This document shows positions 1-64,000 of a DNA stretch of 64,000 nt, piece by piece (positions within the stretch are counted from its first letter, which is position 1; every line of letters starts with the position of its first letter). Both the position numbers and the translations under genes were made by a program. The stretch spans positions 37,532 through 101,531 of the forward strand of contig ONEF01000009.1 of NCBI GenBank assembly GCA_900316795.1. Reading direction: 5' to 3'. The notes below the pieces were generated by a model that made no database searches, was not told the origin of the DNA, and was given only the letters and a program-made list of their open reading frames with translations. This DNA is from an uncultured Bacteroidales bacterium (GTDB taxonomy: Bacteria > Bacteroidota > Bacteroidia > Bacteroidales > UBA932).

Positions 1-1245
1 GATGTCATAAGTTCCTTCAGATATTACCACGAACTTGCTTCCGTCCCACTGGATGGCTACACAACCTTCAGGGAGCCCCATATTGCCAGGGAATCCTCTG
101 AGGTCTGCATCTTTCAAGGTCAGGGTAGCGCTGGTTCCGCTGCCGGAAACAGTTGCAAAGTCTTCTATCCTGTCTCCGATAGTTGCCAGATACAAATCAG
201 AAAAAGAGTATGGATCATATTCACTGTTTGATTTATATATGTCTCTTGTGGTACCGTTGATTTCCAGACGGGCTTGATCTGAACCTGTATTGGCCAACCC
301 CCTGTACAGGTTCTGGAGGATTACGGTCATTGAAGGACCTGAAGCTGCAAACATACCTACGCTAAGCAGCTGGTTGCGAAGGTTTCGCAAGGCAGTATTA
401 CCCTCGGCAGCATCCCAACTGAAGCTGTGGTTGAATGGACGCCAACCTCCAAACCAACCGGTAACATAATAATACCCACTAACAGCATAGTTGCCCGAAG
501 CATAGTTGCTGTTTGAGATGTTGAGCAGGCTGTTGAGCATATCTGCAAGTTTCTGGGCCTTGGAAACTATCGTGGTCTTGGTGGCGGCGTCGGCAATGAT
601 AGGCTCAGGTGAGAACGTGATGTCAGAGGCCTTGGAACCGGCATCTTCAGGTATCAGGCTGCCATAGAGGTGCTTGTACTCCTGCGTGCCCTTGGTGTAT
701 GTAGTTCCGCCTATAGACACAGGGTTATCTTCATCAGCCTTGCCATAGACAAGGAAGGAAGCTGTACCGGCGGGAACATATATGTTCTTGTAATAATGAG
801 AGTTGTTGGAATTGACCAACCCGCGGAAAGTACCGGAAGAACCGTCGTTTCCGAAGGTTTTGTCTATACCTGCGTAAGGAAGGGTGAGATAGTCTCCCAG
901 GCGGTGGTCATTCGGGCGGACCTCTCTCTGGACATCAAACGGAAGGAAGTAGATGTCGCTCATGCCGCGGAAGGAAGAAGGGCTTCCGTCTGCCTGGGCT
1001 ACGCTGGAGAGTGTCTTTGTGGCCGGAGAGTAATTGACATCCTTCATCCCGAAGGCAAGGGAAACCGGGAAACCGGAAGGCTCCACCTCATTTCCTCCTT
1101 CAGGATTCTGGTTTTCAGGTGCGGTGCTCTTGCTGCACGCAGCCACCACCAATATCAGGGCTGATACTGATATCATCCCCATCGCCGATGAAACTTTCCT
1201 CAGCGATGATGTTATTTTCCAAATATATTTGCGTGCAACCTTCAT
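1..1245 (-). CDS. Fimbrillin-family lipoprotein (C-terminus beyond window)
   Basis: Minus-strand frame open from an ATG at 1245 to the window edge, at least 415 codons, so the gene is partial. The N-terminus is a long lipoprotein signal ending VVAAC (about residues 31-35). The mature part contains SFRGMSDIYFLPFD, the FRGi-n-i-pf block typical of the FimA/Mfa fimbrillin superfamily in Bacteroidales, after a Lys-Thr-rich start (ATKTLSS). It is last in a co-directional run of DUF3575/OmpA-like protein, large fimbrillin and Mfa2-like anchor, so an accessory or tip subunit is the natural reading. Secretion as a lipoprotein and polymerisation on the outer membrane are known for the family; the exact role here is inferred. 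An octamer TCAGCGAT sits at 1200-1207 in its signal region, read as Ser-Leu-Arg. Confidence 0.72.
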   Translation of the reverse strand, partial: MKVARKYIWKITSSLRKVSSAMGMISVSALILVVAACSKSTAPENQNPEGGNEVEPSGFPVSLAFGMKDVNYSPATKTLSSVAQADGSPSSFRGMSDIYFLPFDVQREVRPNDHRLGDYLTLPYAGIDKTFGNDGSSGTFRGLVNSNNSHYYKNIYVPAGTASFLVYGKADEDNPVSIGGTTYTKGTQEYKHLYGSLIPEDAGSKASDITFSPEPIIADAATKTTIVSKAQKLADMLNSLLNISNSNYASGNYAVSGYYYVTGWFGGWRPFNHSFSWDAAEGNTALRNLRNQLLSVGMFAASGPSMTVILQNLYRGLANTGSDQARLEINGTTRDIYKSNSEYDPYSFSDLYLATIGDRIEDFATVSGSGTSATLTLKDADLRGFPGNMGLPEGCVAIQWDGSKFVVISEGTYDI

Positions 1246-1343
1246 TATATCTTTATTGTGTTTATCTGCTTAATTCTTTTTTTGCGGTTCCTTTGTCGCT
1301 TTCCCGTTCGTGAACGGTTAGCTGAACCGTTGTTCTTTTTCTG

Positions 1344-2387
1344 CTACAATATAGGATCAAAGTGTCCTCCCGGTGTCCAGTCAAGTATGACGCTCACTCC
1401 TACGGTCGGGATGTCTGTCCTTACCACACCGTCATCGTAGAGCTTGGCCTTTACAATCATCAGCTGGCCTGCCCTGAGCGGCATTTTGACGCTCAAAAGT
1501 GTACGGGTGATGGTTCCGTCCGGAAGGGTGGCGTAGCAGTGCCATGCCCAGAGACCTTCAGTGCTGCCTACAGATACAAACGGCTCCGTAGTCTCGATGA
1601 TGGTCTTGCTTCCAGGCGTGTCCTTGGACGGGTAGTTAACGGCGGCAAAGCATCTCTGCGTACCGGCCGTAACAGGCAGCTCATCGCACTTTATGACTGG
1701 AGACTTGTCGTACTTGTATGTGCTGTCCGCTATCCTGAAAGAGTTTGCATAACCCGTGGTGCAAATCCTCAGGTTCTTTATCTTGCTGCCGGTTGTGTCT
1801 ATCACCAGGGCCGTGGCAGCGTTGGCCATATAGAGCTTCACATGGAAGGTCTGGCTTATTCCTGCCTTCACATCCATATCCGCCCTTGCAGTAAACAAGC
1901 CTGTCTTGTGGGTGGAAAGGGAGTCTCCGTCTTTCTGGTAAAGCTCTGCGGTATTTTGGTACTCGTCTGCAGTCAGGCTTACCTGCTGGTTGTTCTGCAG
2001 GTTTGCTGACGCATTGTGAAGATAGTGGTGCACAGGCAGATGCAGCGTAAAGCTTTTCTGGCTGGCGTCCATTATCCTGTTCTCCTGGTGGAGGCGGATT
2101 TTGTCCGCCTCTGCACCATAGAACGATAAATCTACATCATGGGCAAAGTCCGTGAAGATATCCTTCAGATAGTTCTGCAGAGCATCTTTCACATAAGAGT
2201 CTGATGTCTGGTCAAGTTTTGTGTTTATTTCTGTTGAAACATTGGTCACGAGCCTCAGCTCATAATCTATTTCAGCGTCAACGGCACATTCGTCCAGGTT
2301 ATCATCTATCCACTCCTTGCATCCCGTCAGAAGAGGCAGGATGCAGAGAGCGATAGCTGAACTTTTTATGAAATTAGAAATCTTCAC
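1344..2387 (-). CDS. FimB/Mfa2-like fimbrial anchor lipoprotein
   Basis: 347 aa with a lipoprotein signal (LPLLTGC, Cys near residue 23), followed by the acidic-Cys segment (WIDDNLDEC) that typically opens Mfa2/FimB-type anchor proteins, then a beta-rich body ending WTPGGHFDPIL. In Porphyromonas the homologous protein sits in the outer membrane, terminates growth and anchors the fimbria. The start codon is GTG at 2387; no ATG lies nearby in frame and the signal peptide begins immediately, so GTG is preferred. It lies 42 bp after the major fimbrillin and 98 bp before the second fimbrillin, all co-directional and probably one operon. Assignment rests on N-terminal architecture and context. Confidence 0.68.
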   Translation of the reverse strand: MKISNFIKSSAIALCILPLLTGCKEWIDDNLDECAVDAEIDYELRLVTNVSTEINTKLDQTSDSYVKDALQNYLKDIFTDFAHDVDLSFYGAEADKIRLHQENRIMDASQKSFTLHLPVHHYLHNASANLQNNQQVSLTADEYQNTAELYQKDGDSLSTHKTGLFTARADMDVKAGISQTFHVKLYMANAATALVIDTTGSKIKNLRICTTGYANSFRIADSTYKYDKSPVIKCDELPVTAGTQRCFAAVNYPSKDTPGSKTIIETTEPFVSVGSTEGLWAWHCYATLPDGTITRTLLSVKMPLRAGQLMIVKAKLYDDGVVRTDIPTVGVSVILDWTPGGHFDPIL

Positions 2388-2429
2388 GTTCTTTGTCTTT
2401 ATGGTTAATCCTTCAATTCAGTTTTTTGA

Positions 2430-4556
2430 TTACTGACCAAGGACGATATTATCAAATTTGAGACCTGTGCTCCAAGCAAGATCTACGCTCAGACCAAGGG
2501 AAATCTGGGTTGACCTCAGATCAGGAACGGTAACATAAGCATGCTGCAAGCTTGTTTTGTTGAGGACAAAGTTTGCAGTTGTCATGTAATCCTGGATGAA
2601 TACACGCTTCTCCTGGATTGTGCTTCCGTCTGCGTTGTAAGGAGGAAGAGCATAGTCTGTAGGCCAGGTAATGGCTGCCAGAGAAGCATCTGTAGGATCA
2701 AGCTTACCTATGAGGTAGAATGTACCGCCTGCGCGTACAAGGTTGCTTTCTCCCCAGAAATCCTTGCCGGTTGCGTTGGTGAACTCAAGAGCTACATAAA
2801 CGAAGTTCTGAGTAGAACCGGTAGTATAGTTGTCCCATACCAGAGTATAGGTCTCCTCGTTTGCAGGAGTAGGAACAGCTGCTGAAACAATATCCTTGTC
2901 GTAAACTACATAGTTGAAGCTGCCGTCCTTGGAAGTATAGTCCCAACCTACGGTCTTGGTCTGTCCACCAACCAGAATACCTGTGAGGGTGAACTGTCCT
3001 GCTGTTGCTTCAAACTTGTTGTTCTCCTCAGTTGCACCTGTACGGGCTTGCTGGATGGCAGCATTGTTGTCCTCAAGCTCTGTAACGCCAGAAGCAAAAG
3101 CTACTGAAGTCTTGAGCAGAGAAGTACCATAGTTGATATTCTGACCCATTGCAACGCTACGGGTAGTTGAGAGAACGTGCTTTCCGATTGCGCTCCAGTC
3201 AGCTGTCCATTTTGAATTGTCGAGCCAGTTGTCTGTACCATCCGGATAGTCATTGGTTACGTGAGGATCGTTGGATACTCTGATAGCGCTGTTGCCGAAG
3301 TAGCAGAGCTCTGCAGGGTAAGTGTAGTTGTAAACATTGTGAGTTACACCTGAAATTCCGCTGTGAACATCATTGGTGTAAGCCCAGGTTGCAACAGGAG
3401 CAGTCTGACTGATAGTTACAGTAAGCTGTGCAGCACCCATAGGAAGGCCCGGAACAACAGCAGGGAAGTCAGCAACTTCGTTGCTTACGTCTGTGTATGA
3501 AGCAAGGCCTGCGTTATTCTTCAAAGTAGATATTGCGTTGGCGCTGGTTCCGTTAGCTGTGAACTCGCTGATTTTCAGACGGATTGCAATAGCCACCTGC
3601 TTTGCAACAAATTCCTGCCAGGAAACTGGGGTTGCCTCAGCAACCTTGTCTATTACTGCATGGAGGTCTGTCATCATCTTTGTTACAGATGGGCCGCTAC
3701 CGGCTCTTGCCTCATTATCATAAACAGTGTTGAAAGTCTTGAAGGCGTCTGCCAGAATCTCACCAAGAGAGCACATAGGAAGAGATGGATTCAGAGGTGC
3801 TACAGTCTTTGGAGTTATAACACCGCTTGAAGAAACATCTACGAAGTCGCTCCACTTGAGATCTATTGCGCCAGGACGTCCGTCAACACCGTCATTCTTC
3901 TGGCCGTCAAAAGTCAGAGAGTTGAGATCAGCGTGATATGTAGTCTGAACTGCGTGGTTAATGAGAGTGGCTATTATTTCCTGATAATGAGCCATCTGAG
4001 TAGCCTTATCAGAACCGGATTCAACTCTTGGGACGAGTGCGAAAGCGTGGTTTGAGATGTCTGCATTTGAAGCTGCAAAGGTTACTTTTCCCTGCTGGTC
4101 ATCAGTACCGCTCTTGATGGCCTTACCCCAGAACATGAGGGCGTTGGTCTCAACAGGAAGAGCGAGCTCGATGACACGGCGGCTCTTTGGACTTCCGTCA
4201 GGGTCAAGCTCACCGGCTCCAAGAATCTTGCCGAGAGCATAGGTCTTGGCTGCATCTGATGCAGTTGCAACGTGCTTGCCGTCGTTGGTTGTACCAAGCT
4301 TGTAGGCAAACAGCTGGGCGTTGTCAATTCCGCGGAATGCCTCAAAAATGGTTGCCTGAGCATTTGCGGAGGTCATTTTGGTTGCAGGGGTGTTACCGGT
4401 AGAAACGTTGAACACGAAGTTGGCGTTTACGGTTGCACCTGCCTTGCCGTTCTCTACAGGATCTTCTCCCTCAGGAGTGGTGTCGCTCTTTGAGCAAGAG
4501 AGAGCCAGAACTGAAGCAGCAAATCCCATAAGGGCGAATTTGAAAACAGTTTTCAT
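2430..4556 (-). CDS. Large fimbrillin (Mfa1/FimA-like major fimbrial subunit)
   Basis: 708 aa. Lipoprotein signal with lipobox ALSC (Cys about residue 21), then a Thr/Ala-rich segment with TPATKMTSANAQ and the diagnostic FEAFRGIDNAQLFAYKL block near residues 70-87. This matches the Bacteroidales FimA/Mfa1 superfamily, in which the lipoprotein precursor is trimmed and polymerised by donor-strand exchange. It is larger than the usual 350-560 aa, with an extra middle region (about residues 300-600) in which I recognise no domain. Neighbours are a DUF3575/OmpA-like protein upstream and an Mfa2-like anchor downstream, the standard fimbrial arrangement. Major-subunit status is inferred from position. 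Confidence 0.75.
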   Translation of the reverse strand: MKTVFKFALMGFAASVLALSCSKSDTTPEGEDPVENGKAGATVNANFVFNVSTGNTPATKMTSANAQATIFEAFRGIDNAQLFAYKLGTTNDGKHVATASDAAKTYALGKILGAGELDPDGSPKSRRVIELALPVETNALMFWGKAIKSGTDDQQGKVTFAASNADISNHAFALVPRVESGSDKATQMAHYQEIIATLINHAVQTTYHADLNSLTFDGQKNDGVDGRPGAIDLKWSDFVDVSSSGVITPKTVAPLNPSLPMCSLGEILADAFKTFNTVYDNEARAGSGPSVTKMMTDLHAVIDKVAEATPVSWQEFVAKQVAIAIRLKISEFTANGTSANAISTLKNNAGLASYTDVSNEVADFPAVVPGLPMGAAQLTVTISQTAPVATWAYTNDVHSGISGVTHNVYNYTYPAELCYFGNSAIRVSNDPHVTNDYPDGTDNWLDNSKWTADWSAIGKHVLSTTRSVAMGQNINYGTSLLKTSVAFASGVTELEDNNAAIQQARTGATEENNKFEATAGQFTLTGILVGGQTKTVGWDYTSKDGSFNYVVYDKDIVSAAVPTPANEETYTLVWDNYTTGSTQNFVYVALEFTNATGKDFWGESNLVRAGGTFYLIGKLDPTDASLAAITWPTDYALPPYNADGSTIQEKRVFIQDYMTTANFVLNKTSLQHAYVTVPDLRSTQISLGLSVDLAWSTGLKFDNIVLGQ

Positions 4557-4739
4557 CTTTTAATGCTGTTAATTAAGTTAGTTATTGATTGTTGTGATTT
4601 ATTTGTTTCTTTTATATGTATTAGCTTTACAAGCTTACCTGTAGCCTTTGTTTTTATTTTTTTGATTATCTCGATTTTTACCTTGATTATTTGTTTGTTT
4701 CTTGATTATCTTGAGTTTTGCGATTGATTGTCTTTATTT
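4557..4739. other. AT-rich spacer inside the fimbrial locus
   Basis: 183 bp between the DUF3575 protein and the large fimbrillin, T-rich on the + strand, with several imperfect direct repeats built on TTGATTATC and TTTTACCTTGATT. No ORF is supported. It probably forms the leader of the fimbrillin transcript; the short repeats could make it prone to slippage. No clear promoter pair or terminator hairpin was seen. Confidence 0.4.
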
Positions 4740-6485
4740 TTACCTTGATTGTTTCAACTGCTGGACTTGACGGTTATACTCCTCCATCTTCTTGTTGTAC
4801 TCTTCCACCTCTTTCTTGTATTTTTCATACTCAGCCCTGTCAGCCTGGTATTTCTTTATTGCCGCCAGATTCTCTTTCGCAGCAGCGGCATCCTCTCCTC
4901 CCCTGGCTATTGCCTTTTCAAGATACTGGACAGCTTCAGCCTCCCTTCCGTTGAGGAACAGGGCGGCAGCAAGAGTGTTGTAGCTTCTCGGATCCTCTTT
5001 CTGGGCCTCTATCAGCTTCAAGGCTTCTTCATTCTTGCCTGCTTCCAGCAGATCTATACTGGTGTTGATAGCCTTTGCGGTGTCATCCACGTAATCGTAA
5101 TATATAGTAAGGTATCCGGAATTTCTCTGATCGGCGAGCAAGGCCTTGAGGATCTTAGGATAAGTCCTGCGGCCATTGAGCGCCTTTATCCTGGCTTCTC
5201 TCCTGTCGAGGTTCTCCTCCGTGTTGATGATGTTCATAACCTGCTCAAGCTCTGTCTTGGACAGGTTGTCTCCACCGCCAGCGAGGATAAGGTCGTTGAT
5301 CTGGTCTTTGAACTCGCTCCAGGCCTCTCCGCCACCATATAAGTCGAACAAGTCATCCGGTATGTTGAGTTTGTCCTGGATATAAAGCTTCAGGGCAAGT
5401 GCACGGTTGTTTGAAAGCTTTATGTTATTGGCGTTGGAACCTTCCACAGAAGCCAGACCGATAATCTGCATCTTGGCCATCTGATGACGGGCATCTCTCA
5501 TAACGGTGCCGGTGACATCTATGATCTTGTCCAGGATTTCAGCGTTGTTGCGGAAATTGTATTTGAGGATGTGTTTTCCAACCTCAAAGTTTACATAAAG
5601 AAGTTCCTTTTCCTTTCTCAGGATCCTGTCCGGAGTATAAGGCTTGTACTCGGAAATAGGCTTGAGGAAGCTGTTGGTAAGAGCCAGTTCATCAGCCACG
5701 CCCTTCTTAGGTGTTACGGTCTTCAGCACAGGAGGAACTATGTTAGGAGGGGTAACTTCCTTTGGTTTCTGAGGTTCAGGGATAGTTACGGTCTGGATAA
5801 CCTCCTCAGCGGTCTGCCTCTTGACAAAATTGTAGGCAAGGTTCAGACCAAGTTTAGGAACTACACCCCAGCTCTTGTCCTTTCCGATTTCTGTTCCGCA
5901 ATAGCCACATTCATACTGCTTGGCGTTGTTTTTGCCCACAGCGGCACCGGCCTCAAGCTCGAGTCTCCAGCGGTCGTTGAGCCACCAGGAACGTCCAAGG
6001 AAAAGACCGATTCCCAGCCAGTCTCCTTCCAGACGGCTGTTTTTGGCCTTCTTGTACATTCCGAACGGGAACTTAACGGCAGCAACATTGTAATGGGTAT
6101 ATACCAAATCCAGTCCAAAGAACCATTTCTCGTAAACCTCCTTAGGCCAGATGCGGAGTTCAGGAACCGCCAGAAGGTGCTTCCACTTCTTCTCCTTCAT
6201 CTTGTCATTGTCCCAGGCAAGGAAACGCGGCCAAGGCTTGAGGCCAAAGTTGCCGCCCAAGCTAACATGCTTGGAAACAGGGATTTCCAGGCCAAGATTC
6301 GGAGTACCGCTACCTGCATAAAAGAGGTTGGTACGGATAGATGCCCCATGTCTCCTAGTAGTGTCGGTATCCTTTGAAATATTTACCTTTTCGTCCACTG
6401 AAGAAGCGCACAAAGCAACTCCGCTACACAGAACAAGGACAAGCGCAGCCACTGCACCCGCGAATTTGTATCTCAATGCCACCAT
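4740..6485 (-). CDS. DUF3575 / OmpA-like fimbrial-locus protein with C-terminal TPR
   Basis: 581 aa from the ATG at 6485; an in-frame TTG lies four codons earlier, but the signal peptide reads best from MVALRYKF. After the signal, residues about 40-210 form a DUF3575 beta-barrel-like domain (RTNLFYAGSGTPNLGLEIPV, FGLDLVYTHYN, WWLNDRWRLELEAGAAVG). The middle, about residues 300-410, is OmpA-like (IIGLASVEGSNANNIKLSNNRALALKLY). The end has TPR-type helices and a charged coiled coil (KYKKEVEEYNKKMEEY). In Bacteroidales such proteins begin fimbrial operons and are thought to tie the assembly to peptidoglycan or the outer membrane. It is the first gene of this locus. The domain calls are solid; the role is inferred from context. 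Confidence 0.8.
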   Translation of the reverse strand: MVALRYKFAGAVAALVLVLCSGVALCASSVDEKVNISKDTDTTRRHGASIRTNLFYAGSGTPNLGLEIPVSKHVSLGGNFGLKPWPRFLAWDNDKMKEKKWKHLLAVPELRIWPKEVYEKWFFGLDLVYTHYNVAAVKFPFGMYKKAKNSRLEGDWLGIGLFLGRSWWLNDRWRLELEAGAAVGKNNAKQYECGYCGTEIGKDKSWGVVPKLGLNLAYNFVKRQTAEEVIQTVTIPEPQKPKEVTPPNIVPPVLKTVTPKKGVADELALTNSFLKPISEYKPYTPDRILRKEKELLYVNFEVGKHILKYNFRNNAEILDKIIDVTGTVMRDARHQMAKMQIIGLASVEGSNANNIKLSNNRALALKLYIQDKLNIPDDLFDLYGGGEAWSEFKDQINDLILAGGGDNLSKTELEQVMNIINTEENLDRREARIKALNGRRTYPKILKALLADQRNSGYLTIYYDYVDDTAKAINTSIDLLEAGKNEEALKLIEAQKEDPRSYNTLAAALFLNGREAEAVQYLEKAIARGGEDAAAAKENLAAIKKYQADRAEYEKYKKEVEEYNKKMEEYNRQVQQLKQSR

Positions 6486-6731
6486 ATTAGCTCTCAACCT
6501 TTATATAAAAGTATTAATTCCGTTATTTGATGAGTTGTTAAACCATGCAAAGTTAAATTCTTTTTTAAGAAAGCAAGTATTTTCGTCTTAATGTTTTCGT
6601 AACAATTCTCATTTTTTGCATTTTTACCCCAGTTTGAACCTTTATGAACCTAAATCCGCCAAGTAAAAACGCGCTTGTTAGTAAAACATCGTACAAATAT
6701 TTTGCCAAAGCAAAAGAGAAAAACCACCACA

Positions 6732-6774
6732 AAAAAGAAGAAGTCCAAGCATCAAGCTTGGACTTCTTCTTTTT
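6732..6774 (-). terminator. Strong intrinsic terminator after tRNA-fMet
   Basis: A 19-bp perfect stem (arms 6732-6750 and 6756-6774) around the loop ATCAA. On the minus strand it ends in a T run, directly downstream of the tRNA. The symmetric A/T flanks would also let it act on the plus strand. Confidence 0.85.
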
Positions 6775-6779
6775 ATTAG

Positions 6780-6852
<73 letters not shown>

Positions 6853-6863
6853 GTATTGGACTG

Positions 6864-6893
6864 CAAAGATACACAAATTTCCGGATTTCCAAA
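6864..6893 (-). promoter_or_regulatory. Primary sigma (Bacteroidota-type) promoter for tRNA-fMet
   Basis: Minus strand: TTTG at 6893-6890, 18-bp spacer, TATCTTTG at 6871-6864, matching the known Bacteroides TTTG-N19-TAnnTTTG signal. Transcription would start about 5 nt upstream of the mature tRNA 5' end. Confidence 0.8.
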
Positions 6894-6970
6894 TTTTTTC
6901 CGGAATTGTTGCGGAATGCTGAACCGGTGTTCCGCTCGTGGTGTCACCTGGCCCGGTTCACTTACTCCGT

Positions 6971-8416
6971 CTAGCAGAAAAATGACAGTACTTCTGTTAT
7001 AGGGAGAGTGGTCTGCTCTCCGGTTTCCAGATTCTTTATGTTTACTGTCTGGGCTTGAATTTCAGACTCCCCTGCTATTATAAGGAACGGAATACGGTTT
7101 TTCTCCGCATACTCAAACTGCTTCTTCAGCTTGGTCTGATCCGGATAGAGCTCGCAACCAATGCCGTTTGACCTCAGCCGGGATGCCAGTGGAAGAAGGT
7201 ATCCGGCAGACTTTTCATCCATATTGGACAGCAGGACCTTTGTACCACCTATCGCCTCTTTAGGGAACTTGTCCAGGCCACTCAGAACATCGTAGATGCG
7301 GTCTGCTCCGAAGGAAATTCCCACACCGGAAACATCAGGAAGCCCGAAGATGCCAGTCAGGTTGTCGTACCTTCCGCCACCGCAGATGCTTCCGATGGCA
7401 AAATCCAGAGCCTTCACTTCAAAGATGGCCCCGGTATAATAGTTAAGTCCACGCGCCAGAGAAAGGTCAACTTCCACTTTCTGGGAAATGTTTGCCTCAG
7501 CGATGTACCCAAACAACGTCTTGAGTTCCTCCACTCCTTTGCGCCCCGTCTCACTGTCTTTTAAGACATCGCTGATGAGGGAGAGTTTTTCCTCTGTAGT
7601 GCCGCTGAAAGTGAGAACCGGCTCCAGGATGGAGAAGCCTTTTTCGTCAACGCCCTGGGAGAGCATCTCCTCCTTGACAGCCTCAAGGCCTATCTTGTCT
7701 ATCTTGTCCATCGCGATGGTGATTTCCACCAGCTTTTCCGGGAAGCCCATCACTTCAGCCAATCCGGCCAGGATCTTGCGGTTGTTTATCTTGATGCACA
7801 CATTCACGCCAAAGATCCCGAAGACCTGATCAACTATCTGTACGAGTTCCAGCTCGTTGAGAAGGCTACGGCTACCGATGACATCCACATCGCACTGATA
7901 GAACTCGCGGTAGCGGCCCTTCTGAGGACGGTCCGCCCTCCAGACAGGCTGGATCTGATAGCGTTTGAACGGGAAAGTTATCTCGTTGCGGTGCTGGACC
8001 ACATATCTTGCAAACGGAACCGTAAGGTCATACCTGAGACCTTTTTCGCACACCTTCAGGCTCAGGGCATTGCTGTTCAACGATGGAGCACCAGCAGCGG
8101 CATAAGCTCCAGCAACTTCAGCGCCGGAAGCGGATGAGTCTGCCGGGTACGTTATAAGTTTCTGGAAATCGTCAACGGAAATCTTGGAGAAAGCGTCACC
8201 GCTGTTCAGCACCTTGAAAAGAAGCTTGTCGCCTTCCTCACCGTACTTGCCCAGAAGAGTGGACAGGTTCTCCATTGACGGAGTCTCTATCGGCTTGTAG
8301 CCGAACTTCTTGAATACACTCTTGACGGTGTCGAATATGTAGTTTCTTCCGGCCATCTGCTCCGGAGAAAAATCCCTTGTGCCCTTTGGAATGCTTGGTT
8401 TCTGTACTTGTGCCAT
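6971..8416 (-). CDS. hisS: Histidyl-tRNA synthetase
   Basis: 481 aa class II synthetase that charges tRNA-His. The signature [12 protein letters not shown] is at residues 10-21; motif 2 is seen as [10 protein letters not shown] (172-181) preceded by [19 protein letters not shown] is the HisA motif. The C-terminal anticodon-binding domain follows ([11 protein letters not shown] onward). It has an Ala/Ser-rich insertion at about residues 91-116, between [11 protein letters not shown] and [11 protein letters not shown], that I do not expect in the family. The start codon at 8416 lies inside the repeated octamer (TCAGCGATG), and two more octamers (7497, 7568) are in the gene. It is separated by 77 bp from nfnB upstream. 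Confidence 0.95.
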
Positions 8417-8493
8417 CGCTGAATAATAACAAAATAACTATATGTAGGCTAAAGCCTATGCAAAGATAACAAGATTTACTGAGCTGCCGGTTG

Positions 8494-10008
8494 TTATTGC
8501 TCTTTCCCCTCGAGGTAGCGGTGGATGGCGGCGGCGGCTTTGCGCCCTTCCCCCATCGCAAGGATCACGGTTGCAGCTCCGGTGACAACATCCCCTCCGG
8601 CAAAGACCCCCTTGCGAGAAGTCGCTGTTTCCGTGGTCACGAGCCTTCCCTTCCGGTCCGTGTCCAAGCCGGGAGTCGTGTCGGCTATCAGATGGTTGAT
8701 CTTGGTGCCGAGCGCCACTATCAGAGCGTCTGCCTCAATGTCAAACTCCGAACCCTGGATTGGAACCGGACTACGGCGGCCGCTCTCGTCAGGCTCTCCG
8801 AGTTCCATGCGAATGCAGCGGATGCCCCTCACCCAGCCGTTTTCATCGCCGAGCACCTCCACCGGATTAGTCAGAAACTGGAAGTTGATGCCCTCTTCCT
8901 TGGCATGATGAACCTCCTCTGCCCTGGCGGGAAGCTCCTTTTCGCTTCGGCGATATACTATTGTAACCTCTGCCCCCAGCCTGAGCGCAGTACGGGCGGC
9001 ATCCATAGCCACGTTGCCGCCGCCAACCACGCAAACTTTCTTTGCCCTGAAGATCGGAGTGTCAGAATCCTTGCTGAAGGCCTGCATGAGATTGTTGCGG
9101 GTCAGATATTCATTTGCAGAAAAAACACCGTTGAGGTTCTCCCCCGGAATGCCGAGGAACAGCGGAAGACCAGCACCTGTCCCCACAAATACCGCTTTGA
9201 AGCCTTCCTTGTCCATAAGCTCGTCTATGGTAACCGTACGGCCTACAAACACATCGGTTTCTATCTTGATTCCGGCATCCAGAAGTTTCTGTATCTCCCT
9301 CTCCACCACCGCCTTCTTTGGAAGCCTGAACTCAGGGATTCCGTATGTCAGCACTCCACCTGCTTTGTGCAGGCTCTCGAAAATGGTTACACTGTAGCCA
9401 AGCTTTGCAAGGTCAGACGCGCAAGCCAACCCGGCAGGACCACTCCCCACAACAGCAACCTTCACCCCCCTATCGCTAATCCCATCCTCAAAATCTCCGC
9501 AGCAACCATCCTTCCCAGCACCCTCACAGCAAACATCCTCCTCAACCACCGTGCAGCAACCAACCTTCCCAACACCCTCACAGCAAACGCCCGTCCGCAT
9601 CTTCTCAACTCCTTCACCAGCATCTGCATTCTCCCGGCTATAGTCGGCGACAAACCGCTCCAGTTTTCCTATAGATACGGGCTGCCCCTTAACTCCCAGG
9701 ATGCAGCTGCCCTCGCACTGAGTCTCCTGCGGACAAACCCTGCCACAGATTGCTGGAAGAGAACTGTCTTCAGATATTATGTCGTAGGCGCCTTTGAAGT
9801 TCCCCTCCAAAACCTGATGTATAAAAGCCGGAATCTTTATGCCCACAGGACAAGCCTCCACGCATCTTGGCTTCTTGCACCTCAGGCATCTGGACGCCTC
9901 AAGCTGAGCCTCCTCGGCGTTGTACCCGTAACAAACCTCTTCAAAGTTTGTCGCCCTTACTTTCGGATCCTGTTCCCTTACCGGAACCCTGTCTATCTTG
10001 TTTGCCAT
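8494..10008 (-). CDS. nfnB: NfnB/GltD-like NADPH:ferredoxin oxidoreductase subunit with Cys-rich insertion
   Basis: 504 aa, homologous to the small subunit of glutamate synthase and to NfnB/SudA. The N-terminal Fe-S domain has CLRCKKPRCVEACPVG (41-56) and CGRVCPQETQCEGSC (88-102), ligands for two 4Fe-4S clusters. The FAD-binding GSGPAG is at 188-193 and an NADPH site VVGGGNVAMDAARTA follows. Beside the NfnA-like gene it most likely forms the electron-bifurcating NADH-dependent ferredoxin:NADP+ oxidoreductase; older annotations would say glutamate synthase. Odd: residues 125-180, the linker between Fe-S and FAD domains, carry an 18-residue duplication containing CCEGxGKxGCC twice, adding eight cysteines. 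This is encoded by a 54-bp direct repeat. Confidence 0.87.
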   Translation of the reverse strand: MANKIDRVPVREQDPKVRATNFEEVCYGYNAEEAQLEASRCLRCKKPRCVEACPVGIKIPAFIHQVLEGNFKGAYDIISEDSSLPAICGRVCPQETQCEGSCILGVKGQPVSIGKLERFVADYSRENADAGEGVEKMRTGVCCEGVGKVGCCTVVEEDVCCEGAGKDGCCGDFEDGISDRGVKVAVVGSGPAGLACASDLAKLGYSVTIFESLHKAGGVLTYGIPEFRLPKKAVVEREIQKLLDAGIKIETDVFVGRTVTIDELMDKEGFKAVFVGTGAGLPLFLGIPGENLNGVFSANEYLTRNNLMQAFSKDSDTPIFRAKKVCVVGGGNVAMDAARTALRLGAEVTIVYRRSEKELPARAEEVHHAKEEGINFQFLTNPVEVLGDENGWVRGIRCIRMELGEPDESGRRSPVPIQGSEFDIEADALIVALGTKINHLIADTTPGLDTDRKGRLVTTETATSRKGVFAGGDVVTGAATVILAMGEGRKAAAAIHRYLEGKEQ

Positions 10009-10186
10009 ATCAAAACATTTACCAAATGATTCATATAATACTCCCGTGGCACTTATTTTCCTGAGTATCTGTTACTTAACTATAGAACCCCTAAGTGGTT
10101 CATCGTATGGCAAAGATACTTAATCTACTAAATATCAGTATAATAACTGCCACGCCTCAGCGATTCACCAGCCGGCGAATCTCCTG
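10009..10186. other. Spacer between nfnA and nfnB
   Basis: 178 bp with no supported ORF. It contains octamer TCAGCGAT at 10157-10164, running into a small inverted repeat (GATTC ... GAATC) just after the nfnA stop, which may weaken read-through from nfnA to nfnB. No clear promoter was identified. Confidence 0.35.
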
Positions 10187-11074
10187 CTATCGCCGCAGCA
10201 CAAGGCCGGCGGCAGCGTTTGCTTCCTGTTCCTGCTTCCTGTACAAAGTCTGGCGGCGCATGGCCTCGTCAAAGTCCACATCGTATCCGTTGAACTCCGG
10301 CCCGTCCACGCAGGCGAACATTGTCTTTCCGGCCACGCTGACCCTGCATGCTCCGCACATTCCGGTTCCGTCAACCATCAAGGTGTTAAGGCTCACCGTT
10401 ATCGGCAGCCCGAGTTTCTTTGCCGTAAGCGTCGCAAACTTCATCATCACCATCGGGCCGATGGCAACGCACATGTCATACGAAAGTGCGCCCTCAGTCC
10501 CTTTTGCAGTACTCGAAGAAGCATCGCCACACAGACGCTCCATCAGGAGGGTCACCACGCCCTTCTCTCCCTTTGAGCCATCGTCTGTACAGATGTACAG
10601 GTTGGTGCAGGCTTCTTTCATCTCATCTTCCATAATGATGAGGTCCTTGTTCCTGGCACCTATGATAACATCCACGTGCGCACCCTTTTCAAACAGGTAT
10701 TTTGCCTGGGGATATACAGGTGCAGCTCCTACTCCACCGGCAACAAACAGATAGCGTTTACCTTTGAGATCTCGTTCCGGGAGTTCCATGAAATCCGAAG
10801 GTTTACCGAGCGGGCCGGCTACATCGCAGAGGAAATCCCCAACATTCATCTGACAGATCTTGTTGGATGATACGCCTGCTATCTGAATCACTATCCTGAC
10901 AGCTCCCCTTTCCGGGTCATAATCGCAGATGGTCAGAGGCACTCTCTCCCCGTTGTCGGACGGCCTAACTATCAGGAATTGTCCTGGCTTTGCGCTCTCA
11001 GCGATGCGAGGAGCCTCTACCCACATGGAGTAAATAAGTGGTGTAAGCTGCTGCTTTTCTAAAATTCTAAACAT
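10187..11074 (-). CDS. nfnA: NfnA: DHODB-like FAD/NAD/2Fe-2S subunit
   Basis: 295 aa of the sulfide dehydrogenase/dihydroorotate dehydrogenase electron-transfer family. It has an N-terminal FAD-binding barrel, GGVGAAPVYP for NAD(H) binding near residue 114, and the C-terminal 2Fe-2S ligands in MVDGTGMCGACRVSVAGKTMFACVDGPEF (about 227-257). This CGACR...C arrangement is typical of NfnA/SudB. It precedes nfnB on the same strand with a 178-bp gap. Together they would couple NADH and reduced ferredoxin to NADP+ reduction, fitting a fermentative anaerobe. An Ala/Glu-rich C-terminal extension (QEQEANAAAGLVLRR) ends the protein. Octamer at 10998-11005, read as Ile-Ala-Glu. Confidence 0.87.
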   Translation of the reverse strand: MFRILEKQQLTPLIYSMWVEAPRIAESAKPGQFLIVRPSDNGERVPLTICDYDPERGAVRIVIQIAGVSSNKICQMNVGDFLCDVAGPLGKPSDFMELPERDLKGKRYLFVAGGVGAAPVYPQAKYLFEKGAHVDVIIGARNKDLIIMEDEMKEACTNLYICTDDGSKGEKGVVTLLMERLCGDASSSTAKGTEGALSYDMCVAIGPMVMMKFATLTAKKLGLPITVSLNTLMVDGTGMCGACRVSVAGKTMFACVDGPEFNGYDVDFDEAMRRQTLYRKQEQEANAAAGLVLRR

Positions 11075-11191
11075 ATATCAAACTACAATATTCAATAGTC
11101 TAAACGTGCAAGGTGTCCCGTTTTCAGCACCACCTGGTACGCCTTACACCACCTGGTACAGTTTCTCAGCCTGAAAAGCCTTAAGAAGTCC

Positions 11192-13885
11192 TTAAGCCCC
11201 CTGCAGGTCTTTGAAGGTCTTGAAGGTGTAGCCTTTTTTCTTCAGGTACATGATAATCTCCCTAACGCGGTTGTACAGGCGGTCACTTTCAGGGCGGGAT
11301 TCTTCAATGCCGGGATGGATCAGGATTATGGCACCGTTAAGTGTATGTTTGGCCTCGTAAGCAAAGAGGCGGTCTATCAGTTTCTGGGCATCCACGTAAG
11401 AGCTCATGGATGGTATGGTGTAGTCTGCCGGTGTAGCCGTTCCCTGGGTGTAGTTAATCGGGATGTAGCCTGCACGGGAGAGAATGTTCACAGATTCTGT
11501 GTTGTAGTGCTCGTAAGGCGGCAGCAGGAACCTGGACTGGCTCTGAAGAACGCCGAATTTCTCCAGTTCCCTGGCATTGAGACGAATGTCTGCATAGATA
11601 CTGTCTTTGGATACGAGCATTGAGTCTCTGTTGCCGTCCCAAGGAGCATAGAGAAGATGTTTGTCTGAATGGCCGCTTACATAATGGCCTTCGCTGACAA
11701 TCTTCTGTATGATTTCCTGGAACTCAGGTTTGCGGAGGGCGTTGCCGGTAAAGAAGAAAGAGCCCTTCACTTTCTCCTTGGCCAACTGTTTGAGAATCTT
11801 CTCTCCACCGTTGAACATTTCGTCGGCAGAGAAGATCAGGTAGATTTCCTTCTTTGACGGGTCCAGCCTGCGGATTGCTCCATAGCTATCCTTTACAGCT
11901 TTGTGTAGAAAGCTGGAAGAAGCGCCGGAAGGGAGGTTGCCGGACGGCACACCACCGGAAAGGCTGTTTGCGCTCATTTTCTGAAGGTTACCATCCTGCT
12001 CCAATGTGGCGAAGTAATATGTCAGACCTGCCGTACCATCCATGGTTGGCTCATTGGTTGCATAGTCACCGATGTCGTTATGGTAAACGGCTATGCCTCG
12101 GTTCAGGGCAGGAGTCTTGTCCGGCTCCCTGAGACCGCCTCCGGCTCTGGAGGAGAAAATGAAATTATAAACCGGACCGTCTATCAGTCCGCCGGTTATC
12201 TCCCTGTGTTCCAAAGTGAAGGCCGAATGGGGCAATGTAGGCAGAGTACCGCCTTTCGGATAGCCTATTATCATTGAGACACCCCAAGGGTTGCAGCCGA
12301 GGAGCCAGTCTCTTAGGGCCGCTTCCATCTCCAGGTATGTGGAGTCTCCGGTAAGCCTGCGGTAGAGCTGAGCCTGGGTGACGGCTGCGCTGGTAAGGTT
12401 GTTGGAACACCACAGGTATGGAACGCCGTGCATGAACGGATCGTCCCCGGCACGGTTCCGGAGGTCCTGCAGGCCTTCTTTCATGAATTCAGTGTATTTG
12501 AGCTTGAGGGCCTCGTCTCCTGCCTCAGCCTGGAGGAAATGGCCGAGGTTTATGAACGGGTAGAACTGGTAGTGCCTGCCTCTTCCGAGCTCTATCCACG
12601 GAGAAACCGGTTCCTGCTCCCCGTAGTAGTCTGCTTCTTCCTGGTATGCAGGATTTTTTGTGGTGGAGTAGAGTGTGGCGGCAGCCAGCTCCACGTCATC
12701 TGTCCAGGTGTCTTCCTCGTAGAAGTATCTTGATATGTAGCAGGCGGTCTGGGTGTTGCCTGGAACCTCTTTGGCATATTCATAGGCAGGAGCGGCCTTG
12801 GCGGCAATCTGGCGCGCAAACTGAGGGTCTATCGCAGAGAACACTTCTCCGCCAAGGGCGAAAGCTGAAGCGAACTTGCCTGCTGCTGAAGACACTCCGG
12901 TGGTGCGGTTCTTCCCGAACTTGCCCATCCCCTGAGGCTTGCCGGTCAGGTAATATACGGGACGCCCGTTGCCCGGGCCCCAACCGTAGTCTGCTGTGTC
13001 GAACTGCGGAGGTTTGAAGCCGATATGATCTCTGTCATCAGCGATCTGGGTGAACATCACCCTGTCTTCAGGATTCATCTTGACCAACCAGTCCAATCCC
13101 CAGCGGGCCTGGTCCAGAATGTCGGGAACTCCATTTGCACCTGGCCTGCCGTCTGCCTGGAACCTGTCAGCGAACACGCTCTTGTCCTCTATCCACTTCC
13201 ACGCGAACATCATGTGGTATGTAGCGGTGGCGCTTGTAGTCTGATACTGAAGGTAGTCTGAGGCATCGTGCCAGCCTCCCCTGACATCTATCTTCTCGCC
13301 GTTGCGGTCCGGATGATCCACTATGTAGCCGTCCAGCTGGTGGCAGAGGGTATCTGTGAACGGGTTGTAGCCGCACTGCTGCTGCCTCATGTAATAGAGC
13401 AGGATGTCAGCCGCGCCGTCATAGACGTCCGCCCCTATCTTGAATATAGGGGAATAAGCTCCCTTGAACCTGATATAATAGCCTCCTGGTTTCTGGAAAG
13501 CGGTGAAATTGAGCCTATACGCATCTTTGACAGCCCACTTGGAACCATCTGCCTGATCCGCCCTGCCGGAAAAGACCGGAAGATCTGTCACGGCATCAAA
13601 CACCACGAACTCTTCATTTGAAGAGCCGCGGTTACCATCAGTCAGACGGCTGTCCAAATCAACTTTCCCCGGCCTCCTTGTCCAAGCTGTCTGCCCGGAA
13701 GCGGAAACTTGGGTATCAAGCTTTTCAGCTTGGTCCAAAGGCTCATCCACGGACTTCTCCTCAAAATAGACTGCAACCTTCACGCTCTTTGGAAGATAGC
13801 CTACATAGTTGATTCTGATGTGCTTCTGCGCCAAAACAGCAACGCTCAAAAAAATCGCTGAGAAAAACAGAAATAATCTTTTCAT
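11192..13885 (-). CDS. Secreted GH9 glycoside hydrolase fused to a polysaccharide deacetylase-like (CE4) domain
   Basis: 897 aa from the ATG at 13885, where a clean signal peptide begins (MKRLFLFFSAIFLSVAVLAQ); the frame stays open upstream but without homology. An Ig-like CelD_N domain comes first (IRINYVGYLPKSVKVAV). A GH9 catalytic domain follows: GGWHDASDY carries the general-base aspartates, LLGCNPWGVS is conserved, and YATNEPTMDGTAG carries the acid glutamate. After a short Ser/Gly linker, the last 220 residues resemble NodB/CE4: KVKGSFFFTGNAL, the metal-binding HSDKH, and LLPPYEHYN. The usual motif 1 TFDD reads FSADE, so the first metal-binding Asp may be altered. Likely a periplasmic or surface enzyme on beta-glucan; substrate unknown. 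Confidence 0.82.
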   Translation of the reverse strand: MKRLFLFFSAIFLSVAVLAQKHIRINYVGYLPKSVKVAVYFEEKSVDEPLDQAEKLDTQVSASGQTAWTRRPGKVDLDSRLTDGNRGSSNEEFVVFDAVTDLPVFSGRADQADGSKWAVKDAYRLNFTAFQKPGGYYIRFKGAYSPIFKIGADVYDGAADILLYYMRQQQCGYNPFTDTLCHQLDGYIVDHPDRNGEKIDVRGGWHDASDYLQYQTTSATATYHMMFAWKWIEDKSVFADRFQADGRPGANGVPDILDQARWGLDWLVKMNPEDRVMFTQIADDRDHIGFKPPQFDTADYGWGPGNGRPVYYLTGKPQGMGKFGKNRTTGVSSAAGKFASAFALGGEVFSAIDPQFARQIAAKAAPAYEYAKEVPGNTQTACYISRYFYEEDTWTDDVELAAATLYSTTKNPAYQEEADYYGEQEPVSPWIELGRGRHYQFYPFINLGHFLQAEAGDEALKLKYTEFMKEGLQDLRNRAGDDPFMHGVPYLWCSNNLTSAAVTQAQLYRRLTGDSTYLEMEAALRDWLLGCNPWGVSMIIGYPKGGTLPTLPHSAFTLEHREITGGLIDGPVYNFIFSSRAGGGLREPDKTPALNRGIAVYHNDIGDYATNEPTMDGTAGLTYYFATLEQDGNLQKMSANSLSGGVPSGNLPSGASSSFLHKAVKDSYGAIRRLDPSKKEIYLIFSADEMFNGGEKILKQLAKEKVKGSFFFTGNALRKPEFQEIIQKIVSEGHYVSGHSDKHLLYAPWDGNRDSMLVSKDSIYADIRLNARELEKFGVLQSQSRFLLPPYEHYNTESVNILSRAGYIPINYTQGTATPADYTIPSMSSYVDAQKLIDRLFAYEAKHTLNGAIILIHPGIEESRPESDRLYNRVREIIMYLKKKGYTFKTFKDLQGA

Positions 13886-13923
13886 ATAACTCTTGCTAAA
13901 GGAAATGCCTTCTGCCAATCGTA

Positions 13924-14012
13924 CAAAGATACTAATCTGTTTTATATCCTGGCGCGGAAGCCTGATATTTTGGCAGGCCAAGTTTTCAATTAATGTATTC
14001 TTCGTATCTTTG
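13924..14012. promoter_or_regulatory. Divergent promoter region, GH9-CE4 versus sppA
   Basis: Two -7 boxes face outward: TATCTTTG on the minus strand (13931-13924) for the GH9-CE4 gene and TATCTTTG on the plus strand (14005-14012) for sppA. The plus box has TTTT 18 bp upstream. Octamers lie on both sides (13854 inside the signal peptide, 14035 just before the sppA start). Confidence 0.6.
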
Positions 14013-14042
14013 GCAGTTGTAAGAAAAATAACACTCAGCGAT

Positions 14043-15869
14043 ATGAAATTCTGGAAAGCTTTTCTTGCCGCCTTGCTGGGATGCCTGGTGGCAATGATTC
14101 TTAACTTGTTCCTGTTCTTTATGTTCATCGGAGCATTGATGTCTGCAGGAGGCTCAACCGAAAACATTCCTTCGGTAAGCAACAATTCTATCCTCAAGAT
14201 AGACTTGTCCCAAACTATAGGCGAACGCACCCAGGAGGGTATGAGCGCTGACCTCGGCATCCCTTTCATGAGCATGCCTCAGGCTTCATTGGGAATCTAT
14301 GATGCAATCAAAGCCATAGAGAAGGCTGCCTCCGACAGCAAGATATCCATGATGCTCATCACAGACAAGGGCCTTTCAAGCAGCGGCATGACTCATCTGG
14401 AAGAACTACGAGACGCTATATCAAAGTTCCACGACAGCGGAAAGCCTATAGTGGCCTACGGAATGAACTATTCCCTCGGCGGATACTACATAGCCAGCGC
14501 AGCTGACAAGATCTACATCCACAATGAGGGTATGCTGTCCATCAAGGGTTTGGGAGCCAGCATGATGTTCTACAAAGACCTTCTTGACAAGGTTGGTGTG
14601 GACGTGCAGCTGATACGCCACGGCAAATTCAAGGCTGCCGCAGAGCAGTTCATCAAAAACGACATCAGCCCTGAGAACCGCCAGCAGAACATGGAGATGC
14701 TCAACTCCATCTGGGGCGACTGGTCAGAGCAGATCTGCAAGAGCCGCAACATAGACCTTGCCACATTCAACCAGGCCATTGACGAACTTAAAATCGGCAC
14801 TCCTGAGTCTGCAAAGGAACTCAACCTGGTTGACGAGACCGTAAACACAGACGAATACACAGAGAAAATCTGCAGCCTCGTAGGCGTGGAAGACGAGCAG
14901 CAACTGAGCGTGATAACTCTGGACAAGTATGCCAAGACTCTGACTCCAAGCCTCAAGGGAAAGGCAAAGGTAGCCGTACTCTACGCAGAAGGAGAGATTG
15001 TTATGTCAGGCAGCGGACTTGCAGCTAACAAGTTTGCATCACAGGTGAACAAAATCCGCAAGGACGAGACCATAGACGCTGTCGTTCTCAGAGTAAATTC
15101 TCCTGGTGGAGACGCTCAGGCTGCTGAGCTGATGAGAGAAGCCCTGCAGAAACTTTCTGCCGCAAAGCCAGTCATTTGCAGCTTCTCGGAATATGCAGCC
15201 AGCGGCGGATACTGGATCTCTGCCCAGGCAAAGCATATCTTCTCAGACAAGACAACCCTTACAGGCTCAATCGGAGTATTCTCTCTTGCAGTGAATTACG
15301 GAAAGGGGCTCAAGGAACATCTGAAGGTCAACTCAGTCCAGTTAGGAACCCATAAGCACGCAACGATGGGAGATATGTCCAGGCAGATGGACCAGGAGGA
15401 AGTTGCCTACAACCAGAAATTCGTAGAACAGATCTACACCAAGTTCATGAACATCGTTTCAGACGGAAGGAACATGAGCGTTGCAGATGTTGACTCCATC
15501 GCGCAAGGAAGGGTATGGACAGGAACACAAGGCCTGGAAGTAGGCATCGTGGACGAGATAGGCGGAATTGAGGATGCCATCAAATATGCCGCCTGCCTTG
15601 CTCTGGGAGAAGATGTTTCCGGCTACAGGAATCTGGATGACAGCCAGTACAAAGTAGCTGAGTTCCCTAAGACAAAGACTCAGATGGAACTCATCATGGA
15701 AAGCTTCAGCGGAAAAGAGGACGCATCGCTGAGAAAAGTGATTGAAGTCTTGGGCCTTGAGAAAACCGTAAACGCACAAGAGCTGGACAACCTGATAAGG
15801 GAGTTGAATGGAAGCAAAAAGGCAAAGGCCTACGCCAGAATACCTTACGCATACCAGTTCAACTACTGA
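14043..15869 (+). CDS. sppA: Signal peptide peptidase SppA, 67-kDa type
   Basis: 608 aa from ATG 14043. One N-terminal membrane helix (about residues 8-35) is followed by two ClpP-fold repeats. The second repeat carries the nucleophile Ser in SEYAASGGYWISA; the first has the paired segment MNYSLGGYYIASAADKIYIH, where the 67-kDa family has its Lys general base. It degrades cleaved signal peptides in the membrane. The start is chosen because the hydrophobic anchor begins there and a -7 box lies 31 bp upstream; the longer upstream frame is unconvincing. The repeated octamer sits immediately before the start (TCAGCGATATG, with two bases shared), and another lies near the 3' end (15725). Confidence 0.93.
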   Translation: MKFWKAFLAALLGCLVAMILNLFLFFMFIGALMSAGGSTENIPSVSNNSILKIDLSQTIGERTQEGMSADLGIPFMSMPQASLGIYDAIKAIEKAASDSKISMMLITDKGLSSSGMTHLEELRDAISKFHDSGKPIVAYGMNYSLGGYYIASAADKIYIHNEGMLSIKGLGASMMFYKDLLDKVGVDVQLIRHGKFKAAAEQFIKNDISPENRQQNMEMLNSIWGDWSEQICKSRNIDLATFNQAIDELKIGTPESAKELNLVDETVNTDEYTEKICSLVGVEDEQQLSVITLDKYAKTLTPSLKGKAKVAVLYAEGEIVMSGSGLAANKFASQVNKIRKDETIDAVVLRVNSPGGDAQAAELMREALQKLSAAKPVICSFSEYAASGGYWISAQAKHIFSDKTTLTGSIGVFSLAVNYGKGLKEHLKVNSVQLGTHKHATMGDMSRQMDQEEVAYNQKFVEQIYTKFMNIVSDGRNMSVADVDSIAQGRVWTGTQGLEVGIVDEIGGIEDAIKYAACLALGEDVSGYRNLDDSQYKVAEFPKTKTQMELIMESFSGKEDASLRKVIEVLGLEKTVNAQELDNLIRELNGSKKAKAYARIPYAYQFNY

Positions 15870-15874
15870 TGATT

Positions 15875-17737
15875 TTACCGGGCTATAGAAGCTGAGACAA
15901 CAAGAAGCTTTTTGCTCAGCGATGTGACACGGAAACGGTCATCGATTTCCAGGGACGGGAGGCAGACAATCTTTCCGTCCCTGTCTGTTATAGCCGGGAG
16001 GATACTCTTGAAGAGCAGGTCCACCTTCCGGGAATTGAGAAAGTCCGCAACCTTCTTGCTTCCGTGAAGCCCGAAAGGAGAAAAACGGTCTCCTTCACGG
16101 ATTAACCTGCAAACCAGAGGAAAACGCACATTGCCAGCATCTAGGACACTTAAACCCTTTACAGAGTCCTTGTCCAATAAAGATGCTTCTTTCTCCTCCA
16201 GTTTGATTGAGAATGGACCGAAAGGATAAACTCCGGCAGCTTTAATCTCGACTGGCGGAATATCGCTTTTATGAAACTTGTACAGCCTCAACTCCCCTCT
16301 TTCTATCGTAGCCGTGTGGTTCTCCAGCCTGACTATCTTGGTAGTTAGGGACTTGGTGTCTAGAGTCTTGGTAGTGTGGGTTTCTGTTTCAAGACAGGAA
16401 ACAATGCTTTCCAGCTCGTCTTCGCTGAGAGGAATATCAAAATAGCGGAACAACTCAGCAAGACAGAATCCAGCACTTTCCGGCAAATGAGCCTCAGTAC
16501 CGCCCGGCAAATGAGCCTCGACGCTGCCAGAGGTAACAAGTTTCTCAGCAGAAGCCCTGAAAACAAGATACTTTCTCCTCAGTGCCTCTACTATGCCGCA
16601 ACCACCTGCTGATCCACTGTCCACAAGCAAGGACTCAACTTTGGTCCTCACAAGTTTGTCCACCTGAGAGTTAAGCTCCCTGAATCTTGAAATCTCCCTG
16701 CCAAGCGTCTGTACTACGGACGGATTGATTTCCGTCAGAAGCGGAATTACCTGGTTGCGGATCTTGTTTCTTGAGTATTCGTTCTGGGAATTAGTCCGGT
16801 CTATGCAGAAGTCAAGATGATTCTCCTTAGCATAGGCCTCAATCTCAGACCTTTCTACCTGAAGCAGCGGACGCAGGACATTCAGTGTCAAAGGTTCCTT
16901 GCCTGATTTTTGGCTCTCAGCCCCTCTTCCTGTATGCTTAAGTTGACCGTATGGACGGATTCCTCCAAGCCCCCTGCGACCGGTTCCTCTGACAAGGTTC
17001 AGAAGGAGAGTTTCTGCGTTGTCGTTGGCGTTGTGGGCGGTAAGCAAAAGGTCAAAACCATGCTTTGCCGCAATGTCACAAAACCAGTTGTAACGGAGTT
17101 CACGGGCCGCCACCTCAACAGAGAGCTTATGAGCTGAAGCGTACGCAAGCGTATCAAAATCTGCAGTATAGAACTCAAAACCATATCGCAGAGAAAGGTT
17201 GCGGACAAACTCCTGGTCATGGTTTGAGTCTTCCCCCCGAAGATGGAAATTCACGTGAGCCACCCCTATCCTACCATCCTTGCCACCAGACCCACACTGC
17301 CCCGCATCTGCAACACCAGACCCACACTGCCCTGCACCTGCAACACCAGACCCGCACTGTCCGGAATCTGCAACACCAGACCCACACTGCCCCGCATCAG
17401 CAACACGACACCCGTTATCAGACATGAAACTGCTTATTCCATTGGGATACAACTTGTAGATGACATCAGCCAAAACAGAAGAATCCACACCGCCGCTGAC
17501 AGCCAGAAGAATGTTACATCCTCCAGGATTAAACAAACAACATCCTTCAGGAGATAACGAACCACATCCTTCCGGAGATAATGAACCACATCCTTCCGGA
17601 GCTGCAATATCATCACTCACTCCAGAAACGTAGCAAGAAGGATGTCCGCAAAACGGAGACATACAGAAACTCCGGAAAGAGGCTGTAACTCTCTCCAGAA
17701 CCTTTTTCGTTATTTGTTTTCCCTTGTCCATTCTCAT
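15875..17737 (-). CDS. tilS: tRNA(Ile)-lysidine synthetase with two inserted repeat arrays
   Basis: 620 aa, well above the usual 430-460. The PP-loop SGGVDS is at 81-86, followed by VAHVNFHLRGEDSNHD and LLTAHNANDNAETLLLNLVRGTGRRGLGGI, all typical of TilS, which makes lysidine-34 in the AUA-reading tRNA-Ile. Two repeat tracts are inserted: residues 47-67 hold three copies of an 8-aa PEGCGSLS unit (24 bp), and residues 113-150 hold four copies of a 10-aa (V)ADxGQCGSG unit (30 bp), directly before the strand that continues to VAHVNFH. Both are Cys/Gly-rich and probably loop out. The start may be 17737 or 17731. The gene begins 5 bp from 106-bp element A. Confidence 0.9.
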   Translation of the reverse strand: MRMDKGKQITKKVLERVTASFRSFCMSPFCGHPSCYVSGVSDDIAAPEGCGSLSPEGCGSLSPEGCCLFNPGGCNILLAVSGGVDSSVLADVIYKLYPNGISSFMSDNGCRVADAGQCGSGVADSGQCGSGVAGAGQCGSGVADAGQCGSGGKDGRIGVAHVNFHLRGEDSNHDQEFVRNLSLRYGFEFYTADFDTLAYASAHKLSVEVAARELRYNWFCDIAAKHGFDLLLTAHNANDNAETLLLNLVRGTGRRGLGGIRPYGQLKHTGRGAESQKSGKEPLTLNVLRPLLQVERSEIEAYAKENHLDFCIDRTNSQNEYSRNKIRNQVIPLLTEINPSVVQTLGREISRFRELNSQVDKLVRTKVESLLVDSGSAGGCGIVEALRRKYLVFRASAEKLVTSGSVEAHLPGGTEAHLPESAGFCLAELFRYFDIPLSEDELESIVSCLETETHTTKTLDTKSLTTKIVRLENHTATIERGELRLYKFHKSDIPPVEIKAAGVYPFGPFSIKLEEKEASLLDKDSVKGLSVLDAGNVRFPLVCRLIREGDRFSPFGLHGSKKVADFLNSRKVDLLFKSILPAITDRDGKIVCLPSLEIDDRFRVTSLSKKLLVVSASIAR

Positions 17738-17742
17738 TTCCG

Positions 17743-17848
17743 CTGCCGCTTAAACGCCTGTTCCTCAGATATTTATTAAAACTCCTTCCATCAGTTTTAC
17801 GGGAAGATGTTTGCATATTTGCCTTATTGTCAATATGTTAAGCGGCAG
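17743..17848 (+). repeat. 106-bp element, copy A
   Basis: Perfect 11-bp terminal inverted repeats CTGCCGCTTAA / TTAAGCGGCAG at the ends. It aligns without gaps to copies B, C and D. The internal stem (element positions 37-47 with 60-70) is partly decayed. The octamer position reads TCAGATAT. It sits 5 bp upstream of tilS, so it probably lies in the tilS promoter or leader. No target-site duplication is evident. Confidence 0.85.
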
Positions 17849-17850
17849 GC

Positions 17851-17950
17851 ACCTGCTGCTATTTCTGGATGCAGAGTCCACTGCTATTCAGGCGGAGGCT
17901 TCTTGCGGCTATTTCTGGGTGCAGAGTTCTCGTTTCAGGCGGCAGGAGCT
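17851..17950. repeat. Two-copy 50-bp imperfect tandem repeat
   Basis: Two adjacent copies of about 50 bp, each containing GCTATTTCTGGRTGCAGAGT and a TTCAGGCGG segment, between element A and the 3' end of the DUF3078 gene. No coding role seen. Confidence 0.6.
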
Positions 17951-17964
17951 TGGTGCCGTCTTCG

Positions 17965-18996
17965 TCATTTCTTGTAGGTTCCTATCGTGTAGGAGAAACT
18001 GAGGCCGAAAACCTCCTTGAACTGCACTCGAGGGCATTCATGCCCCGCCTTGTTGGCAATCTTGATCTTGTCGTCGTAAATGAGGTTAGTCCTCAGCGAT
18101 GCCTTGAAGTATTTGTTGAGAACATAATCTGCCTGGACATCCCAATAAACCACTATGTTTGTTGGAGTTCCCAGATAATCAGAGAATAGCGACAGCTGAG
18201 AGGCAACCTTGAAGTCCTTTGTCAGGGACTTGGAGAAAGTGGCCTTGAGCTGGGCACCGAGCTCCCACCTTATAGGCCGGTTGAACTTGTTTCCGTACTT
18301 TACCCTGAGGGCGCTGTCTGCCTGAACGATTACCATGCTTCCTGTAAGAGGAGCAAAGTTCAGGGAGAAAACCTTTCCGTTGCCAGGTTTCCAGTCCATA
18401 CCAAGACCGACAGTCAAATAGCCCGGAGCCAGAAACTTGGACTTCATCTTGGCCTCGTTGTTCTTGTTGTAGTCAAAGCCGGGGGAGAACTGGCTCTTGA
18501 AGTTCATGAAGGCAGAAAAATAGATCTTCTTGTATGCCTGGTAGCCCCACTTGCTGTCAAGGATGATGCGGTCTTCACTCTTGCGGTAGCCAACATCAAA
18601 ACTCTGGACGAAACCGTAGCCCAGCTGGGCTCTGTTGTCCCAGAACATCTTTCCCTTGGCATAGTTGGCCATACCGTTCAGATACGCGTTGAAAGCGAGG
18701 GATCCGCTGCCTCCCGCCGCCCAGTTCGTAAGGGACACCTGGGAGAAGATAAGCTCGTCATTGACACCTATGGTCCAGAACTTAGGGGAAGGGCCGCCGT
18801 AATCAACCTCAGGAGTCGGAAAGTTAAGGCCAATAAGCCTTACAAGTTCCTGCTCGCTGCTAAGTCCGCTCTGTATCGGCTGCGGCTTCTTGCGGATAGT
18901 GTCTCCCCAGAAACCTATCTTTATCTGAGAATTGGCCGCTCCTGCCGACAGCAAAAGGCAGAAAACACAGAGTAATATTCTTAACCTTCTTTTCAT
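17965..18996 (-). CDS. DUF3078 outer-membrane protein
   Basis: 343 aa with an N-terminal signal peptide (LLLSAGAANSQ). The body is beta-strand-rich with aromatic-alternating segments (SLTNWAAGGSGSLAFNAYLNG, MFWDNRAQLGYGFVQ, PGYLTVGLGMDWKPG) and a C-terminal strand ending GLSFSYTIGTYKK, as expected for an outer-membrane barrel. The LTNWAAGG block is the hallmark of DUF3078 in Bacteroidota. Function unknown. It lies downstream of the 238-aa unknown on the same strand with a 60-bp gap. Octamer at 18093-18100, read as Ser-Leu-Arg. Confidence 0.82.
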   Translation of the reverse strand: MKRRLRILLCVFCLLLSAGAANSQIKIGFWGDTIRKKPQPIQSGLSSEQELVRLIGLNFPTPEVDYGGPSPKFWTIGVNDELIFSQVSLTNWAAGGSGSLAFNAYLNGMANYAKGKMFWDNRAQLGYGFVQSFDVGYRKSEDRIILDSKWGYQAYKKIYFSAFMNFKSQFSPGFDYNKNNEAKMKSKFLAPGYLTVGLGMDWKPGNGKVFSLNFAPLTGSMVIVQADSALRVKYGNKFNRPIRWELGAQLKATFSKSLTKDFKVASQLSLFSDYLGTPTNIVVYWDVQADYVLNKYFKASLRTNLIYDDKIKIANKAGHECPRVQFKEVFGLSFSYTIGTYKK

Positions 18997-19056
18997 TCAA
19001 TCAGTTTACACAGTTCAATAACAAAATCCTCAATTTCCCGGTTTGAAAAACACAAG

Positions 19057-19773
19057 TCAGTCTTTCAAAACGTCTTCGGTTGTAAAGTCAAATCCGTTGC
19101 GCTTGCTTGTCGGAATCCTGTAGTCATCTGAATCCTTGTCTCCTACTGTAATGGTCTTGACCTTGTCAAACGGAGGAACCAGAAGGTCAAAACTTATGGC
19201 GTAAAGCATCGCGCTCTCAACAAAATCTCTCATCTCTTTCTTGTCAAGCTTCACAGACCCGAACCCTGAGATCTTGTTCCTCGGCTGGTTCTTTCCCTCA
19301 ACGAAGAAGCAACCTTCACGGTTGATGAACAGCCTGGCAATCAGGTACCCCGGATCACATTCACGGTTCAGCTTCACAGACTCGTACAGGAAGTTGTGTA
19401 CCGTGATAACGCCGCAGTAAGTGTTGAACGGTTCTGCAGTCGAGTAAGGATTCTTCCAAACCGGATGTTCAGGGTCAAACTGGTAGATATCAGGCAACAT
19501 GCTGAATACCAGCACATCATCAGCGAACCTTACCTCAGCCTCCAGTTTTCCTTTATCCCTGTATTCAAGTTTTACACGACGGCTGAGTACCACGCCTGAA
19601 TCTTTGATGTCATCCAAAGCCTCATCCAGGTCGTTGCTGATTTCGGCCAGGAGTTCCTTGAGATTGTTGAATACCTCCAACGCCCTGTCATAAACCAGGG
19701 ACTTCACATTAGATTTTCCGCTAAGCGCCTCTACAAGCTGTCTGTTGGGCGACAAAGGCTGATCGTTATCCAT
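19057..19773 (-). CDS. Conserved protein of unknown function
   Basis: 238 aa, soluble, no signal or membrane segment. The N-terminal third is helical (VEALSGKSNVKSLVYDRALEVFNNLKELLAEISNDLDEAL) and likely coiled coil; the remainder is mixed alpha/beta with well-spread aromatic residues (MLPDIYQFDPEHPVWKNPYS, YLIARLFINREGCFFVEGKNQP). Codon use is like its neighbours and a start ATG is present at 19773. It lies 34 bp after proS on the same strand and 60 bp before the DUF3078 gene, probably co-transcribed. I do not recognise a family and assign no function. Confidence 0.7.
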   Translation of the reverse strand: MDNDQPLSPNRQLVEALSGKSNVKSLVYDRALEVFNNLKELLAEISNDLDEALDDIKDSGVVLSRRVKLEYRDKGKLEAEVRFADDVLVFSMLPDIYQFDPEHPVWKNPYSTAEPFNTYCGVITVHNFLYESVKLNRECDPGYLIARLFINREGCFFVEGKNQPRNKISGFGSVKLDKKEMRDFVESAMLYAISFDLLVPPFDKVKTITVGDKDSDDYRIPTSKRNGFDFTTEDVLKD

Positions 19774-19807
19774 ATCTTAATCAATTGGTTTCCTTATTTC
19801 CCGGCAA

Positions 19808-21286
19808 TTAATATGCCCTTGCAAATACTACACGGCGATGAGAAGGCTTGCCTGAATAGACGCACTTGCCTTCCTCTTCACACACGCAGGAGTCAATCGG
19901 GATGCAGCGGATGGTCGCCTTTGTCTCCTCCTGGATCCTGGCCTCTGTTTCTGCTGTTCCGTCCCAATGGCAGAGCAGGAATCCGCCCTTTTCTATCTGG
20001 CTCTTGAAATCGTCCCAAGTGTCGACCTTGTAAATATGCTCATCCCTGTAAGCCAATGCTTTAGCATATATATTCTTCTCTATCTCATCCAACAGGCCCT
20101 TTACATGGTCCACGATACCGTCAATTCCCATGCTCTCCTTTGTAAGAGTATCTCTGCGGGCAACTTCCACGGTGTTGTTCTCAAGGTCTCTCGGACCTAT
20201 GGCAAGTCTTACAGGAACACCCTTGAGTTCCCATTCCGCAAACTTGAAGCCGCTGCGAACGTTCTCCCTGTCGTCTATCTTTACGCTGATTCCCAACTTG
20301 TCCAGCCCAGCCTTGATTTCCTTCATCTTGGCCAAAACTGCATCCAGCTGTTCAGGCTTGTTGAAGATAGGAACCATAACTACCTGTATAGGAGCAAGGT
20401 TTGGAGGAAGAACGAGCCCGTTGTCGTCTCCGTGAGCCATGATGAGAGCACCCATAAGCCTTGTAGAAACACCCCAGGATGTTGCCCATACGTACTCCAA
20501 ACCTCCGTCTTTGCTCTGGTACTTCACGTCAAAGGCCTTTGCAAAGTTCTGGCCCAGGAAATGTGATGTACCGGCCTGGAGAGCTTTTCCGTCCTGCATC
20601 ATAGCCTCGATGCAGAGAGTGTCTATGGCACCGGCAAACCTTTCGCTCTCAGTCTTGTGCCCCACCACAACCGGCAGAGCCATATAATTTCTTGCAAAGT
20701 CAGCATATACACCTACCATCTTCTCTGCCTCAGCGATGGCTTCAGCCTGGGTGGCATGTGCTGTATGGCCCTCCTGCCAGAGGAATTCAGCCGTACGCAG
20801 GAAGAGTCTGGTGCGCATCTCCCAGCGTACCACATTCGCCCACTGGTTAACCAGAATCGGAAGATCGCGATAAGAACTTATCCAGTTCTTGTAGGTGTTC
20901 CAGATAATAGTTTCAGACGTAGGCCTTACAACCAGCTCTTCCTCCAGCTTGGCTGAAGGGTCCACTACCACGCCCGGACCGTCCGGATTGGTCATCAGAC
21001 GGTGATGGGTGACTACCGCACATTCCTTTGCGAAACCTTCCACGTGCTCGGCCTCACGGCTAAGGAAAGACTTAGGGATGAAAAGAGGGAAATAGGCATT
21101 CTCGTGCCCGGTTTCCTTGAACATCTTGTCCAGCTGATGCTGCATCTTCTCCCATATAGCATAGCCATAAGGTTTTATTACCATACATCCTCTGACTGCC
21201 GAATTCTCGGCCAGACCAGCTTTAACAACAAGGTCGTTATACCACTGGGAGTAATTCTCCTGTCTTGAAGTTATCTGCTTTGCCAT
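19808..21286 (-). CDS. proS: Prolyl-tRNA synthetase, archaeal/eukaryote-like (type 3)
   Basis: 492 aa. Class II motifs: [39 protein letters not shown] (motif 2 region, about 116-153) and [32 protein letters not shown] (motif 3). The shortened form without the editing insertion and with a C-terminal zinc-type domain ending RVVFARAY marks the type-3 enzyme. The C-terminal cysteines ([20 protein letters not shown]) are consistent with zinc binding. It attaches proline to tRNA-Pro. First gene of a likely three-gene unit with the unknown and the DUF3078 gene. Octamer at 20730-20737, read as Ile-Ala-Glu. Confidence 0.95.
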
Positions 21287-21404
21287 AACTCAACGCTGTT
21301 TAACTGCCCCAGAAGCGGAGTTCTTCACATATTCAGACAAACTGCCGTCCGTCTCCGACTTTTGGAATAGTTTTTGATACTTTTTTCTTTTAAATAAATA
21401 AGAT

Positions 21405-21412
21405 TATATTTG
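21405..21412 (+). promoter_or_regulatory. -7 box TATATTTG upstream of the aromatic-rich lipoprotein
   Basis: TATATTTG fits TAnnTTTG and lies 54 bp before the ATG at 21467, in a very AT-rich stretch with a TTTT tract about 19 bp upstream in place of TTTG. Confidence 0.55.
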
Positions 21413-21466
21413 TTCATAATAAGAACCGCACAAAAATACAAAATTTATTTAACGCAGGAGGTAACA

Positions 21467-22927
21467 ATGAAAAACATTAGTTTATCTATCTTAGTTGCAG
21501 TAAGTCTTGCTCTTGTTTCTTGTGGAACAGGAACTTACTCTGCAAACGGCAACGGAGGATACACCAACAGCATCTACTACACCTCCTCCGATGCAGTTCC
21601 TACATCTTCCGGGGAGACCTACACCCAGGCCAACACCCAGGATGTAAAGCAGCTTCAGACAAAGACGGTTGCAGTCTTGAATTCAAACACAGGAAAAGTG
21701 TTTGCACCTGCACAGCCAGCCTATGCTGACACAATCTTTGTCGGAGACGAAAACATCGTGAATGTTGAATTGAATCCTGAAAGCAGCTACGTGATAGTTG
21801 ATGATGAAGACAGCTATGAAGCCCGTCTGAGAAAGTTCGACAATGCCACTTACGTCATAAACGTGATTTGGGACCCGATGGAACTGTCGTGGTACAACCC
21901 GTTCCGCTGGAGCTGGGATTACCCTTACTACAGGTACCGCTACGGATACCACAGTGCCATTTACTGGAATGACTGGTACAACTGGAGATGGGGTTGGAAC
22001 GACCCTTGGGGCTACGGCTGGAGCTGGTACGACAGATGGTACTCACCTTACTGGTCCTGGACCTGGTATTGGGGCTGGGGCAGCAGATGGCATGACCCTT
22101 GGTACTACGCAGGCTATTACCATCCATATCACCACCCTCATCACGGCTACAGACCTGGCTGGAACCACGATTACCATCACTCCACTCCTGGCAGATACTA
22201 TACCAGAAGAGGCGGACGCAATGATCGCGGAGGAGTCAACCGCACACCTGGCGTTACTCCAAGAAGCACCGCAACAGCTTCCAGAGCCGTGGGCAGTTCC
22301 TACAGGAGAACCCCTACAGTCGGCAATGTACGCACCGCTGCAGTCAGCAGAGGCAATTCCACCAGAGGCAACGCTGCTGTCGGCAGGAACGCTTCCTCAA
22401 GCCGCAATGCAGTTGTCAACAGGAATTCTTCCGGCAACCGCAACGCTACCGTAAGCAGAAGTACTTCAACCGGCCGCAACGCAGTTGTAAGCCGCAGTGG
22501 CAACGTAAGCCGCAGCACCACTCCTGGCGGAGTGAGATACGGGAACGCTACAGGTACAAGAAATACCGCAGCTGACTACAGGACAACTCCTTCCAACAGA
22601 GGAACCGTAGTGAGCCGTTCATCCGGCAACGGAGGCACCGTTTACAGGAAGTCCACAGGCTCATCCGGCCGTACAGCAGTTTCCCGTTCTTCAGGCTCTG
22701 CCACAAGAAGTTCTGTTTCAAGGAGCTCTTCATCCGGAAGAAGCTACTCGACCTCATCCAGCTCAGCAGGACGTTCCAGCGGAAGCTACTCAACATCCAG
22801 CAACACCCGCTCAAGCGGCGGATACTCAGGTGGAAGTAGCAGCAGCCGTTCAGGTGGCGGATATTCCGGCGGAGGCTATTCCGGTGGCGGAAGTTCACGT
22901 TCCGGTGGATCTTCTACCAGAAGGTAG
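21467..22927 (+). CDS. Lipoprotein with Trp/Tyr-rich middle and Ser/Arg/Gly low-complexity tail
   Basis: 486 aa from the ATG at 21467, preceded by an unusually good ribosome-binding site for this phylum (GCAGGAGGTAACA). Lipobox LVSC is at about residues 14-17. Residues about 50-140 form a soluble N-domain. About 140-245 is packed with Trp, Tyr, His and Pro (WYNWRWGWNDPWGYGWSWY). The last 240 residues are repeats of Ser, Arg, Asn, Gly and Thr (RNATVSRSTSTGRNAVVSRS), ending SGGYSGGGYSGGGSSRSGG. Such proteins are common and unstudied in Bacteroidales. A surface or periplasmic structural role is plausible but unproven. It is followed at 58 bp by a FadL-like gene. Confidence 0.72.
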   Translation: MKNISLSILVAVSLALVSCGTGTYSANGNGGYTNSIYYTSSDAVPTSSGETYTQANTQDVKQLQTKTVAVLNSNTGKVFAPAQPAYADTIFVGDENIVNVELNPESSYVIVDDEDSYEARLRKFDNATYVINVIWDPMELSWYNPFRWSWDYPYYRYRYGYHSAIYWNDWYNWRWGWNDPWGYGWSWYDRWYSPYWSWTWYWGWGSRWHDPWYYAGYYHPYHHPHHGYRPGWNHDYHHSTPGRYYTRRGGRNDRGGVNRTPGVTPRSTATASRAVGSSYRRTPTVGNVRTAAVSRGNSTRGNAAVGRNASSSRNAVVNRNSSGNRNATVSRSTSTGRNAVVSRSGNVSRSTTPGGVRYGNATGTRNTAADYRTTPSNRGTVVSRSSGNGGTVYRKSTGSSGRTAVSRSSGSATRSSVSRSSSSGRSYSTSSSSAGRSSGSYSTSSNTRSSGGYSGGSSSSRSGGGYSGGGYSGGGSSRSGGSSTRR

Positions 22928-22985
22928 TTTAAGCCCTTGCAACTAAAGAAAAGATAGACTGACAAATAATATTTGAACATATACT

Positions 22986-24545
22986 ATGAAAAGATTTTTA
23001 CTATCTGCAGCCGCTTTCTGCACAATTGCCCTGGGCCAGGTTTTCGGCCAGGGTGTGTTTACCGGCTACGAACTTTCTGACTTCCAAAGAGAAGGCACGG
23101 CAAGAAGCGTGGCTATGGGAAACGCCATGACAGCCTTGGGCGGAGATCTGGGAGCTGTTGCCATAAATCCTGCTGCATCTGCCGTATTCAGATACAATGA
23201 GTTTGCATTCACTCCTGCCGTAACAAGTGTCAATACAGACACCAAGTATCTGGGAGTGGGAACCAACGTGAACAAAGCAACTTTCGGATTCTCCAACATC
23301 GGGGGTATAGCAGTCATCAAGACAGGCAGGAAGGACGGGCTCAGAAGCTTGAGCCTCGGCTTCACTTACAACAAGCATAACAACTTCAACGCCAGCATCA
23401 AAGCCGGAGCGGAGGGTGTTGATGACAGCTACATCAACAAACTTGTGAACATCTCCAACAGCAGTCCTTATTCCGGAATAGATTTTGACGATACCGCCAA
23501 TCCTGACCCTTACTCATACGGCAGCTACTACTGGCCTGCAATCATGGGCTGGAACTCAAGCCTTATGGACACGGTGGGAACAGCCCGCAACGATGTGTTT
23601 ATCCCGACAGATGCCGTAAGAGACCCTGCATACAGGTCAACCCAGCTTCTTTACAGGAAATCTTCCGGTTCCATCGGTGAGTATGACCTTAATTTCGGAT
23701 TGAATCTCAGCGACAAGTTCTATGTCGGAATGAACGTGGGCATGTTTACGGTCTGGAACAAGGTTGAAGAGAAGTATTCCGAGGACAACACCACAAACGG
23801 AGCCCTTGACACTGACTTTGACTACACAGACCAATACTACACCCAGAGGACTACCGGAAGCGGTATCAACCTCAAGTTCGGATTCATCTGGGCTCCTAGC
23901 TACAACTTCAGGTTGGGTGCCTCTATATCCACACCTACATGGTACTCTTTGACAGACAAGTACTACTGGGATTCAGACGTGGCATTCAGAGATGGCTATA
24001 AGGCAACCCTGCACTCTCCTGAAGGAGTCTATGACTACCGCGTGAACACACCTTTCCACTACAACCTGGGCTTCGCAGCCATATTCAAGAGCGGAAGCAT
24101 CAGCGTTGACTATGAAGGATCAAACATTGCCCAGACAAAATTCCGCAACCGCGGAGACATTGACGGGCTGGACTATTCAGACTATTCTGCAGAGAACACC
24201 TGGATGAGCGAGAACTTCAAGATGAGCAACAAACTCCGCATAGGTGCAGAGGTTTACCCTGTAAGCAACCTGGCCCTGAGAGCCGGATTCCAGTACTCAG
24301 ATTCAGGAGTAAAGAAAGATCTCATGGGAACAGCCATCCAGAACTATGTAGGAAGTCTTGGAATCGGAATGACATTCGGAGGAGGCTTCTATCTTGACCT
24401 CGCCGTAGCAGCCAACCTCAAGAAGAACACTATTGCCTTCTTTGATACTGAACCTGCAGCGGAATATGTACTGGGCAACCCTAAGTTCGCTGACATCACA
24501 CGCTCGACGGTGAAGGTCCTGGCAACTTTCGGATGGAGGTTCTAA
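22986..24545 (+). CDS. FadL/OmpP1-family outer-membrane protein
   Basis: 519 aa, signal peptide ending GQVFGQG. N-terminal plug-like segment GTARSVAMGNAMTALGGDLGAVAINPAASAVF is characteristic of the OmpP1/FadL/TodX (and PorV-like) group, followed by many amphipathic strands and a C-terminal aromatic ending (TRSTVKVLATFGWRF) suited to BAM recognition. Family members move hydrophobic compounds across the outer membrane or, for PorV-like forms, assist type IX secretion; sequence alone does not decide. It probably shares a transcript with the lipoprotein upstream. Confidence 0.8.
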   Translation: MKRFLLSAAAFCTIALGQVFGQGVFTGYELSDFQREGTARSVAMGNAMTALGGDLGAVAINPAASAVFRYNEFAFTPAVTSVNTDTKYLGVGTNVNKATFGFSNIGGIAVIKTGRKDGLRSLSLGFTYNKHNNFNASIKAGAEGVDDSYINKLVNISNSSPYSGIDFDDTANPDPYSYGSYYWPAIMGWNSSLMDTVGTARNDVFIPTDAVRDPAYRSTQLLYRKSSGSIGEYDLNFGLNLSDKFYVGMNVGMFTVWNKVEEKYSEDNTTNGALDTDFDYTDQYYTQRTTGSGINLKFGFIWAPSYNFRLGASISTPTWYSLTDKYYWDSDVAFRDGYKATLHSPEGVYDYRVNTPFHYNLGFAAIFKSGSISVDYEGSNIAQTKFRNRGDIDGLDYSDYSAENTWMSENFKMSNKLRIGAEVYPVSNLALRAGFQYSDSGVKKDLMGTAIQNYVGSLGIGMTFGGGFYLDLAVAANLKKNTIAFFDTEPAAEYVLGNPKFADITRSTVKVLATFGWRF

Positions 24546-24556
24546 AACAGTGATTA

Positions 24557-25264
24557 TCACTGAAGAAAACTGATAGAATTTGGACCTTCGTTAAAAAGAA
24601 GGTCAACAATTGAAAGACCTGAGACAAAACCCTGCTTGGCAGAAAAGACCTGCCAGTAGGGTTTTTCCTTTCCCCATTCTTTCATCAGCGACGGCTCTTT
24701 GCTCTTAGGATGTATCCTGTATCTGAGGTCAATGATATCTCCTTCCTGACATCCAGAAGGAATATCCGCCAGCAGAGAACCTGGATCCGAAATCACAGAT
24801 ATGCTCCCTTTTGACTGAGTTGCTGGAAGATATTCCCCGGTAAGATGGAATTCCGCCTTAATTCCGCAGAAACTGGACAGGAGTTTTATAAAATTGAGAT
24901 TGAAGTTGAACAGAAGTTTTTCTCCGCTACAAAGGATGTCCTTGATCTCATCCTTGTAGTAAACGAAGAACGGAGAACTCATATATGCAGCCTCCATAGC
25001 CCTGAAATGACGGACAGGCCAGTTCTCCGAATAGTCTATTTCTATTTCCGAAATGGGAAGACAGTGGGAAAAACTGTCCCCGCCTCTTTTGACGGGGATG
25101 TTCAAGTTCATTTTGCCGTTTGCAGTGAGAATCGTGCAACGGTTTCTGTAAGACTGCTTCTGGTAAGTTTCGCAAGCCTCTATCCAAACCTGCCCGTATC
25201 TTGCAACAGCAGCAAAATACTCTACCGGTGGGAGATAGGCCGTGCTAAGAAGAACAGAGGGCAT
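24557..25264 (-). CDS. WbqC family protein
   Basis: 235 aa starting STAYLPPVEYFAAVARYGQVWIEACETYQKQSYRNRCTI, the conserved N-terminus of WbqC-like proteins, with NIPVKRGG and WPVRHFRAMEAAYMSSPFF downstream. In other bacteria wbqC lies in O-antigen clusters; the biochemical function is not settled. Here it ends the lpxD-lpxC-fabZ-lpxA run and overlaps the lpxA stop by one base (TAATG), indicating translational coupling and a role connected with surface polysaccharide or lipid A. Confidence 0.82.
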   Translation of the reverse strand: MPSVLLSTAYLPPVEYFAAVARYGQVWIEACETYQKQSYRNRCTILTANGKMNLNIPVKRGGDSFSHCLPISEIEIDYSENWPVRHFRAMEAAYMSSPFFVYYKDEIKDILCSGEKLLFNFNLNFIKLLSSFCGIKAEFHLTGEYLPATQSKGSISVISDPGSLLADIPSGCQEGDIIDLRYRIHPKSKEPSLMKEWGKEKPYWQVFSAKQGFVSGLSIVDLLFNEGPNSISFLQ

Positions 25265-26058
25265 TATTCGTCCTCGTCCTGATGGGAGTCATACCTTATG
25301 ATGCCTCTCTTTGATGCGGCTATGAAATCCAGGATTGTCTTCTTCTCTTCTGAGTCCGGAAGCTCAGCCTGTGCTTTCTTGCAGGCCTCAGTAACGTTGA
25401 GACCACTCTGGTAGATTACCCTATAGACATCGCGTATCCTGTCTATCTGCTCCAGTGTAAATCCTCTGCGCCTGAGGCCGACGATATTGACACCGCGGAA
25501 GACCAGAGGCCTCTTGCCGACTATGGAATAAGGAGGTACATCCTTGGAAAAAGCTGACGCGCCGCTGATCATGGCGTGGCAGCCAATGTGGGTGAACTGA
25601 TGCACAGATGAATTTCCTCCGACAATAGCCCAGTCATCAACATCAGTTTCGCCGGCAAGTCCTGTATAACTTACCAGAATGACATTGTGCCCCAGACGGC
25701 AGTCGTGAGCCACATGGACGTATGCCATCAGGAAGCAGTTGTCCCCTATTATGGTCTTGTTCTTTCCGCTGGCGGCTGTACCACGGCTGACGGTGCAGTA
25801 CTCACGGATCATCACGTTGTTGCCGATCTCCACATAAGACTCTTCTCCCTTGTATTTGAGGTCCTGCGGAATAGCTCCTATGATGGCCCCGTTGAATATT
25901 TTGCAGTTGTTTCCGATTTTCACGTAATCATTGATGGTCACGTTCGGGCCAATCCAGCAGTTGTCTCCTATCTCCACATGCTCAGCGATGCAGCAGAAAG
26001 GGCTGATTACAACATTCTTTCCGATCTTGGCTTTTGGATGGACAATAGAATTTTCCAT
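25264..26058 (-). CDS. lpxA: Acyl-ACP--UDP-GlcNAc O-acyltransferase LpxA
   Basis: 264 aa left-handed beta-helix with hexapeptide repeats (VVISPFCCIAEHVEIGDNCWIGPNVTINDYVKIG). The catalytic His is in YVHVAHDCRLGHNVILVSYTGLAGE, and the FTHIGCHAMISGASAFSKDVPPYSIV segment is conserved. It catalyses the first step of lipid A synthesis in the cytoplasm. It lies 22 bp after fabZ and is coupled to wbqC by a TAATG overlap. An Asp/Glu-rich C-terminus (HQDEDE) is present. Octamer at 25982-25989, read as Ile-Ala-Glu. Confidence 0.95.
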   Translation of the reverse strand: MENSIVHPKAKIGKNVVISPFCCIAEHVEIGDNCWIGPNVTINDYVKIGNNCKIFNGAIIGAIPQDLKYKGEESYVEIGNNVMIREYCTVSRGTAASGKNKTIIGDNCFLMAYVHVAHDCRLGHNVILVSYTGLAGETDVDDWAIVGGNSSVHQFTHIGCHAMISGASAFSKDVPPYSIVGKRPLVFRGVNIVGLRRRGFTLEQIDRIRDVYRVIYQSGLNVTEACKKAQAELPDSEEKKTILDFIAASKRGIIRYDSHQDEDE

Positions 26059-26080
26059 TCTTGAAATATTTGGTTAAGAA

Positions 26081-26590
26081 TTACTTGTTCTTGATTACCT
26101 GGGCTACCATGTCACCTTCACAGGCCACCTGGCTTCCAACCCATGCCTTGCCTCTCATATACACAAGGTTGTGCTCCATAGGCTGGGTGATTATCAGCTT
26201 GAACACAACCACATCTCCGGGAACCACCTTGCGGCGGAACTTGAACCCGTCTATCTTGGCAAAATATGTGGAATAACGCTCCGGCTCATCCACGCTTCTG
26301 AGAACCAGGATACCGCCCACCTGGGCCATAGCCTCCACCAGAAGAACTCCTGGAACCACCGGTTCTGTAGGGAAGTGCCCCCTGAAAAAATACTCATTTA
26401 CACCGATTGTCTTGATTCCTGTAATAGCATCAGGCTCAACATCTATGATTCTGTCAACCATCAGGAACGGAGGACGGTGCGGAAGGAGTTTCTGGATTCC
26501 CATTATATCATAGACCGGTTCTGCATCAGGGTCATACTTGGGAGCAACTGAAAGCCTCTGCTTTACTTCTTTGATTTTTTCAAGATCCAT
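26081..26590 (-). CDS. fabZ: 3-hydroxyacyl-ACP dehydratase FabZ, separate from LpxC
   Basis: 169 aa hot-dog fold dehydratase of fatty-acid elongation. LLPHRPPFLMVDRI is the conserved N-terminal block, and the active site is FFRGHFPTEPVVPGVLLVEAMAQ with catalytic His and Glu. In most Bacteroidota FabZ is the C-terminal half of a fused LpxC-FabZ protein. Here it is a gene of its own, 28 bp after lpxC, but it keeps about 30 residues before the FabZ core (VAPKYDPDAEPVYDIMGI) that resemble the linker of the fused form. This suggests fission of an ancestral fusion. Confidence 0.93.
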   Translation of the reverse strand: MDLEKIKEVKQRLSVAPKYDPDAEPVYDIMGIQKLLPHRPPFLMVDRIIDVEPDAITGIKTIGVNEYFFRGHFPTEPVVPGVLLVEAMAQVGGILVLRSVDEPERYSTYFAKIDGFKFRRKVVPGDVVVFKLIITQPMEHNLVYMRGKAWVGSQVACEGDMVAQVIKNK

Positions 26591-26618
26591 TTGTATATGA
26601 TTTTATGTTTGTTATCTG

Positions 26619-27560
26619 TTACTGTTCCATCCATCTGCGCCTGAACTGCTTCTGGGCCAATGTCCTAAGTTCGCGGGCGATTGTGGTATTGATTGAGTGT
26701 CCGCTCTTGAAGGCAATCACCTTTCCCTTGATCGGATAACCTACCAGGGAGAAATCGCCGAGCACATCCAGCAACTTGTGCCTTGCACACTCGTTCTGGA
26801 ATCTCAGCGATGTATGGGAAAGATAACCCTCTGGCACCCTCTCCAATCTCTTCACGTTGAAGATTCCTGCCAGGCGGTCCAACTCTTCCTGCGGTACCGG
26901 GTTCTCAACAATCACAAGCGCGTTGTCCAGATCCCCGCCTTTGATCAGGTTGTACTTGAACAGCGGCTCCAGCTCATGCAGGAACACGAATGTACGGCAA
27001 GGTGCAATCTCCTTCACAAAATCCGTATCTGTCTCAAACCTCGCGTACTGGCAACCTACCACCTTGGAGTTGTAGTCTATCATCACGTCAATGGAAAAAT
27101 GGTCGTCCGGAAGAACTACCATCTCACTTCCCTTCTCGTTGCGGCACACAACCTTGCGGTCCAGGACCAGATACTTCCTCGGAGCGTTCTGCTCCACAAG
27201 TCCGTCTTTTGAAAACACATCCGCATAAGGCTTGGCACTGCCGTCCAGGATAGGAACCTCCGGAGCGTCCAGGGTAATCAGGGCATTGTCTATGTGCATT
27301 CCATACAAGGCGCCCATCAGATGTTCCAGGGTAAGTACCGTAACGCCCTGTTTGTCAAGAGTTGTACCGCGAGCTGTAGCACTCACGTAATCTACACACG
27401 CCTCCACCAGCGGAGCGCTTTCTCCAAGGTCTGAACGTTTGAACTGTATTCCAAAATTCTTCGGAGCTGGCTCCACCATCATGTGGACTTTCTTTCCTGT
27501 ATGGAGCCCCTTGCCCTCGAACTCGTATTTACCCTTGAGGGTATGTTGGTTTGTGTACAT
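26619..27560 (-). CDS. lpxC: UDP-3-O-acyl-GlcNAc deacetylase LpxC (unfused)
   Basis: 313 aa, the length of a stand-alone enzyme. Zinc ligands appear in LEHLMGAL (about residue 79) and ARHKLLDVLGD; the catalytic His lies in FKSGHSINT. GKGLHTGKK and VPILDGSAKPYADVF are conserved. It makes the committed step of lipid A synthesis. The coding end FRRRWMEQ stops where the fused protein of relatives would continue into FabZ. Upstream is lpxD, with a hairpin between. Octamer at 26804-26811, read as Ser-Leu-Arg. Confidence 0.95.
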   Translation of the reverse strand: MYTNQHTLKGKYEFEGKGLHTGKKVHMMVEPAPKNFGIQFKRSDLGESAPLVEACVDYVSATARGTTLDKQGVTVLTLEHLMGALYGMHIDNALITLDAPEVPILDGSAKPYADVFSKDGLVEQNAPRKYLVLDRKVVCRNEKGSEMVVLPDDHFSIDVMIDYNSKVVGCQYARFETDTDFVKEIAPCRTFVFLHELEPLFKYNLIKGGDLDNALVIVENPVPQEELDRLAGIFNVKRLERVPEGYLSHTSLRFQNECARHKLLDVLGDFSLVGYPIKGKVIAFKSGHSINTTIARELRTLAQKQFRRRWMEQ

Positions 27561-27611
27561 ATAGTCGTGGTTATAGTATTTGACAAATATACAAAAAATT
27601 ACGCATCAAAG

Positions 27612-27650
27612 AAAAAGACCGCCCAAAAACAACTGGACGGTCTTTTCTTC
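27612..27650 (-). terminator. Hairpin between lpxD and lpxC (attenuator or terminator)
   Basis: AAAAGACCG(C)CCA pairs with TGG(A)CGGTCTTTT around a short A-rich loop, followed on the minus strand by T-rich sequence. Reading from lpxD it could reduce expression of lpxC and the downstream genes. Confidence 0.55.
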
Positions 27651-27654
27651 GTTC

Positions 27655-28680
27655 TCACTTCTTGTCTTCTGTCTTAGACACCTTTGGAGGATCCGCAAGA
27701 TGCTTGAACTTGGCATAGCTCCTGAGATATTTGCCCAGCTCAAATGCCGGAGTTCCCATCAAGCCCTTTGCGCCAACCTCTGAAGAGATGTTACCCATAA
27801 TCCCTGACTGCGCGCCTATCTTTGTGCCTGCACCTATGGTCAGATGGCCCGCTATGCCCACCTGGCCTCCGAACATGCAGTCCCTGCCAATCTTTGTACT
27901 GCCGGCTATTCCGCACTGGGCAGCCATTACGGTATTCTCCCCAACTTCCACATTATGAGCAATCTGTATAAGGTTGTCCAGCTTAACACCCTTGTGTATT
28001 ATGGTAGATTCCATGGCCGCACGGTCCACCACCGTATTGGCCCCTATCTCAACGTCATCTTCCAGAATCACGTTGCCCGTCTGAGGAATCTTCTTGTAAA
28101 CGTTGTTCTCGTCCGGGGCAAACCCGAACCCGTCAGAACCTATCACCACATTGGCGTGAAGGATGCAGTTGTCACCAACCTTGCACCCGTCATAAATCTT
28201 CACACCAGGATAGAAGATGCAGTTCTTGCCGATGGTAACATCACTGCCGATATAAACCTGCGGATAAATCTGGCACCCGTCGCCGACGACACTCTTAGAG
28301 CCCACATAACTGAACCTCCCGATATACACCTTCTTTCCTATCTTGCTGGACCAGGCCCTGTAAGAAAGAAGGCTGTGACCCCATTTGCGGCTCTTCTTGA
28401 TGGTGTTCAGAAGATCCAGCAGCATCGCGAAAGCCGGATGCGCGTCTTCCATCACGATAAGCGTAGGCTTCACCTTCTGCTCCGGCAGCAGGTGACGGCT
28501 CACTATCACAATTCCGGCATTGCTTTCCAGAAGATATTTCTGGTATTTGTCATTGTGAAGAATGCACACCTCGTTTGGTTTGCCGTGTTCGATCTTTGCA
28601 ACCATCCTGACCTTCACGCTTGGATCTCCGATGATCTCACCTTTCAGATGCTGGGCTATCTGTTCCGCTGTAACTTCCAT
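27655..28680 (-). CDS. lpxD: UDP-3-O-(3-hydroxyacyl)glucosamine N-acyltransferase LpxD
   Basis: 341 aa. An N-terminal uridine-binding domain ([27 protein letters not shown]) is followed by hexapeptide-repeat beta-helix ([35 protein letters not shown]) and the catalytic-His segment [29 protein letters not shown]. It catalyses the third step of lipid A synthesis. First gene of lpxD-lpxC-fabZ-lpxA-wbqC, diverging from nusA. The C-terminal helix is followed by a short charged tail (KVSKTEDKK). Confidence 0.95.
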
Positions 28681-28861
28681 AACATAAAATTTGACCGGCA
28701 GACAACACCTCTGCCATTATTAATTATCTTCAAAGATAATCAATATTTGAATAATAACCGCAGAACTTTACCAGGATTACAGGAAACCCACTTAACCAAG
28801 AATTAACAAATACCCGTAAAAAAAACGCGATAGCAGCATACCGTAATATGCTTGATGTAAT

Positions 28862-28892
28862 TTTGATTTTTAGGAGTTTTTACATATTTTTG
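28862..28892 (+). promoter_or_regulatory. Consensus Bacteroidota promoter of nusA-infB
   Basis: TTTG at 28862-28865, exactly 19 bp, then TATTTTTG at 28885-28892: a full match to TTTG-N19-TAnnTTTG. Confidence 0.85.
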
Positions 28893-28914
28893 CACCCAGA
28901 CAAGGCAAGTGAGA

Positions 28915-28936
28915 AAGGGAACCAAGCGGTTCCCTT
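28915..28936 (+). promoter_or_regulatory. Leader hairpin upstream of nusA
   Basis: AAGGGAACC / GGTTCCCTT, 9-bp perfect stem with loop AAGC, followed by CTTTATTGC. It lies about 15-20 nt after the predicted transcription start. NusA commonly autoregulates by leader termination, so an attenuator is possible; the T run is weak. Confidence 0.45.
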
Positions 28937-29034
28937 CTTTATTGCAATGAATATCAGTCTATTGTGCAAAAGCCGAACAGCCTTGCGCATCGCTGAGCCA
29001 AAACAGAATAATTATAAAATACAAAATATCAATC

Positions 29035-30300
29035 ATGGAAGGATTAAATTTAGCCCAGTTCTTTGCCGAGTTCAAAGAGGGCAAGGGAATCGACAGAGCC
29101 ACACTTATGAGTGTGCTGGAAGATGTTTTCCGCACGCAGCTTGCCAAGACATACGGCACTGCAGACAACTTTGACATCATCATCAACACAGACAAGGGAG
29201 ACCTCCAGATCTGGCGCAACCGCACTATAGTTGAGAAAGTTGAGGATCCTATGCTGGAAATCTCAAAGGCTGAGATAGACGCCAAGGAACCGGACAACGA
29301 CTTTGAAATCGGTGAGGATTACACAGAAGAGATTCCTCTGTCTTCTTTCGGGAGAAGGGCTGTGCTGAACCTCCGCCAGAACCTCTCCGGAAGGATTATG
29401 GACATAGACAAGGCCAACCTGTTCAACTACTACAAAGACAAGATCGGAGAGATTGTGGTTGGAGAAGTTTACCAGGTATGGAAGAAAGAAGTTTTAGTCC
29501 GCGATGATGCCGACAATGAGCTGGTTCTGCCTAAGAGCGAGCAGATTCCGTCAGACTACTTCCGCAAGGGAGATTCCGTCAAGGCAGTGGTTGCCAAGGT
29601 GGAGATGAAGAACAACACCCCGAGCATCATCCTCTCCAGAACGGCGAGCGTGTTCCTGGAAAGACTCTTCGAGCAGGAGGTTCCTGAGATCTTCGACGGT
29701 CTGATCACCATCAAGAAGATTGTACGCATGCCTGGAGAAAGAGCCAAGGTTGCAGTTGAGTCTTACGATGACCGCATCGATCCGGTAGGAGCTTGCGTGG
29801 GGGTGAAGGGTTCAAGAATCCACGGCATAGTAAGGGAACTCCGCAATGAGAACATAGACGTAATCAGCTGGACAACAAACACCCAGCTCCTTATACAGAG
29901 GGCCCTTTCTCCGGCCAAGATTTCCACTATAAAGATCAACGAGGAAGAAAACAAGGCCCTCATCACTATGGATTCTTCACAGGTTTCCCTGGCTGTAGGA
30001 AAGAACGGAAGCAACATCCGCCTTGCAGAGATGATGATAGGCATGGAGATAGAGATCTTCCGCGATGTACAGGGCGCAGATGATGATGACGTGCTTCTGA
30101 GCTCATTCGACGATGAGATAGACCAGTGGGTAATTGACGCTCTGAAGAAGGTGGGATTCGATACCGCCAAGGATGTCCTCAGGATGAGCAACGAAGACAT
30201 TATGGAAAGAGCTGACCTCGACCAGGAAACCGTAGAGGATGTGAAGAGAATCCTCAGCGCAGAGTTCGAGGATCCTATGGAAGAGAACAAGGAGCAATAG
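29035..30300 (+). CDS. nusA: Transcription termination/antitermination factor NusA
   Basis: 421 aa. N-terminal RNAP-binding domain, S1 domain ([15 protein letters not shown]...[15 protein letters not shown]), then two KH domains, the first with [19 protein letters not shown] and the second with [16 protein letters not shown], and an acidic C-terminal helical segment ([26 protein letters not shown]). It modulates pausing, termination and antitermination. It is followed by infB after 62 bp. RimP, which normally opens this operon, is not encoded in the window. The start at [15 protein letters not shown] is supported by the family N-terminus. Confidence 0.95.
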
Positions 30301-30362
30301 GAGCTTCCACCCAAGCGGCATCGCCTTGGAATTATGAATCAGTTAACAATGGAGGAAAATAT

Positions 30363-33224
30363 ATGGCAGGATATAGAATAGGAAAAGTACTCAAGGACTT
30401 CAACATCGGGATGAGCACACTGGTAAACTTTCTGGAAAAGAAAGGCATTCCCATTGACGCCAACCCGAACCTGAAGCTCGACGAGGACACTTATGCTCTG
30501 GTCCAGAAAGAGTTTTTGAAAGAGCAGCAGGTAAAGCAGGAAGCCGACAAGAAAGCCGGCTCGCTCCGCATTCCTGAAAGCGAGAAGAAGGCCACTTATC
30601 AGCTGGAAAAGGAGGAGCAGCCAAAGATCAAAGCGGAACAGCCGGAAGAGAAAGCTGAGCAGCCAAAAGCCAAGGCAGAGCAGCCGGAAGAGGAAGTTGA
30701 ACAGCCAAAAGCCAAGGCAGAACAGCCGGAAAAAGAAGTCGAACAACCGGAAAAAGAAGTTGAACAGCCGAAAGACAAGGCGGAGCAACCAAAAAAGGAA
30801 GAAGTTGTCAAGGAAGCTTCAACAGAAACCGCAAAGACCCCTACTGTTGTCGGCAAGATAGATTTGGGCAAGTTTGAAAAGAAAGAAAATGTTCAGAAAC
30901 CTGCAGCTGAACAGACTCCTGAAGCCAAGAAAAAAGATGGCCCAAAAACTGAGAGGAAGCAGCCTGAAAATAAAGAAGACAAGTCCTCCGGAACTCATCA
31001 GAAAGCCGACATCCAAGAGAAAGAGGCAGAGGACTCTACCGGAAAGACAGAGCAGACAAAGCCGGAAACTCCAAGCAACTTCATAGAGACCAAGGTTGAA
31101 CAGCTCCAAGGCCCTAAAGACACCGGTATAAGGATAGATGTTTCCAAATTCGAGTCGCCGAAGAAAAAGAGCGGTGAGAGAGGCAAGAGAGAAAGAATCA
31201 AGAAGAACACCAAGGAAAAGGTGGATATCAACAAGGAAAGCAACCAGAACCGGGAAAATGCCAAGAAGAAAGACAAGAAGGGAAAGAAGGGTTTCAAGCC
31301 AATCCGCAACGAGGTAGATGAGGACGAGGTACAGAAGCAGATCAAGGAAACCTACCAGAGAATGGTAGAAGGAAAAGGCAAGACCAAGGGCTCAAAATAC
31401 AGGAAGGAGAAGAGAGAGATCGCGGAGGAAAGAAGAGAGGAAGAGATTCAGCGCCGCGGACTTGAGAGCAACATCCTGAAAGTTACAGAGTTTGTAACTG
31501 TCAACGACCTTGCCGTGATGATAGACCAGCCGGTCACCAAGGTAATCAGCGCCTGCATGAACCTCGGACTGATGGTTTCCATCAACCAGAGGCTGGATGC
31601 CGACGCCCTTTCTCTAGTAGCGGAAGATTTCGGATACAAGATTGAGTTCGTTTCCGCTGAAATACAGGAGGCCATCAAGGAGGAAACCGAAGAGGACACT
31701 CCTGAGGCAATGGAACCAAGGGCCCCTATCGTTACCGTTATGGGACACGTTGACCACGGTAAGACTTCACTCCTTGACTACATCCGCCAGTCAAACGTGA
31801 TTGCAGGAGAAGCCGGAGGAATTACCCAGCACATAGGAGCCTACAACGTCAAGCTCCCTAACGGAAGAAGAATTACCTTCCTGGATACTCCTGGTCACGA
31901 AGCCTTTACCGCAATGCGTGCCCGTGGAGCCAAGATGACAGACCTTGCCATCATAATAGTTGCAGCAGATGACGCCGTGATGCCTCAGACAGTCGAGGCC
32001 ATCAACCACGCCCAGGCTGCCGGAGTTCCTATGATTTTTGCCATCAACAAGATAGACAAACCGGGAGCTATGCCTGACAAGATCCGTGAACAGCTCAGCC
32101 AGATGAACATCCTCGTTGAGGAATGGGGCGGAAAGTACCAGTGCCAGGAAATCTCAGCCAAGAAAGGAATCGGGGTAGCCGAACTTCTGGACAAGGTTCT
32201 CCTGGAAGCAGACCTGCTGGATCTCAAGGCCAATCCGCACAAGAAGGCTGTCGGTACCGTCATTGAGTCTTCTTTGGACAAAGGCCGCGGCTATCTTGCC
32301 ACATTGCTGGTCCAGGGCGGAACCCTCCACACCGGAGACATCATGCTCTCCGGAATGTACACCGGAAAGGTAAAGGCAATGTTCAACGAAAGAGGCCAGA
32401 AGATAACTGAAGCCGGCCCTTCCGTTCCGGTTTCAGTTCTGGGACTCAACGGTGCGCCTCAGGCAGGAGACACATTCAACATCTTCGACAACGAGAGAGA
32501 CGCCCGCGAGATTGCCAACAAACGTGAGCAGCTGCTCCGCATCCAGGGTCTGAGAACCCAGAAGCACATCACCCTGGAAGAACTCGGAAGACGAATCGCC
32601 ATCGGCAACTTCAAGGAACTCAACATCATCGTCAAGGGAGACGTGGACGGCTCTATTGAGGCCCTCAGCGATTCCCTGATCAAGCTCTCAACCGAGGAAG
32701 TAAGGGTGAACGTCATCCACAAGGCCGTTGGAGAAATTTCCGAGAGCGACGTTCTGCTGGCCGAGGCTTCAGAGGCCATCATCATCGGCTTCCAGGTTCG
32801 CCCGAGCATGAACGCCAGGAAGATGGCCGAGAAAGAAGAGATCGAAATCCGTCTCTACTCAGTCATCTACGACGCCATCAACGAAGTCAAGAGCGGTATC
32901 GAAGGTATGCTCGCCCCTGTGGAGAAGGAAGTTGTAACCTCCACACTGGAAGTAAGGCAGACCTTCAAGATTTCCAAGGTCGGAACAATCGCCGGCTGTA
33001 TGGTCAAAGAAGGTAAAATCACAAGAACCGCCAAGATCAGAGTCATCCGCGACGGTATCGTCATCAAGGAAGGCGTACTGGCATCGCTGAAGAGAGGCAA
33101 GGACGACGTCAAGGAAGTTGCCGCCGGATACGACTGCGGTCTTGGCATCGAGAACTTCAACGACATCAAGGAAGGCGACGTTATCGAAGCCTACAAGATC
33201 GAGGAAATCAAACGTACACTCTAA
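30363..33224 (+). CDS. infB: Translation initiation factor IF-2
   Basis: 953 aa. The N-terminal IF2 helix ([27 protein letters not shown]) is followed by a long charged linker with about eight imperfect heptad units of KAEQPxx type (about residues 85-145, 21-bp periodic DNA). The G domain starts near 455: [14 protein letters not shown] (G1), [15 protein letters not shown] (G3), NKIDKPGA (G4). Domains II-IV follow and end [15 protein letters not shown]. The GTPase places fMet-tRNA on the 30S subunit. Linker length is variable in Bacteroidota, but the near-identical heptads point to recent tandem duplication. Octamers at 32665 (Leu-Ser-Asp) and 33083 (Ser-Leu-Lys). Confidence 0.97.
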
Positions 33225-33251
33225 ACCAAGCCTCGAAACCCCTTTTAGGGC

Positions 33252-33357
33252 CTGCCGCTTAGACATCTGACTCTCAGCCAATTACTCAAACACCTTCTTC
33301 TGAAAACAGGGGAAGGTGTTTTATTATTACTTTGTAAATCAACACTTTAAGGGGCAG
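33252..33357 (+). repeat. 106-bp element, copy B
   Basis: Ends CTGCCGCTTA(G) and TTAAGGGGCAG. The internal stem AAACACCTTC / GAAGGTGTTT (33288-33297 with 33312-33321) is perfect and followed by TTATTATTA, so it could also serve as the infB terminator. It begins 27 bp after the infB stop. An octamer (33363) lies 5 bp beyond its right end. Confidence 0.85.
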
Positions 33358-33398
33358 CCTAAATCGCTGAGGAAGGAAGGACGAACAAGATATTCAAA

Positions 33399-34346
33399 TT
33401 ATGTTTGTATAATATCATCCTCAGCGATTTCATACTCGGACCCCGTGTTCGCATTTATAGCCAGAGACGCTTTATACATGTTTCCATACAAACCTTTGAC
33501 CGCAGAGTAATCGACAGGGTTATACAAATTAAGAATGTAATCAGCAAGCTGACTGATTTCATTCTTCTCTGCACTGGAAAAAACCTCATCTAATAACTCA
33601 TAAGCCAAATGACGGCCTCGTGATAGTTCAGCTTTGAGCACCCGGCAACAAAAACGTATGCGTTTCCGAGCCTTTGAAAGATTCAGGGGCTCTGAATGTG
33701 GATGACTGGAATTGGAAAACGAGAATAGATTCCAGAGGTATTCTTCAATAGTCTTTGTCTTGTGCGCTTCCACAGGATTATTGTTAATGTAGCAGATGCA
33801 GTTTCGTATATATTTATCCGTCTTCTTGTATGCTCTGCCGAATGGAGTGGAGAACAGCATCCCGCTTCTGTTATGCCGCTTGTTGTATAATTTAGCAAAC
33901 AAAGAAGTATAGTCTGTAACGAACCTATGCAAAGAGGATTTGTCACGTGCCTTGACCAGCATGTGGATATGATTATCCATAAGACAGATAGCATAAACCA
34001 AGATTCCCAGCTTTATAGCCTTGACCTTTACTATGGAGATGAAAACAATGGCGTCTTTGCCGGACTTAAAGACTATGGACCTGTCTGAACTTCTCTGATA
34101 GACATGATAGCTGGCGAACTTTGACCGCACAGATTTATTGTTAAAACCGGAGTATGTCTTGATAGAACCAGTGCCATGATATTTGGCATTGTTCGCCTCA
34201 ATTGGCTGGAATCCAGCATCGCGATATTTGGCATTGTTCGCCTCAATTGACTGGAATCCAGCATTGTGAAATTGTTGTAAGTCTTCGTGATATCGGAAAA
34301 AATTGTTATCAAAGAACAATTCCCCGGAATTGAGCAAGCCCTTCAT
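33399..34346 (-). CDS. REP-associated tyrosine transposase-like (RAYT, Y1/IS200 superfamily)
   Basis: 315 aa. The HUH motif is MDNHIHMLV (about residue 141), and the single catalytic Tyr is expected in the conserved block YIRNCICYINNNPVEAHK with W-NLFS downstream; this is the usual layout of RAYT/TnpA_REP proteins, which cleave hairpin repeats as single strands. Residues about 30-60 hold a 15-aa tandem duplication (IEANNAKY twice; 45-bp repeat at 34178-34267). No terminal repeats of its own were seen, as is usual for domesticated RAYTs. The gene lies between 106-bp elements B and C (41 and 108 bp away), and its 3' end contains octamer 33421. It may act on these elements; this is inference. 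Confidence 0.82.
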   Translation of the reverse strand: MKGLLNSGELFFDNNFFRYHEDLQQFHNAGFQSIEANNAKYRDAGFQPIEANNAKYHGTGSIKTYSGFNNKSVRSKFASYHVYQRSSDRSIVFKSGKDAIVFISIVKVKAIKLGILVYAICLMDNHIHMLVKARDKSSLHRFVTDYTSLFAKLYNKRHNRSGMLFSTPFGRAYKKTDKYIRNCICYINNNPVEAHKTKTIEEYLWNLFSFSNSSHPHSEPLNLSKARKRIRFCCRVLKAELSRGRHLAYELLDEVFSSAEKNEISQLADYILNLYNPVDYSAVKGLYGNMYKASLAINANTGSEYEIAEDDIIQT

Positions 34347-34454
34347 ATCGCCCCCTCTTTTAACAGTTTATACTTTGAAGACAAAGACTGGCCCTAATAC
34401 CAGTATCCTTTCCTCGTTTCAAAGATAACCGTTTTATTTGAAACAAAAAAACGG

Positions 34455-34560
34455 CTGCCCTTTATAGTGCTAATTCTCAGCGATTTATTAAAAGTCCTTC
34501 CGCTGTTTTTAGCCGAAGGACTTTTATCAATAAGCTTATATTCAATAACTTAAGCGGCAG
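34455..34560 (+). repeat. 106-bp element, copy C (carries the octamer)
   Basis: Ends CTGCCCTTTAT and TTAAGCGGCAG. It has an 11-bp perfect stem AAAAGTCCTTC / GAAGGACTTTT (34490-34500 with 34515-34525). Octamer TCAGCGAT is at 34477-34484, element positions 23-30. Compared with copy B, two stem pairs have changed on both sides (positions 40/67 and 41/66), so pairing is preserved. It ends one base from the stop codon of the phosphodiester glycosidase gene. Confidence 0.87.
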
Positions 34561-34561
34561 C

Positions 34562-35506
34562 TTATTTATTGAGTATGATGATGGAATTGGCAACGCGGCG
34601 TTCTCCTTTATTGTCAAACTTGCCGTTGTCTGACGGATGGTTCAATACACCTGATTCTTTGATCCAGAGTGTGGAAGAGCCACCGCCGTCGAGATTGACG
34701 GCATTGTCGCAACCCTTGCCGCCATTCATAGAGAGAAGATATCGTTGAACTTCATCCAGAGTCATTCCTGCTGCATTGCCTTTGCTGCGGCCGTCTATTA
34801 CCATCAGGCAAATATTGCCGTCTTTTTCAAATATGACGCTGCGCGGATGGCGCTTGTCTGAAAAGCCTTTGTATTCAACAAGTTCTACAGCATAGCCATC
34901 CTTTATCAGAAGCGGCATTGTGGCCATAACGGAAACGTTCTCGGAAGATATCATTCCTGATTCGCCCAACCGGTAAGCTTTTTCCTTGTCATGGTTCCAA
35001 GGCTCCACGCTCAGCCGGCCGTTCCTTATGACCACTGCGCCGTTTGCCCTGACTCGCATATCTTTTCCCTTTGTAGTATCGGCAACCACTCCGTCAATCT
35101 GAAGGTAGCAAACGCTTCCGCCCTTTTTCATATCGTAGAAAGTTCCGTTTATAGCTGCAACGGCACCGGCTTCGGACGCAGCCTCGGAGGTCCGCTTCAG
35201 CGTCTTGTGATCCAGTACACAAAATCTGTATTTGTTTGGATCTATTTCAAGAACAGTGATATCCTGTGCCGCACCGAAGAGATCCTCATAATGGCAGTTG
35301 ACAAATGTCAAACCCCTACGGAAAGATTCCGCCTTTACCGTCTGCTTGGAGGTAGATCCGTCGTGAGTGCCGGGAATATGTACTTGATATCTTGCCGCGA
35401 CTTTCTCTGTACGTGATGACACCCCGCAAGAAGCAGTCAAAAACAGGCACAGCATCAAAATTACCGATCCTGCAATTCTTGTTATCTCAGATATTTTGCT
35501 TCTCAT
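34562..35506 (-). CDS. Phosphodiester glycosidase (NAGPA-domain) lipoprotein
   Basis: 314 aa from the ATG at 35506. An in-frame TTG at 35575 would add 23 residues encoded partly by a tandem repeat, so the ATG followed by a lipoprotein signal (LFLTASC) is preferred. The NAGPA-type domain shows AAINGTFYDMKKGGS, HPRSVIFEKDGNICLMVIDGRS, GMTLDEVQRYLLSMNGGKGCDNAVNLDGGGSSTLW. Family members hydrolyse phosphodiester-linked sugars, for example uncovering enzyme and exopolysaccharide-modifying proteins. Probably in the periplasm or at the outer membrane. Substrate unknown. Confidence 0.85.
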   Translation of the reverse strand: MRSKISEITRIAGSVILMLCLFLTASCGVSSRTEKVAARYQVHIPGTHDGSTSKQTVKAESFRRGLTFVNCHYEDLFGAAQDITVLEIDPNKYRFCVLDHKTLKRTSEAASEAGAVAAINGTFYDMKKGGSVCYLQIDGVVADTTKGKDMRVRANGAVVIRNGRLSVEPWNHDKEKAYRLGESGMISSENVSVMATMPLLIKDGYAVELVEYKGFSDKRHPRSVIFEKDGNICLMVIDGRSKGNAAGMTLDEVQRYLLSMNGGKGCDNAVNLDGGGSSTLWIKESGVLNHPSDNGKFDNKGERRVANSIIILNK

Positions 35507-35551
35507 ATCAAAACTGTTTTCAATGTTTATCTCTTCAAAGGATATTCTTCT

Positions 35552-35711
35552 ATTATTCACTGCCGTAGTCTCCAACTATTACTCACTGCCACCGTTTCCA
35601 GCTATTATTCACTGCCGCCGTCTCCAGTTATTGTTCACTGCCACCGTTTCCAGCTATTGTTCACTGCCGCTGTCTCCAGCTATTATTCACTGCGCTGTCT
35701 CCAGCGGTTTC
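35552..35711. repeat. 26-bp tandem array, six units
   Basis: Six head-to-tail units with CACTGC at 35558, 35584, 35610, 35636, 35662 and 35688, exactly 26 bp apart. The consensus contains TTCACTGCCRCCGTYTCC followed by AGYTATTR. It lies upstream of the phosphodiester glycosidase start and immediately after the end of the DoxX-like gene. It has no spacer variation, so it is not a CRISPR. Confidence 0.85.
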
Positions 35712-35728
35712 CATGGTTGTCAAATACT

Positions 35729-37099
35729 CTACTCACCAATTTCTTCTATACGTTCAACGGTGCGCTTGACAGTCTTGTAGAGTGCCTTGGAGATGATTCT
35801 TACAATCAGCACCATTCCCACGATTATGGCCAAAGAAACTATCAAGAAGAGTCTTGAGCGTTCTTCGGTTCCGGCCATCAGGGCGGTGGGATTCTTTGAA
35901 ATGGCATCTGCTATCCGTTTATTGCTGTATCTTGCAGCACTCCACTTGTGCACGATCAGCCCCTGTTTCACATAAGTGGCTCCGCCGTTGGAGCGGTTGA
36001 AGGTGACGATGGTCTTGAAATCTCCGTAAACGATCCTGAAAGGCAGATTCCTTTCCCCGTAAGAGGATGAGAAAACATCTGATATATCCTCTTTTTCAAT
36101 GGCGTCAGAGATAGGCTTGAGGCTAGCCATGGTTTCTTCGGGAGTCAAGGCGCTCAGCACATATACCTTGGCATCCAGGTTTGCCGACGAGAAAGCGTCC
36201 AGCAGACCGGTGGAACCCGGGGAGTTGAGAGAATCGCCGAGATTCTTGAGCTTTCCAAGGTCTTCTTCAGTAATTCCTGCAGCATCGTAGAAGGAGACAA
36301 ACACAAGCGGCTCCTCAGACTTCAGCACCTGCTGAGTGACATCCTCTCCATATCCGTCTTTCAACAGGAAAGGCATCTTTGAAGCAACCTTTTCGCTTCC
36401 TTCAACAACAGTGGATATTGTCTCTACATACGTCCAGCTTGTATCAGGAAGATTGTTCAGATTGAACTTTTTGGTAACCCCGTTCTTGGAATACAGGATT
36501 TCTGTCTTGTATTTGACTCTGGATGTGGAATCTCCGCTGAAAAGATCTCTCCCCGGCCTGAAGTCAGAAAGGTCGGCTGGAGGAAGGTTCCGCATGGAAT
36601 AGACACTCACGCCAATGATAAGCGCCGCATAGCCAACCAAGAACGCCCACTCCCAGAAACTGTTTGCCACAGGCCTTGCCCGGCGTCTCTGGGAATAGAG
36701 GAAAACCGTAAGTGCCAGAAGCACTATGTTCTTGTAGAAAGAAGGCCATGGATCCAGGTGGATGACATCTCCAAAGCACCCGCAGTCTGCAACCTTTCCT
36801 GTGTAGGCGGAATATAAAGTAACGCCCGCAAAGAAAAGGCACATCAGCAGCGCCACTCCGGAAAAGAACCTGAACTTTATGACCTTGAGTATGCACACTC
36901 CCGTCAGAAACTCCACTACGCAAAGTGCTATTCCCAACCACAGTGCCCAATGCCCCGGATCCATCCCCAAGAAGGCGTGGAAGTATTCTTTCACCTTCAG
37001 CGATGTTCCTATCGGGTCCACTCCCTTCAGAAAACCTGAAGCGATAAACACAATTCCTACAAGGTACCGGGCCGATTTCCTCAACAACTTCCAGAACAT
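35729..37099 (-). CDS. DoxX-like (BT_3928-type) membrane protein with thioredoxin-like C-terminal region
   Basis: 456 aa from the ATG at 37099. N-terminal half: four membrane helices of the DoxX/MauE type (VGIVFIASGFLKGVDPIGTSLKVKEYF, ALWLGIALCVVEFLTGVCIL, SGVALLMCLFFAGVTLYSAY, IVLLALTVFLYS) with a conserved GKVADCGCFGD motif in a loop. After a fifth helix comes a periplasmic region that looks like a degenerate thioredoxin-like domain (EEPLVFVSFYDAAGI, LPFRIVYGDFKTIVTFNRSNGGATYVKQGLIVHKWS), then a last helix (LIVSLAIIVGMVLIVRII). A redox or quinone-linked role is suggested by the family but not shown. Octamer at 36997, read as Ser-Leu-Lys. Confidence 0.78.
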   Translation of the reverse strand: MFWKLLRKSARYLVGIVFIASGFLKGVDPIGTSLKVKEYFHAFLGMDPGHWALWLGIALCVVEFLTGVCILKVIKFRFFSGVALLMCLFFAGVTLYSAYTGKVADCGCFGDVIHLDPWPSFYKNIVLLALTVFLYSQRRRARPVANSFWEWAFLVGYAALIIGVSVYSMRNLPPADLSDFRPGRDLFSGDSTSRVKYKTEILYSKNGVTKKFNLNNLPDTSWTYVETISTVVEGSEKVASKMPFLLKDGYGEDVTQQVLKSEEPLVFVSFYDAAGITEEDLGKLKNLGDSLNSPGSTGLLDAFSSANLDAKVYVLSALTPEETMASLKPISDAIEKEDISDVFSSSYGERNLPFRIVYGDFKTIVTFNRSNGGATYVKQGLIVHKWSAARYSNKRIADAISKNPTALMAGTEERSRLFLIVSLAIIVGMVLIVRIISKALYKTVKRTVERIEEIGE

Positions 37100-37213
37100 A
37101 TACTCTACAATAATAAAAATCTGTTCTCTATCACTGCTTTGACTCTTCACGCTACCACATCAGGTAATCTTTTGCGGTTACAGCAACTGAATCATGTACA
37201 AAAACTGCTATAA

Positions 37214-37888
37214 TTACAACGGAAGTTTTTCCTTTATGCGTTCAAAAATCACATCCGGCGGGAGCATGGAACCATCCTCCGCCATGCATTCAACCTTCTG
37301 GAAATCAGCATCCCGCTCACATTCTTCCAGATACATCTTCCTCACGCCTTCCTGGAAGCTGATCCTTTCCTCGTGGATGTCTCGCTGCCCGTTCAGATAG
37401 TCGCGGTCACTGTCCTGGCTGCGGGAAGAAGCCAGACGGGAGGCGATAAAGTCCAGCGGCACGTTCAGATAGATGTTCACGTCCGGCCTCGGAATCCTGT
37501 AGAAGTCATACTCCAGCGAGAATATCCAGCTGCGGAGTTTCTCTCTCTCCTGAGGATCAACAATCTTTGAACACTGATATGCTATGTTGGAATAAACGTA
37601 CCGGTCCAGAAGGACGGTCTTCCCCTCATCCAAAGCTTTCCTCAGCCCCGCTGAAGCATCCTGCCTGTCAAGCGCATACAAAAGCGCCACCAGCTTAGGA
37701 TGAACCTGGTTCAAGTCTCCGAAACCACCACGGAGAAACTCCCCTACAAGGTCTCCGTAAACCGGAGCCTCATATCTGGGGAAATGAAGATATTCCAGGT
37801 CGTAACCTTTTTCAACGATATAGTCTTTCAGCATTTTGACCTGGGTGCTCTTTCCGGCACCGTCCAGTCCTTCTATAACTATCAGCAT
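37214..37888 (-). CDS. tmk: Thymidylate kinase
   Basis: 224 aa from the ATG at 37888, where the P-loop follows at once (MLIVIEGLDGAGKSTQVKML). DRYVYSNIAYQCSKI supplies the DR(Y/H) motif, and PRPDVNIYLNVPLDFIASRLASSR the dTMP/LID region. Phosphorylates dTMP to dTDP. Upstream of it on the minus strand is a TAAATTTG box (37919-37912). It is divergent from folP with 103 bp between. Confidence 0.94.
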   Translation of the reverse strand: MLIVIEGLDGAGKSTQVKMLKDYIVEKGYDLEYLHFPRYEAPVYGDLVGEFLRGGFGDLNQVHPKLVALLYALDRQDASAGLRKALDEGKTVLLDRYVYSNIAYQCSKIVDPQEREKLRSWIFSLEYDFYRIPRPDVNIYLNVPLDFIASRLASSRSQDSDRDYLNGQRDIHEERISFQEGVRKMYLEECERDADFQKVECMAEDGSMLPPDVIFERIKEKLPL

Positions 37889-37955
37889 ATTCAATCTTGG
37901 CGTCAATCGCACAAATTTACAAATAAAAACGAGTTGCTTTGTCATCGCGATGGAG

Positions 37956-37963
37956 TATCTTTG
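37956..37963 (+). promoter_or_regulatory. -7 box TATCTTTG of folP
   Basis: TATCTTTG 28 bp before the folP ATG; TTGC lies 18 bp upstream at the -33 position, a weak match to TTTG. Confidence 0.5.
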
Positions 37964-37991
37964 CAGCTGAAGGAACAATCCTCCACGATTT

Positions 37992-39026
37992 ATGAAAAAG
38001 GCAAACCTCTCCACCGATAACTCCCGGAGACCAAAAAACAAGGTGATGGGAATCGTCAACATCAACAACGAGTCTTTCTACGGGAAGAGCCGCAGGATAA
38101 CTGTTGAGGATGTTGAGAAAGCCTACCTCCAAATGATTGAAGACGGAGCGGACATCATTGACCTTGGAGCCTGCTCCACCAGGCCGGGAAGCACTCCGGT
38201 TTCCGAGCAGCAGGAATGGGAGTATCTGGAGAAGCCGCTCAAGCGTATAGCCTCCCTCATATCAGAATCCAGGTCTGGATACATTACATTTGACAATCAG
38301 GCAGAACCGGCAAAATCAAGAGATTTGAGAGAGGAAAGAAGGGCTGAGAAACTAGATTGGAATGAAGGTATCGTAAAGCCTGATTGCCATCTTCCCCAAA
38401 TCTCCATTGACACTTTCCGAAGCGGCATCGTCCGCAAAGCCTACGAGGTGCTCGGGCCGTTCATCGTCAACGACATATCAGCAGGAGAGGATGATCCGGA
38501 CATGCTCTCCACCGTTGCCGAACTTGGGCTTACGTACATCGCGATGCACAAGAGAGGCACTCCGGACACGATGCAGACTCTGACAGATTATCCGGACGGA
38601 GTTGTGGCGGAAGTGAAGCGTTACTTTGAAGCCTTTGCAGAGAAGGCGGACAGATTCGGCATCAAAGACTGGATACTGGACCCGGGATTCGGATTTGCCA
38701 AGACCGTTGAGCAGAACTATGAGCTTCTGGAACATCTCGACGAACTGAGTAATGTGGCAACCGGCAACAAAGCTTGCTCTACGGACAGTCAACCTGCAGC
38801 TATAAACCAAAGGCATACTCCGGTCCTCGTGGGGCTTTCCAGAAAGTCAATGATATACAAGCCGCTGGGAATAACTCCGGAAGAAAGCCTTCCTGCAACC
38901 TGCGTGCTGAACTTCAGGGCTTTGCAGAAAGGAGCCTCCATCCTCAGAGTCCACGATGTGAAGGAAGCCGTCCAGACGGTAACTCTCTACCAACGGCTCC
39001 TGAGAACCGCTGTCCCTCAATTATAG
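37992..39026 (+). CDS. folP: Dihydropteroate synthase with altered motif and insertions
   Basis: 344 aa, longer than the usual about 280. TIM-barrel DHPS blocks: MGIVNINNESFYGKSR (residues 17-32), DIIDLGACSTRPGS, FIVNDISAGEDD, ILDPGFGFAKTVEQNYELL, VGLSRKSMIYKPLG, LRVHDVKEAVQTV. It joins pterin pyrophosphate and pABA. The first loop, normally NVTPDSF, reads NINNESF; the Asn that helps bind the pyrophosphate/Mg remains. There are extra segments of about 45 residues at 93-138 and about 22 residues near 250. The last seven codons and the stop are supplied by the first unit of a tandem array. Confidence 0.9.
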   Translation: MKKANLSTDNSRRPKNKVMGIVNINNESFYGKSRRITVEDVEKAYLQMIEDGADIIDLGACSTRPGSTPVSEQQEWEYLEKPLKRIASLISESRSGYITFDNQAEPAKSRDLREERRAEKLDWNEGIVKPDCHLPQISIDTFRSGIVRKAYEVLGPFIVNDISAGEDDPDMLSTVAELGLTYIAMHKRGTPDTMQTLTDYPDGVVAEVKRYFEAFAEKADRFGIKDWILDPGFGFAKTVEQNYELLEHLDELSNVATGNKACSTDSQPAAINQRHTPVLVGLSRKSMIYKPLGITPEESLPATCVLNFRALQKGASILRVHDVKEAVQTVTLYQRLLRTAVPQL

Positions 39027-39169
39027 AACCGCTGCCCCTCAAACACCTCTTTAGAACCGCTGCCCCTCAAACAGCTCTTTAGAACCGCTGCCCTCAAAAA
39101 ACTCTTTAGGACCGCTGCCCCTCAATTAACTCTTTAGAAACGCTGCCCTCAAAAAACTCTTTAGAAGCG
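39004..39169. repeat. 27-28-bp tandem array derived from the left end of element D
   Basis: CGCTG recurs at 39008, 39030, 39058, 39086, 39113, 39141 and 39168 (steps 22, 28, 28, 27, 28, 27). Each unit reads like GAACCGCTGCCCCTCAAACA followed by CTCTTTA; the last unit passes into the left terminus of element D, which has the same CGCTGCCCCTTAAA order. Unit 1 encodes the C-terminus and stop of folP (stop at 39024-39026). Confidence 0.85.
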
Positions 39170-39275
39170 CTGCCCCTTAAATAGCTGTGTTTCAGAACAA
39201 TATACAAAGTCCTTCCTTTGAAAAAGAAGGAAGATGATTGCATAATAAACTAAGAATCAACATATTAAAGGGCAG
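39170..39275 (+). repeat. 106-bp element, copy D
   Basis: Ends CTGCCCCTTAA and TTAAAGGGCAG (10 of 11 match); pairing extends three more bases outward (GCG / CGC). The internal hairpin is reduced to CTTCCTT / AAGGAAG. The octamer position reads TCAGAACA. It is followed by a TACTTTTG box (39300-39307) that probably drives purB. Confidence 0.85.
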
Positions 39276-39365
39276 CGCGTTTTATTCATCCAAAAATATT
39301 ACTTTTGTACCTGAAAGTAATAGAAACTTATTTACGGACTAAAATCCTCTAATGATATATCTGAA

Positions 39366-40706
39366 ATGAATCACGCACTTACAGCAGTTTCTCCAATTGA
39401 CGGAAGGTACAGAAGCAAGGTTGAAATCCTCAGCGATTATTTTTCTGAATATGCCCTGATACGCTACCGCGTGAGAGTTGAAATCGAATACTTCATAGCC
39501 CTTTGCAACATACCCCTGCCTCAGCTCAAAGGATTCCCGAGAGGAAAGTTTCCGTCGCTGAGGAAGATCTACAAGGATTTGACCGTGGAGCAGGCCGCAA
39601 GGGTCAAGGACATTGAGAAAATAACCAACCACGACGTCAAGGCCGTGGAGTATTTCATCAAGGAGGAGTTCAAGAGGCTGAAGATAGAGAAGTTCTCAGA
39701 GTTCGTGCACTTCGGGCTTACCAGCCAGGACATCAACAACACCGCCACTCCTCTGAGCCTGAAAGAAGGTATCGCTGAGGCATATATGCCTGAGCTTATG
39801 GAGGTAAAGAAGACGCTCGAAGGTTTTGCAAAGGAGTGGAAAGATGTTCCGATGCTGGCTCATACCCACGGGCAGCCGGCTTCCCCCACCCTTCTGGGCA
39901 AGGAGATAAAAGTGTTTGTGGAAAGGCTGGACAAGCAGCTCAAACTCCTGAAGACGGTGCCTTACTCATCCAAGTTCGGCGGAGCCACCGGAGGAATGAA
40001 CGCCCACAAAGTGGCTTATCCTCAGATCGACTGGAACAAGTTTGCCGCAGCATTCCAGAAAGAGGCTTTCGGGCTGGAACGCTCTTATCCTACAACCCAG
40101 ATAGAGCATTACGACAACCTCGCCGCACTGTTCGATAACCTCAAGAGAATAAACACCATACTCATAGATCTCTGCAGAGATGTCTGGACCTATATCTCAA
40201 TGGAATACTTCAAGCAGAAGATCAAGGCTGGAGAAGTCGGTTCATCAGCGATGCCGCACAAGGTCAACCCTATCGACTTCGAGAACGCCGAGGGCAACTT
40301 CGGAGTGGCCAACGCAATATTCGAGCATCTGAGTTCCAAGCTCCCGATTTCCAGAATGCAGAGAGACCTGACGGATTCCACCGTACTGAGGAATGTGGGA
40401 GTGCCAATCGCCCATTCCATCATAGCCCTCAAATCGCTGAAGAAAGGCCTTGGCAAACTGATCCTCAACCGCGAGAAACTCTCTTCCGACCTTGAAGACA
40501 ACTGGGCGGTAGTTGCAGAGGCTCTCCAGACAATCCTCCGCAGGGAAGGCTATCCGCACCCCTACGAAACGCTGAAAGAGCTAACCAGAGTCAACACCAA
40601 GGTGACAAGAGAAAGCATCGCCGAGTTTGTAAAAGGACTCAAGGTAAAAGAAAGCGTAAAGAAAGAAATGCTTTCCATTACACCTCAGAATTATACGGGC
40701 ATCTGA
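39366..40706 (+). CDS. purB: Adenylosuccinate lyase
   Basis: 446 aa of the fumarase/aspartase superfamily, PurB long form. Recognised blocks: SPIDGRYRSKVEILSDYFSEYALIRYRVRVEIEY at the N-terminus, THGQPASPTLLGKEIKVFVERL with the catalytic His, and the signature loop GSSAMPHKVNPIDFENAEGN around residue 295. It acts in purine synthesis (SAICAR and adenylosuccinate cleavage). Four octamers lie inside this one gene (39430, 39771, 40245, 40433), in three different frames (Leu-Ser-Asp, Ile-Ala-Glu, Ser-Ala-Met, Ser-Leu-Lys). A terminator follows. Confidence 0.96.
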   Translation: MNHALTAVSPIDGRYRSKVEILSDYFSEYALIRYRVRVEIEYFIALCNIPLPQLKGFPRGKFPSLRKIYKDLTVEQAARVKDIEKITNHDVKAVEYFIKEEFKRLKIEKFSEFVHFGLTSQDINNTATPLSLKEGIAEAYMPELMEVKKTLEGFAKEWKDVPMLAHTHGQPASPTLLGKEIKVFVERLDKQLKLLKTVPYSSKFGGATGGMNAHKVAYPQIDWNKFAAAFQKEAFGLERSYPTTQIEHYDNLAALFDNLKRINTILIDLCRDVWTYISMEYFKQKIKAGEVGSSAMPHKVNPIDFENAEGNFGVANAIFEHLSSKLPISRMQRDLTDSTVLRNVGVPIAHSIIALKSLKKGLGKLILNREKLSSDLEDNWAVVAEALQTILRREGYPHPYETLKELTRVNTKVTRESIAEFVKGLKVKESVKKEMLSITPQNYTGI

Positions 40707-40729
40707 TAATTTGCTTACCGTCTTCTATG

Positions 40730-40766
40730 AAAAGGCACTCCCGCAGAATGAGAGTGCTTTTTTCTT
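40730..40766 (+). terminator. Intrinsic terminator of purB
   Basis: GCACTC / GAGTGC stem (40735-40740 with 40752-40757) flanked by AAAAG and a run of T, 24 bp after the purB stop; probably works in both directions with divIC. Confidence 0.75.
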
Positions 40767-40792
40767 GAAGATATGATACACTTCGCAGGTTG

Positions 40793-41122
40793 TTACTCCT
40801 GCTCGTCCGCAATGACATAGACATCTTCCCCGGCTTCGTGGAAAAGATACTGCTCCCTGGCGAATTTCTCCAGGGAATCTTTGTTGGAAGTCAGCTCCTG
40901 GAGTTTCTCGTCAGCCTGCTTGATGGCATTCTGGTAATAGACCTTCTGGCGGTTCTGCCAAGCCAGCTGCTTGAGATCCCTGTACCAGGAAATGAGGTTG
41001 TTGGTATCAAAGAACAAGATCCACATCAGAAACACGAACGTGGCTATGAAATACTTGTTCTTCAACACCTTGAAGACCTGCCGGAACCCCGGTTTCTCCG
41101 ATAGAGTTTTGAAAAATCCCAC
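40793..41122 (-). CDS. FtsB/DivIC-type septum formation protein
   Basis: 109 aa. Short cytoplasmic N-terminus, one membrane helix (YFIATFVFLMWILFF, about 26-40), then a coiled coil (LKQLAWQNRQKVYYQNAIKQADEKLQELTSNKDSLEKFAREQYLFHEAGEDVYVI) with the conserved EKFAREQYLF...GEDVYVI ending of DivIC/FtsB. It belongs to the divisome. It converges on purB and diverges from the nucleotidyltransferase gene. Confidence 0.88.
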   Translation of the reverse strand: MGFFKTLSEKPGFRQVFKVLKNKYFIATFVFLMWILFFDTNNLISWYRDLKQLAWQNRQKVYYQNAIKQADEKLQELTSNKDSLEKFAREQYLFHEAGEDVYVIADEQE

Positions 41123-41198
41123 TTACTTGATTTTTTAGTGTTTGCTCCTTAAATTTGCAGCCAAATTTCTTTATCGCGATACAAATTTACAAAATATA

Positions 41199-42104
41199 AT
41201 GAAACCAACACTTCTAATTATGGCTGCCGGTATGGGCAGCAGGTATGGAGGCCTCAAACAACTTGACGGTGTGGGACCTAAGGGAGAGACAATCATGGAC
41301 TTTTCCATCTACGACGCCATACAGAGCGGATTCGCGGATGTGGTTTTTGTAGTCAGGGAGAAATTCAGGGCAGAATTTGAAGAGAAGGTTGCTTCCAAAT
41401 TCAAAGGCAAGGTAAAATACTCCATAGTCACTCAGGAACCAGACAACCTCCCGGAAGGGTTCTCACCCAAAGAACCAAGGGAAAAGCCTTGGGGGACAGG
41501 CCAGGCTGTACTTTCCGCCAAAGACGTGATTACAAGGCCATTTGCCGTCATCAATTCAGACGATTTCTACGGAAGGGAGTCTTTCAAGGTTCTGGCAGAC
41601 TACCTGAGCGGTATCAAGAAAGGAGAAAAAGGCAACTTCTGCATGGTCGGTTTCAGCCTTAAGAACACGCTCTCCGAATCCGGAAGCGTTTCCAGAGGAA
41701 TCTGCACCACTGATTCCGAGAGCCACCTGCTCAAGGTAGAAGAACACTCCAATATACGCAAGGAAGGAGGCAAGATCCTTGGAGAAAACCTCAAAGGCAT
41801 TGAGCACGAGCTTAAACCATCTACAGCCACATCCATGAACATGTGGGGCTTCACTTCCGATTATCTGGATGAGTCTGAAGTGCTCTTCAGAGAGTTCCTC
41901 AAGCAGAACATCGACGAGCCAAAGAAAGAATTCTATGTTCCTTCCGTTGTAAGCACAATGATTCAGGAAGGCAAAGCTGAGGTAAAAGTTCTGGAAACCC
42001 CTTCCACCTGGTTCGGCGTTACTTACAAGGAAGACAGGCCAAAGGTTGTGGCCAAACTCAAGGAAATGGCGGAAAACGGGACATACCCTTCACCATTGTT
42101 TTAG
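41199..42104 (+). CDS. Sugar-phosphate nucleotidyltransferase family protein
   Basis: 301 aa from the ATG at 41199. It starts LLIMAAGMGSRYGGLKQLDGVGPKGETIMDFSIYDA, a nucleotidyltransferase signature with a divergent GxGxR loop; FAVINSDDFYG provides the metal-binding acidic residues. VPSVVSTMIQEGKAEVKVLETPSTWFGVTYKEDRP closes the domain. It likely makes an NDP-sugar, but the sugar and nucleotide cannot be told from the sequence. It is followed 11 bp later by a CPBP protease gene, so the two are probably co-transcribed. A TAAATTTG box lies at 41150-41157. Confidence 0.82.
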   Translation: MKPTLLIMAAGMGSRYGGLKQLDGVGPKGETIMDFSIYDAIQSGFADVVFVVREKFRAEFEEKVASKFKGKVKYSIVTQEPDNLPEGFSPKEPREKPWGTGQAVLSAKDVITRPFAVINSDDFYGRESFKVLADYLSGIKKGEKGNFCMVGFSLKNTLSESGSVSRGICTTDSESHLLKVEEHSNIRKEGGKILGENLKGIEHELKPSTATSMNMWGFTSDYLDESEVLFREFLKQNIDEPKKEFYVPSVVSTMIQEGKAEVKVLETPSTWFGVTYKEDRPKVVAKLKEMAENGTYPSPLF

Positions 42105-42115
42105 GCTTGCAGAAT

Positions 42116-43060
42116 ATGAGCGCATTGTTCAGCAAACCCAAGTATTACAGGCCGGGATTTGGAGGAAGCCTTCTCATCCTTTTGGTCCTTTTTGTCGGAG
42201 GAGGTATTTTTTCTGCTCTGGTTTCTTTTGTGGCGGCTATGGCCAGCGGGCAGCTTACCCCTGAAGTTCTGTCAGATCCGCAAATGCTTACCGAGATAAT
42301 AGCCGGCAAGCTTTCCCTGATGTATTTTGCGCAGATGATTGTTCCCGTACTGTTCATCTGGCTGGTAGGCAACGCAAGAAGCCATAATCCTATGGTCTCC
42401 CCGGTCAAGGTAGATGCCCCGCATATCGGAAAGTTCAACTTCCTGACCTTGGGCTTGCTCCTTATGTTCCTGACGCTTGCCGTCGGATGGGTGCTGGATC
42501 CTGTAACAAGCTACTTCCCTATCCCGGACAGCTTCAAGAGTATGTTCGAAAACATCAGCAACAAGCCTTTTGACACCATACTTTCCGTTGCCATCATGGC
42601 TCCGCTGTTTGAGGAATTCATCCTCCGGGGAACCATAGAAAGAGGCCTGCTCAGCGGAAGCTCCTGGGCAGCAATCCTATGGTCCGCCCTCCTCTTCGGA
42701 GTCATACACATGAACTTCTGGCAAGCCATTCCGGCCTTTATAATAGGCTGCCTCCTGGGTTGGGTCTATTACCGGACGCACAGCATCTGGGCTGTCATCT
42801 TCATGCACTTTGTAAACAACTTCTCATCCATTATGCTGTACTGGGTACTGCCTGAAATGGATGCTGAAGCATCGTCAAGGGAAAACATGAAAATGCTTAC
42901 AGGCACAGACTTATGGTATTGGGTTCTGGTAGGCGGCGGAGTTGTCATCACTGTCCTGGGCATTGTACTTTTGAACAAATACCTGCCAAAGAAACCGCAG
43001 AGCTTCAAACCCAAGGAAGTTCTCATGTCAGAACAGATGACATCAGAGCCTGAGGCCTAA
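42116..43060 (+). CDS. CPBP-family intramembrane metalloprotease
   Basis: 314 aa from the ATG at 42116 (an in-frame TTG three codons earlier is less likely). Seven or eight hydrophobic segments. The CPBP/Abi motifs are complete: EEFILRG (about 180), FGVIHMNFWQAIPAFIIGCLLGW with the motif-2 His, and FMHFVNN (motif 3). Family members are CAAX-processing or bacteriocin-immunity-type proteases; here the substrate is unknown. The last codons (VLMSEQMTSEPEA) are part of a short duplication that continues past the stop. Confidence 0.87.
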   Translation: MSALFSKPKYYRPGFGGSLLILLVLFVGGGIFSALVSFVAAMASGQLTPEVLSDPQMLTEIIAGKLSLMYFAQMIVPVLFIWLVGNARSHNPMVSPVKVDAPHIGKFNFLTLGLLLMFLTLAVGWVLDPVTSYFPIPDSFKSMFENISNKPFDTILSVAIMAPLFEEFILRGTIERGLLSGSSWAAILWSALLFGVIHMNFWQAIPAFIIGCLLGWVYYRTHSIWAVIFMHFVNNFSSIMLYWVLPEMDAEASSRENMKMLTGTDLWYWVLVGGGVVITVLGIVLLNKYLPKKPQSFKPKEVLMSEQMTSEPEA

Positions 43061-43107
43061 AGGAAGTTCTCATGCCAGAACTGATAACATCAGAGCCTGA
43101 GTCCCAG
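43014..43107 (+). repeat. Direct duplication of the 3' end of the CPBP gene
   Basis: Two adjacent copies of about 47 bp containing AAGGAAGTTCTCATG and ACATCAGAGCCTGAG. The first is the end of the CPBP coding sequence; the second lies beyond the stop. The following 150 bp (to 43268) has scattered GAACCTGA/GACCCTGA-like words and no ORF. Confidence 0.7.
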
Positions 43108-43268
43108 CCGGAACGCTCCAGAACCTGAGCCCTGAGAAAAAACCTCAAAAGACCTGAACCCTGAAGCAGAACAAACCACCCGGAACATGAACCCTGATCA
43201 AAACCTTCCAGACTTGGATCCTGCGCAGAAACCCCAACAAGTCATCCTAATACCCACAAACAGAACAC

Positions 43269-44615
43269 ATGAAAAAAATATATCCTTTGCTGCTTGACAG
43301 CATAACTCCTGAAAGCATAGTCAAAAACGGTTTCCTCAAGGATAACAGCCTGGACGACCTGATTGATACTTATCTTGGCAATTTGCTCGGCGACAAGGTC
43401 TTTACATTCTTCCAGGGAAATCTCCCTATAACCGTTGAAATCAAGGACTCCAGCAGCAACCGCATAATCGTCTCCCCTGATGACGAAACAGCTCTTCCGC
43501 GATACGACTGCTGGGGAAAGGAAAGGCTCATCTACATACTGTCCGCAGAAAAGGACTCCTCCATCTGGATAGGCTTCGACAAGCCACTGACCGCAACGGA
43601 CATCTATGAAAGATGCCAAAGCGGAACCATCCTTGAAGCCATGAACGAAATTGCTCCGGAGGAAGGAGAAACTTTCTACATCAGGCCGGGAGTTCCGTTC
43701 TGCATAGGTAACGGAGTCAGATATGTGGAAGTGGCCCAGAACTCCCCTGCAGACCTCGATATTGAGGATTTGGACCAGTTGATAGAAGCCCTGGATTTCA
43801 TAAACCTGAATTCATATATCCCTGAGTACATCTCACCTGAAAGCTGCATGTTCCGTATGGAGAGAGTCGCTATAACCAAGCCTCAGACAATAGCCCCAGA
43901 CCAGACTGAAAGCTTCATGGCCATCCTCAATCTTGACAACCAGACATCGCTGAAGGTAAAAGACTTGAGAGGAACAACAGAATCTACAGAAGAAAACCTT
44001 GTAACACTCAGCCCAGGATCTGAAAACACAAGTCTGAATTGCAATGCTGAGGTATCCTGTGGAAGAACAAAACAAAATTCGACCGCCGGATCCATTGAAA
44101 ACTCACGCGTTATACCTGCAGCAAACTGTCTGGTACTTATACCGCATGACATATCAGAACTCACCATAACTCCGAGTCAGGATGGTGAGAACCCAACATC
44201 CTCTTTTCTTCGCATCTATATGAGCAACATCCCGAACCCTCCGAAAGAAGACGAGGAAGAAGACACACACGAGGAACACGAGCATCACTGCGGCTGCGGA
44301 CATCACCACCATCACCACGATGACGACCACTACAGCTGCGGCGACGATGACTGCCGTGACGATGACTGCAACTGTGATAATCACCACCATCACCACGATG
44401 ACGACCACTGCTGCTGTGATGATCACCACCATCACGACGATGACGACCACTGCTGCTGTGATAATCACCACCATCACGACGATGACGACCACTGCTGCTG
44501 TGATAATCAGATAATCACCACCATCACGACGATGACGACCACTGCTGCAACACACACCACAAACACTACAACTAGAAGAAGATTAAAGTTTCAGCTTAAA
44601 GAAAAACGCCACTAG
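43269..44615 (+). CDS. ManA-like (type I phosphomannose isomerase) degenerate protein with His/Cys/Asp metal-binding tail
   Basis: 448 aa. Residues 1-170 follow type I PMI in order: IYPLLLDSIT, LPITVEIKDSSSNRIIVSPDDETA (normally ..IQVHPDDE), GKERLIYILSAEKDSSIWIGF (normally GKTEMWYVL), GETFYIRPGVPFCIGNGV (normally IPAGTVHAIGAG). All positions expected to bind zinc (Gln, His, Glu, His) are changed, so catalysis is unlikely. Residues 338-415 are repeats of HHHH, DDDD and CCC, period 14 aa (42 bp), an obvious metal-binding tract. An 8-bp tandem duplication (GATAATCA twice, near 44503-44518) shifts the frame; without it the tract would continue NHHHHDDDDHCC and stop at 44575. Octamer at 43946. Confidence 0.7.
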   Translation: MKKIYPLLLDSITPESIVKNGFLKDNSLDDLIDTYLGNLLGDKVFTFFQGNLPITVEIKDSSSNRIIVSPDDETALPRYDCWGKERLIYILSAEKDSSIWIGFDKPLTATDIYERCQSGTILEAMNEIAPEEGETFYIRPGVPFCIGNGVRYVEVAQNSPADLDIEDLDQLIEALDFINLNSYIPEYISPESCMFRMERVAITKPQTIAPDQTESFMAILNLDNQTSLKVKDLRGTTESTEENLVTLSPGSENTSLNCNAEVSCGRTKQNSTAGSIENSRVIPAANCLVLIPHDISELTITPSQDGENPTSSFLRIYMSNIPNPPKEDEEEDTHEEHEHHCGCGHHHHHHDDDHYSCGDDDCRDDDCNCDNHHHHHDDDHCCCDDHHHHDDDDHCCCDNHHHHDDDDHCCCDNQIITTITTMTTTAATHTTNTTTRRRLKFQLKEKRH

Positions 44616-44659
44616 GCCAAGATCAAGCTAAAAAACACCTGAAGCAAAGAAGCACCCGA

Positions 44660-44950
44660 AGGCCAAGATCAAGAAAACAGGCACCAAAAGCCGAAACCAA
44701 GAAAACAGGCCCCAAAAGCCGAAAGCAAGAAAACAAGCACCCGAAGGCCGAGAGCAAGAAAACAAGCTCCAGAAGCCGAGACCAAGAAAACAGGAACCCG
44801 AAGGCCGAGACCAAGAAAACAAGCGCCAAAAGCCGAGACTAAGAAAACAGGCACCAAAAGCCGAAACCAAGAAAACAGGCGCCAAAAGCCGAAACCAAGA
44901 AAACAGGCGTCAGAAGCCGAGAGCAAGAAAACAAACGCCAGAAGGCGTGA
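44660..44950. repeat. 28-bp tandem array, about eleven units
   Basis: Units with GCCGA/GCCAA at about 44662, 44690, 44718, 44747, 44775, 44804, 44832, 44860, 44888, 44916 and 44945; consensus AAGCCGARACCAAGAAAACA then GGCRCCAA. Period 28 or 29 bp, not a multiple of three, so open minus-strand frames across it are artefacts of composition. A further diverged unit is near 44616. It ends just before octamer 44958. Confidence 0.85.
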
Positions 44951-45061
44951 AAAGCAAATCGCTGATTATTAATATGTTAAAGAAATGAGGGTATGCGGAT
45001 TTGCATAAAGCAAAAAACGATAAAAACCAGATTATCAAATAGTTGTTAAACACGCTCAAAC

Positions 45062-45439
45062 ATGGACACGGTAAGGATTGACAAATATCTCTGGGCAATA
45101 AGGGCCTTCAAGACCAGGAGCGAAGCGGCCGAAGCTTGCAGAAGCGGCAAGGTCTATGTAAACGGCTCCCAGGTAAAGTCTTCCAAAGAAATAAAGAAGT
45201 CAGACGAAATAGAAGTAAGGAAAGGTGCAGTCCACTACAAGTACCTGGTCGTGGAGCCCATTGACAAACGCCAGGGAGCAAAACTCGTAGATCAGTTTGC
45301 AACCAATGTTACCCCACAGAGCGAGCTTGACAAACTCGTGGCACCGGTTGAAACAATCTTCCTCAAGAGAGAACGCGGCAGCGGGCGCCCTACCAAGAAA
45401 GAGCGCCGTGACATAGACCGCTTGATGGACGGTTTTTAG
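45062..45439 (+). CDS. S4-domain RNA-binding protein (Hsp15-like)
   Basis: 125 aa. The S4 fold fills residues 3-60: VRIDKYLWAIRAFKTRSEAAEACRSGKVYVNGSQVKSSKEIKKSDEIEV, followed by a basic tail (RERGSGRPTKKERRDIDRLMDGF). This is the layout of Hsp15, which binds stalled 50S-peptidyl-tRNA complexes. Its neighbour, converging with a 4-bp overlap of the 3' ends, is pth, which also acts on peptidyl-tRNA; the pairing is suggestive. Confidence 0.88.
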   Translation: MDTVRIDKYLWAIRAFKTRSEAAEACRSGKVYVNGSQVKSSKEIKKSDEIEVRKGAVHYKYLVVEPIDKRQGAKLVDQFATNVTPQSELDKLVAPVETIFLKRERGSGRPTKKERRDIDRLMDGF

Positions 45440-46284
45440 CCTTTGAACAGTTTAAGGAGTTTTTCTTTGAAAGACAGTTCTTTGGATTCTTCCTTTGACT
45501 GCTCTTGAGAGGAACATGCAGTTGAGGTATCTTTCTTTGAAGGCCTGTCATTTGGAGCAGGAGCGTTCCTTGAAGGCTCATTCTTTAGAGACTCGTTCAT
45601 TGAAGCAGGAGCGTTCCTTGAAGCCTCATTCTTTAGAGACTCGTTCATTGAAGCAGGATCGTCCCTTAGAGGCTCTTTCTTTGAAGCAGGATCGTTCTTT
45701 GGAGTTTCTTTCTTTGGTTCTGTGTTGCAGATGTTCATAGCACGCTCCACTCCCATGAAAGCAAAATCCTTGATCCCTTGGGAAGCACGCTTGAGAATGG
45801 AAGGCAGCTGAGCTTTCTCTTCTCCCTCGATTTTTCCGAGAACATAGTCTATCTGGCCTCCGCGAGGAAATCCATTCCCGATACCAACCCTTATCCTGGC
45901 ATAGTCAGAGGAAGATAGAATCTGATTTATGTTTCCAAGGCCGTTGTGTCCGCCGTCGCTCCCCTTCTTGCGCATTCTCACGCTGCCGAAAGGAATAGCC
46001 AGGTCATCGCAAATGACAAGGAGATTCTCCTTCTGGATGTTCTCCTTCTGCATCCAGTAGCTTACAGCCTTGCCGCTGAGGTTCATGTATGTTGAAGGCT
46101 TCAGGAGAATGAGTTTGCTGCCCCTGTAAGAAACCTCGGCTATACTGCCAAGGCGGTCTGTATGGAAAACCGCCCCCGACTCCTCAGCAAGAAAGTCCAC
46201 AACCATAAAACCTATGTTATGACGGGTACCGGAGTATTCGGCACCGATGTTTCCAAGACCAGCTATAAGATATTTCCCTGCCAT
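45436..46284 (-). CDS. pth: Peptidyl-tRNA hydrolase with repeated C-terminal tail
   Basis: 282 aa against the usual about 190. Catalytic core: YLIAGLGNIGAEYSGTRHNIGFMVVDF with the catalytic His at about 22, LLKPSTYMNLSGKAV, ICDDLAIPFGSVRMRKKGSDGGHNGLGNI, YARIRVGIGNGFPRGGQIDYVLG. After about residue 192 the protein runs into a hydrophilic tail of 16-aa units (NAPASMNESLKNE type; 48-bp direct repeats around 45548-45715) and ends in a basic amphipathic helix (SFKEKLLKLFKG). The core cleaves peptidyl-tRNA; the tail is unexplained. A TAAATTTG box on the minus strand (46344-46337) may start its own transcript. Confidence 0.93.
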   Translation of the reverse strand: MAGKYLIAGLGNIGAEYSGTRHNIGFMVVDFLAEESGAVFHTDRLGSIAEVSYRGSKLILLKPSTYMNLSGKAVSYWMQKENIQKENLLVICDDLAIPFGSVRMRKKGSDGGHNGLGNINQILSSSDYARIRVGIGNGFPRGGQIDYVLGKIEGEEKAQLPSILKRASQGIKDFAFMGVERAMNICNTEPKKETPKNDPASKKEPLRDDPASMNESLKNEASRNAPASMNESLKNEPSRNAPAPNDRPSKKDTSTACSSQEQSKEESKELSFKEKLLKLFKG

Positions 46285-46626
46285 TTTCCACTTGATTTAA
46301 AACCCAATCGTTTTGACCAATTGTCAATCGGTCGGGCAAATTTAAGAATCTGTTTTGAATTATCGGCCAATAGACATTTTTAGCCTAAAAGACATTTTGT
46401 TCTATAGACCAAAAGGCTTAATAGACATTTTGAGGGATGAAATCTTTGTATTATATTGATGTTCTACCTCTTACAGAGGTTATCATTAACATTGCAAAAA
46501 AGTGGATGCCAAACATTTCAGCATCCACTTGGAAGAATTCTTGAATCCCCGCATACATTGCGGTGAGATCCGGATTTCAAAACTGCCTTGACTCGGCTCA
46601 AGAACGCCGGGAGATGAAACCAGGAA
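46285..46626. other. 342-bp spacer between pth and rplY
   Basis: Contains the L25 terminator (46494-46530), a candidate pth promoter box (46337-46344) and three copies of TAGACATTTT-like words (about 46368-46432). No ORF is supported. Confidence 0.5.
46494..46530 (-). terminator. Intrinsic terminator of rplY
   Basis: AAGTGGATGC / GCATCCACTT, 10-bp perfect stem (46500-46509 with 46521-46530), followed on the minus strand by TTTTTT, about 97 bp after the L25 stop. Confidence 0.8.
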
Positions 46627-47220
46627 TTACTTGGCCTCAGTGTTCTCAGCCTCAGCTGCAGCGGCTGCAACAGCTGCACGGGTACGCTTGATTTCGCAAA
46701 CCATGAGCTTCTTAGGAGAAGTTACCTTGCAGTCTGCTACTGAAAGCTCGCCGGCATATATAGCCTTGCCAACACCAAGGGTTGTAATGTCAACATCAAT
46801 CTGGTCAGGAAGCTTGTCCATAGGACCGCAAACCTTAACCTTTCTTACGCCTACTCTAAGACGACCACCCTGCTTTACACCTTCTGCATTTCCGAAAATG
46901 TTTACAGGAACTGCTATCTCAACAGGCTTGTTCTCAGAGATAGCCAGGAAGTCGATATGGATAGCATTATCTGTAATCGGATCATACTGAGCATCGTGAA
47001 GGATGCAAGGATGAACCTCACCGTTAAGGTTGACGTGGATGATGTAAGACTTTGGCGTGTCTGTAATCTTCTTGATGTCTGCCAGTGGAATGGCGATGTC
47101 CAGATGCTGGGTTCCGTTGCCGTAGATGATGCAAGGAACGTTTCCTGCCCTGCGGATCTTCTTCAGATCCTGCTTTGTACCGATTTTACGCTCGGTAGCG
47201 TTCAAAGTGATAATCTGCAT
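46627..47220 (-). CDS. rplY: 50S ribosomal protein L25 (Ctc type)
   Basis: 197 aa: N-terminal L25 5S-rRNA-binding domain (MQIITLNATERKIGTKQDLKKIRRAGNVPCIIYGNG) plus the C-terminal TL5/Ctc beta domain (DFLAISENKPVEIAVPVNIFGNAEGVKQGGRLRVGVRKVKVCGPMDKLPDQIDVDIT), ending in an Ala-rich tail (RAAVAAAAAEAENTEAK). It is separated from pth, its usual neighbour, by a terminator. Confidence 0.95.
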   Translation of the reverse strand: MQIITLNATERKIGTKQDLKKIRRAGNVPCIIYGNGTQHLDIAIPLADIKKITDTPKSYIIHVNLNGEVHPCILHDAQYDPITDNAIHIDFLAISENKPVEIAVPVNIFGNAEGVKQGGRLRVGVRKVKVCGPMDKLPDQIDVDITTLGVGKAIYAGELSVADCKVTSPKKLMVCEIKRTRAAVAAAAAEAENTEAK

Positions 47221-47305
47221 AATTGTTTGTTTTTAAGTGTTACTCAGTCCGGCTTTTCCGGACCCCATTGCACCGAGCCCGAACCCGTCGGGCAAAATGC
47301 GGACG

Positions 47306-47335
47306 CAAATATAGTCAAAAAATCATATCCGCAAA
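47306..47335 (-). promoter_or_regulatory. Promoter of rplY
   Basis: Minus strand: TTTG at 47335-47332, 18-bp spacer, TATATTTG at 47313-47306. A near-perfect Bacteroidota promoter about 86 bp upstream of the L25 start. Confidence 0.78.
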
Positions 47336-47408
47336 ATCCAAGGATAATCTCGCAATCCATGACAAAGCCAGCCCGCTCATCAAGCATCAGCATTTGCCAA
47401 GAGCTCTG

Positions 47409-47438
47409 TTGGAAATACCAAAAAAGTTATTATCTTTG
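47409..47438 (+). promoter_or_regulatory. Promoter of reverse rubrerythrin
   Basis: TTGG at 47409-47412, 18-bp spacer, TATCTTTG at 47431-47438, 96 bp before the start codon. Confidence 0.65.
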
Positions 47439-47534
47439 ACTTGTTCTGCATAAAAGGCTTTTTTGCAGGACTGAGGAGTGTTACATTTTCCACCCGACAA
47501 AAATATTTTTAGAAACACTTTACACACTACACTT

Positions 47535-48089
47535 ATGATCAAGAAATTCAGATGTACAGTATGTGGTTACATCCATGAAGGACCGGAACCACCTGAGAGA
47601 TGCCCGCAGTGCAAACAGCCAAGAGAGAAATTCGTAGAGGTTGTTGAAGAAGACAACAAAAAAGGCTGGGCAGACGAGCACGTTATCGGCGTTGCAAAAG
47701 GCTGCGATCCTGAAATAATGGAAGGCCTGAAGGCGAACTTCGTTGGCGAATGTTCAGAAGTAGGAATGTACCTTGCCATGAGCCGCCAGGCAGACCGCGA
47801 GGGTTATCCTGAAGTTGCAGATGCTTTCAGAAGATACGCTTTTGAAGAGGCAGACCATGCTGCAAGATTCTGTGAGCTCATCGGCGATATGGTATGGGAC
47901 ACCAAGACCAACCTCGAGAAAAGAATCGAGGCTGAAAGAGGTGCCTGCGCCGGCAAGAAGGAAATTGCCACCAAGGCAAAGAAACTCAACTACGACGCAA
48001 TCCACGACACAGTCCACGAGATGTGCAAGGATGAAGCTCGCCACGGACAGGGCTTCGAAGGTCTCTACAACCGCTTCTTTAAGAAATAG
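47535..48089 (+). CDS. Reverse rubrerythrin (rubredoxin domain first)
   Basis: 184 aa from the ATG at 47535. N-terminal rubredoxin centre CTVCGY ... [11 protein letters not shown] (residues 7-29), then a four-helix diiron domain with ligands in [28 protein letters not shown] and [19 protein letters not shown]. The rubredoxin-first order defines the reverse rubrerythrins of anaerobes, which reduce hydrogen peroxide and help handle oxygen with NAD(P)H. It is monocistronic, with its own promoter and terminator. Confidence 0.93.
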
Positions 48090-48129
48090 TAGCGTAAAAC
48101 GTAAAGACCTTACTGCCAATACATTAAGC

Positions 48130-48164
48130 AAACGAGGGGTACTCATTTACGGCACCCCTCGTTT
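48130..48164 (+). terminator. Terminator after reverse rubrerythrin
   Basis: AAACGAGGGGT / ACCCCTCGTTT, 11-bp perfect stem (48130-48140 with 48154-48164), followed by ATTTAT. Beyond it, octamer 48182 leads into TTTATCAAAAACGCCCGG and a second inverted repeat CGCCCGG / CCGGGCG. Confidence 0.8.
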
Positions 48165-48242
48165 ATTTATCTACTTTATAATCAGCGATTTATCAAAAAC
48201 GCCCGGACAGCAACCCCAGGCCATCGTTCGCCCGGGCGGCAA

Positions 48243-49670
48243 TCATTCAGAAGAAGAGTCTGGGAGTATCATCTTCACGTCCGAGTTCCAGTCGTACTTC
48301 TGGTAGTATGTAGTGAGCGTGGCTTCCTCAGGGTTGTTTATGTAGCAGCTCAGACCGGAGAACTTGGCCGGATCTATCGCGAGTGTTATCATCTGGCCTG
48401 TAGTGTACTTTGCTGTTACAGCCTTCTGGAGCGCCGAGGTAAAAGCGGCTGTTTCAGAACTGCCGCACAGGTTGTCAAGGAAATCTTTCAGGTCATAGAA
48501 CCAATGGTCGTTGTATCTGAAATATCTCTGTACGGTTGTCACATCCAGAGATGCAATGCCATCGCGATAAATATCAAAGAGCTTTGAAGCTTCTTCAGCG
48601 ACGGCCTCCAGTTCAGAGCACTTTACCGTGGAAATGGTAACAGAGCGGTATTCTCCTGACTGTGCGGCGTAATAGTCATATACTTCCTTGGATACTCCGT
48701 TGTAGTCTCCGTTTACCATCTTCTCAATCACTTTGTCATACGGGAAACTGTCTGTGAGCATCTCTGCCGGGGAAGAAATGAAATAATCGCAACTGTTCCT
48801 CAACTGATAAGCTATCTCGATGCCGCCCATCAGGCAGGCGTCTATCGCTATGAAGTCAAAGTGGGTATCTCCCAATGCTTCCTGCACATCAAAGATGGAC
48901 ATCTCTACTCTGCTTTCGCTTCCGAAAGACTTGACCATGTGGGCATAAGGATCCACCCCGTTTTCAGGTTCCGGGAAGAGAGTCTTGCCATTCCTGACGG
49001 CTCCGACGCTGGAACCTGATGAAGTTGCTGCAGTTGAAACTCCGGCAGAAGAACTTCCGGAAAGAGGTTCCTTCTTTCCATAATAAAGACGGGCATAGGC
49101 CGCCTCACGTTTAGCCTCATCTTCTGAAGTTGACGGGTCCAATGTATAGTAGCCTGTTGGAAGCCAGCCTGTTCCGTGAGACCAGAGCACCAGTCCGTAA
49201 GATGTTGCCGGACACATTGTCTTTGTGATGTTAAGCACGGACTTCATGGCGTTTTTTGTACAGGAATTCTGGTACGGGAACTTGTAAAGCGTATCTAACT
49301 GCCTGTTGCCGTTCTTGTCTTTGTACATGTTCACAAGCACCGGCAGGGTGTCTTTCATCTGGAAAGTTTTAAGGTCAAAGTTGTTGCTGTATATGACAAT
49401 GTTGGCATCGTCCGGAAGGTATCCGTTAACTATCTTGTTTATGTTGGAAGCAGCATCAACTGCCAGGTTGTTGTGTGAAGCAAAGTACAGAAGCAAAGTC
49501 TTGCTTCTTTCCTCAAAAACCACCTCTTTGGGTTCTACCTTGGAGCAGGAGGAAAACAATGCAAGTACCGCAACACAGACGGCTGAAGCTAACCACGCAC
49601 ACCGGAAACATTTGACCCTGAAAGAGGATTCTGTTTCTGTCATTCTTCTTCTGAAAACGATCATATTCAT
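48243..49670 (-). CDS. Clostripain-like (C11) cysteine peptidase, lipoprotein
   Basis: 475 aa; the start may be 49670 or the ATG at 49643, before a lipoprotein signal with LFSSC. C11 motifs: YGLVLWSHGTGWLP with the catalytic His (about 165) and FDFIAIDACLMGGIEIAYQLRNSCDYFISSPAE with the catalytic Cys (DACLMG). Members cleave after Arg or Lys and are activated by self-processing. A Ser-rich stretch (SGSSSAGVSTAATSSGSSVG) lies between the two catalytic segments, where self-cleavage could occur. Exported, likely anchored to the outer membrane; substrate unknown. Confidence 0.86.
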   Translation of the reverse strand: MNMIVFRRRMTETESSFRVKCFRCAWLASAVCVAVLALFSSCSKVEPKEVVFEERSKTLLLYFASHNNLAVDAASNINKIVNGYLPDDANIVIYSNNFDLKTFQMKDTLPVLVNMYKDKNGNRQLDTLYKFPYQNSCTKNAMKSVLNITKTMCPATSYGLVLWSHGTGWLPTGYYTLDPSTSEDEAKREAAYARLYYGKKEPLSGSSSAGVSTAATSSGSSVGAVRNGKTLFPEPENGVDPYAHMVKSFGSESRVEMSIFDVQEALGDTHFDFIAIDACLMGGIEIAYQLRNSCDYFISSPAEMLTDSFPYDKVIEKMVNGDYNGVSKEVYDYYAAQSGEYRSVTISTVKCSELEAVAEEASKLFDIYRDGIASLDVTTVQRYFRYNDHWFYDLKDFLDNLCGSSETAAFTSALQKAVTAKYTTGQMITLAIDPAKFSGLSCYINNPEEATLTTYYQKYDWNSDVKMILPDSSSE

Positions 49671-49999
49671 TCCTTTGTTTGGGATACCTGGAACATATCG
49701 CAGATTAAACTCCAGGCATAACCTGACAAAATTACAATTTTTATTCTAAAAACCGCCCTGCAGAATTTCATTCTTCTCCTTCAAGGCTTTGTACTTCTGG
49801 AGGAGTTCAGTCTTCAAATTGGCTGTTTGAGTAAAATTCCACTGTTTTGCGTATCTTTGTCTAATTGGCACCGGCTTTTGCACATTGTTCAGCAAAAATC
49901 ATGCTTGCAAATCCGCTGCGCCAACTGTATAAGCCTTGACAACTGTTTTGGCAAAACTTATGAACGCATAATTATCAGCAGCCACTTAAAACACACATC
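49671..49999. other. 329-bp spacer with a promoter box
   Basis: TATCTTTG at 49852-49859 (plus strand), with TTTG 22 bp upstream at 49826-49829, is a plausible promoter for the small membrane protein at 50000. A possible second feature is the pair of similar GCAAAA..CTT words near 49890-49960. No ORF is supported. Confidence 0.45.
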
Positions 50000-50665
50000 A
50001 TGGAAAAGAGCAAATTCTCCAAACCACTGGATGAGAACCTTGGAGCATCCATCCGCTCATACATCAATATGCAGGTTGACAGAGCCGCCCTCAAAGGCGC
50101 TGAAAAAATGTCTCTGCTGTCCAACAAAGCCATCGTCACCGTGATACTTCTCCTGGTGGGGACCATCTTTGTTTTCCTCCTCGGGATTGCTGCCGGATAT
50201 TTCTTCGGAGGACTTTTGGGAAGCCTTTCCCTCGGATTCCTTTGTGCAGCAGCTTTGGTGCTTGTAGTGGGAGTTGCGGTGTTCCTGCTCAGGAAGAAAC
50301 TCTTCATAAACGGGCTGGCCAAAATGTACTCCGGCATGCTGCTCGGCGATGACCGGACTTCCAACATGAAGGAACTCAACCTCCGCCAGCAGTTTGTAGA
50401 GACCCGCATCCAGGACAAGGAAGAAGATATTGCCGCCGAGTACAAGATGCTGAAGAACATGCTCAATCCGTTCTACTACTTGAGCAATGTGGCTGACAAG
50501 ATCAGAGACATCTTCCGCGGAAAGGACAAGGATACGCCTCCTACAGAAGACATAAAGACCGCATCTTCAGCGACTAGGACTGGAGCGGACGATGTGCGTG
50601 CTTCTGAGGAAGTAGACAAAGGTTCTGATCAGGCAGAAGAAAACTATCAGAACAGGCAGTTCTGA
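50000..50665 (+). CDS. Two-helix membrane protein, phage-holin-3_6/YqjE-like
   Basis: 221 aa. Cytoplasmic amphipathic start (LGASIRSYINMQVDRAALKGAEKMSLL), two adjacent membrane helices (IVTVILLLVGTIFVFLLGIAAGYFFGG and LSLGFLCAAALVLVVGVAVFLL, about residues 47-98), then a charged region that includes a coiled coil and an amphipathic NPFYYLSNVADKIRDIF, and a polar tail. The two-helix hairpin with preceding amphipathic helix resembles the YqjE/holin_3_6 group, often associated with stress or cell-envelope functions. Function unknown. Confidence 0.68.
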   Translation: MEKSKFSKPLDENLGASIRSYINMQVDRAALKGAEKMSLLSNKAIVTVILLLVGTIFVFLLGIAAGYFFGGLLGSLSLGFLCAAALVLVVGVAVFLLRKKLFINGLAKMYSGMLLGDDRTSNMKELNLRQQFVETRIQDKEEDIAAEYKMLKNMLNPFYYLSNVADKIRDIFRGKDKDTPPTEDIKTASSATRTGADDVRASEEVDKGSDQAEENYQNRQF

Positions 50666-50724
50666 CCTCAAAGGTTGACGCGGAATCAGGAAGCGGAATC
50701 AGTGAATGTTAATTTGAAAAAGAT

Positions 50725-52791
50725 ATGAAAAAACTTACAATTATGCTTACAATCTTCGCTGCGGCTATGGCTGCAGGCTGTAAGGGTGAGAAGGAGGCCG
50801 AAAGCCAGAAGCCTTTCACCTATATCGTTGATGAATTTGCAGACCTGCAGATTCTGAGGTATCAGATTCCCGACTGGGATTCGCTGAGTTTCGAGAACAA
50901 GGCATTCCTCTATTTCACTTCAGAGGCTGCAAAATGCGGAAGGGACATAGTGTTTGACCAGATGGGTAAATACAACCTCAGGATCCGCAAGGTGATTGAG
51001 AAAATCATTGACACGTATGGGTACCCTGGAAATGACAGCAAAGGCAATGCCACCGGAAGAGGCAGCGACGGAAAAGGTATTGACATTCAGAGCTCTGATT
51101 ATAAAGAGTTCATCGTATATGCAAAGAGAGTTTTCTTCTCCAACGGCATCTACCACCACTATGCTGAAGACAAGTTCTATCCGGCTTGTCCTCCGGCGTT
51201 TTTCAGAAGCCTCATGGAAGCAACCGGTCAGGGAGAGCTCTGCGAGGAACTTCTGCCGGTAATCTATGAAACTTCCATACTCCCTATGAGGAGATGCAAC
51301 GACAGCAAGGTTGACATGGTTGCAAACTCCGCCGTGAATTTCTACGAAGGAAACCTTACGCAGAAGGAAGTAAATGATTTCTACGACAAGATGGAAGACC
51401 CGAACGATCCGCATCCTATATCCTATGGTCTGAACTCCAAGCTTGTGAAGAACGAAGACGGTACAATTACAGAGAAGGTCTGGAAAGTGGGCGGACTCTA
51501 CTCTAAGTCTATCGAGAAGATTATAGAGAATCTGGACAAAGCAAAGGAATACGCTGAAACAGACGGACAGAAGAAGACCATAGAACTGCTTGTAAAGTAT
51601 TATACCACAGGAGATCTCCGCGATTGGGACGCATACAACATCCAGTGGGTTGACGACGGGGCCAAGGTGGTTGACTTCACCAACGGCTTCATCGAGGATT
51701 ATGACGACCCTCTGGGAAGGAAGGCCACTTGGGAAGGCATCGCCAACTTCAAGGATCTGGGAGCCAGCCGCCGTACGGAAGCTATAAGTTCTCAGGCCCA
51801 GTGGTTTGAGGACAATTCTCCTGTTGACAAGCGATTCAAGAAGGAGAATGTCAAAGGCGTCAGCGCAAAGGTTATCAACGTTACCGCCCTGGGAGGTGCC
51901 TGCTACCCTTCCACCCCTATCGGCATCAACCTTCCGAACGCCAACTGGATCAGGAAGGAGTTCGGCTCAAAATCTGTTACTATCAACAACATAACAGAGG
52001 CTTACGACAAAGCTGCCGACGAGTCTCCAAAGAGCATCCTCACGGAATTTGCCTGGGACCAGGCCGAGATAGACATGTGCAAGAAGTATGGTGTGATGAC
52101 CGACAACCTGCATACTGACCTTCACGAGTGCCTGGGTCACGCTTCCGGACAGCTGCTGCCTAATGTCCAGGAGAACGCCCTCAAGGAGTTCAACTCAGCC
52201 CTGGAGGAAGCAAGGGCAGACCTGTTCGCTCTCTACTATCTTGCAGACCCTAAGCTGGTTGAGATGGGCCTTCTGCCTGATGCCGACGCATACAAGGCTG
52301 AATACATGACCTATATCCGTAACGGCCTGTTCACACAGTTCACAAGAATTGAGCTCGGCAAGAAGAACACGGAAGCACATATGCAGAACCGCAAGCTGGT
52401 GGCAGAGTGGGTTTATGAAAAAGGCGCAAAAGACAATGTCATCGAGAAAAAGACCAGAGACGGCAAGACCTATTTTGTCATCAACGACTTTGAAAAGCTC
52501 CGCGGCCTGTTCGGGGAACTTCTTGCAGAAATCCAGAGAATCAAGTCTGAGGGAGACTACAAGGCAGGAAAGAATCTCATCGAGACCTATGCGGTTGACA
52601 TAGACCCTACTCTCCACAAGGAAGTTCTTAAACGCTATGCCGCCCTCAACCTCAAGCCTTACAAGGGATTTGTGAATCCGGACATAGTACCTGTCGAGAA
52701 GAACGGAAAGGTTGTTGACTACAAGGTGGTTTACGTGGATGACTACCTCAAGCAGATGATGGAGTACGGCAAGAAGTATTCTTTTGAATAA
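50725..52791 (+). CDS. Dipeptidyl peptidase III (M49), lipoprotein
   Basis: 688 aa with a lipoprotein signal (AAAMAAGC). The M49 zinc motif HECLGH is at about residues 466-471, and the second motif EEARAD about 40 residues later supplies the third ligand. The family cleaves dipeptides from the N-terminus of short peptides; the human gut Bacteroides enzyme is well studied and is likewise close in length. The first part includes a low-complexity polar loop (GYPGNDSKGNATGRGSDGKG) not expected in the family. The gene is 41 bp upstream of hydE on the same strand. Confidence 0.92.
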   Translation: MKKLTIMLTIFAAAMAAGCKGEKEAESQKPFTYIVDEFADLQILRYQIPDWDSLSFENKAFLYFTSEAAKCGRDIVFDQMGKYNLRIRKVIEKIIDTYGYPGNDSKGNATGRGSDGKGIDIQSSDYKEFIVYAKRVFFSNGIYHHYAEDKFYPACPPAFFRSLMEATGQGELCEELLPVIYETSILPMRRCNDSKVDMVANSAVNFYEGNLTQKEVNDFYDKMEDPNDPHPISYGLNSKLVKNEDGTITEKVWKVGGLYSKSIEKIIENLDKAKEYAETDGQKKTIELLVKYYTTGDLRDWDAYNIQWVDDGAKVVDFTNGFIEDYDDPLGRKATWEGIANFKDLGASRRTEAISSQAQWFEDNSPVDKRFKKENVKGVSAKVINVTALGGACYPSTPIGINLPNANWIRKEFGSKSVTINNITEAYDKAADESPKSILTEFAWDQAEIDMCKKYGVMTDNLHTDLHECLGHASGQLLPNVQENALKEFNSALEEARADLFALYYLADPKLVEMGLLPDADAYKAEYMTYIRNGLFTQFTRIELGKKNTEAHMQNRKLVAEWVYEKGAKDNVIEKKTRDGKTYFVINDFEKLRGLFGELLAEIQRIKSEGDYKAGKNLIETYAVDIDPTLHKEVLKRYAALNLKPYKGFVNPDIVPVEKNGKVVDYKVVYVDDYLKQMMEYGKKYSFE

Positions 52792-52831
52792 GCAGTTGCT
52801 TAATGCCTGACACACACTCAAATTCTCTGCA

Positions 52832-53875
52832 TTGAACACCGGGATCAAAGATACCATCGACAAGCTGAAGGCCGGGCTCGACATTTCTGATGCCGAGCTG
52901 GCTCTGCTTGTCAGGGAGACCGGTGAAAACTATCTCAGGGAGTGTGCCGACAAGGTCAGGAGAGAGAACTATTCAGACAAAGTTTTCCTGAGGGGCCTGA
53001 TTGAGTTCACCAACTACTGCAAGAACGACTGCTATTACTGCGGAATAAGGAAAAGCAACATCTTTTCTCAGCGATACAGACTTTCGCAGGAACAGATACT
53101 GGACTGCTGCAAAGAAGGCTATGAACTGGGATTCAGGACATTCGTGCTGCAGGGAGGGGAGGATCCATACTTCACAGACGACAGGATCTGCTCAATTGTC
53201 TCCGCCATTAAAAAAGCCTATCCGGACTGCGCAGTAACACTCTCGACCGGTGAGAAAGAGTATTGCAGCTACAAAAGGTTTTTTGAGGCCGGGGCGGAAA
53301 GATACCTTTTAAGGCATGAGACGGCAGACCCCGTGCACTACCGCAAACTCCACCCGGAAAGCCTCAGTCTGGAACACAGGAAAGAATGTCTTTTCAACCT
53401 CAAAAGCATAGGATACCAGGTAGGCTCAGGTTTTATGGTCGGCTCCCCGTTCCAAACCACAAGTAACATCGTGGAGGACCTCAGGTTTCTCCAGAAACTG
53501 CAGCCTGACATGATAGGTATCGGCCCTTTTGTAGCCCACTCACAGACACCGTTCGCCTCCTGTCCAAACGGCAGCTTGGCACTGACTCTCAGGCTTATAT
53601 CCATTCTCCGGCTGATGTTCCCTTATGCTTTGATTCCATCCACCACAGCCCTTGGTACCATACATCCCCGGGGCCGTGAACTGGGGCTCAAAGCCGGAGC
53701 CAACGTGGTGATGCCCAACCTCTCTCCGGTTGATGTCAGAAAAAAATACGAACTGTACGACAACAAGATATGCACTGGGGAAGAATCAGCCCAATGCAGG
53801 AGTTGTCTGGAAGCCAGAATCGTCTCCGCTGGCTACAAAGCTGTCACAGACCGGGGAGACGTAGTGCCTCACTGA
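52832..53875 (+). CDS. hydE: [FeFe]-hydrogenase maturase HydE (radical SAM)
   Basis: 347 aa, TTG start at 52832 because no ATG or GTG lies in frame before conserved sequence. Radical-SAM cluster motif FTNYCKNDCYYCGI (CxxxCxxC, residues about 65-74). TFVLQGGEDPYFTD, TLSTGEK, RYLLRHETADP and GSGFMVGSPFQTT follow HydE rather than biotin synthase or PylB. HydE acts with HydF and HydG to build the H-cluster diiron site; those are not in the window. It implies that the organism has an [FeFe] hydrogenase. The C-terminal CTGEESAQCRSC could bind a second cluster. Octamer at 53068. Confidence 0.88.
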   Translation: MNTGIKDTIDKLKAGLDISDAELALLVRETGENYLRECADKVRRENYSDKVFLRGLIEFTNYCKNDCYYCGIRKSNIFSQRYRLSQEQILDCCKEGYELGFRTFVLQGGEDPYFTDDRICSIVSAIKKAYPDCAVTLSTGEKEYCSYKRFFEAGAERYLLRHETADPVHYRKLHPESLSLEHRKECLFNLKSIGYQVGSGFMVGSPFQTTSNIVEDLRFLQKLQPDMIGIGPFVAHSQTPFASCPNGSLALTLRLISILRLMFPYALIPSTTALGTIHPRGRELGLKAGANVVMPNLSPVDVRKKYELYDNKICTGEESAQCRSCLEARIVSAGYKAVTDRGDVVPH

Positions 53876-53895
53876 ATGAATACAATTATCTCAAT

Positions 53896-55194
53896 ATGAA
53901 AAAGTTATTTACTACAATTGGTGCAATGTTATTGGTTCTGGCCGCTGCCTTTGGCCAGCCTTCCAAGCAGTTCGTCACAGTTTACGCTGAACCGGACCAT
54001 TCCGACTGGATTTATTCCTGCGGAGAGAAGGCCACCTTCACCCTTTACGCCGTAAAGGAAAATGCCAGGATGCCGCTAACTGAAATCAACTACAGTTACG
54101 GACCGGAAAAACTCAAGGCGGAAAAGACCGGTAGCGTTACAACAGGAAAAGACGGATTTGCACGCATAACGGTACCTGGCCGCAAAGTGCCAGGATTCAC
54201 TACCGTAAATGTAAGTGTCACATACAATGGCAAGAGATATTCCAGCCAGACCAACATAGGCTTTGACCCGTACAAGATAGAACCTACAACCTCTCTTCCG
54301 GAAGACTTTGAAGCTTTCTGGGAAGACGCCAAGGCGAAAGCCGCCAAAGTGCCTATGCTGACTCGCGTAAGACATTCTGAAGAGGAGAGCAACGACAGGG
54401 TAGATGTATATTACATCCGCATCCAGTCTTACCGCGCGGGCAATTATGTGTACGGAGTGCTGACCGTGCCAAAGACTGAAGGAAAGAAACCGGCTATCCT
54501 CCGTCTGCCTGGTGCAGCCGTACGCAAGTTCAACGGCCCGGATCCTCTGGCATACGAAGGCTTTGTCGTGCTGAACATAGGCGTCCACGGGATTCCTGTT
54601 GACCAGGACACTGAAATGTACAGGCAGCTTGAGACCGGTGCCATGTCCGGATATGTCCTGAAAGGATTGGAGAACCGTGATTCTTACTACTACAAAAGGT
54701 CTTATCTGGGTTGTGTCAGGGCTGTGGATTACCTGTGCAGCCGCGATGATGTAGATGCCTCCCGCATAGCCTGCTACGGCGGAAGTCAGGGCGGAATGCT
54801 CTCGATAGTGACAGCTGCCCTGGACAAAAGAGTCAGCGCCTTGTTCGCTTATTTCCCTGCCTTCTGCGATGTAACCGGTTATTATTACGGCAGAAGCGGA
54901 GGCTGGCCACATCTGTTCCTCGACAAGAGCGATCCTCTGATCGAGAAGAAAGTTGCCGTCTCCAAATACTATGATGTAGTGAACTTTGCCCGCTTCCTCT
55001 CACAGCCAGGCTTCTACTCTTGGGGTTTCAACGATATCGTATGCTGCCCTTCATCGACATTCTCCGCATACAATGTCATCACTTCACCCAAGACTCTGTG
55101 CCTTGCAAAGGACACAGGCCACTGGCTCTACCCTTGGCAGAGCGAGGAAGCTCTCAAATGGCTGAAAGCCCAGTTCAAGATGCAGCAGGAATAA
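53896..55194 (+). CDS. Secreted acetylxylan-esterase-like alpha/beta hydrolase (CE7)
   Basis: 432 aa from the ATG at 53896, at the start of a signal peptide (LLVLAAAFGQ). An N-terminal Ig-like domain (TFTLYAVKENARMPLTEINYSYGP) is followed by the CE7/AXE1 hydrolase: LPEDFEAFWEDAKAKA, VLTVPKTEGKKPAILRLPGAA, CYGGSQGGMLSIVTAALDKRVSAL with the nucleophile Ser (GGSQGG), and TGHWLYPWQSEEALKWL with the His. Members deacetylate xylan or cephalosporins. Substrate here unknown. Confidence 0.88.
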   Translation: MKKLFTTIGAMLLVLAAAFGQPSKQFVTVYAEPDHSDWIYSCGEKATFTLYAVKENARMPLTEINYSYGPEKLKAEKTGSVTTGKDGFARITVPGRKVPGFTTVNVSVTYNGKRYSSQTNIGFDPYKIEPTTSLPEDFEAFWEDAKAKAAKVPMLTRVRHSEEESNDRVDVYYIRIQSYRAGNYVYGVLTVPKTEGKKPAILRLPGAAVRKFNGPDPLAYEGFVVLNIGVHGIPVDQDTEMYRQLETGAMSGYVLKGLENRDSYYYKRSYLGCVRAVDYLCSRDDVDASRIACYGGSQGGMLSIVTAALDKRVSALFAYFPAFCDVTGYYYGRSGGWPHLFLDKSDPLIEKKVAVSKYYDVVNFARFLSQPGFYSWGFNDIVCCPSSTFSAYNVITSPKTLCLAKDTGHWLYPWQSEEALKWLKAQFKMQQE

Positions 55195-55215
55195 CTGCAA
55201 CCCGGTATCCGGCTC

Positions 55216-56664
55216 CTAAATGTCAGGAGTCATATCTGCATCTTCAGCCCTGCGGCCGGTAATGACAGGAATCTCATCATCAGACTCTTTGTCCAGTTGC
55301 TTGGACCAAAGGTATTTTCTGGTTTCCCTGACCAAGACTCCACTGAGCAGGAGCAGGGAGATTATGTTCGGAATTGCCATCAGGCCGTTGAGGATGTCTG
55401 CAAAGTTCCAGACCATCTCAAGATTCATCACGGCTCCTATGTAAATCAGAACTATCCAAACAATACGATAGATAAATACCGTCCTCCTTCCGGCCAGGTA
55501 CTCCACACTCCGTTCCGCATAGTAGCTCCATCCCAAAATCGTTGAAAAGGCAAATGTGGCAAGGCTGATGGTAAGGATAATGGACCCCACGTAAGGTATC
55601 TGCCCGAATGCCATCTGGGTAAGTTTGGCACCGTCCTTATAGTCAATGCCTGGATTTGAATAGATGCTGGAAACCAGGACAAGGCCGGTCAGTGCGCATA
55701 CAATCACCGTGTCCCAGAAAGTCCCGGTAGAAGAAACCAGAGCCTGGCGGACCGGATTCTTGGTCTGGGCTGCCGCAGCTGCGATAGGAGCGGAACCCAT
55801 ACCGGATTCGTTGGAAAACAGGCCTCGGGCTATTCCGTAGCGGCAGGCCATCATTACGGTAAAACCTGCAATTCCTCCAGCCCCGGCTTTGGCCGTGAAG
55901 GCAGACTTGAATATCAAGGAAAGGGTTTCTCCGAGCACGCTCCAGTTCATACCAAGTATAATCAGGCATCCGAGCACGTAAAATATGGCCATGAAAGGAA
56001 CCAGAAGCCCGCAAACCCTGGCTATTCCCTTTATCCCGAAGAAGGTTACCAGCATCACCAGGAAAGCCACTGCAATTCCGGTCCAGTATTTAGGGATGCC
56101 CGCAAAGGAAGGGCCGAACAAGCCTTCCTGATCCAGCAGGGTGGAAATGGCGTTGGACTGCACCAGGTCTCCGATCCCGAAGGCGGCAAGTGCAGCCAGA
56201 ACGCAGAACAACACCGCAAGGAATTTGCTCTTCACTCCCCTTTCCAAGGCATACATAGGACCGCCGAGCATCGTCCCCTTTGCCGTCCTCACCCTGTACT
56301 TTATGGCAAGAAGACCTTCACTGTATTTTGTGGCTATACCCAGGACTCCTGTCAGCCAGCACCAAAGAACAGCACCCGGACCTCCCAAGGACACTGCTGT
56401 AGCTACCCCTATGATGTTTCCTGTACCTATTGTGGCCGCAAGGGAAGTGGTCAAGGCACCGAACTGGCTCACGTCACCGGCCGCACCCTTATCCCTCTTG
56501 AAAGAGATTCTGATGGCTTTGAAAACATATCGCTGAGGAAACCTCAACCTGACAGTCAGGAAGATATGCGTTCCCACAAGTAAGATTATCAGGGGCCAGC
56601 CCCAGAGGAAATCGCTGAATGACTTGATGTACGAACCTAGAATAGAGATGAAACTGTCTTCCAT
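55216..56664 (-). CDS. Sodium:alanine symporter (AGCS family)
   Basis: 482 aa from the ATG at 56664; a longer form from 56700 would begin with TTG. About eleven membrane helices. Family blocks: GALTTSLAATIGTGNIIGVATAVSLGGPGAVLWCW, AMFKYSEGLLAIKYR-like TKYSEGLLAIKYR, IARGLFSNESGMGSAPIAAAAAQT, and FGWSYYAERSVEYL-like LGWSYYAERSVEYL. Imports alanine or glycine with Na+. It converges on the CE7 gene. Two octamers lie near its N-terminal coding end (56529, 56611), both within 90 bp. Confidence 0.92.
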   Translation of the reverse strand: MEDSFISILGSYIKSFSDFLWGWPLIILLVGTHIFLTVRLRFPQRYVFKAIRISFKRDKGAAGDVSQFGALTTSLAATIGTGNIIGVATAVSLGGPGAVLWCWLTGVLGIATKYSEGLLAIKYRVRTAKGTMLGGPMYALERGVKSKFLAVLFCVLAALAAFGIGDLVQSNAISTLLDQEGLFGPSFAGIPKYWTGIAVAFLVMLVTFFGIKGIARVCGLLVPFMAIFYVLGCLIILGMNWSVLGETLSLIFKSAFTAKAGAGGIAGFTVMMACRYGIARGLFSNESGMGSAPIAAAAAQTKNPVRQALVSSTGTFWDTVIVCALTGLVLVSSIYSNPGIDYKDGAKLTQMAFGQIPYVGSIILTISLATFAFSTILGWSYYAERSVEYLAGRRTVFIYRIVWIVLIYIGAVMNLEMVWNFADILNGLMAIPNIISLLLLSGVLVRETRKYLWSKQLDKESDDEIPVITGRRAEDADMTPDI

Positions 56665-56712
56665 AATTGCGATGAAATTAATCTGAAACAAATTTAACAA
56701 AAAAACTTTATG

Positions 56713-56720
56713 TATTTTTG
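56713..56720 (+). promoter_or_regulatory. -7 box TATTTTTG of the S41 peptidase gene
   Basis: TATTTTTG 56 bp before the ATG at 56776. A TAAATTTG on the minus strand (56696-56689) faces the symporter gene, so the spacer is a divergent promoter region. Confidence 0.5.
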
Positions 56721-56775
56721 CTGAAAAGACTGGCCTGTTTATTGCTGGTCTTCATTCAAGCATAAACTGATTGAC

Positions 56776-58149
56776 ATGAACAAAATTTTCAACAGGGCAA
56801 CAATAGCTCTTTCTGTCACGGCCATCGCTCTTTATATGATGTGCACATCGTGTATCCTGGCTTTCTGGGATAAGGATCACGATGACAAGACAGACAGTGA
56901 TTCCACCGAAGTAAAGACCTTCGTGGACCAGATGATGAAGCAGTTTTATTACTGGGCGGACCAGATGCCTACATCTGTAGTGAAAAAAGGCAGAAGCGTG
57001 GAAGAGTATTTCAACGCTTACCTGGTAAAAAAGGACCGCTGGAGCTGGATGATGAACGGAGACTCCTACAATTCAATGGAAACCGGAGTCTCAACATCCT
57101 ACGGATTCCATATCGCCCAGCCGATAGAGCATTTCAAGGACTATGATGTTTACATCACTTATGTGGACAAAAACTCCCCTCTAGCCAAGAACGGCATTAC
57201 CAGAGGCTGCCAGCTTACACACATCAACGGGACAGATGTCAGCACTCTGATCAAAAACAACCAGTTCTATCCTGAAATTGAAAAAATGTCCAACAAATTC
57301 ACTTTCAAGAAGCCGGGTGGAGAAGTAGTTGACCTGAACCTGTCCCAGACTTCATTCAAGAGCAATTCAGTCACATTTACAAAGACATTCACATCTGCAC
57401 AGATGCCTTCTCTGAAATCTTCCGACAAAGTTGGCTACATACTCTACACCACTTTCAACTCCAACATGAAGAACGAGGTCACAAGTGCTCTCCAGCAGAT
57501 GAAGTCAGAGGGAATAACAGACCTTATCCTCGACCTAAGGTACAATGGAGGCGGAGATCTGGACGTATGCTCTGATATTGCCAGTCTCCTGGCCCCTGCC
57601 GCTGCAGACGGAAAAGTGTTCATAACCTTGTCTCACAACCTGGCCAACAAGAAAGAAGACACTGACTACAAGATAAAGAGGACCGGAAATTCACTCAACC
57701 TGGAAAGATTGTTCGTAATAACCGGCAACGGGACTGCATCCGCTTCAGAAAGCATAATCAACGGCCTCTCTCCTTATATGGATGTGCAGACAGTAGGAAA
57801 CACCACCTACGGCAAGCCTAACGGAATGTATGTGTTCCTGTGGCCGCAAAAGGTTTCCGAGAAAAACGCCGAGTATGCATTTCTTCCTATATGCTTCTAC
57901 TGCATGAATTCTGAAGGAAAGGCAGACTATGACAATGGAATCTCTCCAAAGCAGAAAAGGTATGATGACCTTTATCACGATTTCTCTGAAAATGAAGACC
58001 TTATCAAAGCGTGCCTGACATATATAGGGACTGGAAGCTATCCTGTCCTTCCGGAGGCAAGCACCACAAAGGCCGGTATTCCTGCCGTTGGAAAGAAGGT
58101 ATCCTATGGAGAAGGGTTCGTCGGGGCGTATGTCAAAAGTAGCTTTTGA
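56776..58149 (+). CDS. S41 (C-terminal processing) peptidase, lipoprotein
   Basis: 457 aa. Lipoprotein signal (MMCTSC, Cys about 25), an N-terminal helical domain (VKTFVDQMMKQFYYWADQMP), a PDZ-like domain (VYITYVDKNSPLAKNGITRGCQLTHINGTDV), and the S41 catalytic domain: LRYNGGGDLD, then GNGTASASESIINGL with the Ser nucleophile and YGKPNGM. Substrate unknown; such lipoproteins are numerous in Bacteroidales. Confidence 0.88.
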   Translation: MNKIFNRATIALSVTAIALYMMCTSCILAFWDKDHDDKTDSDSTEVKTFVDQMMKQFYYWADQMPTSVVKKGRSVEEYFNAYLVKKDRWSWMMNGDSYNSMETGVSTSYGFHIAQPIEHFKDYDVYITYVDKNSPLAKNGITRGCQLTHINGTDVSTLIKNNQFYPEIEKMSNKFTFKKPGGEVVDLNLSQTSFKSNSVTFTKTFTSAQMPSLKSSDKVGYILYTTFNSNMKNEVTSALQQMKSEGITDLILDLRYNGGGDLDVCSDIASLLAPAAADGKVFITLSHNLANKKEDTDYKIKRTGNSLNLERLFVITGNGTASASESIINGLSPYMDVQTVGNTTYGKPNGMYVFLWPQKVSEKNAEYAFLPICFYCMNSEGKADYDNGISPKQKRYDDLYHDFSENEDLIKACLTYIGTGSYPVLPEASTTKAGIPAVGKKVSYGEGFVGAYVKSSF

Positions 58150-58168
58150 TAAAAGAAAGTGCATTTTT

Positions 58169-58200
58169 TTTGGTCATTAACAGAAATCTTGCTACTTTTA
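58169..58200 (+). promoter_or_regulatory. Promoter of the Hc1-like histone gene
   Basis: TTTG at 58169-58172, 20-bp spacer, TACTTTTA at 58193-58200 (one mismatch to TAnnTTTG); leads to a leader of about 48 nt. Confidence 0.65.
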
Positions 58201-58254
58201 TGTTCAGAAACGAATAGCATTAAGACTCAATAACTAATATTTAAGGTTAAAATT

Positions 58255-58431
58255 ATGGAAAAATTGTTTGCAAACATTCAGGCTCAGTTCGAGGCTTTCA
58301 ACAAGGACGCTGAGGCTCAGATCGTAAAGGGTAACAAGGCTGCTGGAACACGCGCAAGAAAGGCTGCTTTGGAAATCAGCAAGTTGATGAAGGACTTCAG
58401 AAAGGCTTCTGTTGAGGCTGCCAAGAAATAA
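58255..58431 (+). CDS. Hc1-like histone H1 homologue, 58 aa
   Basis: A 58-codon gene (ATG 58255, TAA 58429-58431), small and basic, reading MEKLFANIQAQFEAF at the start and KLMKDFRKASVEAAKK at the end, with the middle EAQIVKGNKAAGTRARKAALEI. It matches the short histone H1/Hc1-like proteins of Bacteroidales, which are thought to bind DNA and compact the nucleoid. It has its own promoter and a strong terminator, and codon choice (GCT, AAG, AAC) suggests high expression. Confidence 0.85.
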   Translation: MEKLFANIQAQFEAFNKDAEAQIVKGNKAAGTRARKAALEISKLMKDFRKASVEAAKK

Positions 58432-58450
58432 TCGGCTGAACTGAAAGATG

Positions 58451-58487
58451 AAAAGCGGAGAACCTTGTACGGTTTTCCGCTTTTTTT
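58451..58487 (+). terminator. Terminator of the histone gene
   Basis: AAAAGCGGA(G)AACC / GGTT(T)TCCGCTTTT with loop TTGTA, followed by a seven-base T run. Confidence 0.88.
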
Positions 58488-58566
58488 ATGCCAAATACGG
58501 CGTCTCGCCCCAAAGTGCCGGACAACAAATGAGATAATCGCTGAAGATTTTGTATATTTGTCAGTT

Positions 58567-59304
58567 ATGAACAAGACATCAAACTATAGGCTGACCATCA
58601 TCTCCCCTGTCTTCAACGAAGAGGGAAACATAATCCGCCTGGCCCAGACGCTGGACAAGTACATCAATTCTTCTGAGGACAAAAAGATGTGCGTGCTTTT
58701 CGTAAATGACGGAAGTGCAGACAAGTCTTTGGAAATGATAAAGGAAGAGTGTTCCAAGAGAAAAAATTTCTACTATATTTCCCTTGAGAGGAGAACCGGT
58801 CTGAGCGGAGCCATCAAGGCCGGGTTCGACAACACTTTTTCACCTCTGGTAGGATACATTGACGCTGACCTGCAGACAACTCCTGAAGACTTTGATCTTC
58901 TGCTCCCTTATGCAGACGAATATCCTCTGGTGATGGGAATCCGCGCTAACCGCAAAGACTCCGCATGGAAAAACTTCCAGAGCAAGTTTGCCAACGGATT
59001 CAGGAAAATGTTCACCCATGACGGAGCTACCGATACCGGATGCCCTCTGAAAATCCTCCAAACAGACTACGCCAAGAGAGTTCCTATGTTTACCGGTATG
59101 CATCGTTTCTTCCCGGCCCTTATCCAGCTCCAGGAAGGAGGCAAGATGATGCAGGTTCCTGTAAGGCATTTCCCGAGAGTGGCGGGAGTATCCAAATACA
59201 ATGTCTGGAACAGGCTCATCGGCCCTATGAAAGACTGCTTCGCATACCGCTGGATGAAAAAGAGATACATCAACTACTCCTTCAAAGACAACAATTTGCA
59301 ATAA
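58567..59304 (+). CDS. GT2 polyprenyl-phosphate sugar synthase-like glycosyltransferase
   Basis: 245 aa from the ATG at 58567, only 6 bp after a TATATTTG box (58553-58560), so the message may have almost no leader. GT-A fold: TIISPVFNEEGNI, FVNDGSADKS, VGYIDADLQTTPEDF (DxD) and TDTGCPLKIL...FTGMHRFFPALIQL, RHFPRVAGVSKYNVWNRL. This pattern is shared by dolichol-phosphate-mannose-synthase-like enzymes such as ArnC and RgtE; there are no membrane helices at the C-terminus. It opens an operon with a LAB_N protein, a GT39 and a UDP-GlcA 4-epimerase-like protein, suggesting it charges a lipid carrier for an envelope sugar. Octamer at 58537 in its promoter region. Confidence 0.85.
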   Translation: MNKTSNYRLTIISPVFNEEGNIIRLAQTLDKYINSSEDKKMCVLFVNDGSADKSLEMIKEECSKRKNFYYISLERRTGLSGAIKAGFDNTFSPLVGYIDADLQTTPEDFDLLLPYADEYPLVMGIRANRKDSAWKNFQSKFANGFRKMFTHDGATDTGCPLKILQTDYAKRVPMFTGMHRFFPALIQLQEGGKMMQVPVRHFPRVAGVSKYNVWNRLIGPMKDCFAYRWMKKRYINYSFKDNNLQ

Positions 59305-59337
59305 AACGCCCTAAGGGCGGTTTGACTATAACCAGAT

Positions 59338-60075
59338 ATGGAAAAGACATTGAGCCAATGGATAATCTTCGCGATAGGCTTTCTGGCGCAGGGGCTGTTC
59401 TCCGCCAGGATCCTGGTCCAGTGGATTATGTCTGAGAGGAAGAAGAAGGTTGTCTCACCTACCATATTCTGGGTGCTGAGCCTGATGGCTTCTTACATGT
59501 TCTTCATTTATGGATGGCTCAGGGATGACTTTGCTATAATGTTCGGCCAGGTCATTTCCTATTACATCTATATGTGGAACTTGAAGGTCAAGGGAGTTTG
59601 GAGCATATCCAAAGACGGGCAGCCGGACGGCAGCAAAAACAACATCTGGTGGAAAGCTCCGCTTCTTACAATCCTGCTTGTAACTCCTGTTGTCGGCATA
59701 GGATATATCCTGACAGACCTGGACGGATTCAAGCAGCAGTTTTTCCGCAACAGCGACATACCTCTCTGGCTAGTGGTCTATGGCTCACTGGGCCAGATCA
59801 TATTCACCCTCAGGTTCGTTTACCAGTTCTTCTACTCAAAGAAGAGAAATGAAAGCTACCTTCCTGCCGGCTTCTGGATCATCAGCCTCATAGGAAGCGC
59901 CGTGATAGTGTCTTACGCCATCATCAGGCTTGACCCGGTCCTCGGGCTCGGGCAGGCTACAGGTTTCATTTCCTACACCAGGAACCTGATGATCCTCCAC
60001 AGGCAGAAGAAAAGAGAGGCTGAGGAAAACGCAAAGACTTCTCCGGAAGAACAACCCGTTAAAGAAGATTCATGA
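59338..60075 (+). CDS. Lipid-A-disaccharide-synthase N-terminal-like (LAB_N) membrane protein
   Basis: 245 aa with two LAB_N repeats: residues 7-80 (FAIGFLAQGLFSARILVQWIMSERKKKVVSPTIFWVLSL...GQVISYYIYMWNLK) and about 138-212 (GSLGQIIFTLRFVYQFFYSKKRNESYLPAGFWIISLIGS...GFISYTRNLMIL). Each repeat has three short helices. The domain occurs beside GT2/GT39 pairs and its role is not settled; a carrier-lipid or lipid A related function is assumed. It overlaps the GT39 start by four bases (ATGA). Confidence 0.82.
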   Translation: MEKTLSQWIIFAIGFLAQGLFSARILVQWIMSERKKKVVSPTIFWVLSLMASYMFFIYGWLRDDFAIMFGQVISYYIYMWNLKVKGVWSISKDGQPDGSKNNIWWKAPLLTILLVTPVVGIGYILTDLDGFKQQFFRNSDIPLWLVVYGSLGQIIFTLRFVYQFFYSKKRNESYLPAGFWIISLIGSAVIVSYAIIRLDPVLGLGQATGFISYTRNLMILHRQKKREAEENAKTSPEEQPVKEDS

Positions 60076-61730
60076 TGAAAAGGAGAGCCGCCATATATAT
60101 TTTCATATTCGCGATGCTTCTCCCTCTGATGGCATTGAGGGAGTTCACCCCCGCCAATGAGCTCAGATACCTTAACATTGTAGATGAAGCCCTTTCCAAC
60201 GGCAACTTCATCACTTTCTACGACCATGGTATGCTTTATGCGGACAAGCCGCCGCTTTATTTCTGGTTTGCCATGCTGCTGAAGAAGGTCTTCGGTTTCC
60301 ACTCGATGTTTTTGCTGAGCTGCCTTCTGAGCCTTGTCCCTGCTTTTATAACCAGTTGGATCATGGACCGGTGGACAGAAAGCAAGCTGAAAGGTGAAGA
60401 AAGTGCGGCAGCCCTTCTGATGCTTCATTCAAGCGTAATGTTTCTGGCTTCCTCCATAGTCTTGAGGATGGATATGCTGATGTGCATGTTCATAGTTCTT
60501 GCCCTGTACACCTTCGGCAAGATGTACGCCAACAAGTCTGGAGCCAGGGACGCAAAGGAGGGAGTCACATCCCACGAGGCCAGACTGTTCAGAAGAGACA
60601 GGATACTTCTCCCGATATATGTTTTCCTTGCAATATTCTCAAAGGGAGCAGTAGGATTTCTGGCACCTGTCTTGTGCATAATTGTCTTCTGCCTCAGCGA
60701 CAAGGAACTACGCATTGGACGGTATCTTGGATGGAGGTTCTGGGGCATACTGGTTGCCCTCTGCGCCATCTGGTGGACCGGAGTCTATTTTGAGGGCGGG
60801 AAAGACTACCTGAACAACCTCCTTTTCCACCAGACGGTTGACCGCGGAGTGAATTCCTTCCACCACAAGGCTCCTTTCTGGTACTACCTGGCAGGATACT
60901 GGTGGATTGCCGCCGTATGGAGTGTCCTCTGCATAGTCCTGATAATCAAGGGATGGAGGAAAAGGATGCTGGGCGGAATCAGGATCCACCTTATGGTGGT
61001 GACTTCTCTGAGCATCCTTGTGATGCTTTCTCTGGTAAGCTCCAAAATCGCAATCTATCTGCTTCCGGCACTGCCGTTTTTCATCTACGGAGGAGCTCTC
61101 ATGCTCCCTTATTTCAAGGATGACAAGCTGGTCAGGGGAATCGTTGCCGCAGTTGCCTGGATATTCATCGTCATAGGCATAGCCTCCATCTTCAAACGCC
61201 TGGCCGTTCCGGAAAACCTTGCCGAAACACTTCCTAAGCTCTGGGCCCCTTATTGGGTGATACTTCTTCCACTGGCTCTTGGAGGACTGCTAGCCCTGAA
61301 GATGCTCAAGAACAGGAACACCTGCTTTGCCATCTCCATAATTTCCGCATCTTTGTTTGTCACCATCTTCCTTGGCAGTTTCTCAATGAATGAGATCAAC
61401 AAGATGCTTGGGGCAAAAGAAGGATGTCTGGAGGCCTCACGCATCGCTGAGCAAAAGCAGAAACCACTGCTTTACTACAGTTTCAGCGCTGCCCCTAACA
61501 TGGACTATTACTTCAAGCAGAACGGACAGCAGATAAAAGAGCTGGATTCGGCAGGCCTTTCTAACCTTGAAAACGGAATCCTGTTTTTCAAGGAGCGCAG
61601 GATAAAGAGAGATTCCACCCTCAGGCAAAGGCTTGAAGGGAAAGAATATACAAGATTAGGAGACAATATCTGCTATGCAGAGTTCTCCTCTGAGAAAGAC
61701 AACCCTGAAGATAACAAAGAAGAACAATGA
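60072..61730 (+). CDS. GT39/ArnT-like membrane glycosyltransferase
   Basis: 552 aa, about twelve membrane helices. Starts ALREFTPANELRYLNIVDEALSNGNFITFYDHGMLYADKPPLYFWFAML, the ArnT/PMT pattern with an acidic residue (RE) in the first periplasmic loop and the DKPPLYFW motif. Uses polyprenyl-linked sugars to modify lipid A or another envelope acceptor at the periplasmic face. The C-terminal quarter is soluble. Start and stop overlap the flanking genes by four bases each (ATGA), a sign of translational coupling. Octamer at 61443, read as Ile-Ala-Glu. Confidence 0.86.
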   Translation: MMKRRAAIYIFIFAMLLPLMALREFTPANELRYLNIVDEALSNGNFITFYDHGMLYADKPPLYFWFAMLLKKVFGFHSMFLLSCLLSLVPAFITSWIMDRWTESKLKGEESAAALLMLHSSVMFLASSIVLRMDMLMCMFIVLALYTFGKMYANKSGARDAKEGVTSHEARLFRRDRILLPIYVFLAIFSKGAVGFLAPVLCIIVFCLSDKELRIGRYLGWRFWGILVALCAIWWTGVYFEGGKDYLNNLLFHQTVDRGVNSFHHKAPFWYYLAGYWWIAAVWSVLCIVLIIKGWRKRMLGGIRIHLMVVTSLSILVMLSLVSSKIAIYLLPALPFFIYGGALMLPYFKDDKLVRGIVAAVAWIFIVIGIASIFKRLAVPENLAETLPKLWAPYWVILLPLALGGLLALKMLKNRNTCFAISIISASLFVTIFLGSFSMNEINKMLGAKEGCLEASRIAEQKQKPLLYYSFSAAPNMDYYFKQNGQQIKELDSAGLSNLENGILFFKERRIKRDSTLRQRLEGKEYTRLGDNICYAEFSSEKDNPEDNKEEQ

Positions 61731-62734
61731 AAATACTTTTGACAGGAGCAGCAGGATTTATAGGTTCCCATACCGCAGTGGAACTGGTCAAAAGAGGCCA
61801 TACCGTAGTGGGAATCGACAACATGAACTCCTACTATGACCCATCTTTGAAGAAGGCAAGACTTTCATACATAAGAAAACGCGCCAAACAACTCCAGTCT
61901 GGAGAAGAGAGTACGCCGGTCAGAAGCGCCGGGAAGTTTTCGTTCACACAAAAAGACATCGCGGACCTTCCTGCTATGGAAAAAGTCTTCCGTGAGGGCA
62001 GGTTCGACAAAGTATGCAACCTGGCTGCCCAGGCAGGAGTAAGATATTCCTTTGAGAACCCTGCAAGCTACATCCACAGCAACCTCATAGGTTTCTTCAA
62101 CATACTGGAACTCTGCACCAAGTACAAGGTAAAGCATCTTGTATATGCAAGTTCTTCAAGCGTCTATGGCAACAATGCCAAAGTTCCGTTTGAGGAGGGA
62201 GACCGCACGGACGATCCTCAGAGCCTGTATGCCGCCACCAAGAAATCCAACGAGCTGATGGCCCATGTCTATACCCACCAGCGGAATCTCCCGACAACCG
62301 GCCTGAGGTTCTTCACCGTCTATGGCCCTTGGGGAAGACCGGACATGGCACCGTTCAAGTTCATGAAGAAAATCCTCAGCGATGAGCCTATAGACGTCTA
62401 TAACAAAGGCAACCTCAGCCGAGACTTCAGCTACATAGATGACATCGTCAAAGGAATCGTTGCCGTCATCGAAGGCCCGGACAAGTCAAAACGCCCCGTT
62501 TACAACATCGGCAACAGCCATCCGGTACAACTTATGGATTTCATCGCGACAATTGAAAAAACAGCCCGAAAAAAGGCAAAAAAGGTGATGAAAGGAATGC
62601 AACCGGGAGATGTTTACACTACATTTGCATCCACTTCGGCTCTGGAAGAAGATTATGCCTTCCGCCCCGACACTCCACTTGAAAAAGGCATCGCCGAGTT
62701 CTACAACTGGTACAAAGTTTTTTACAAAATATAA
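61727..62734 (+). CDS. UDP-glucuronate 4-epimerase-like SDR
   Basis: 335 aa, extended SDR. NAD-binding GAAGFIGSH at residues 7-15, catalytic SSSSVYG and YAATK (Ser/Tyr/Lys), substrate part GLRFFTVYGPWGRPDMAPFKFMKKIL. The VVGIDNMNSYYDPSLKKARL and TVYGPWGRPDMA blocks are typical of UDP-GlcA 4-epimerases, which yield UDP-galacturonic acid. Given the upstream transferase genes, it may supply the sugar donor. The stop overlaps the alr start by one base (TAATG). Octamer at 62376, read as Leu-Ser-Asp. Confidence 0.87.
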   Translation: MKILLTGAAGFIGSHTAVELVKRGHTVVGIDNMNSYYDPSLKKARLSYIRKRAKQLQSGEESTPVRSAGKFSFTQKDIADLPAMEKVFREGRFDKVCNLAAQAGVRYSFENPASYIHSNLIGFFNILELCTKYKVKHLVYASSSSVYGNNAKVPFEEGDRTDDPQSLYAATKKSNELMAHVYTHQRNLPTTGLRFFTVYGPWGRPDMAPFKFMKKILSDEPIDVYNKGNLSRDFSYIDDIVKGIVAVIEGPDKSKRPVYNIGNSHPVQLMDFIATIEKTARKKAKKVMKGMQPGDVYTTFASTSALEEDYAFRPDTPLEKGIAEFYNWYKVFYKI

Positions 62735-63840
62735 TGGAAAAAGAGACATTTGCACAGATGGAGATAAGCACAAAGGCTGCACTCCATAATTTCAAGTATT
62801 TCAGAAGCTACCTCAAGAAGGAGACCAAGCTTCTGATCCTCATCAAAGCCAACTCATACGGACACGGCGCCGTTGACTTTGCAAAATTGATGGAAAAGGC
62901 CGGGGCAGACTACTTTGCAGTAGCTCATCCGATAGAGGGCATCGAGCTCCGCGCGGGCGGAATCAAGACCCCTATCATAGTCCTCACTACCGGAACCGAC
63001 TACTACAAGGAAATCATAGAGAACGGACTGGAGCCTGGCATCCCCAACCTTTACTCGCTCAAGAAGTTCGACGCTGTAGTAAAGAAGATGGGTGTGGACG
63101 TTTATCCTGTGCACATCAAGCTTGATACCGGAATGCACCGCCTGGGCTTCATGGAAAAGGAACTTCCTGAACTCCTCAAGTTCCTCAAGGCCCACAAGGA
63201 GATCAAGGTCCAGAGCATCTACTCCCACCTTGCAGCTTCCGACGAGAAGAAATGGGACAAGTTCACCCTTGGCCAGATTGCCCTCTACGACAAGATGGCT
63301 CCGCAGATAGACCAGGCCATAGGCTACCACCCTATCCACCACATACTCAACTCAGCCGGAATCGAGAGATTCTCCAAGTACCAGAAAGACATGTGCAGGC
63401 TCGGCATCGGCATCTACGGTGTAAGCGCCGTCAACCAGAAGAACGTCATGCCGGTTGCAAGCCTCAAGTGCCGCATCCTCCAGATCAAGGAGCTCACTCC
63501 GGAAGACGGCACCGTAGGTTACGGCCGCCACGGCAAGATAACCCGCCCTTCTAAGATAGCCACCCTGCCTCTCGGATATGCAGACGGCATCAACCGCCAC
63601 TTCGGCAGAGGAGCCACCAAGTTCTGCGTGAACGGCAAACTCGTTCCTACCATCGGCAACATCTGCATGGACATGTGCATGATAGACGTGACAAACGTCA
63701 AGGATGTCAAGGTTGGAGACATCGTGACCATCTTCGGTGACAAACCGACAGCCATAGACCAGGCAAAGGTTCTGGACACCATCCCATACGAAGTCTATAC
63801 CTCAATAGCAAAACGCGTAAAAAGAGTGGTTGTAAAATAA
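62734..63840 (+). CDS. alr: Alanine racemase
   Basis: 368 aa. PLP Lys in LILIKANSYGHGAVDFAKLMEKAGADYFAVA (about residue 38), HIKLDTGMHRLGF, YSHLAASDE, GIGIYGV, and the second catalytic Tyr in VGYGRHGKI; the C-terminal domain ends TIPYEVYTSIAKRVKRV. Converts L- to D-alanine for peptidoglycan. Its overlap with the sugar epimerase gene suggests one operon of envelope genes. Confidence 0.95.
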   Translation: MEKETFAQMEISTKAALHNFKYFRSYLKKETKLLILIKANSYGHGAVDFAKLMEKAGADYFAVAHPIEGIELRAGGIKTPIIVLTTGTDYYKEIIENGLEPGIPNLYSLKKFDAVVKKMGVDVYPVHIKLDTGMHRLGFMEKELPELLKFLKAHKEIKVQSIYSHLAASDEKKWDKFTLGQIALYDKMAPQIDQAIGYHPIHHILNSAGIERFSKYQKDMCRLGIGIYGVSAVNQKNVMPVASLKCRILQIKELTPEDGTVGYGRHGKITRPSKIATLPLGYADGINRHFGRGATKFCVNGKLVPTIGNICMDMCMIDVTNVKDVKVGDIVTIFGDKPTAIDQAKVLDTIPYEVYTSIAKRVKRVVVK

Positions 63841-63904
63841 GATGCAACGCAATTAAGCTGCAAAACAATATGCAACCGGCATAAAAAAACCTGCCTTAAA
63901 ATGA

Positions 63905-64000
63905 TGTGACCCCCAAAAGTTGGACGGTTTAACATTATTTTGAAGGCTTATGATTGGAATAGAGCTCGGTATTGAACCGGGCTCTTTCCTTTTAGCCTCA
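63905..64000 (+). mobile_element. Probable left end of an IS3-family element (cut by window)
   Basis: TGTGACCCCCAAAAGTTGGACGG resembles the terminal inverted repeat of IS3-group elements; it is followed by a leader with GAGCTCGG / ACCGGGCTC hairpin (about 63963-63985) and CCTTTTAGCCTCA, a layout I recall from Bacteroidota IS3 copies. The transposase would begin beyond the window. Only the first about 95 bp are visible, so the call is tentative. Confidence 0.55.

Follow-up and report, generated by a model that had tools for sequence, protein, structure and literature searches.

Lineage-specific versions of a highly iterated bipartite word in an uncultured Bacteroidales genus, a probable DNA uptake sequence

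The stretch of DNA analyzed here (the window, 64 kb from an uncultured member of the Bacteroidales) contains, among others, hisS-like, GH9-like, S49 peptidase-like, and adenylosuccinate lyase-like genes, and scattered through it is the octamer TCAGCGAT, with 35 exact copies between positions 1200 and 62383, 20 on the plus strand and 15 on the minus strand (Table 1). Dinucleotide shuffling of the window (100 shuffles) gave a mean of 2.05 copies and a maximum of 5, and AGCGAT was found 43 times, both strands together. An earlier note, made by eye from the letters, had reported 35 copies where about two were expected, the same 20 to 15 division, and roughly 43 hexamers of which 35 were preceded by TC; exact counting reproduces each of these figures. 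The main word is non-palindromic, as had been stated, and is accompanied by a palindrome, ATCGCGAT, at 210 sites in the genome. The third letter of the word is tolerant, in the order A>G>C>T.

Table 1. Positions of the word, a variant, and the companion palindrome in the window.
Word	Position	Strand	Context
TCAGCGAT	1200-1207	+	
TCAGCGAT	7497-7504	+	in hisS-like gene 6971-8416
TCAGCGAT	7568-7575	-	in hisS-like gene 6971-8416
TCAGCGAT	8415-8422	-	at start of hisS-like gene 6971-8416
TCAGCGAT	10157-10164	+	intergenic
TCAGCGAT	10998-11005	+	in DHOD electron-transfer-like gene 10187-11074
TCAGCGAT	13038-13045	+	in GH9-like gene 11192-14275
TCAGCGAT	13854-13861	-	in GH9-like gene 11192-14275
TCAGCGAT	14035-14042	+	in overlapping ORFs 11192-14275 / 13893-15869
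TCAGCGAT	15725-15732	-	in S49 peptidase-like gene 13893-15869
TCAGCGAT	15916-15923	+	in PP-loop family gene 15875-17737
TCAGCGAT	18093-18100	+	in ORF 17965-18996
TCAGCGAT	20730-20737	+	in ORF 19808-21286
TCAGCGAT	25982-25989	+	in ORF 25264-26058
TCAGCGAT	26804-26811	+	in ORF 26619-27560
TCAGCGAT	28989-28996	-	intergenic
TCAGCGAT	32665-32672	+	in gene 30363-33224, IF-2-like by reading
TCAGCGAT	33083-33090	-	in gene 30363-33224, IF-2-like by reading
TCAGCGAT	33363-33370	-	intergenic
TCAGCGAT	33421-33428	+	in ORF 33399-34346
TCAGCGAT	34477-34484	+	intergenic
TCAGCGAT	36997-37004	+	in ORF 35729-37150
TCAGCGAT	39430-39437	+	in adenylosuccinate lyase-like gene 39366-40706
TCAGCGAT	39771-39778	-	in adenylosuccinate lyase-like gene 39366-40706
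TCAGCGAT	40245-40252	+	in adenylosuccinate lyase-like gene 39366-40706
TCAGCGAT	40433-40440	-	fourth copy in adenylosuccinate lyase-like gene 39366-40706
TCAGCGAT	43946-43953	-	in ORF 43269-44615
TCAGCGAT	44958-44965	-	intergenic
TCAGCGAT	48182-48189	+	intergenic
TCAGCGAT	53068-53075	+	in ORF 52832-53875
TCAGCGAT	56529-56536	-	in ORF 55216-56700
TCAGCGAT	56611-56618	-	in ORF 55216-56700
TCAGCGAT	58537-58544	-	in ORF 58465-59304
TCAGCGAT	61443-61450	-	in ORF 60072-61730
TCAGCGAT	62376-62383	+	in ORF 61727-62734
variant TCGGCGAT	1181-1188	-	
variant TCGGCGAT	8845-8852	-	
variant TCGGCGAT	8947-8954	+	
variant TCGGCGAT	26754-26761	-	
variant TCGGCGAT	36233-36240	-	
variant TCGGCGAT	40617-40624	-	
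variant TCGGCGAT	47881-47888	+	
variant TCGGCGAT	50343-50350	+	
variant TCGGCGAT	62690-62697	-	
companion palindrome ATCGCGAT	7710-7717	.	
companion palindrome ATCGCGAT	20864-20871	.	
companion palindrome ATCGCGAT	34218-34225	.	
companion palindrome ATCGCGAT	37944-37951	.	
companion palindrome ATCGCGAT	38538-38545	.	
companion palindrome ATCGCGAT	41173-41180	.	
companion palindrome ATCGCGAT	48561-48568	.	

The whole 2.32-Mb genome (G000) carries 840 copies of TCAGCGAT, 428 and 412 by strand, and four of the reversed control word. In samples covering about one-fifth of the genome, an order-3 Markov model placed the overlapping octamer CTCAGCGA at the top (150 observed vs 11.7; 451 kb), and a ranking of the same type placed CTCAGCGA first (z 39.4) and TCAGCGAT second (z 39.0; 431 kb). 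A codon-shuffle test of similar coverage found 137 copies within genes, compared with a mean of 23.0 (sd 4.2, maximum 33) in 60 synonymous-codon shuffles; codon and protein constraints therefore fail to account for the excess, as the earlier note had argued for protein sequence, and within this sample the word is exceptional under both codon and dinucleotide nulls. Mutation or codon bias without function could draw on the opposite strand, which is readable as the codon run ATC-GCT-GAA/GAT, and on the observation that in 23 of 24 other Bacteroidales genomes TCAGCGAT exceeds its reversed control, at lower density. Such a bias is, however, extremely unlikely given the six-fold excess over synonymous shuffles, the scarcity of the reversed word, the fixed flanks, and the distinct words of sister clades described below.

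Gene calls from a simple ORF rule place 140 of 177 words entirely inside genes, in several frames, and 35 of 177 between genes, an excess over the 12.9% of DNA that is non-coding; the sister word shows a comparable excess (38 of 138 vs 12.6%). Every reading frame occurs, as had been claimed, but use is unequal, with 16/38/5 copies in the sense and 39/1/41 in the antisense frames, the rare antisense frame being that which would place TGA in frame.

Enrichment in relatives, proposed earlier as a test, was found in 10 of the 37 genomes of the genus (A genomes), which hold 418-840 copies of TCAGCGAT and 25-77 of TCCCGACA. Another 11 of the 37 (B genomes) show the reverse, with 465-985 copies of TCCCGACA and 14-76 of TCAGCGAT, while a third set uses TCNCGAT; these dialects within the genus had not been foreseen. 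ATCGCGAT is present at 127-264 sites in the ten A genomes vs 0-47 in the eleven B genomes. All versions share the architecture TC-N-(G)-CGA-Y, in which the spacer between the TC and CGA parts is one base in most lineages and two in the TCAGCGAT lineage. On a tree of a single gene, that for the Tex protein (32 genomes, with 5 of the 37 absent; 22 rows grouped and 10 of the 32 ungrouped), A and B require one change each, compared with a shuffled mean of 7.5-7.6, and the word versions thus track the tree stepwise. Genus-like densities of the words are absent from the 24 other Bacteroidales genomes. TAACGCA was considered as a third dialect in other Bacteroidales (L085 and L108) and rejected because its copies lie mostly in local repeat clusters.

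Individual sites are less stable than the word itself. Those of the window were kept in 7/28, 7/25, 12/26, and 9/24 cases in four A relatives, yet each relative carries 14-20 words per 70 kb, so that single sites turn over while density is maintained. Control octamers of the same composition were kept in 19-22% of cases, and the word sites, pooled, somewhat more often (35/103).

A preference for T at positions -3 and -6 was seen in A (G000 and A4), in D, and in two B samples (G034 and B5); in the B sample G010 (n=23) it was not significant. It persists with in-gene copies alone (A, G034, and B5), and G034 also prefers T at +10 to +15. G034 has in addition a palindromic double form, CTGTCGCGACAG, with AT-rich arms, and this form and ATCGCGAT are partly intergenic. 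Since the flanks conserve nothing beyond the T preference, a RAYT target is unlikely. A palindromic word, the mark of HIP1-type elements, is found here in the companion ATCGCGAT and not in the main word. A DNA methyltransferase site or other self-marking modification would fit a specific word on both strands and might act jointly with either uptake or restriction. For methyltransferases, however, the tolerance at the third base and the preference for T in the flanks would be unusual, and restriction sites are usually avoided, whereas this word is enriched; we hold this explanation to be highly improbable.

With the sign of GC skew, taken over blocks of 20 kb or less, as the guide to replication direction, TCAGCGAT in G000 was divided 80/95 between leading and lagging strands; in a relative assembled as a single contig, the sister word was divided 64/74. 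Neither shows a leading-strand bias. Adjacent words are not co-oriented (76 same and 80 opposite; 44/75). The absence of strand bias argues against Chi or KOPS, as the earlier note had anticipated from the window, and the word lacks the polarity towards dif that marks KOPS (the FtsK polar sequence). A Chi-like signal for AddAB or RecBCD, differing by lineage as the enzyme does, would be short, abundant, genome-wide, and non-palindromic, as the word is, and other bacteria are known to have Chi words that vary with lineage. The strand data, the several-fold gain and loss inside one genus, and the T-preferring flanks and palindromic double sites, both atypical of Chi, nevertheless make this unlikely.

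The palindromic forms would also suit a binding site for a nucleoid, replication, or segregation protein, as would the near-Poisson counts per 20 kb in G000. Against this stand the turnover of sites, the predominance of words inside genes in several frames, and the lack of an origin-terminus gradient by eye across 20 stretches of one single-contig genome, and we regard such a role as improbable. Even spacing was dropped as evidence, because the combined TC[CG]CGACA is not more even than random and the result for TCAGCGAT in G000 is marginal (5.8%), although TCCCGACA alone is over-even in G034 (CV 0.77, 0.2% of simulations).

Among the roles that the earlier note had offered unranked, Chi and KOPS are thus disfavored, and DNA uptake is the best supported. 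Of the checks proposed in that note, the ranking in the sampled genome, the search of relatives, and the strand analysis all turned out in favor of a function. Our preferred reading, held with some confidence, is that TCAGCGAT is a clade-specific version of a bipartite DNA uptake sequence with T-preferring flanks; by analogy with known systems, it likely acts in these uncultured rumen and gut bacteria as a label of self-DNA. As far as the accessible text of the relevant reports goes, uptake sequences have been described for two proteobacterial families, Neisseriaceae and Pasteurellaceae (PMC3630211, PMC7811141, PMC1939737). Those of Neisseriaceae (DUS) number 1543 to 3770 copies per genome, form dialects that are concordant with phylogeny and share the core CTG plus an A, and are not obvious in some genomes (PMC3630211). 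The word described here resembles them in being short and abundant, with dialects that follow phylogeny around a shared core, but belongs to another phylum, is unrelated in its letters, and varies in the spacing between its two parts. Known uptake sequences also lack orientation bias and are in excess in non-coding DNA (PMC1939737), and those of Pasteurellaceae (USS) combine a core with AT-rich flanks (PMC7811141). Both general features recur here, with T-preferring in place of AT-rich flanks, while the core is unrelated and the T preference holds for both of its flanks, most clearly in G034. No report of uptake sequences in Bacteroidota was found in the literature searched, where subscription journals were thinly covered, and among the matches listed for the letters of TCAGCGAT all were unrelated.

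We infer that the cells are naturally competent, that a surface or periplasmic receptor binds the word, and that such binding biases import towards same-lineage DNA. Copies would then have built up through biased uptake and recombination, a molecular drive of the kind modelled for Haemophilus, and a dialect switch would reflect altered receptor specificity as the gap between TC and CGA went from one base to two. The retention of sites above control octamers counts against this account, being needless under a purely fluid drive.

As in the transformation machinery of Riemerella anatipestifer, ComEC, DprA, and an HHH protein are present. Of the 37 genomes of the genus, 36 have a ComEC match and 36 a DprA match, genomes poor in the word among them; of the 24 other Bacteroidales, 23 and 22, respectively, do. 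Reading of G000 and G034 revealed a ComEA-like double-HHH protein, and the genus has additional HHH_3 matches. The earlier note had taken presence of the word only with competence genes as a pointer to uptake. These genes, however, also occur in genomes in which the word is absent or weak (G008, G035, G015, and G020) and in other families; no loss of them from word-poor genomes was seen, and they do not track the word, which counts against uptake. So does the short ComEC, which in G000 is 357 aa long and aligns with the family model from its N-terminal end to its middle and no further. A third point against is that no match to PF00437, the ATPase of type II secretion and type IV pili, exceeded the Pfam cut-off in the 37 genus genomes; judged on this ATPase alone, the uptake machine of known systems seems absent, which differs from both Neisseriaceae and Pasteurellaceae, and a ComP-type receptor is not expected.

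A lead to the receptor, confined to the A and D lineages, may be an operon in 13 of their genomes that encodes a PF13620 protein and a short DUF5689 lipoprotein. Its domain pair is that of RA0C_RS04915/RS04920 of Riemerella, likened by domains alone; the accessible text of that study mentions no uptake word (PMC8459023). The short DUF5689 form is missing from all 11 B genomes, and the pair was therefore rejected as a receptor for the whole genus; its absence from B genomes with a strong dialect is a difference from Riemerella and, in the case of G034, a further point against uptake. A longer DUF5689 protein is found in the B genomes G012 and G018 and also in G015, G020, G022, and G030, and a PF13620 search of B genomes gave only distant or partial matches, of which those inspected appear, on reading, to be other TonB-receptor-like proteins. 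Searching the sequences of solved structures with an alignment of DUF5689 returned only short beta-catenin peptides (E at least 0.68).

More tentatively, and with the odds against it, bipartite words might serve pilus-independent self-recognition of DNA across the genus, the change of spacing from one to two having separated lineages sexually; in derived lineages, the reader would consist of an outer-membrane channel and a DNA-binding lipoprotein with tandem OB folds. Bacteroidota dominate many guts. If the uptake reading is correct, a readable word would gate gene flow among gut commensals, its receptor would belong to a new class, and the intermediate dialects that living species retain would allow a direct test of how such a code evolves.

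Acquired DNA, with the atypical quarter of genes as its proxy, is depleted of the word in G000 (0.36 words/kb vs 0.62 in the typical quarter) and not in G034 (0.52 vs 0.53); depletion this slight, or missing, would count against uptake. As a separate observation, some word-poor stretches of G034 carry genes that were identified, by reading alone, as SusC/SusD and glycan genes.

The window's word, TCAGCGAT, is genuinely over-represented, as the earlier note had claimed. It occurs 35 times in the window (20 and 15 on the two strands) against 2.05 expected, and 840 times (428/412) in the whole genome, G000, where the same word read backwards occurs four times. The Markov and codon modelling that the note had named as able to overturn the claim ran in the word's favour: under an order-3 Markov model the top octamer in 451 kb of G000 was CTCAGCGA, which represents the same motif, and 303 predicted genes held 137 copies of TCAGCGAT against 23.0 (sd 4.2) after synonymous shuffling. 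For one protein of the window, the named contigs carrying its nearest relatives belong to uncultured Bacteroidales or Bacteroidia, and several mention rumen or gut in their titles.

Locations of the features discussed (L-numbers are sequence stretches examined)
Feature	Location	Description
Window	G000:C7:37532-101531	in 2.32-Mb draft genome of 27 contigs
ComEC short frame	L219:10629-11702	
Gene run	L300:1151-12699 (G000:C16)	Endonuclease_NS, Exo_endo_phos_3, PF13620, DUF5689 and M3 peptidase proteins
CTGTCGCGACAG palindrome, example	L183:19131	G034
TAACGCA repeat cluster	L085:6590-13248	other Bacteroidales contig
TAACGCA repeat cluster	L108:12993-13568	other Bacteroidales contig

Single-base variant counts of CTCAGCGAT showed the TC and CGA letters to be almost invariant, with a tolerant base following TC (A > G > C > T) and partial tolerance at the first and last letters. 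Around TC[AG]GCGAT, T is favoured at -3 (60%) and -6 (42%), and the same holds for copies within genes. The palindrome ATCGCGAT is enriched alongside TCAGCGAT (49 sites, or 98 both-strand counts, against 4.8 expected in 451 kb of G000; 210 sites across the genome) and each of its two strands can be parsed as TC-G-CGAT at the same time. A second, weaker over-represented word was seen as CAAGATAG in the window (16 against 2.7 expected) and as AGATAGAC in 451 kb of G000 (57 against 17.6).

Counts of TCAGCGAT are very unequal among 37 genomes of the genus, including G000. Ten (set A) hold 418-840 copies of TCAGCGAT and 25-77 of TCCCGACA, the latter representing background because the reversed control of TCCCGACA reaches 113 in the genus. 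Eleven (set B) hold 465-985 copies of TCCCGACA and 14-76 of TCAGCGAT. TCCCGACA was the top octamer in five of ten TCAGCGAT-low genomes sampled over 34-40 kb, and the nine-letter CTGTCGGGA reaches 131 copies over 400 kb of G034, a single-contig B relative, against 1.5 expected. In a third set (D), samples of 26-127 kb were enriched in TCNCGAT, with 40 against 7.2 expected in G014, 59 against 8.3 in G019, 20 against 3.0 in G024, 18 against 1.9 in G026, and 7 against 1.6 in G029. Genome-wide, G013 and G014 hold 561 and 563 copies of TCCCGATR and 249 and 144 of ATCGCGAT; TCCCGATR by itself is no marker of D, since B genomes have between 135 and 829 copies and genomes of other families as many as 576. 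The enriched form in spacing tests was TC-N-CGACA for the B set (18-fold in G034) and TC-N-CGAT for D; A had both TCGCGAT and TC-NG-CGAT, the latter 3.4-fold over all spacer-2 words and 11-fold for TCAGCGAT. Outside these sets, whole-genome counts of TCCCGACA against its control showed no excess in G008 (23/48) or G035 (23/53), a weak one in G015 (145/68), G020 (112/57), G022 (245/113), G002 (154/38), and G030 (117/57), and a moderate one in G005 (229/31); G033 and G036 hold 98 and 110 copies of TCAGCGAT. Stretches L180-L199 of G034 also contain a recurrent palindrome, CTGTCGCGACAG, with AT-rich arms, half of which is TCGCGACA (23 of 42 strand-counts intergenic); it could also serve as a regulator's operator.

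A midpoint-rooted tree of the Tex protein covered 32 genomes (G005 and G030 gave no match; G013, G026, and G036 had partial genes), ten of which belong to no dialect group and were uncounted. All ten A genomes fall in a single clade, with low-count G033 nested within; G019/G029, next G014 and G024, branch outside A, the B pair G001/G034 is sister to A plus D, and the remaining B genomes lie deeper. The simplest reading of this single-gene, midpoint-rooted topology is that the word drifted stepwise, in the inferred order B, D, A.

By analogy of form and behaviour, TCAGCGAT probably works like a DNA uptake sequence; a nucleoid or segregation role seems improbable, to the same degree as a Chi-like one. 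A Chi-like recombination signal is an unlikely alternative given that, by GC skew, leading-strand bias is absent both for TCAGCGAT in G000 (80/95) and for its sister word in G034 (64/74), and adjacent words are not co-oriented (76 same against 80 opposite in G000; 44 against 75 in G034). Adjacent TCCCGACA words in G034 lean to opposite orientation (p 0.006). Non-coding sequence holds 35 of 177 words in G000 and 38 of 138 in G034, although it makes up just 12.9 and 12.6% of the total, and the variance/mean of counts per 20 kb is 0.95 and 1.43, respectively. When the window was aligned to four A relatives (78-80% DNA identity), 7/28, 7/25, 12/26, and 9/24 words were retained, against 19-22% for same-composition octamers; the pooled 35/103 is a modest excess among non-independent relatives. 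Word-poor G019 retained 0/18, against 12.5% for control octamers. Given this low retention and the 14-20 words per 70 kb in each A relative, positions mostly turn over at steady density, which fits a drive on the word better than it fits fixed local sites.

ComEC (PF03772) and DprA were each found in 36 of the 37 genomes. ComEC open frames span 357-479 aa in the genus (575 in G009), shorter than the roughly 700 aa typical of many other families of Bacteroidales; the 357-aa G000 protein aligns to the N-terminal-to-middle part of the ComEC model. A ComEA-like protein in G000 and G034 carries two HHH domains and a low-complexity linker, which sits between them (L265, L266) and whose length, the spacing of HHH matches suggests, varies in the genus; from sequence, its N-terminal segment is read as a membrane anchor and the gene just before as rsmI. 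These genes indicate capacity at most, since word-lacking genomes have them too. No T2SSE-type ATPase scored above cut-off in the 37 genomes, so that, judged from the ATPase alone, a type IV pilus is unlikely in the genus. Membership of the word among DUS/USS is not established, in part because the pilus machine of known uptake-sequence systems was not found.

A receptor lead comes from Riemerella anatipestifer, in which transformation requires a predicted outer-membrane PF13620 protein and an adjoining DUF5689 protein (PMC8459023), a domain pair shared with the L300 gene run of G000. The products of this run are a putative lipoprotein of 1070 aa, a BACON/Endonuclease_NS protein, an Exo_endo_phos_3 protein, a 980-aa PF13620 protein, a DUF5689 protein of 335 aa whose start resembles that of a lipoprotein, and an M3 peptidase. 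Domain search gave no barrel family match for the PF13620 protein, which we infer to be an outer-membrane barrel. The short DUF5689 and full-length PF13620 proteins (the latter traced with a profile from five carriers) share the same 13 genomes, namely all ten A genomes (divided between two contigs in G031) plus G014, G019, and G029. The pair is absent from all 11 B genomes and from G013, G024, G026, G033, and G036, these five being drafts of at least 100 contigs. Because A and D together make up a single clade, their sharing of the pair could go back to one event and is no proof; the pair is present in other Bacteroidales families as well, and the B lineage would need a different receptor, as G034 shows. 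The run, a possible DNA uptake system, could equally function in DNA scavenging. A longer DUF5689 protein occurs in G012, G018, G015, G020, G022, and G030. The model of the short one (mean pLDDT 61, low) weakly resembles OB-fold proteins, with five matches at E <=0.001 and TM by query <0.3, including POT1 and HIN DNA-binding domains and lysyl-tRNA synthetases.

Two other Bacteroidales contigs carry clusters of a TAACGCA repeat.
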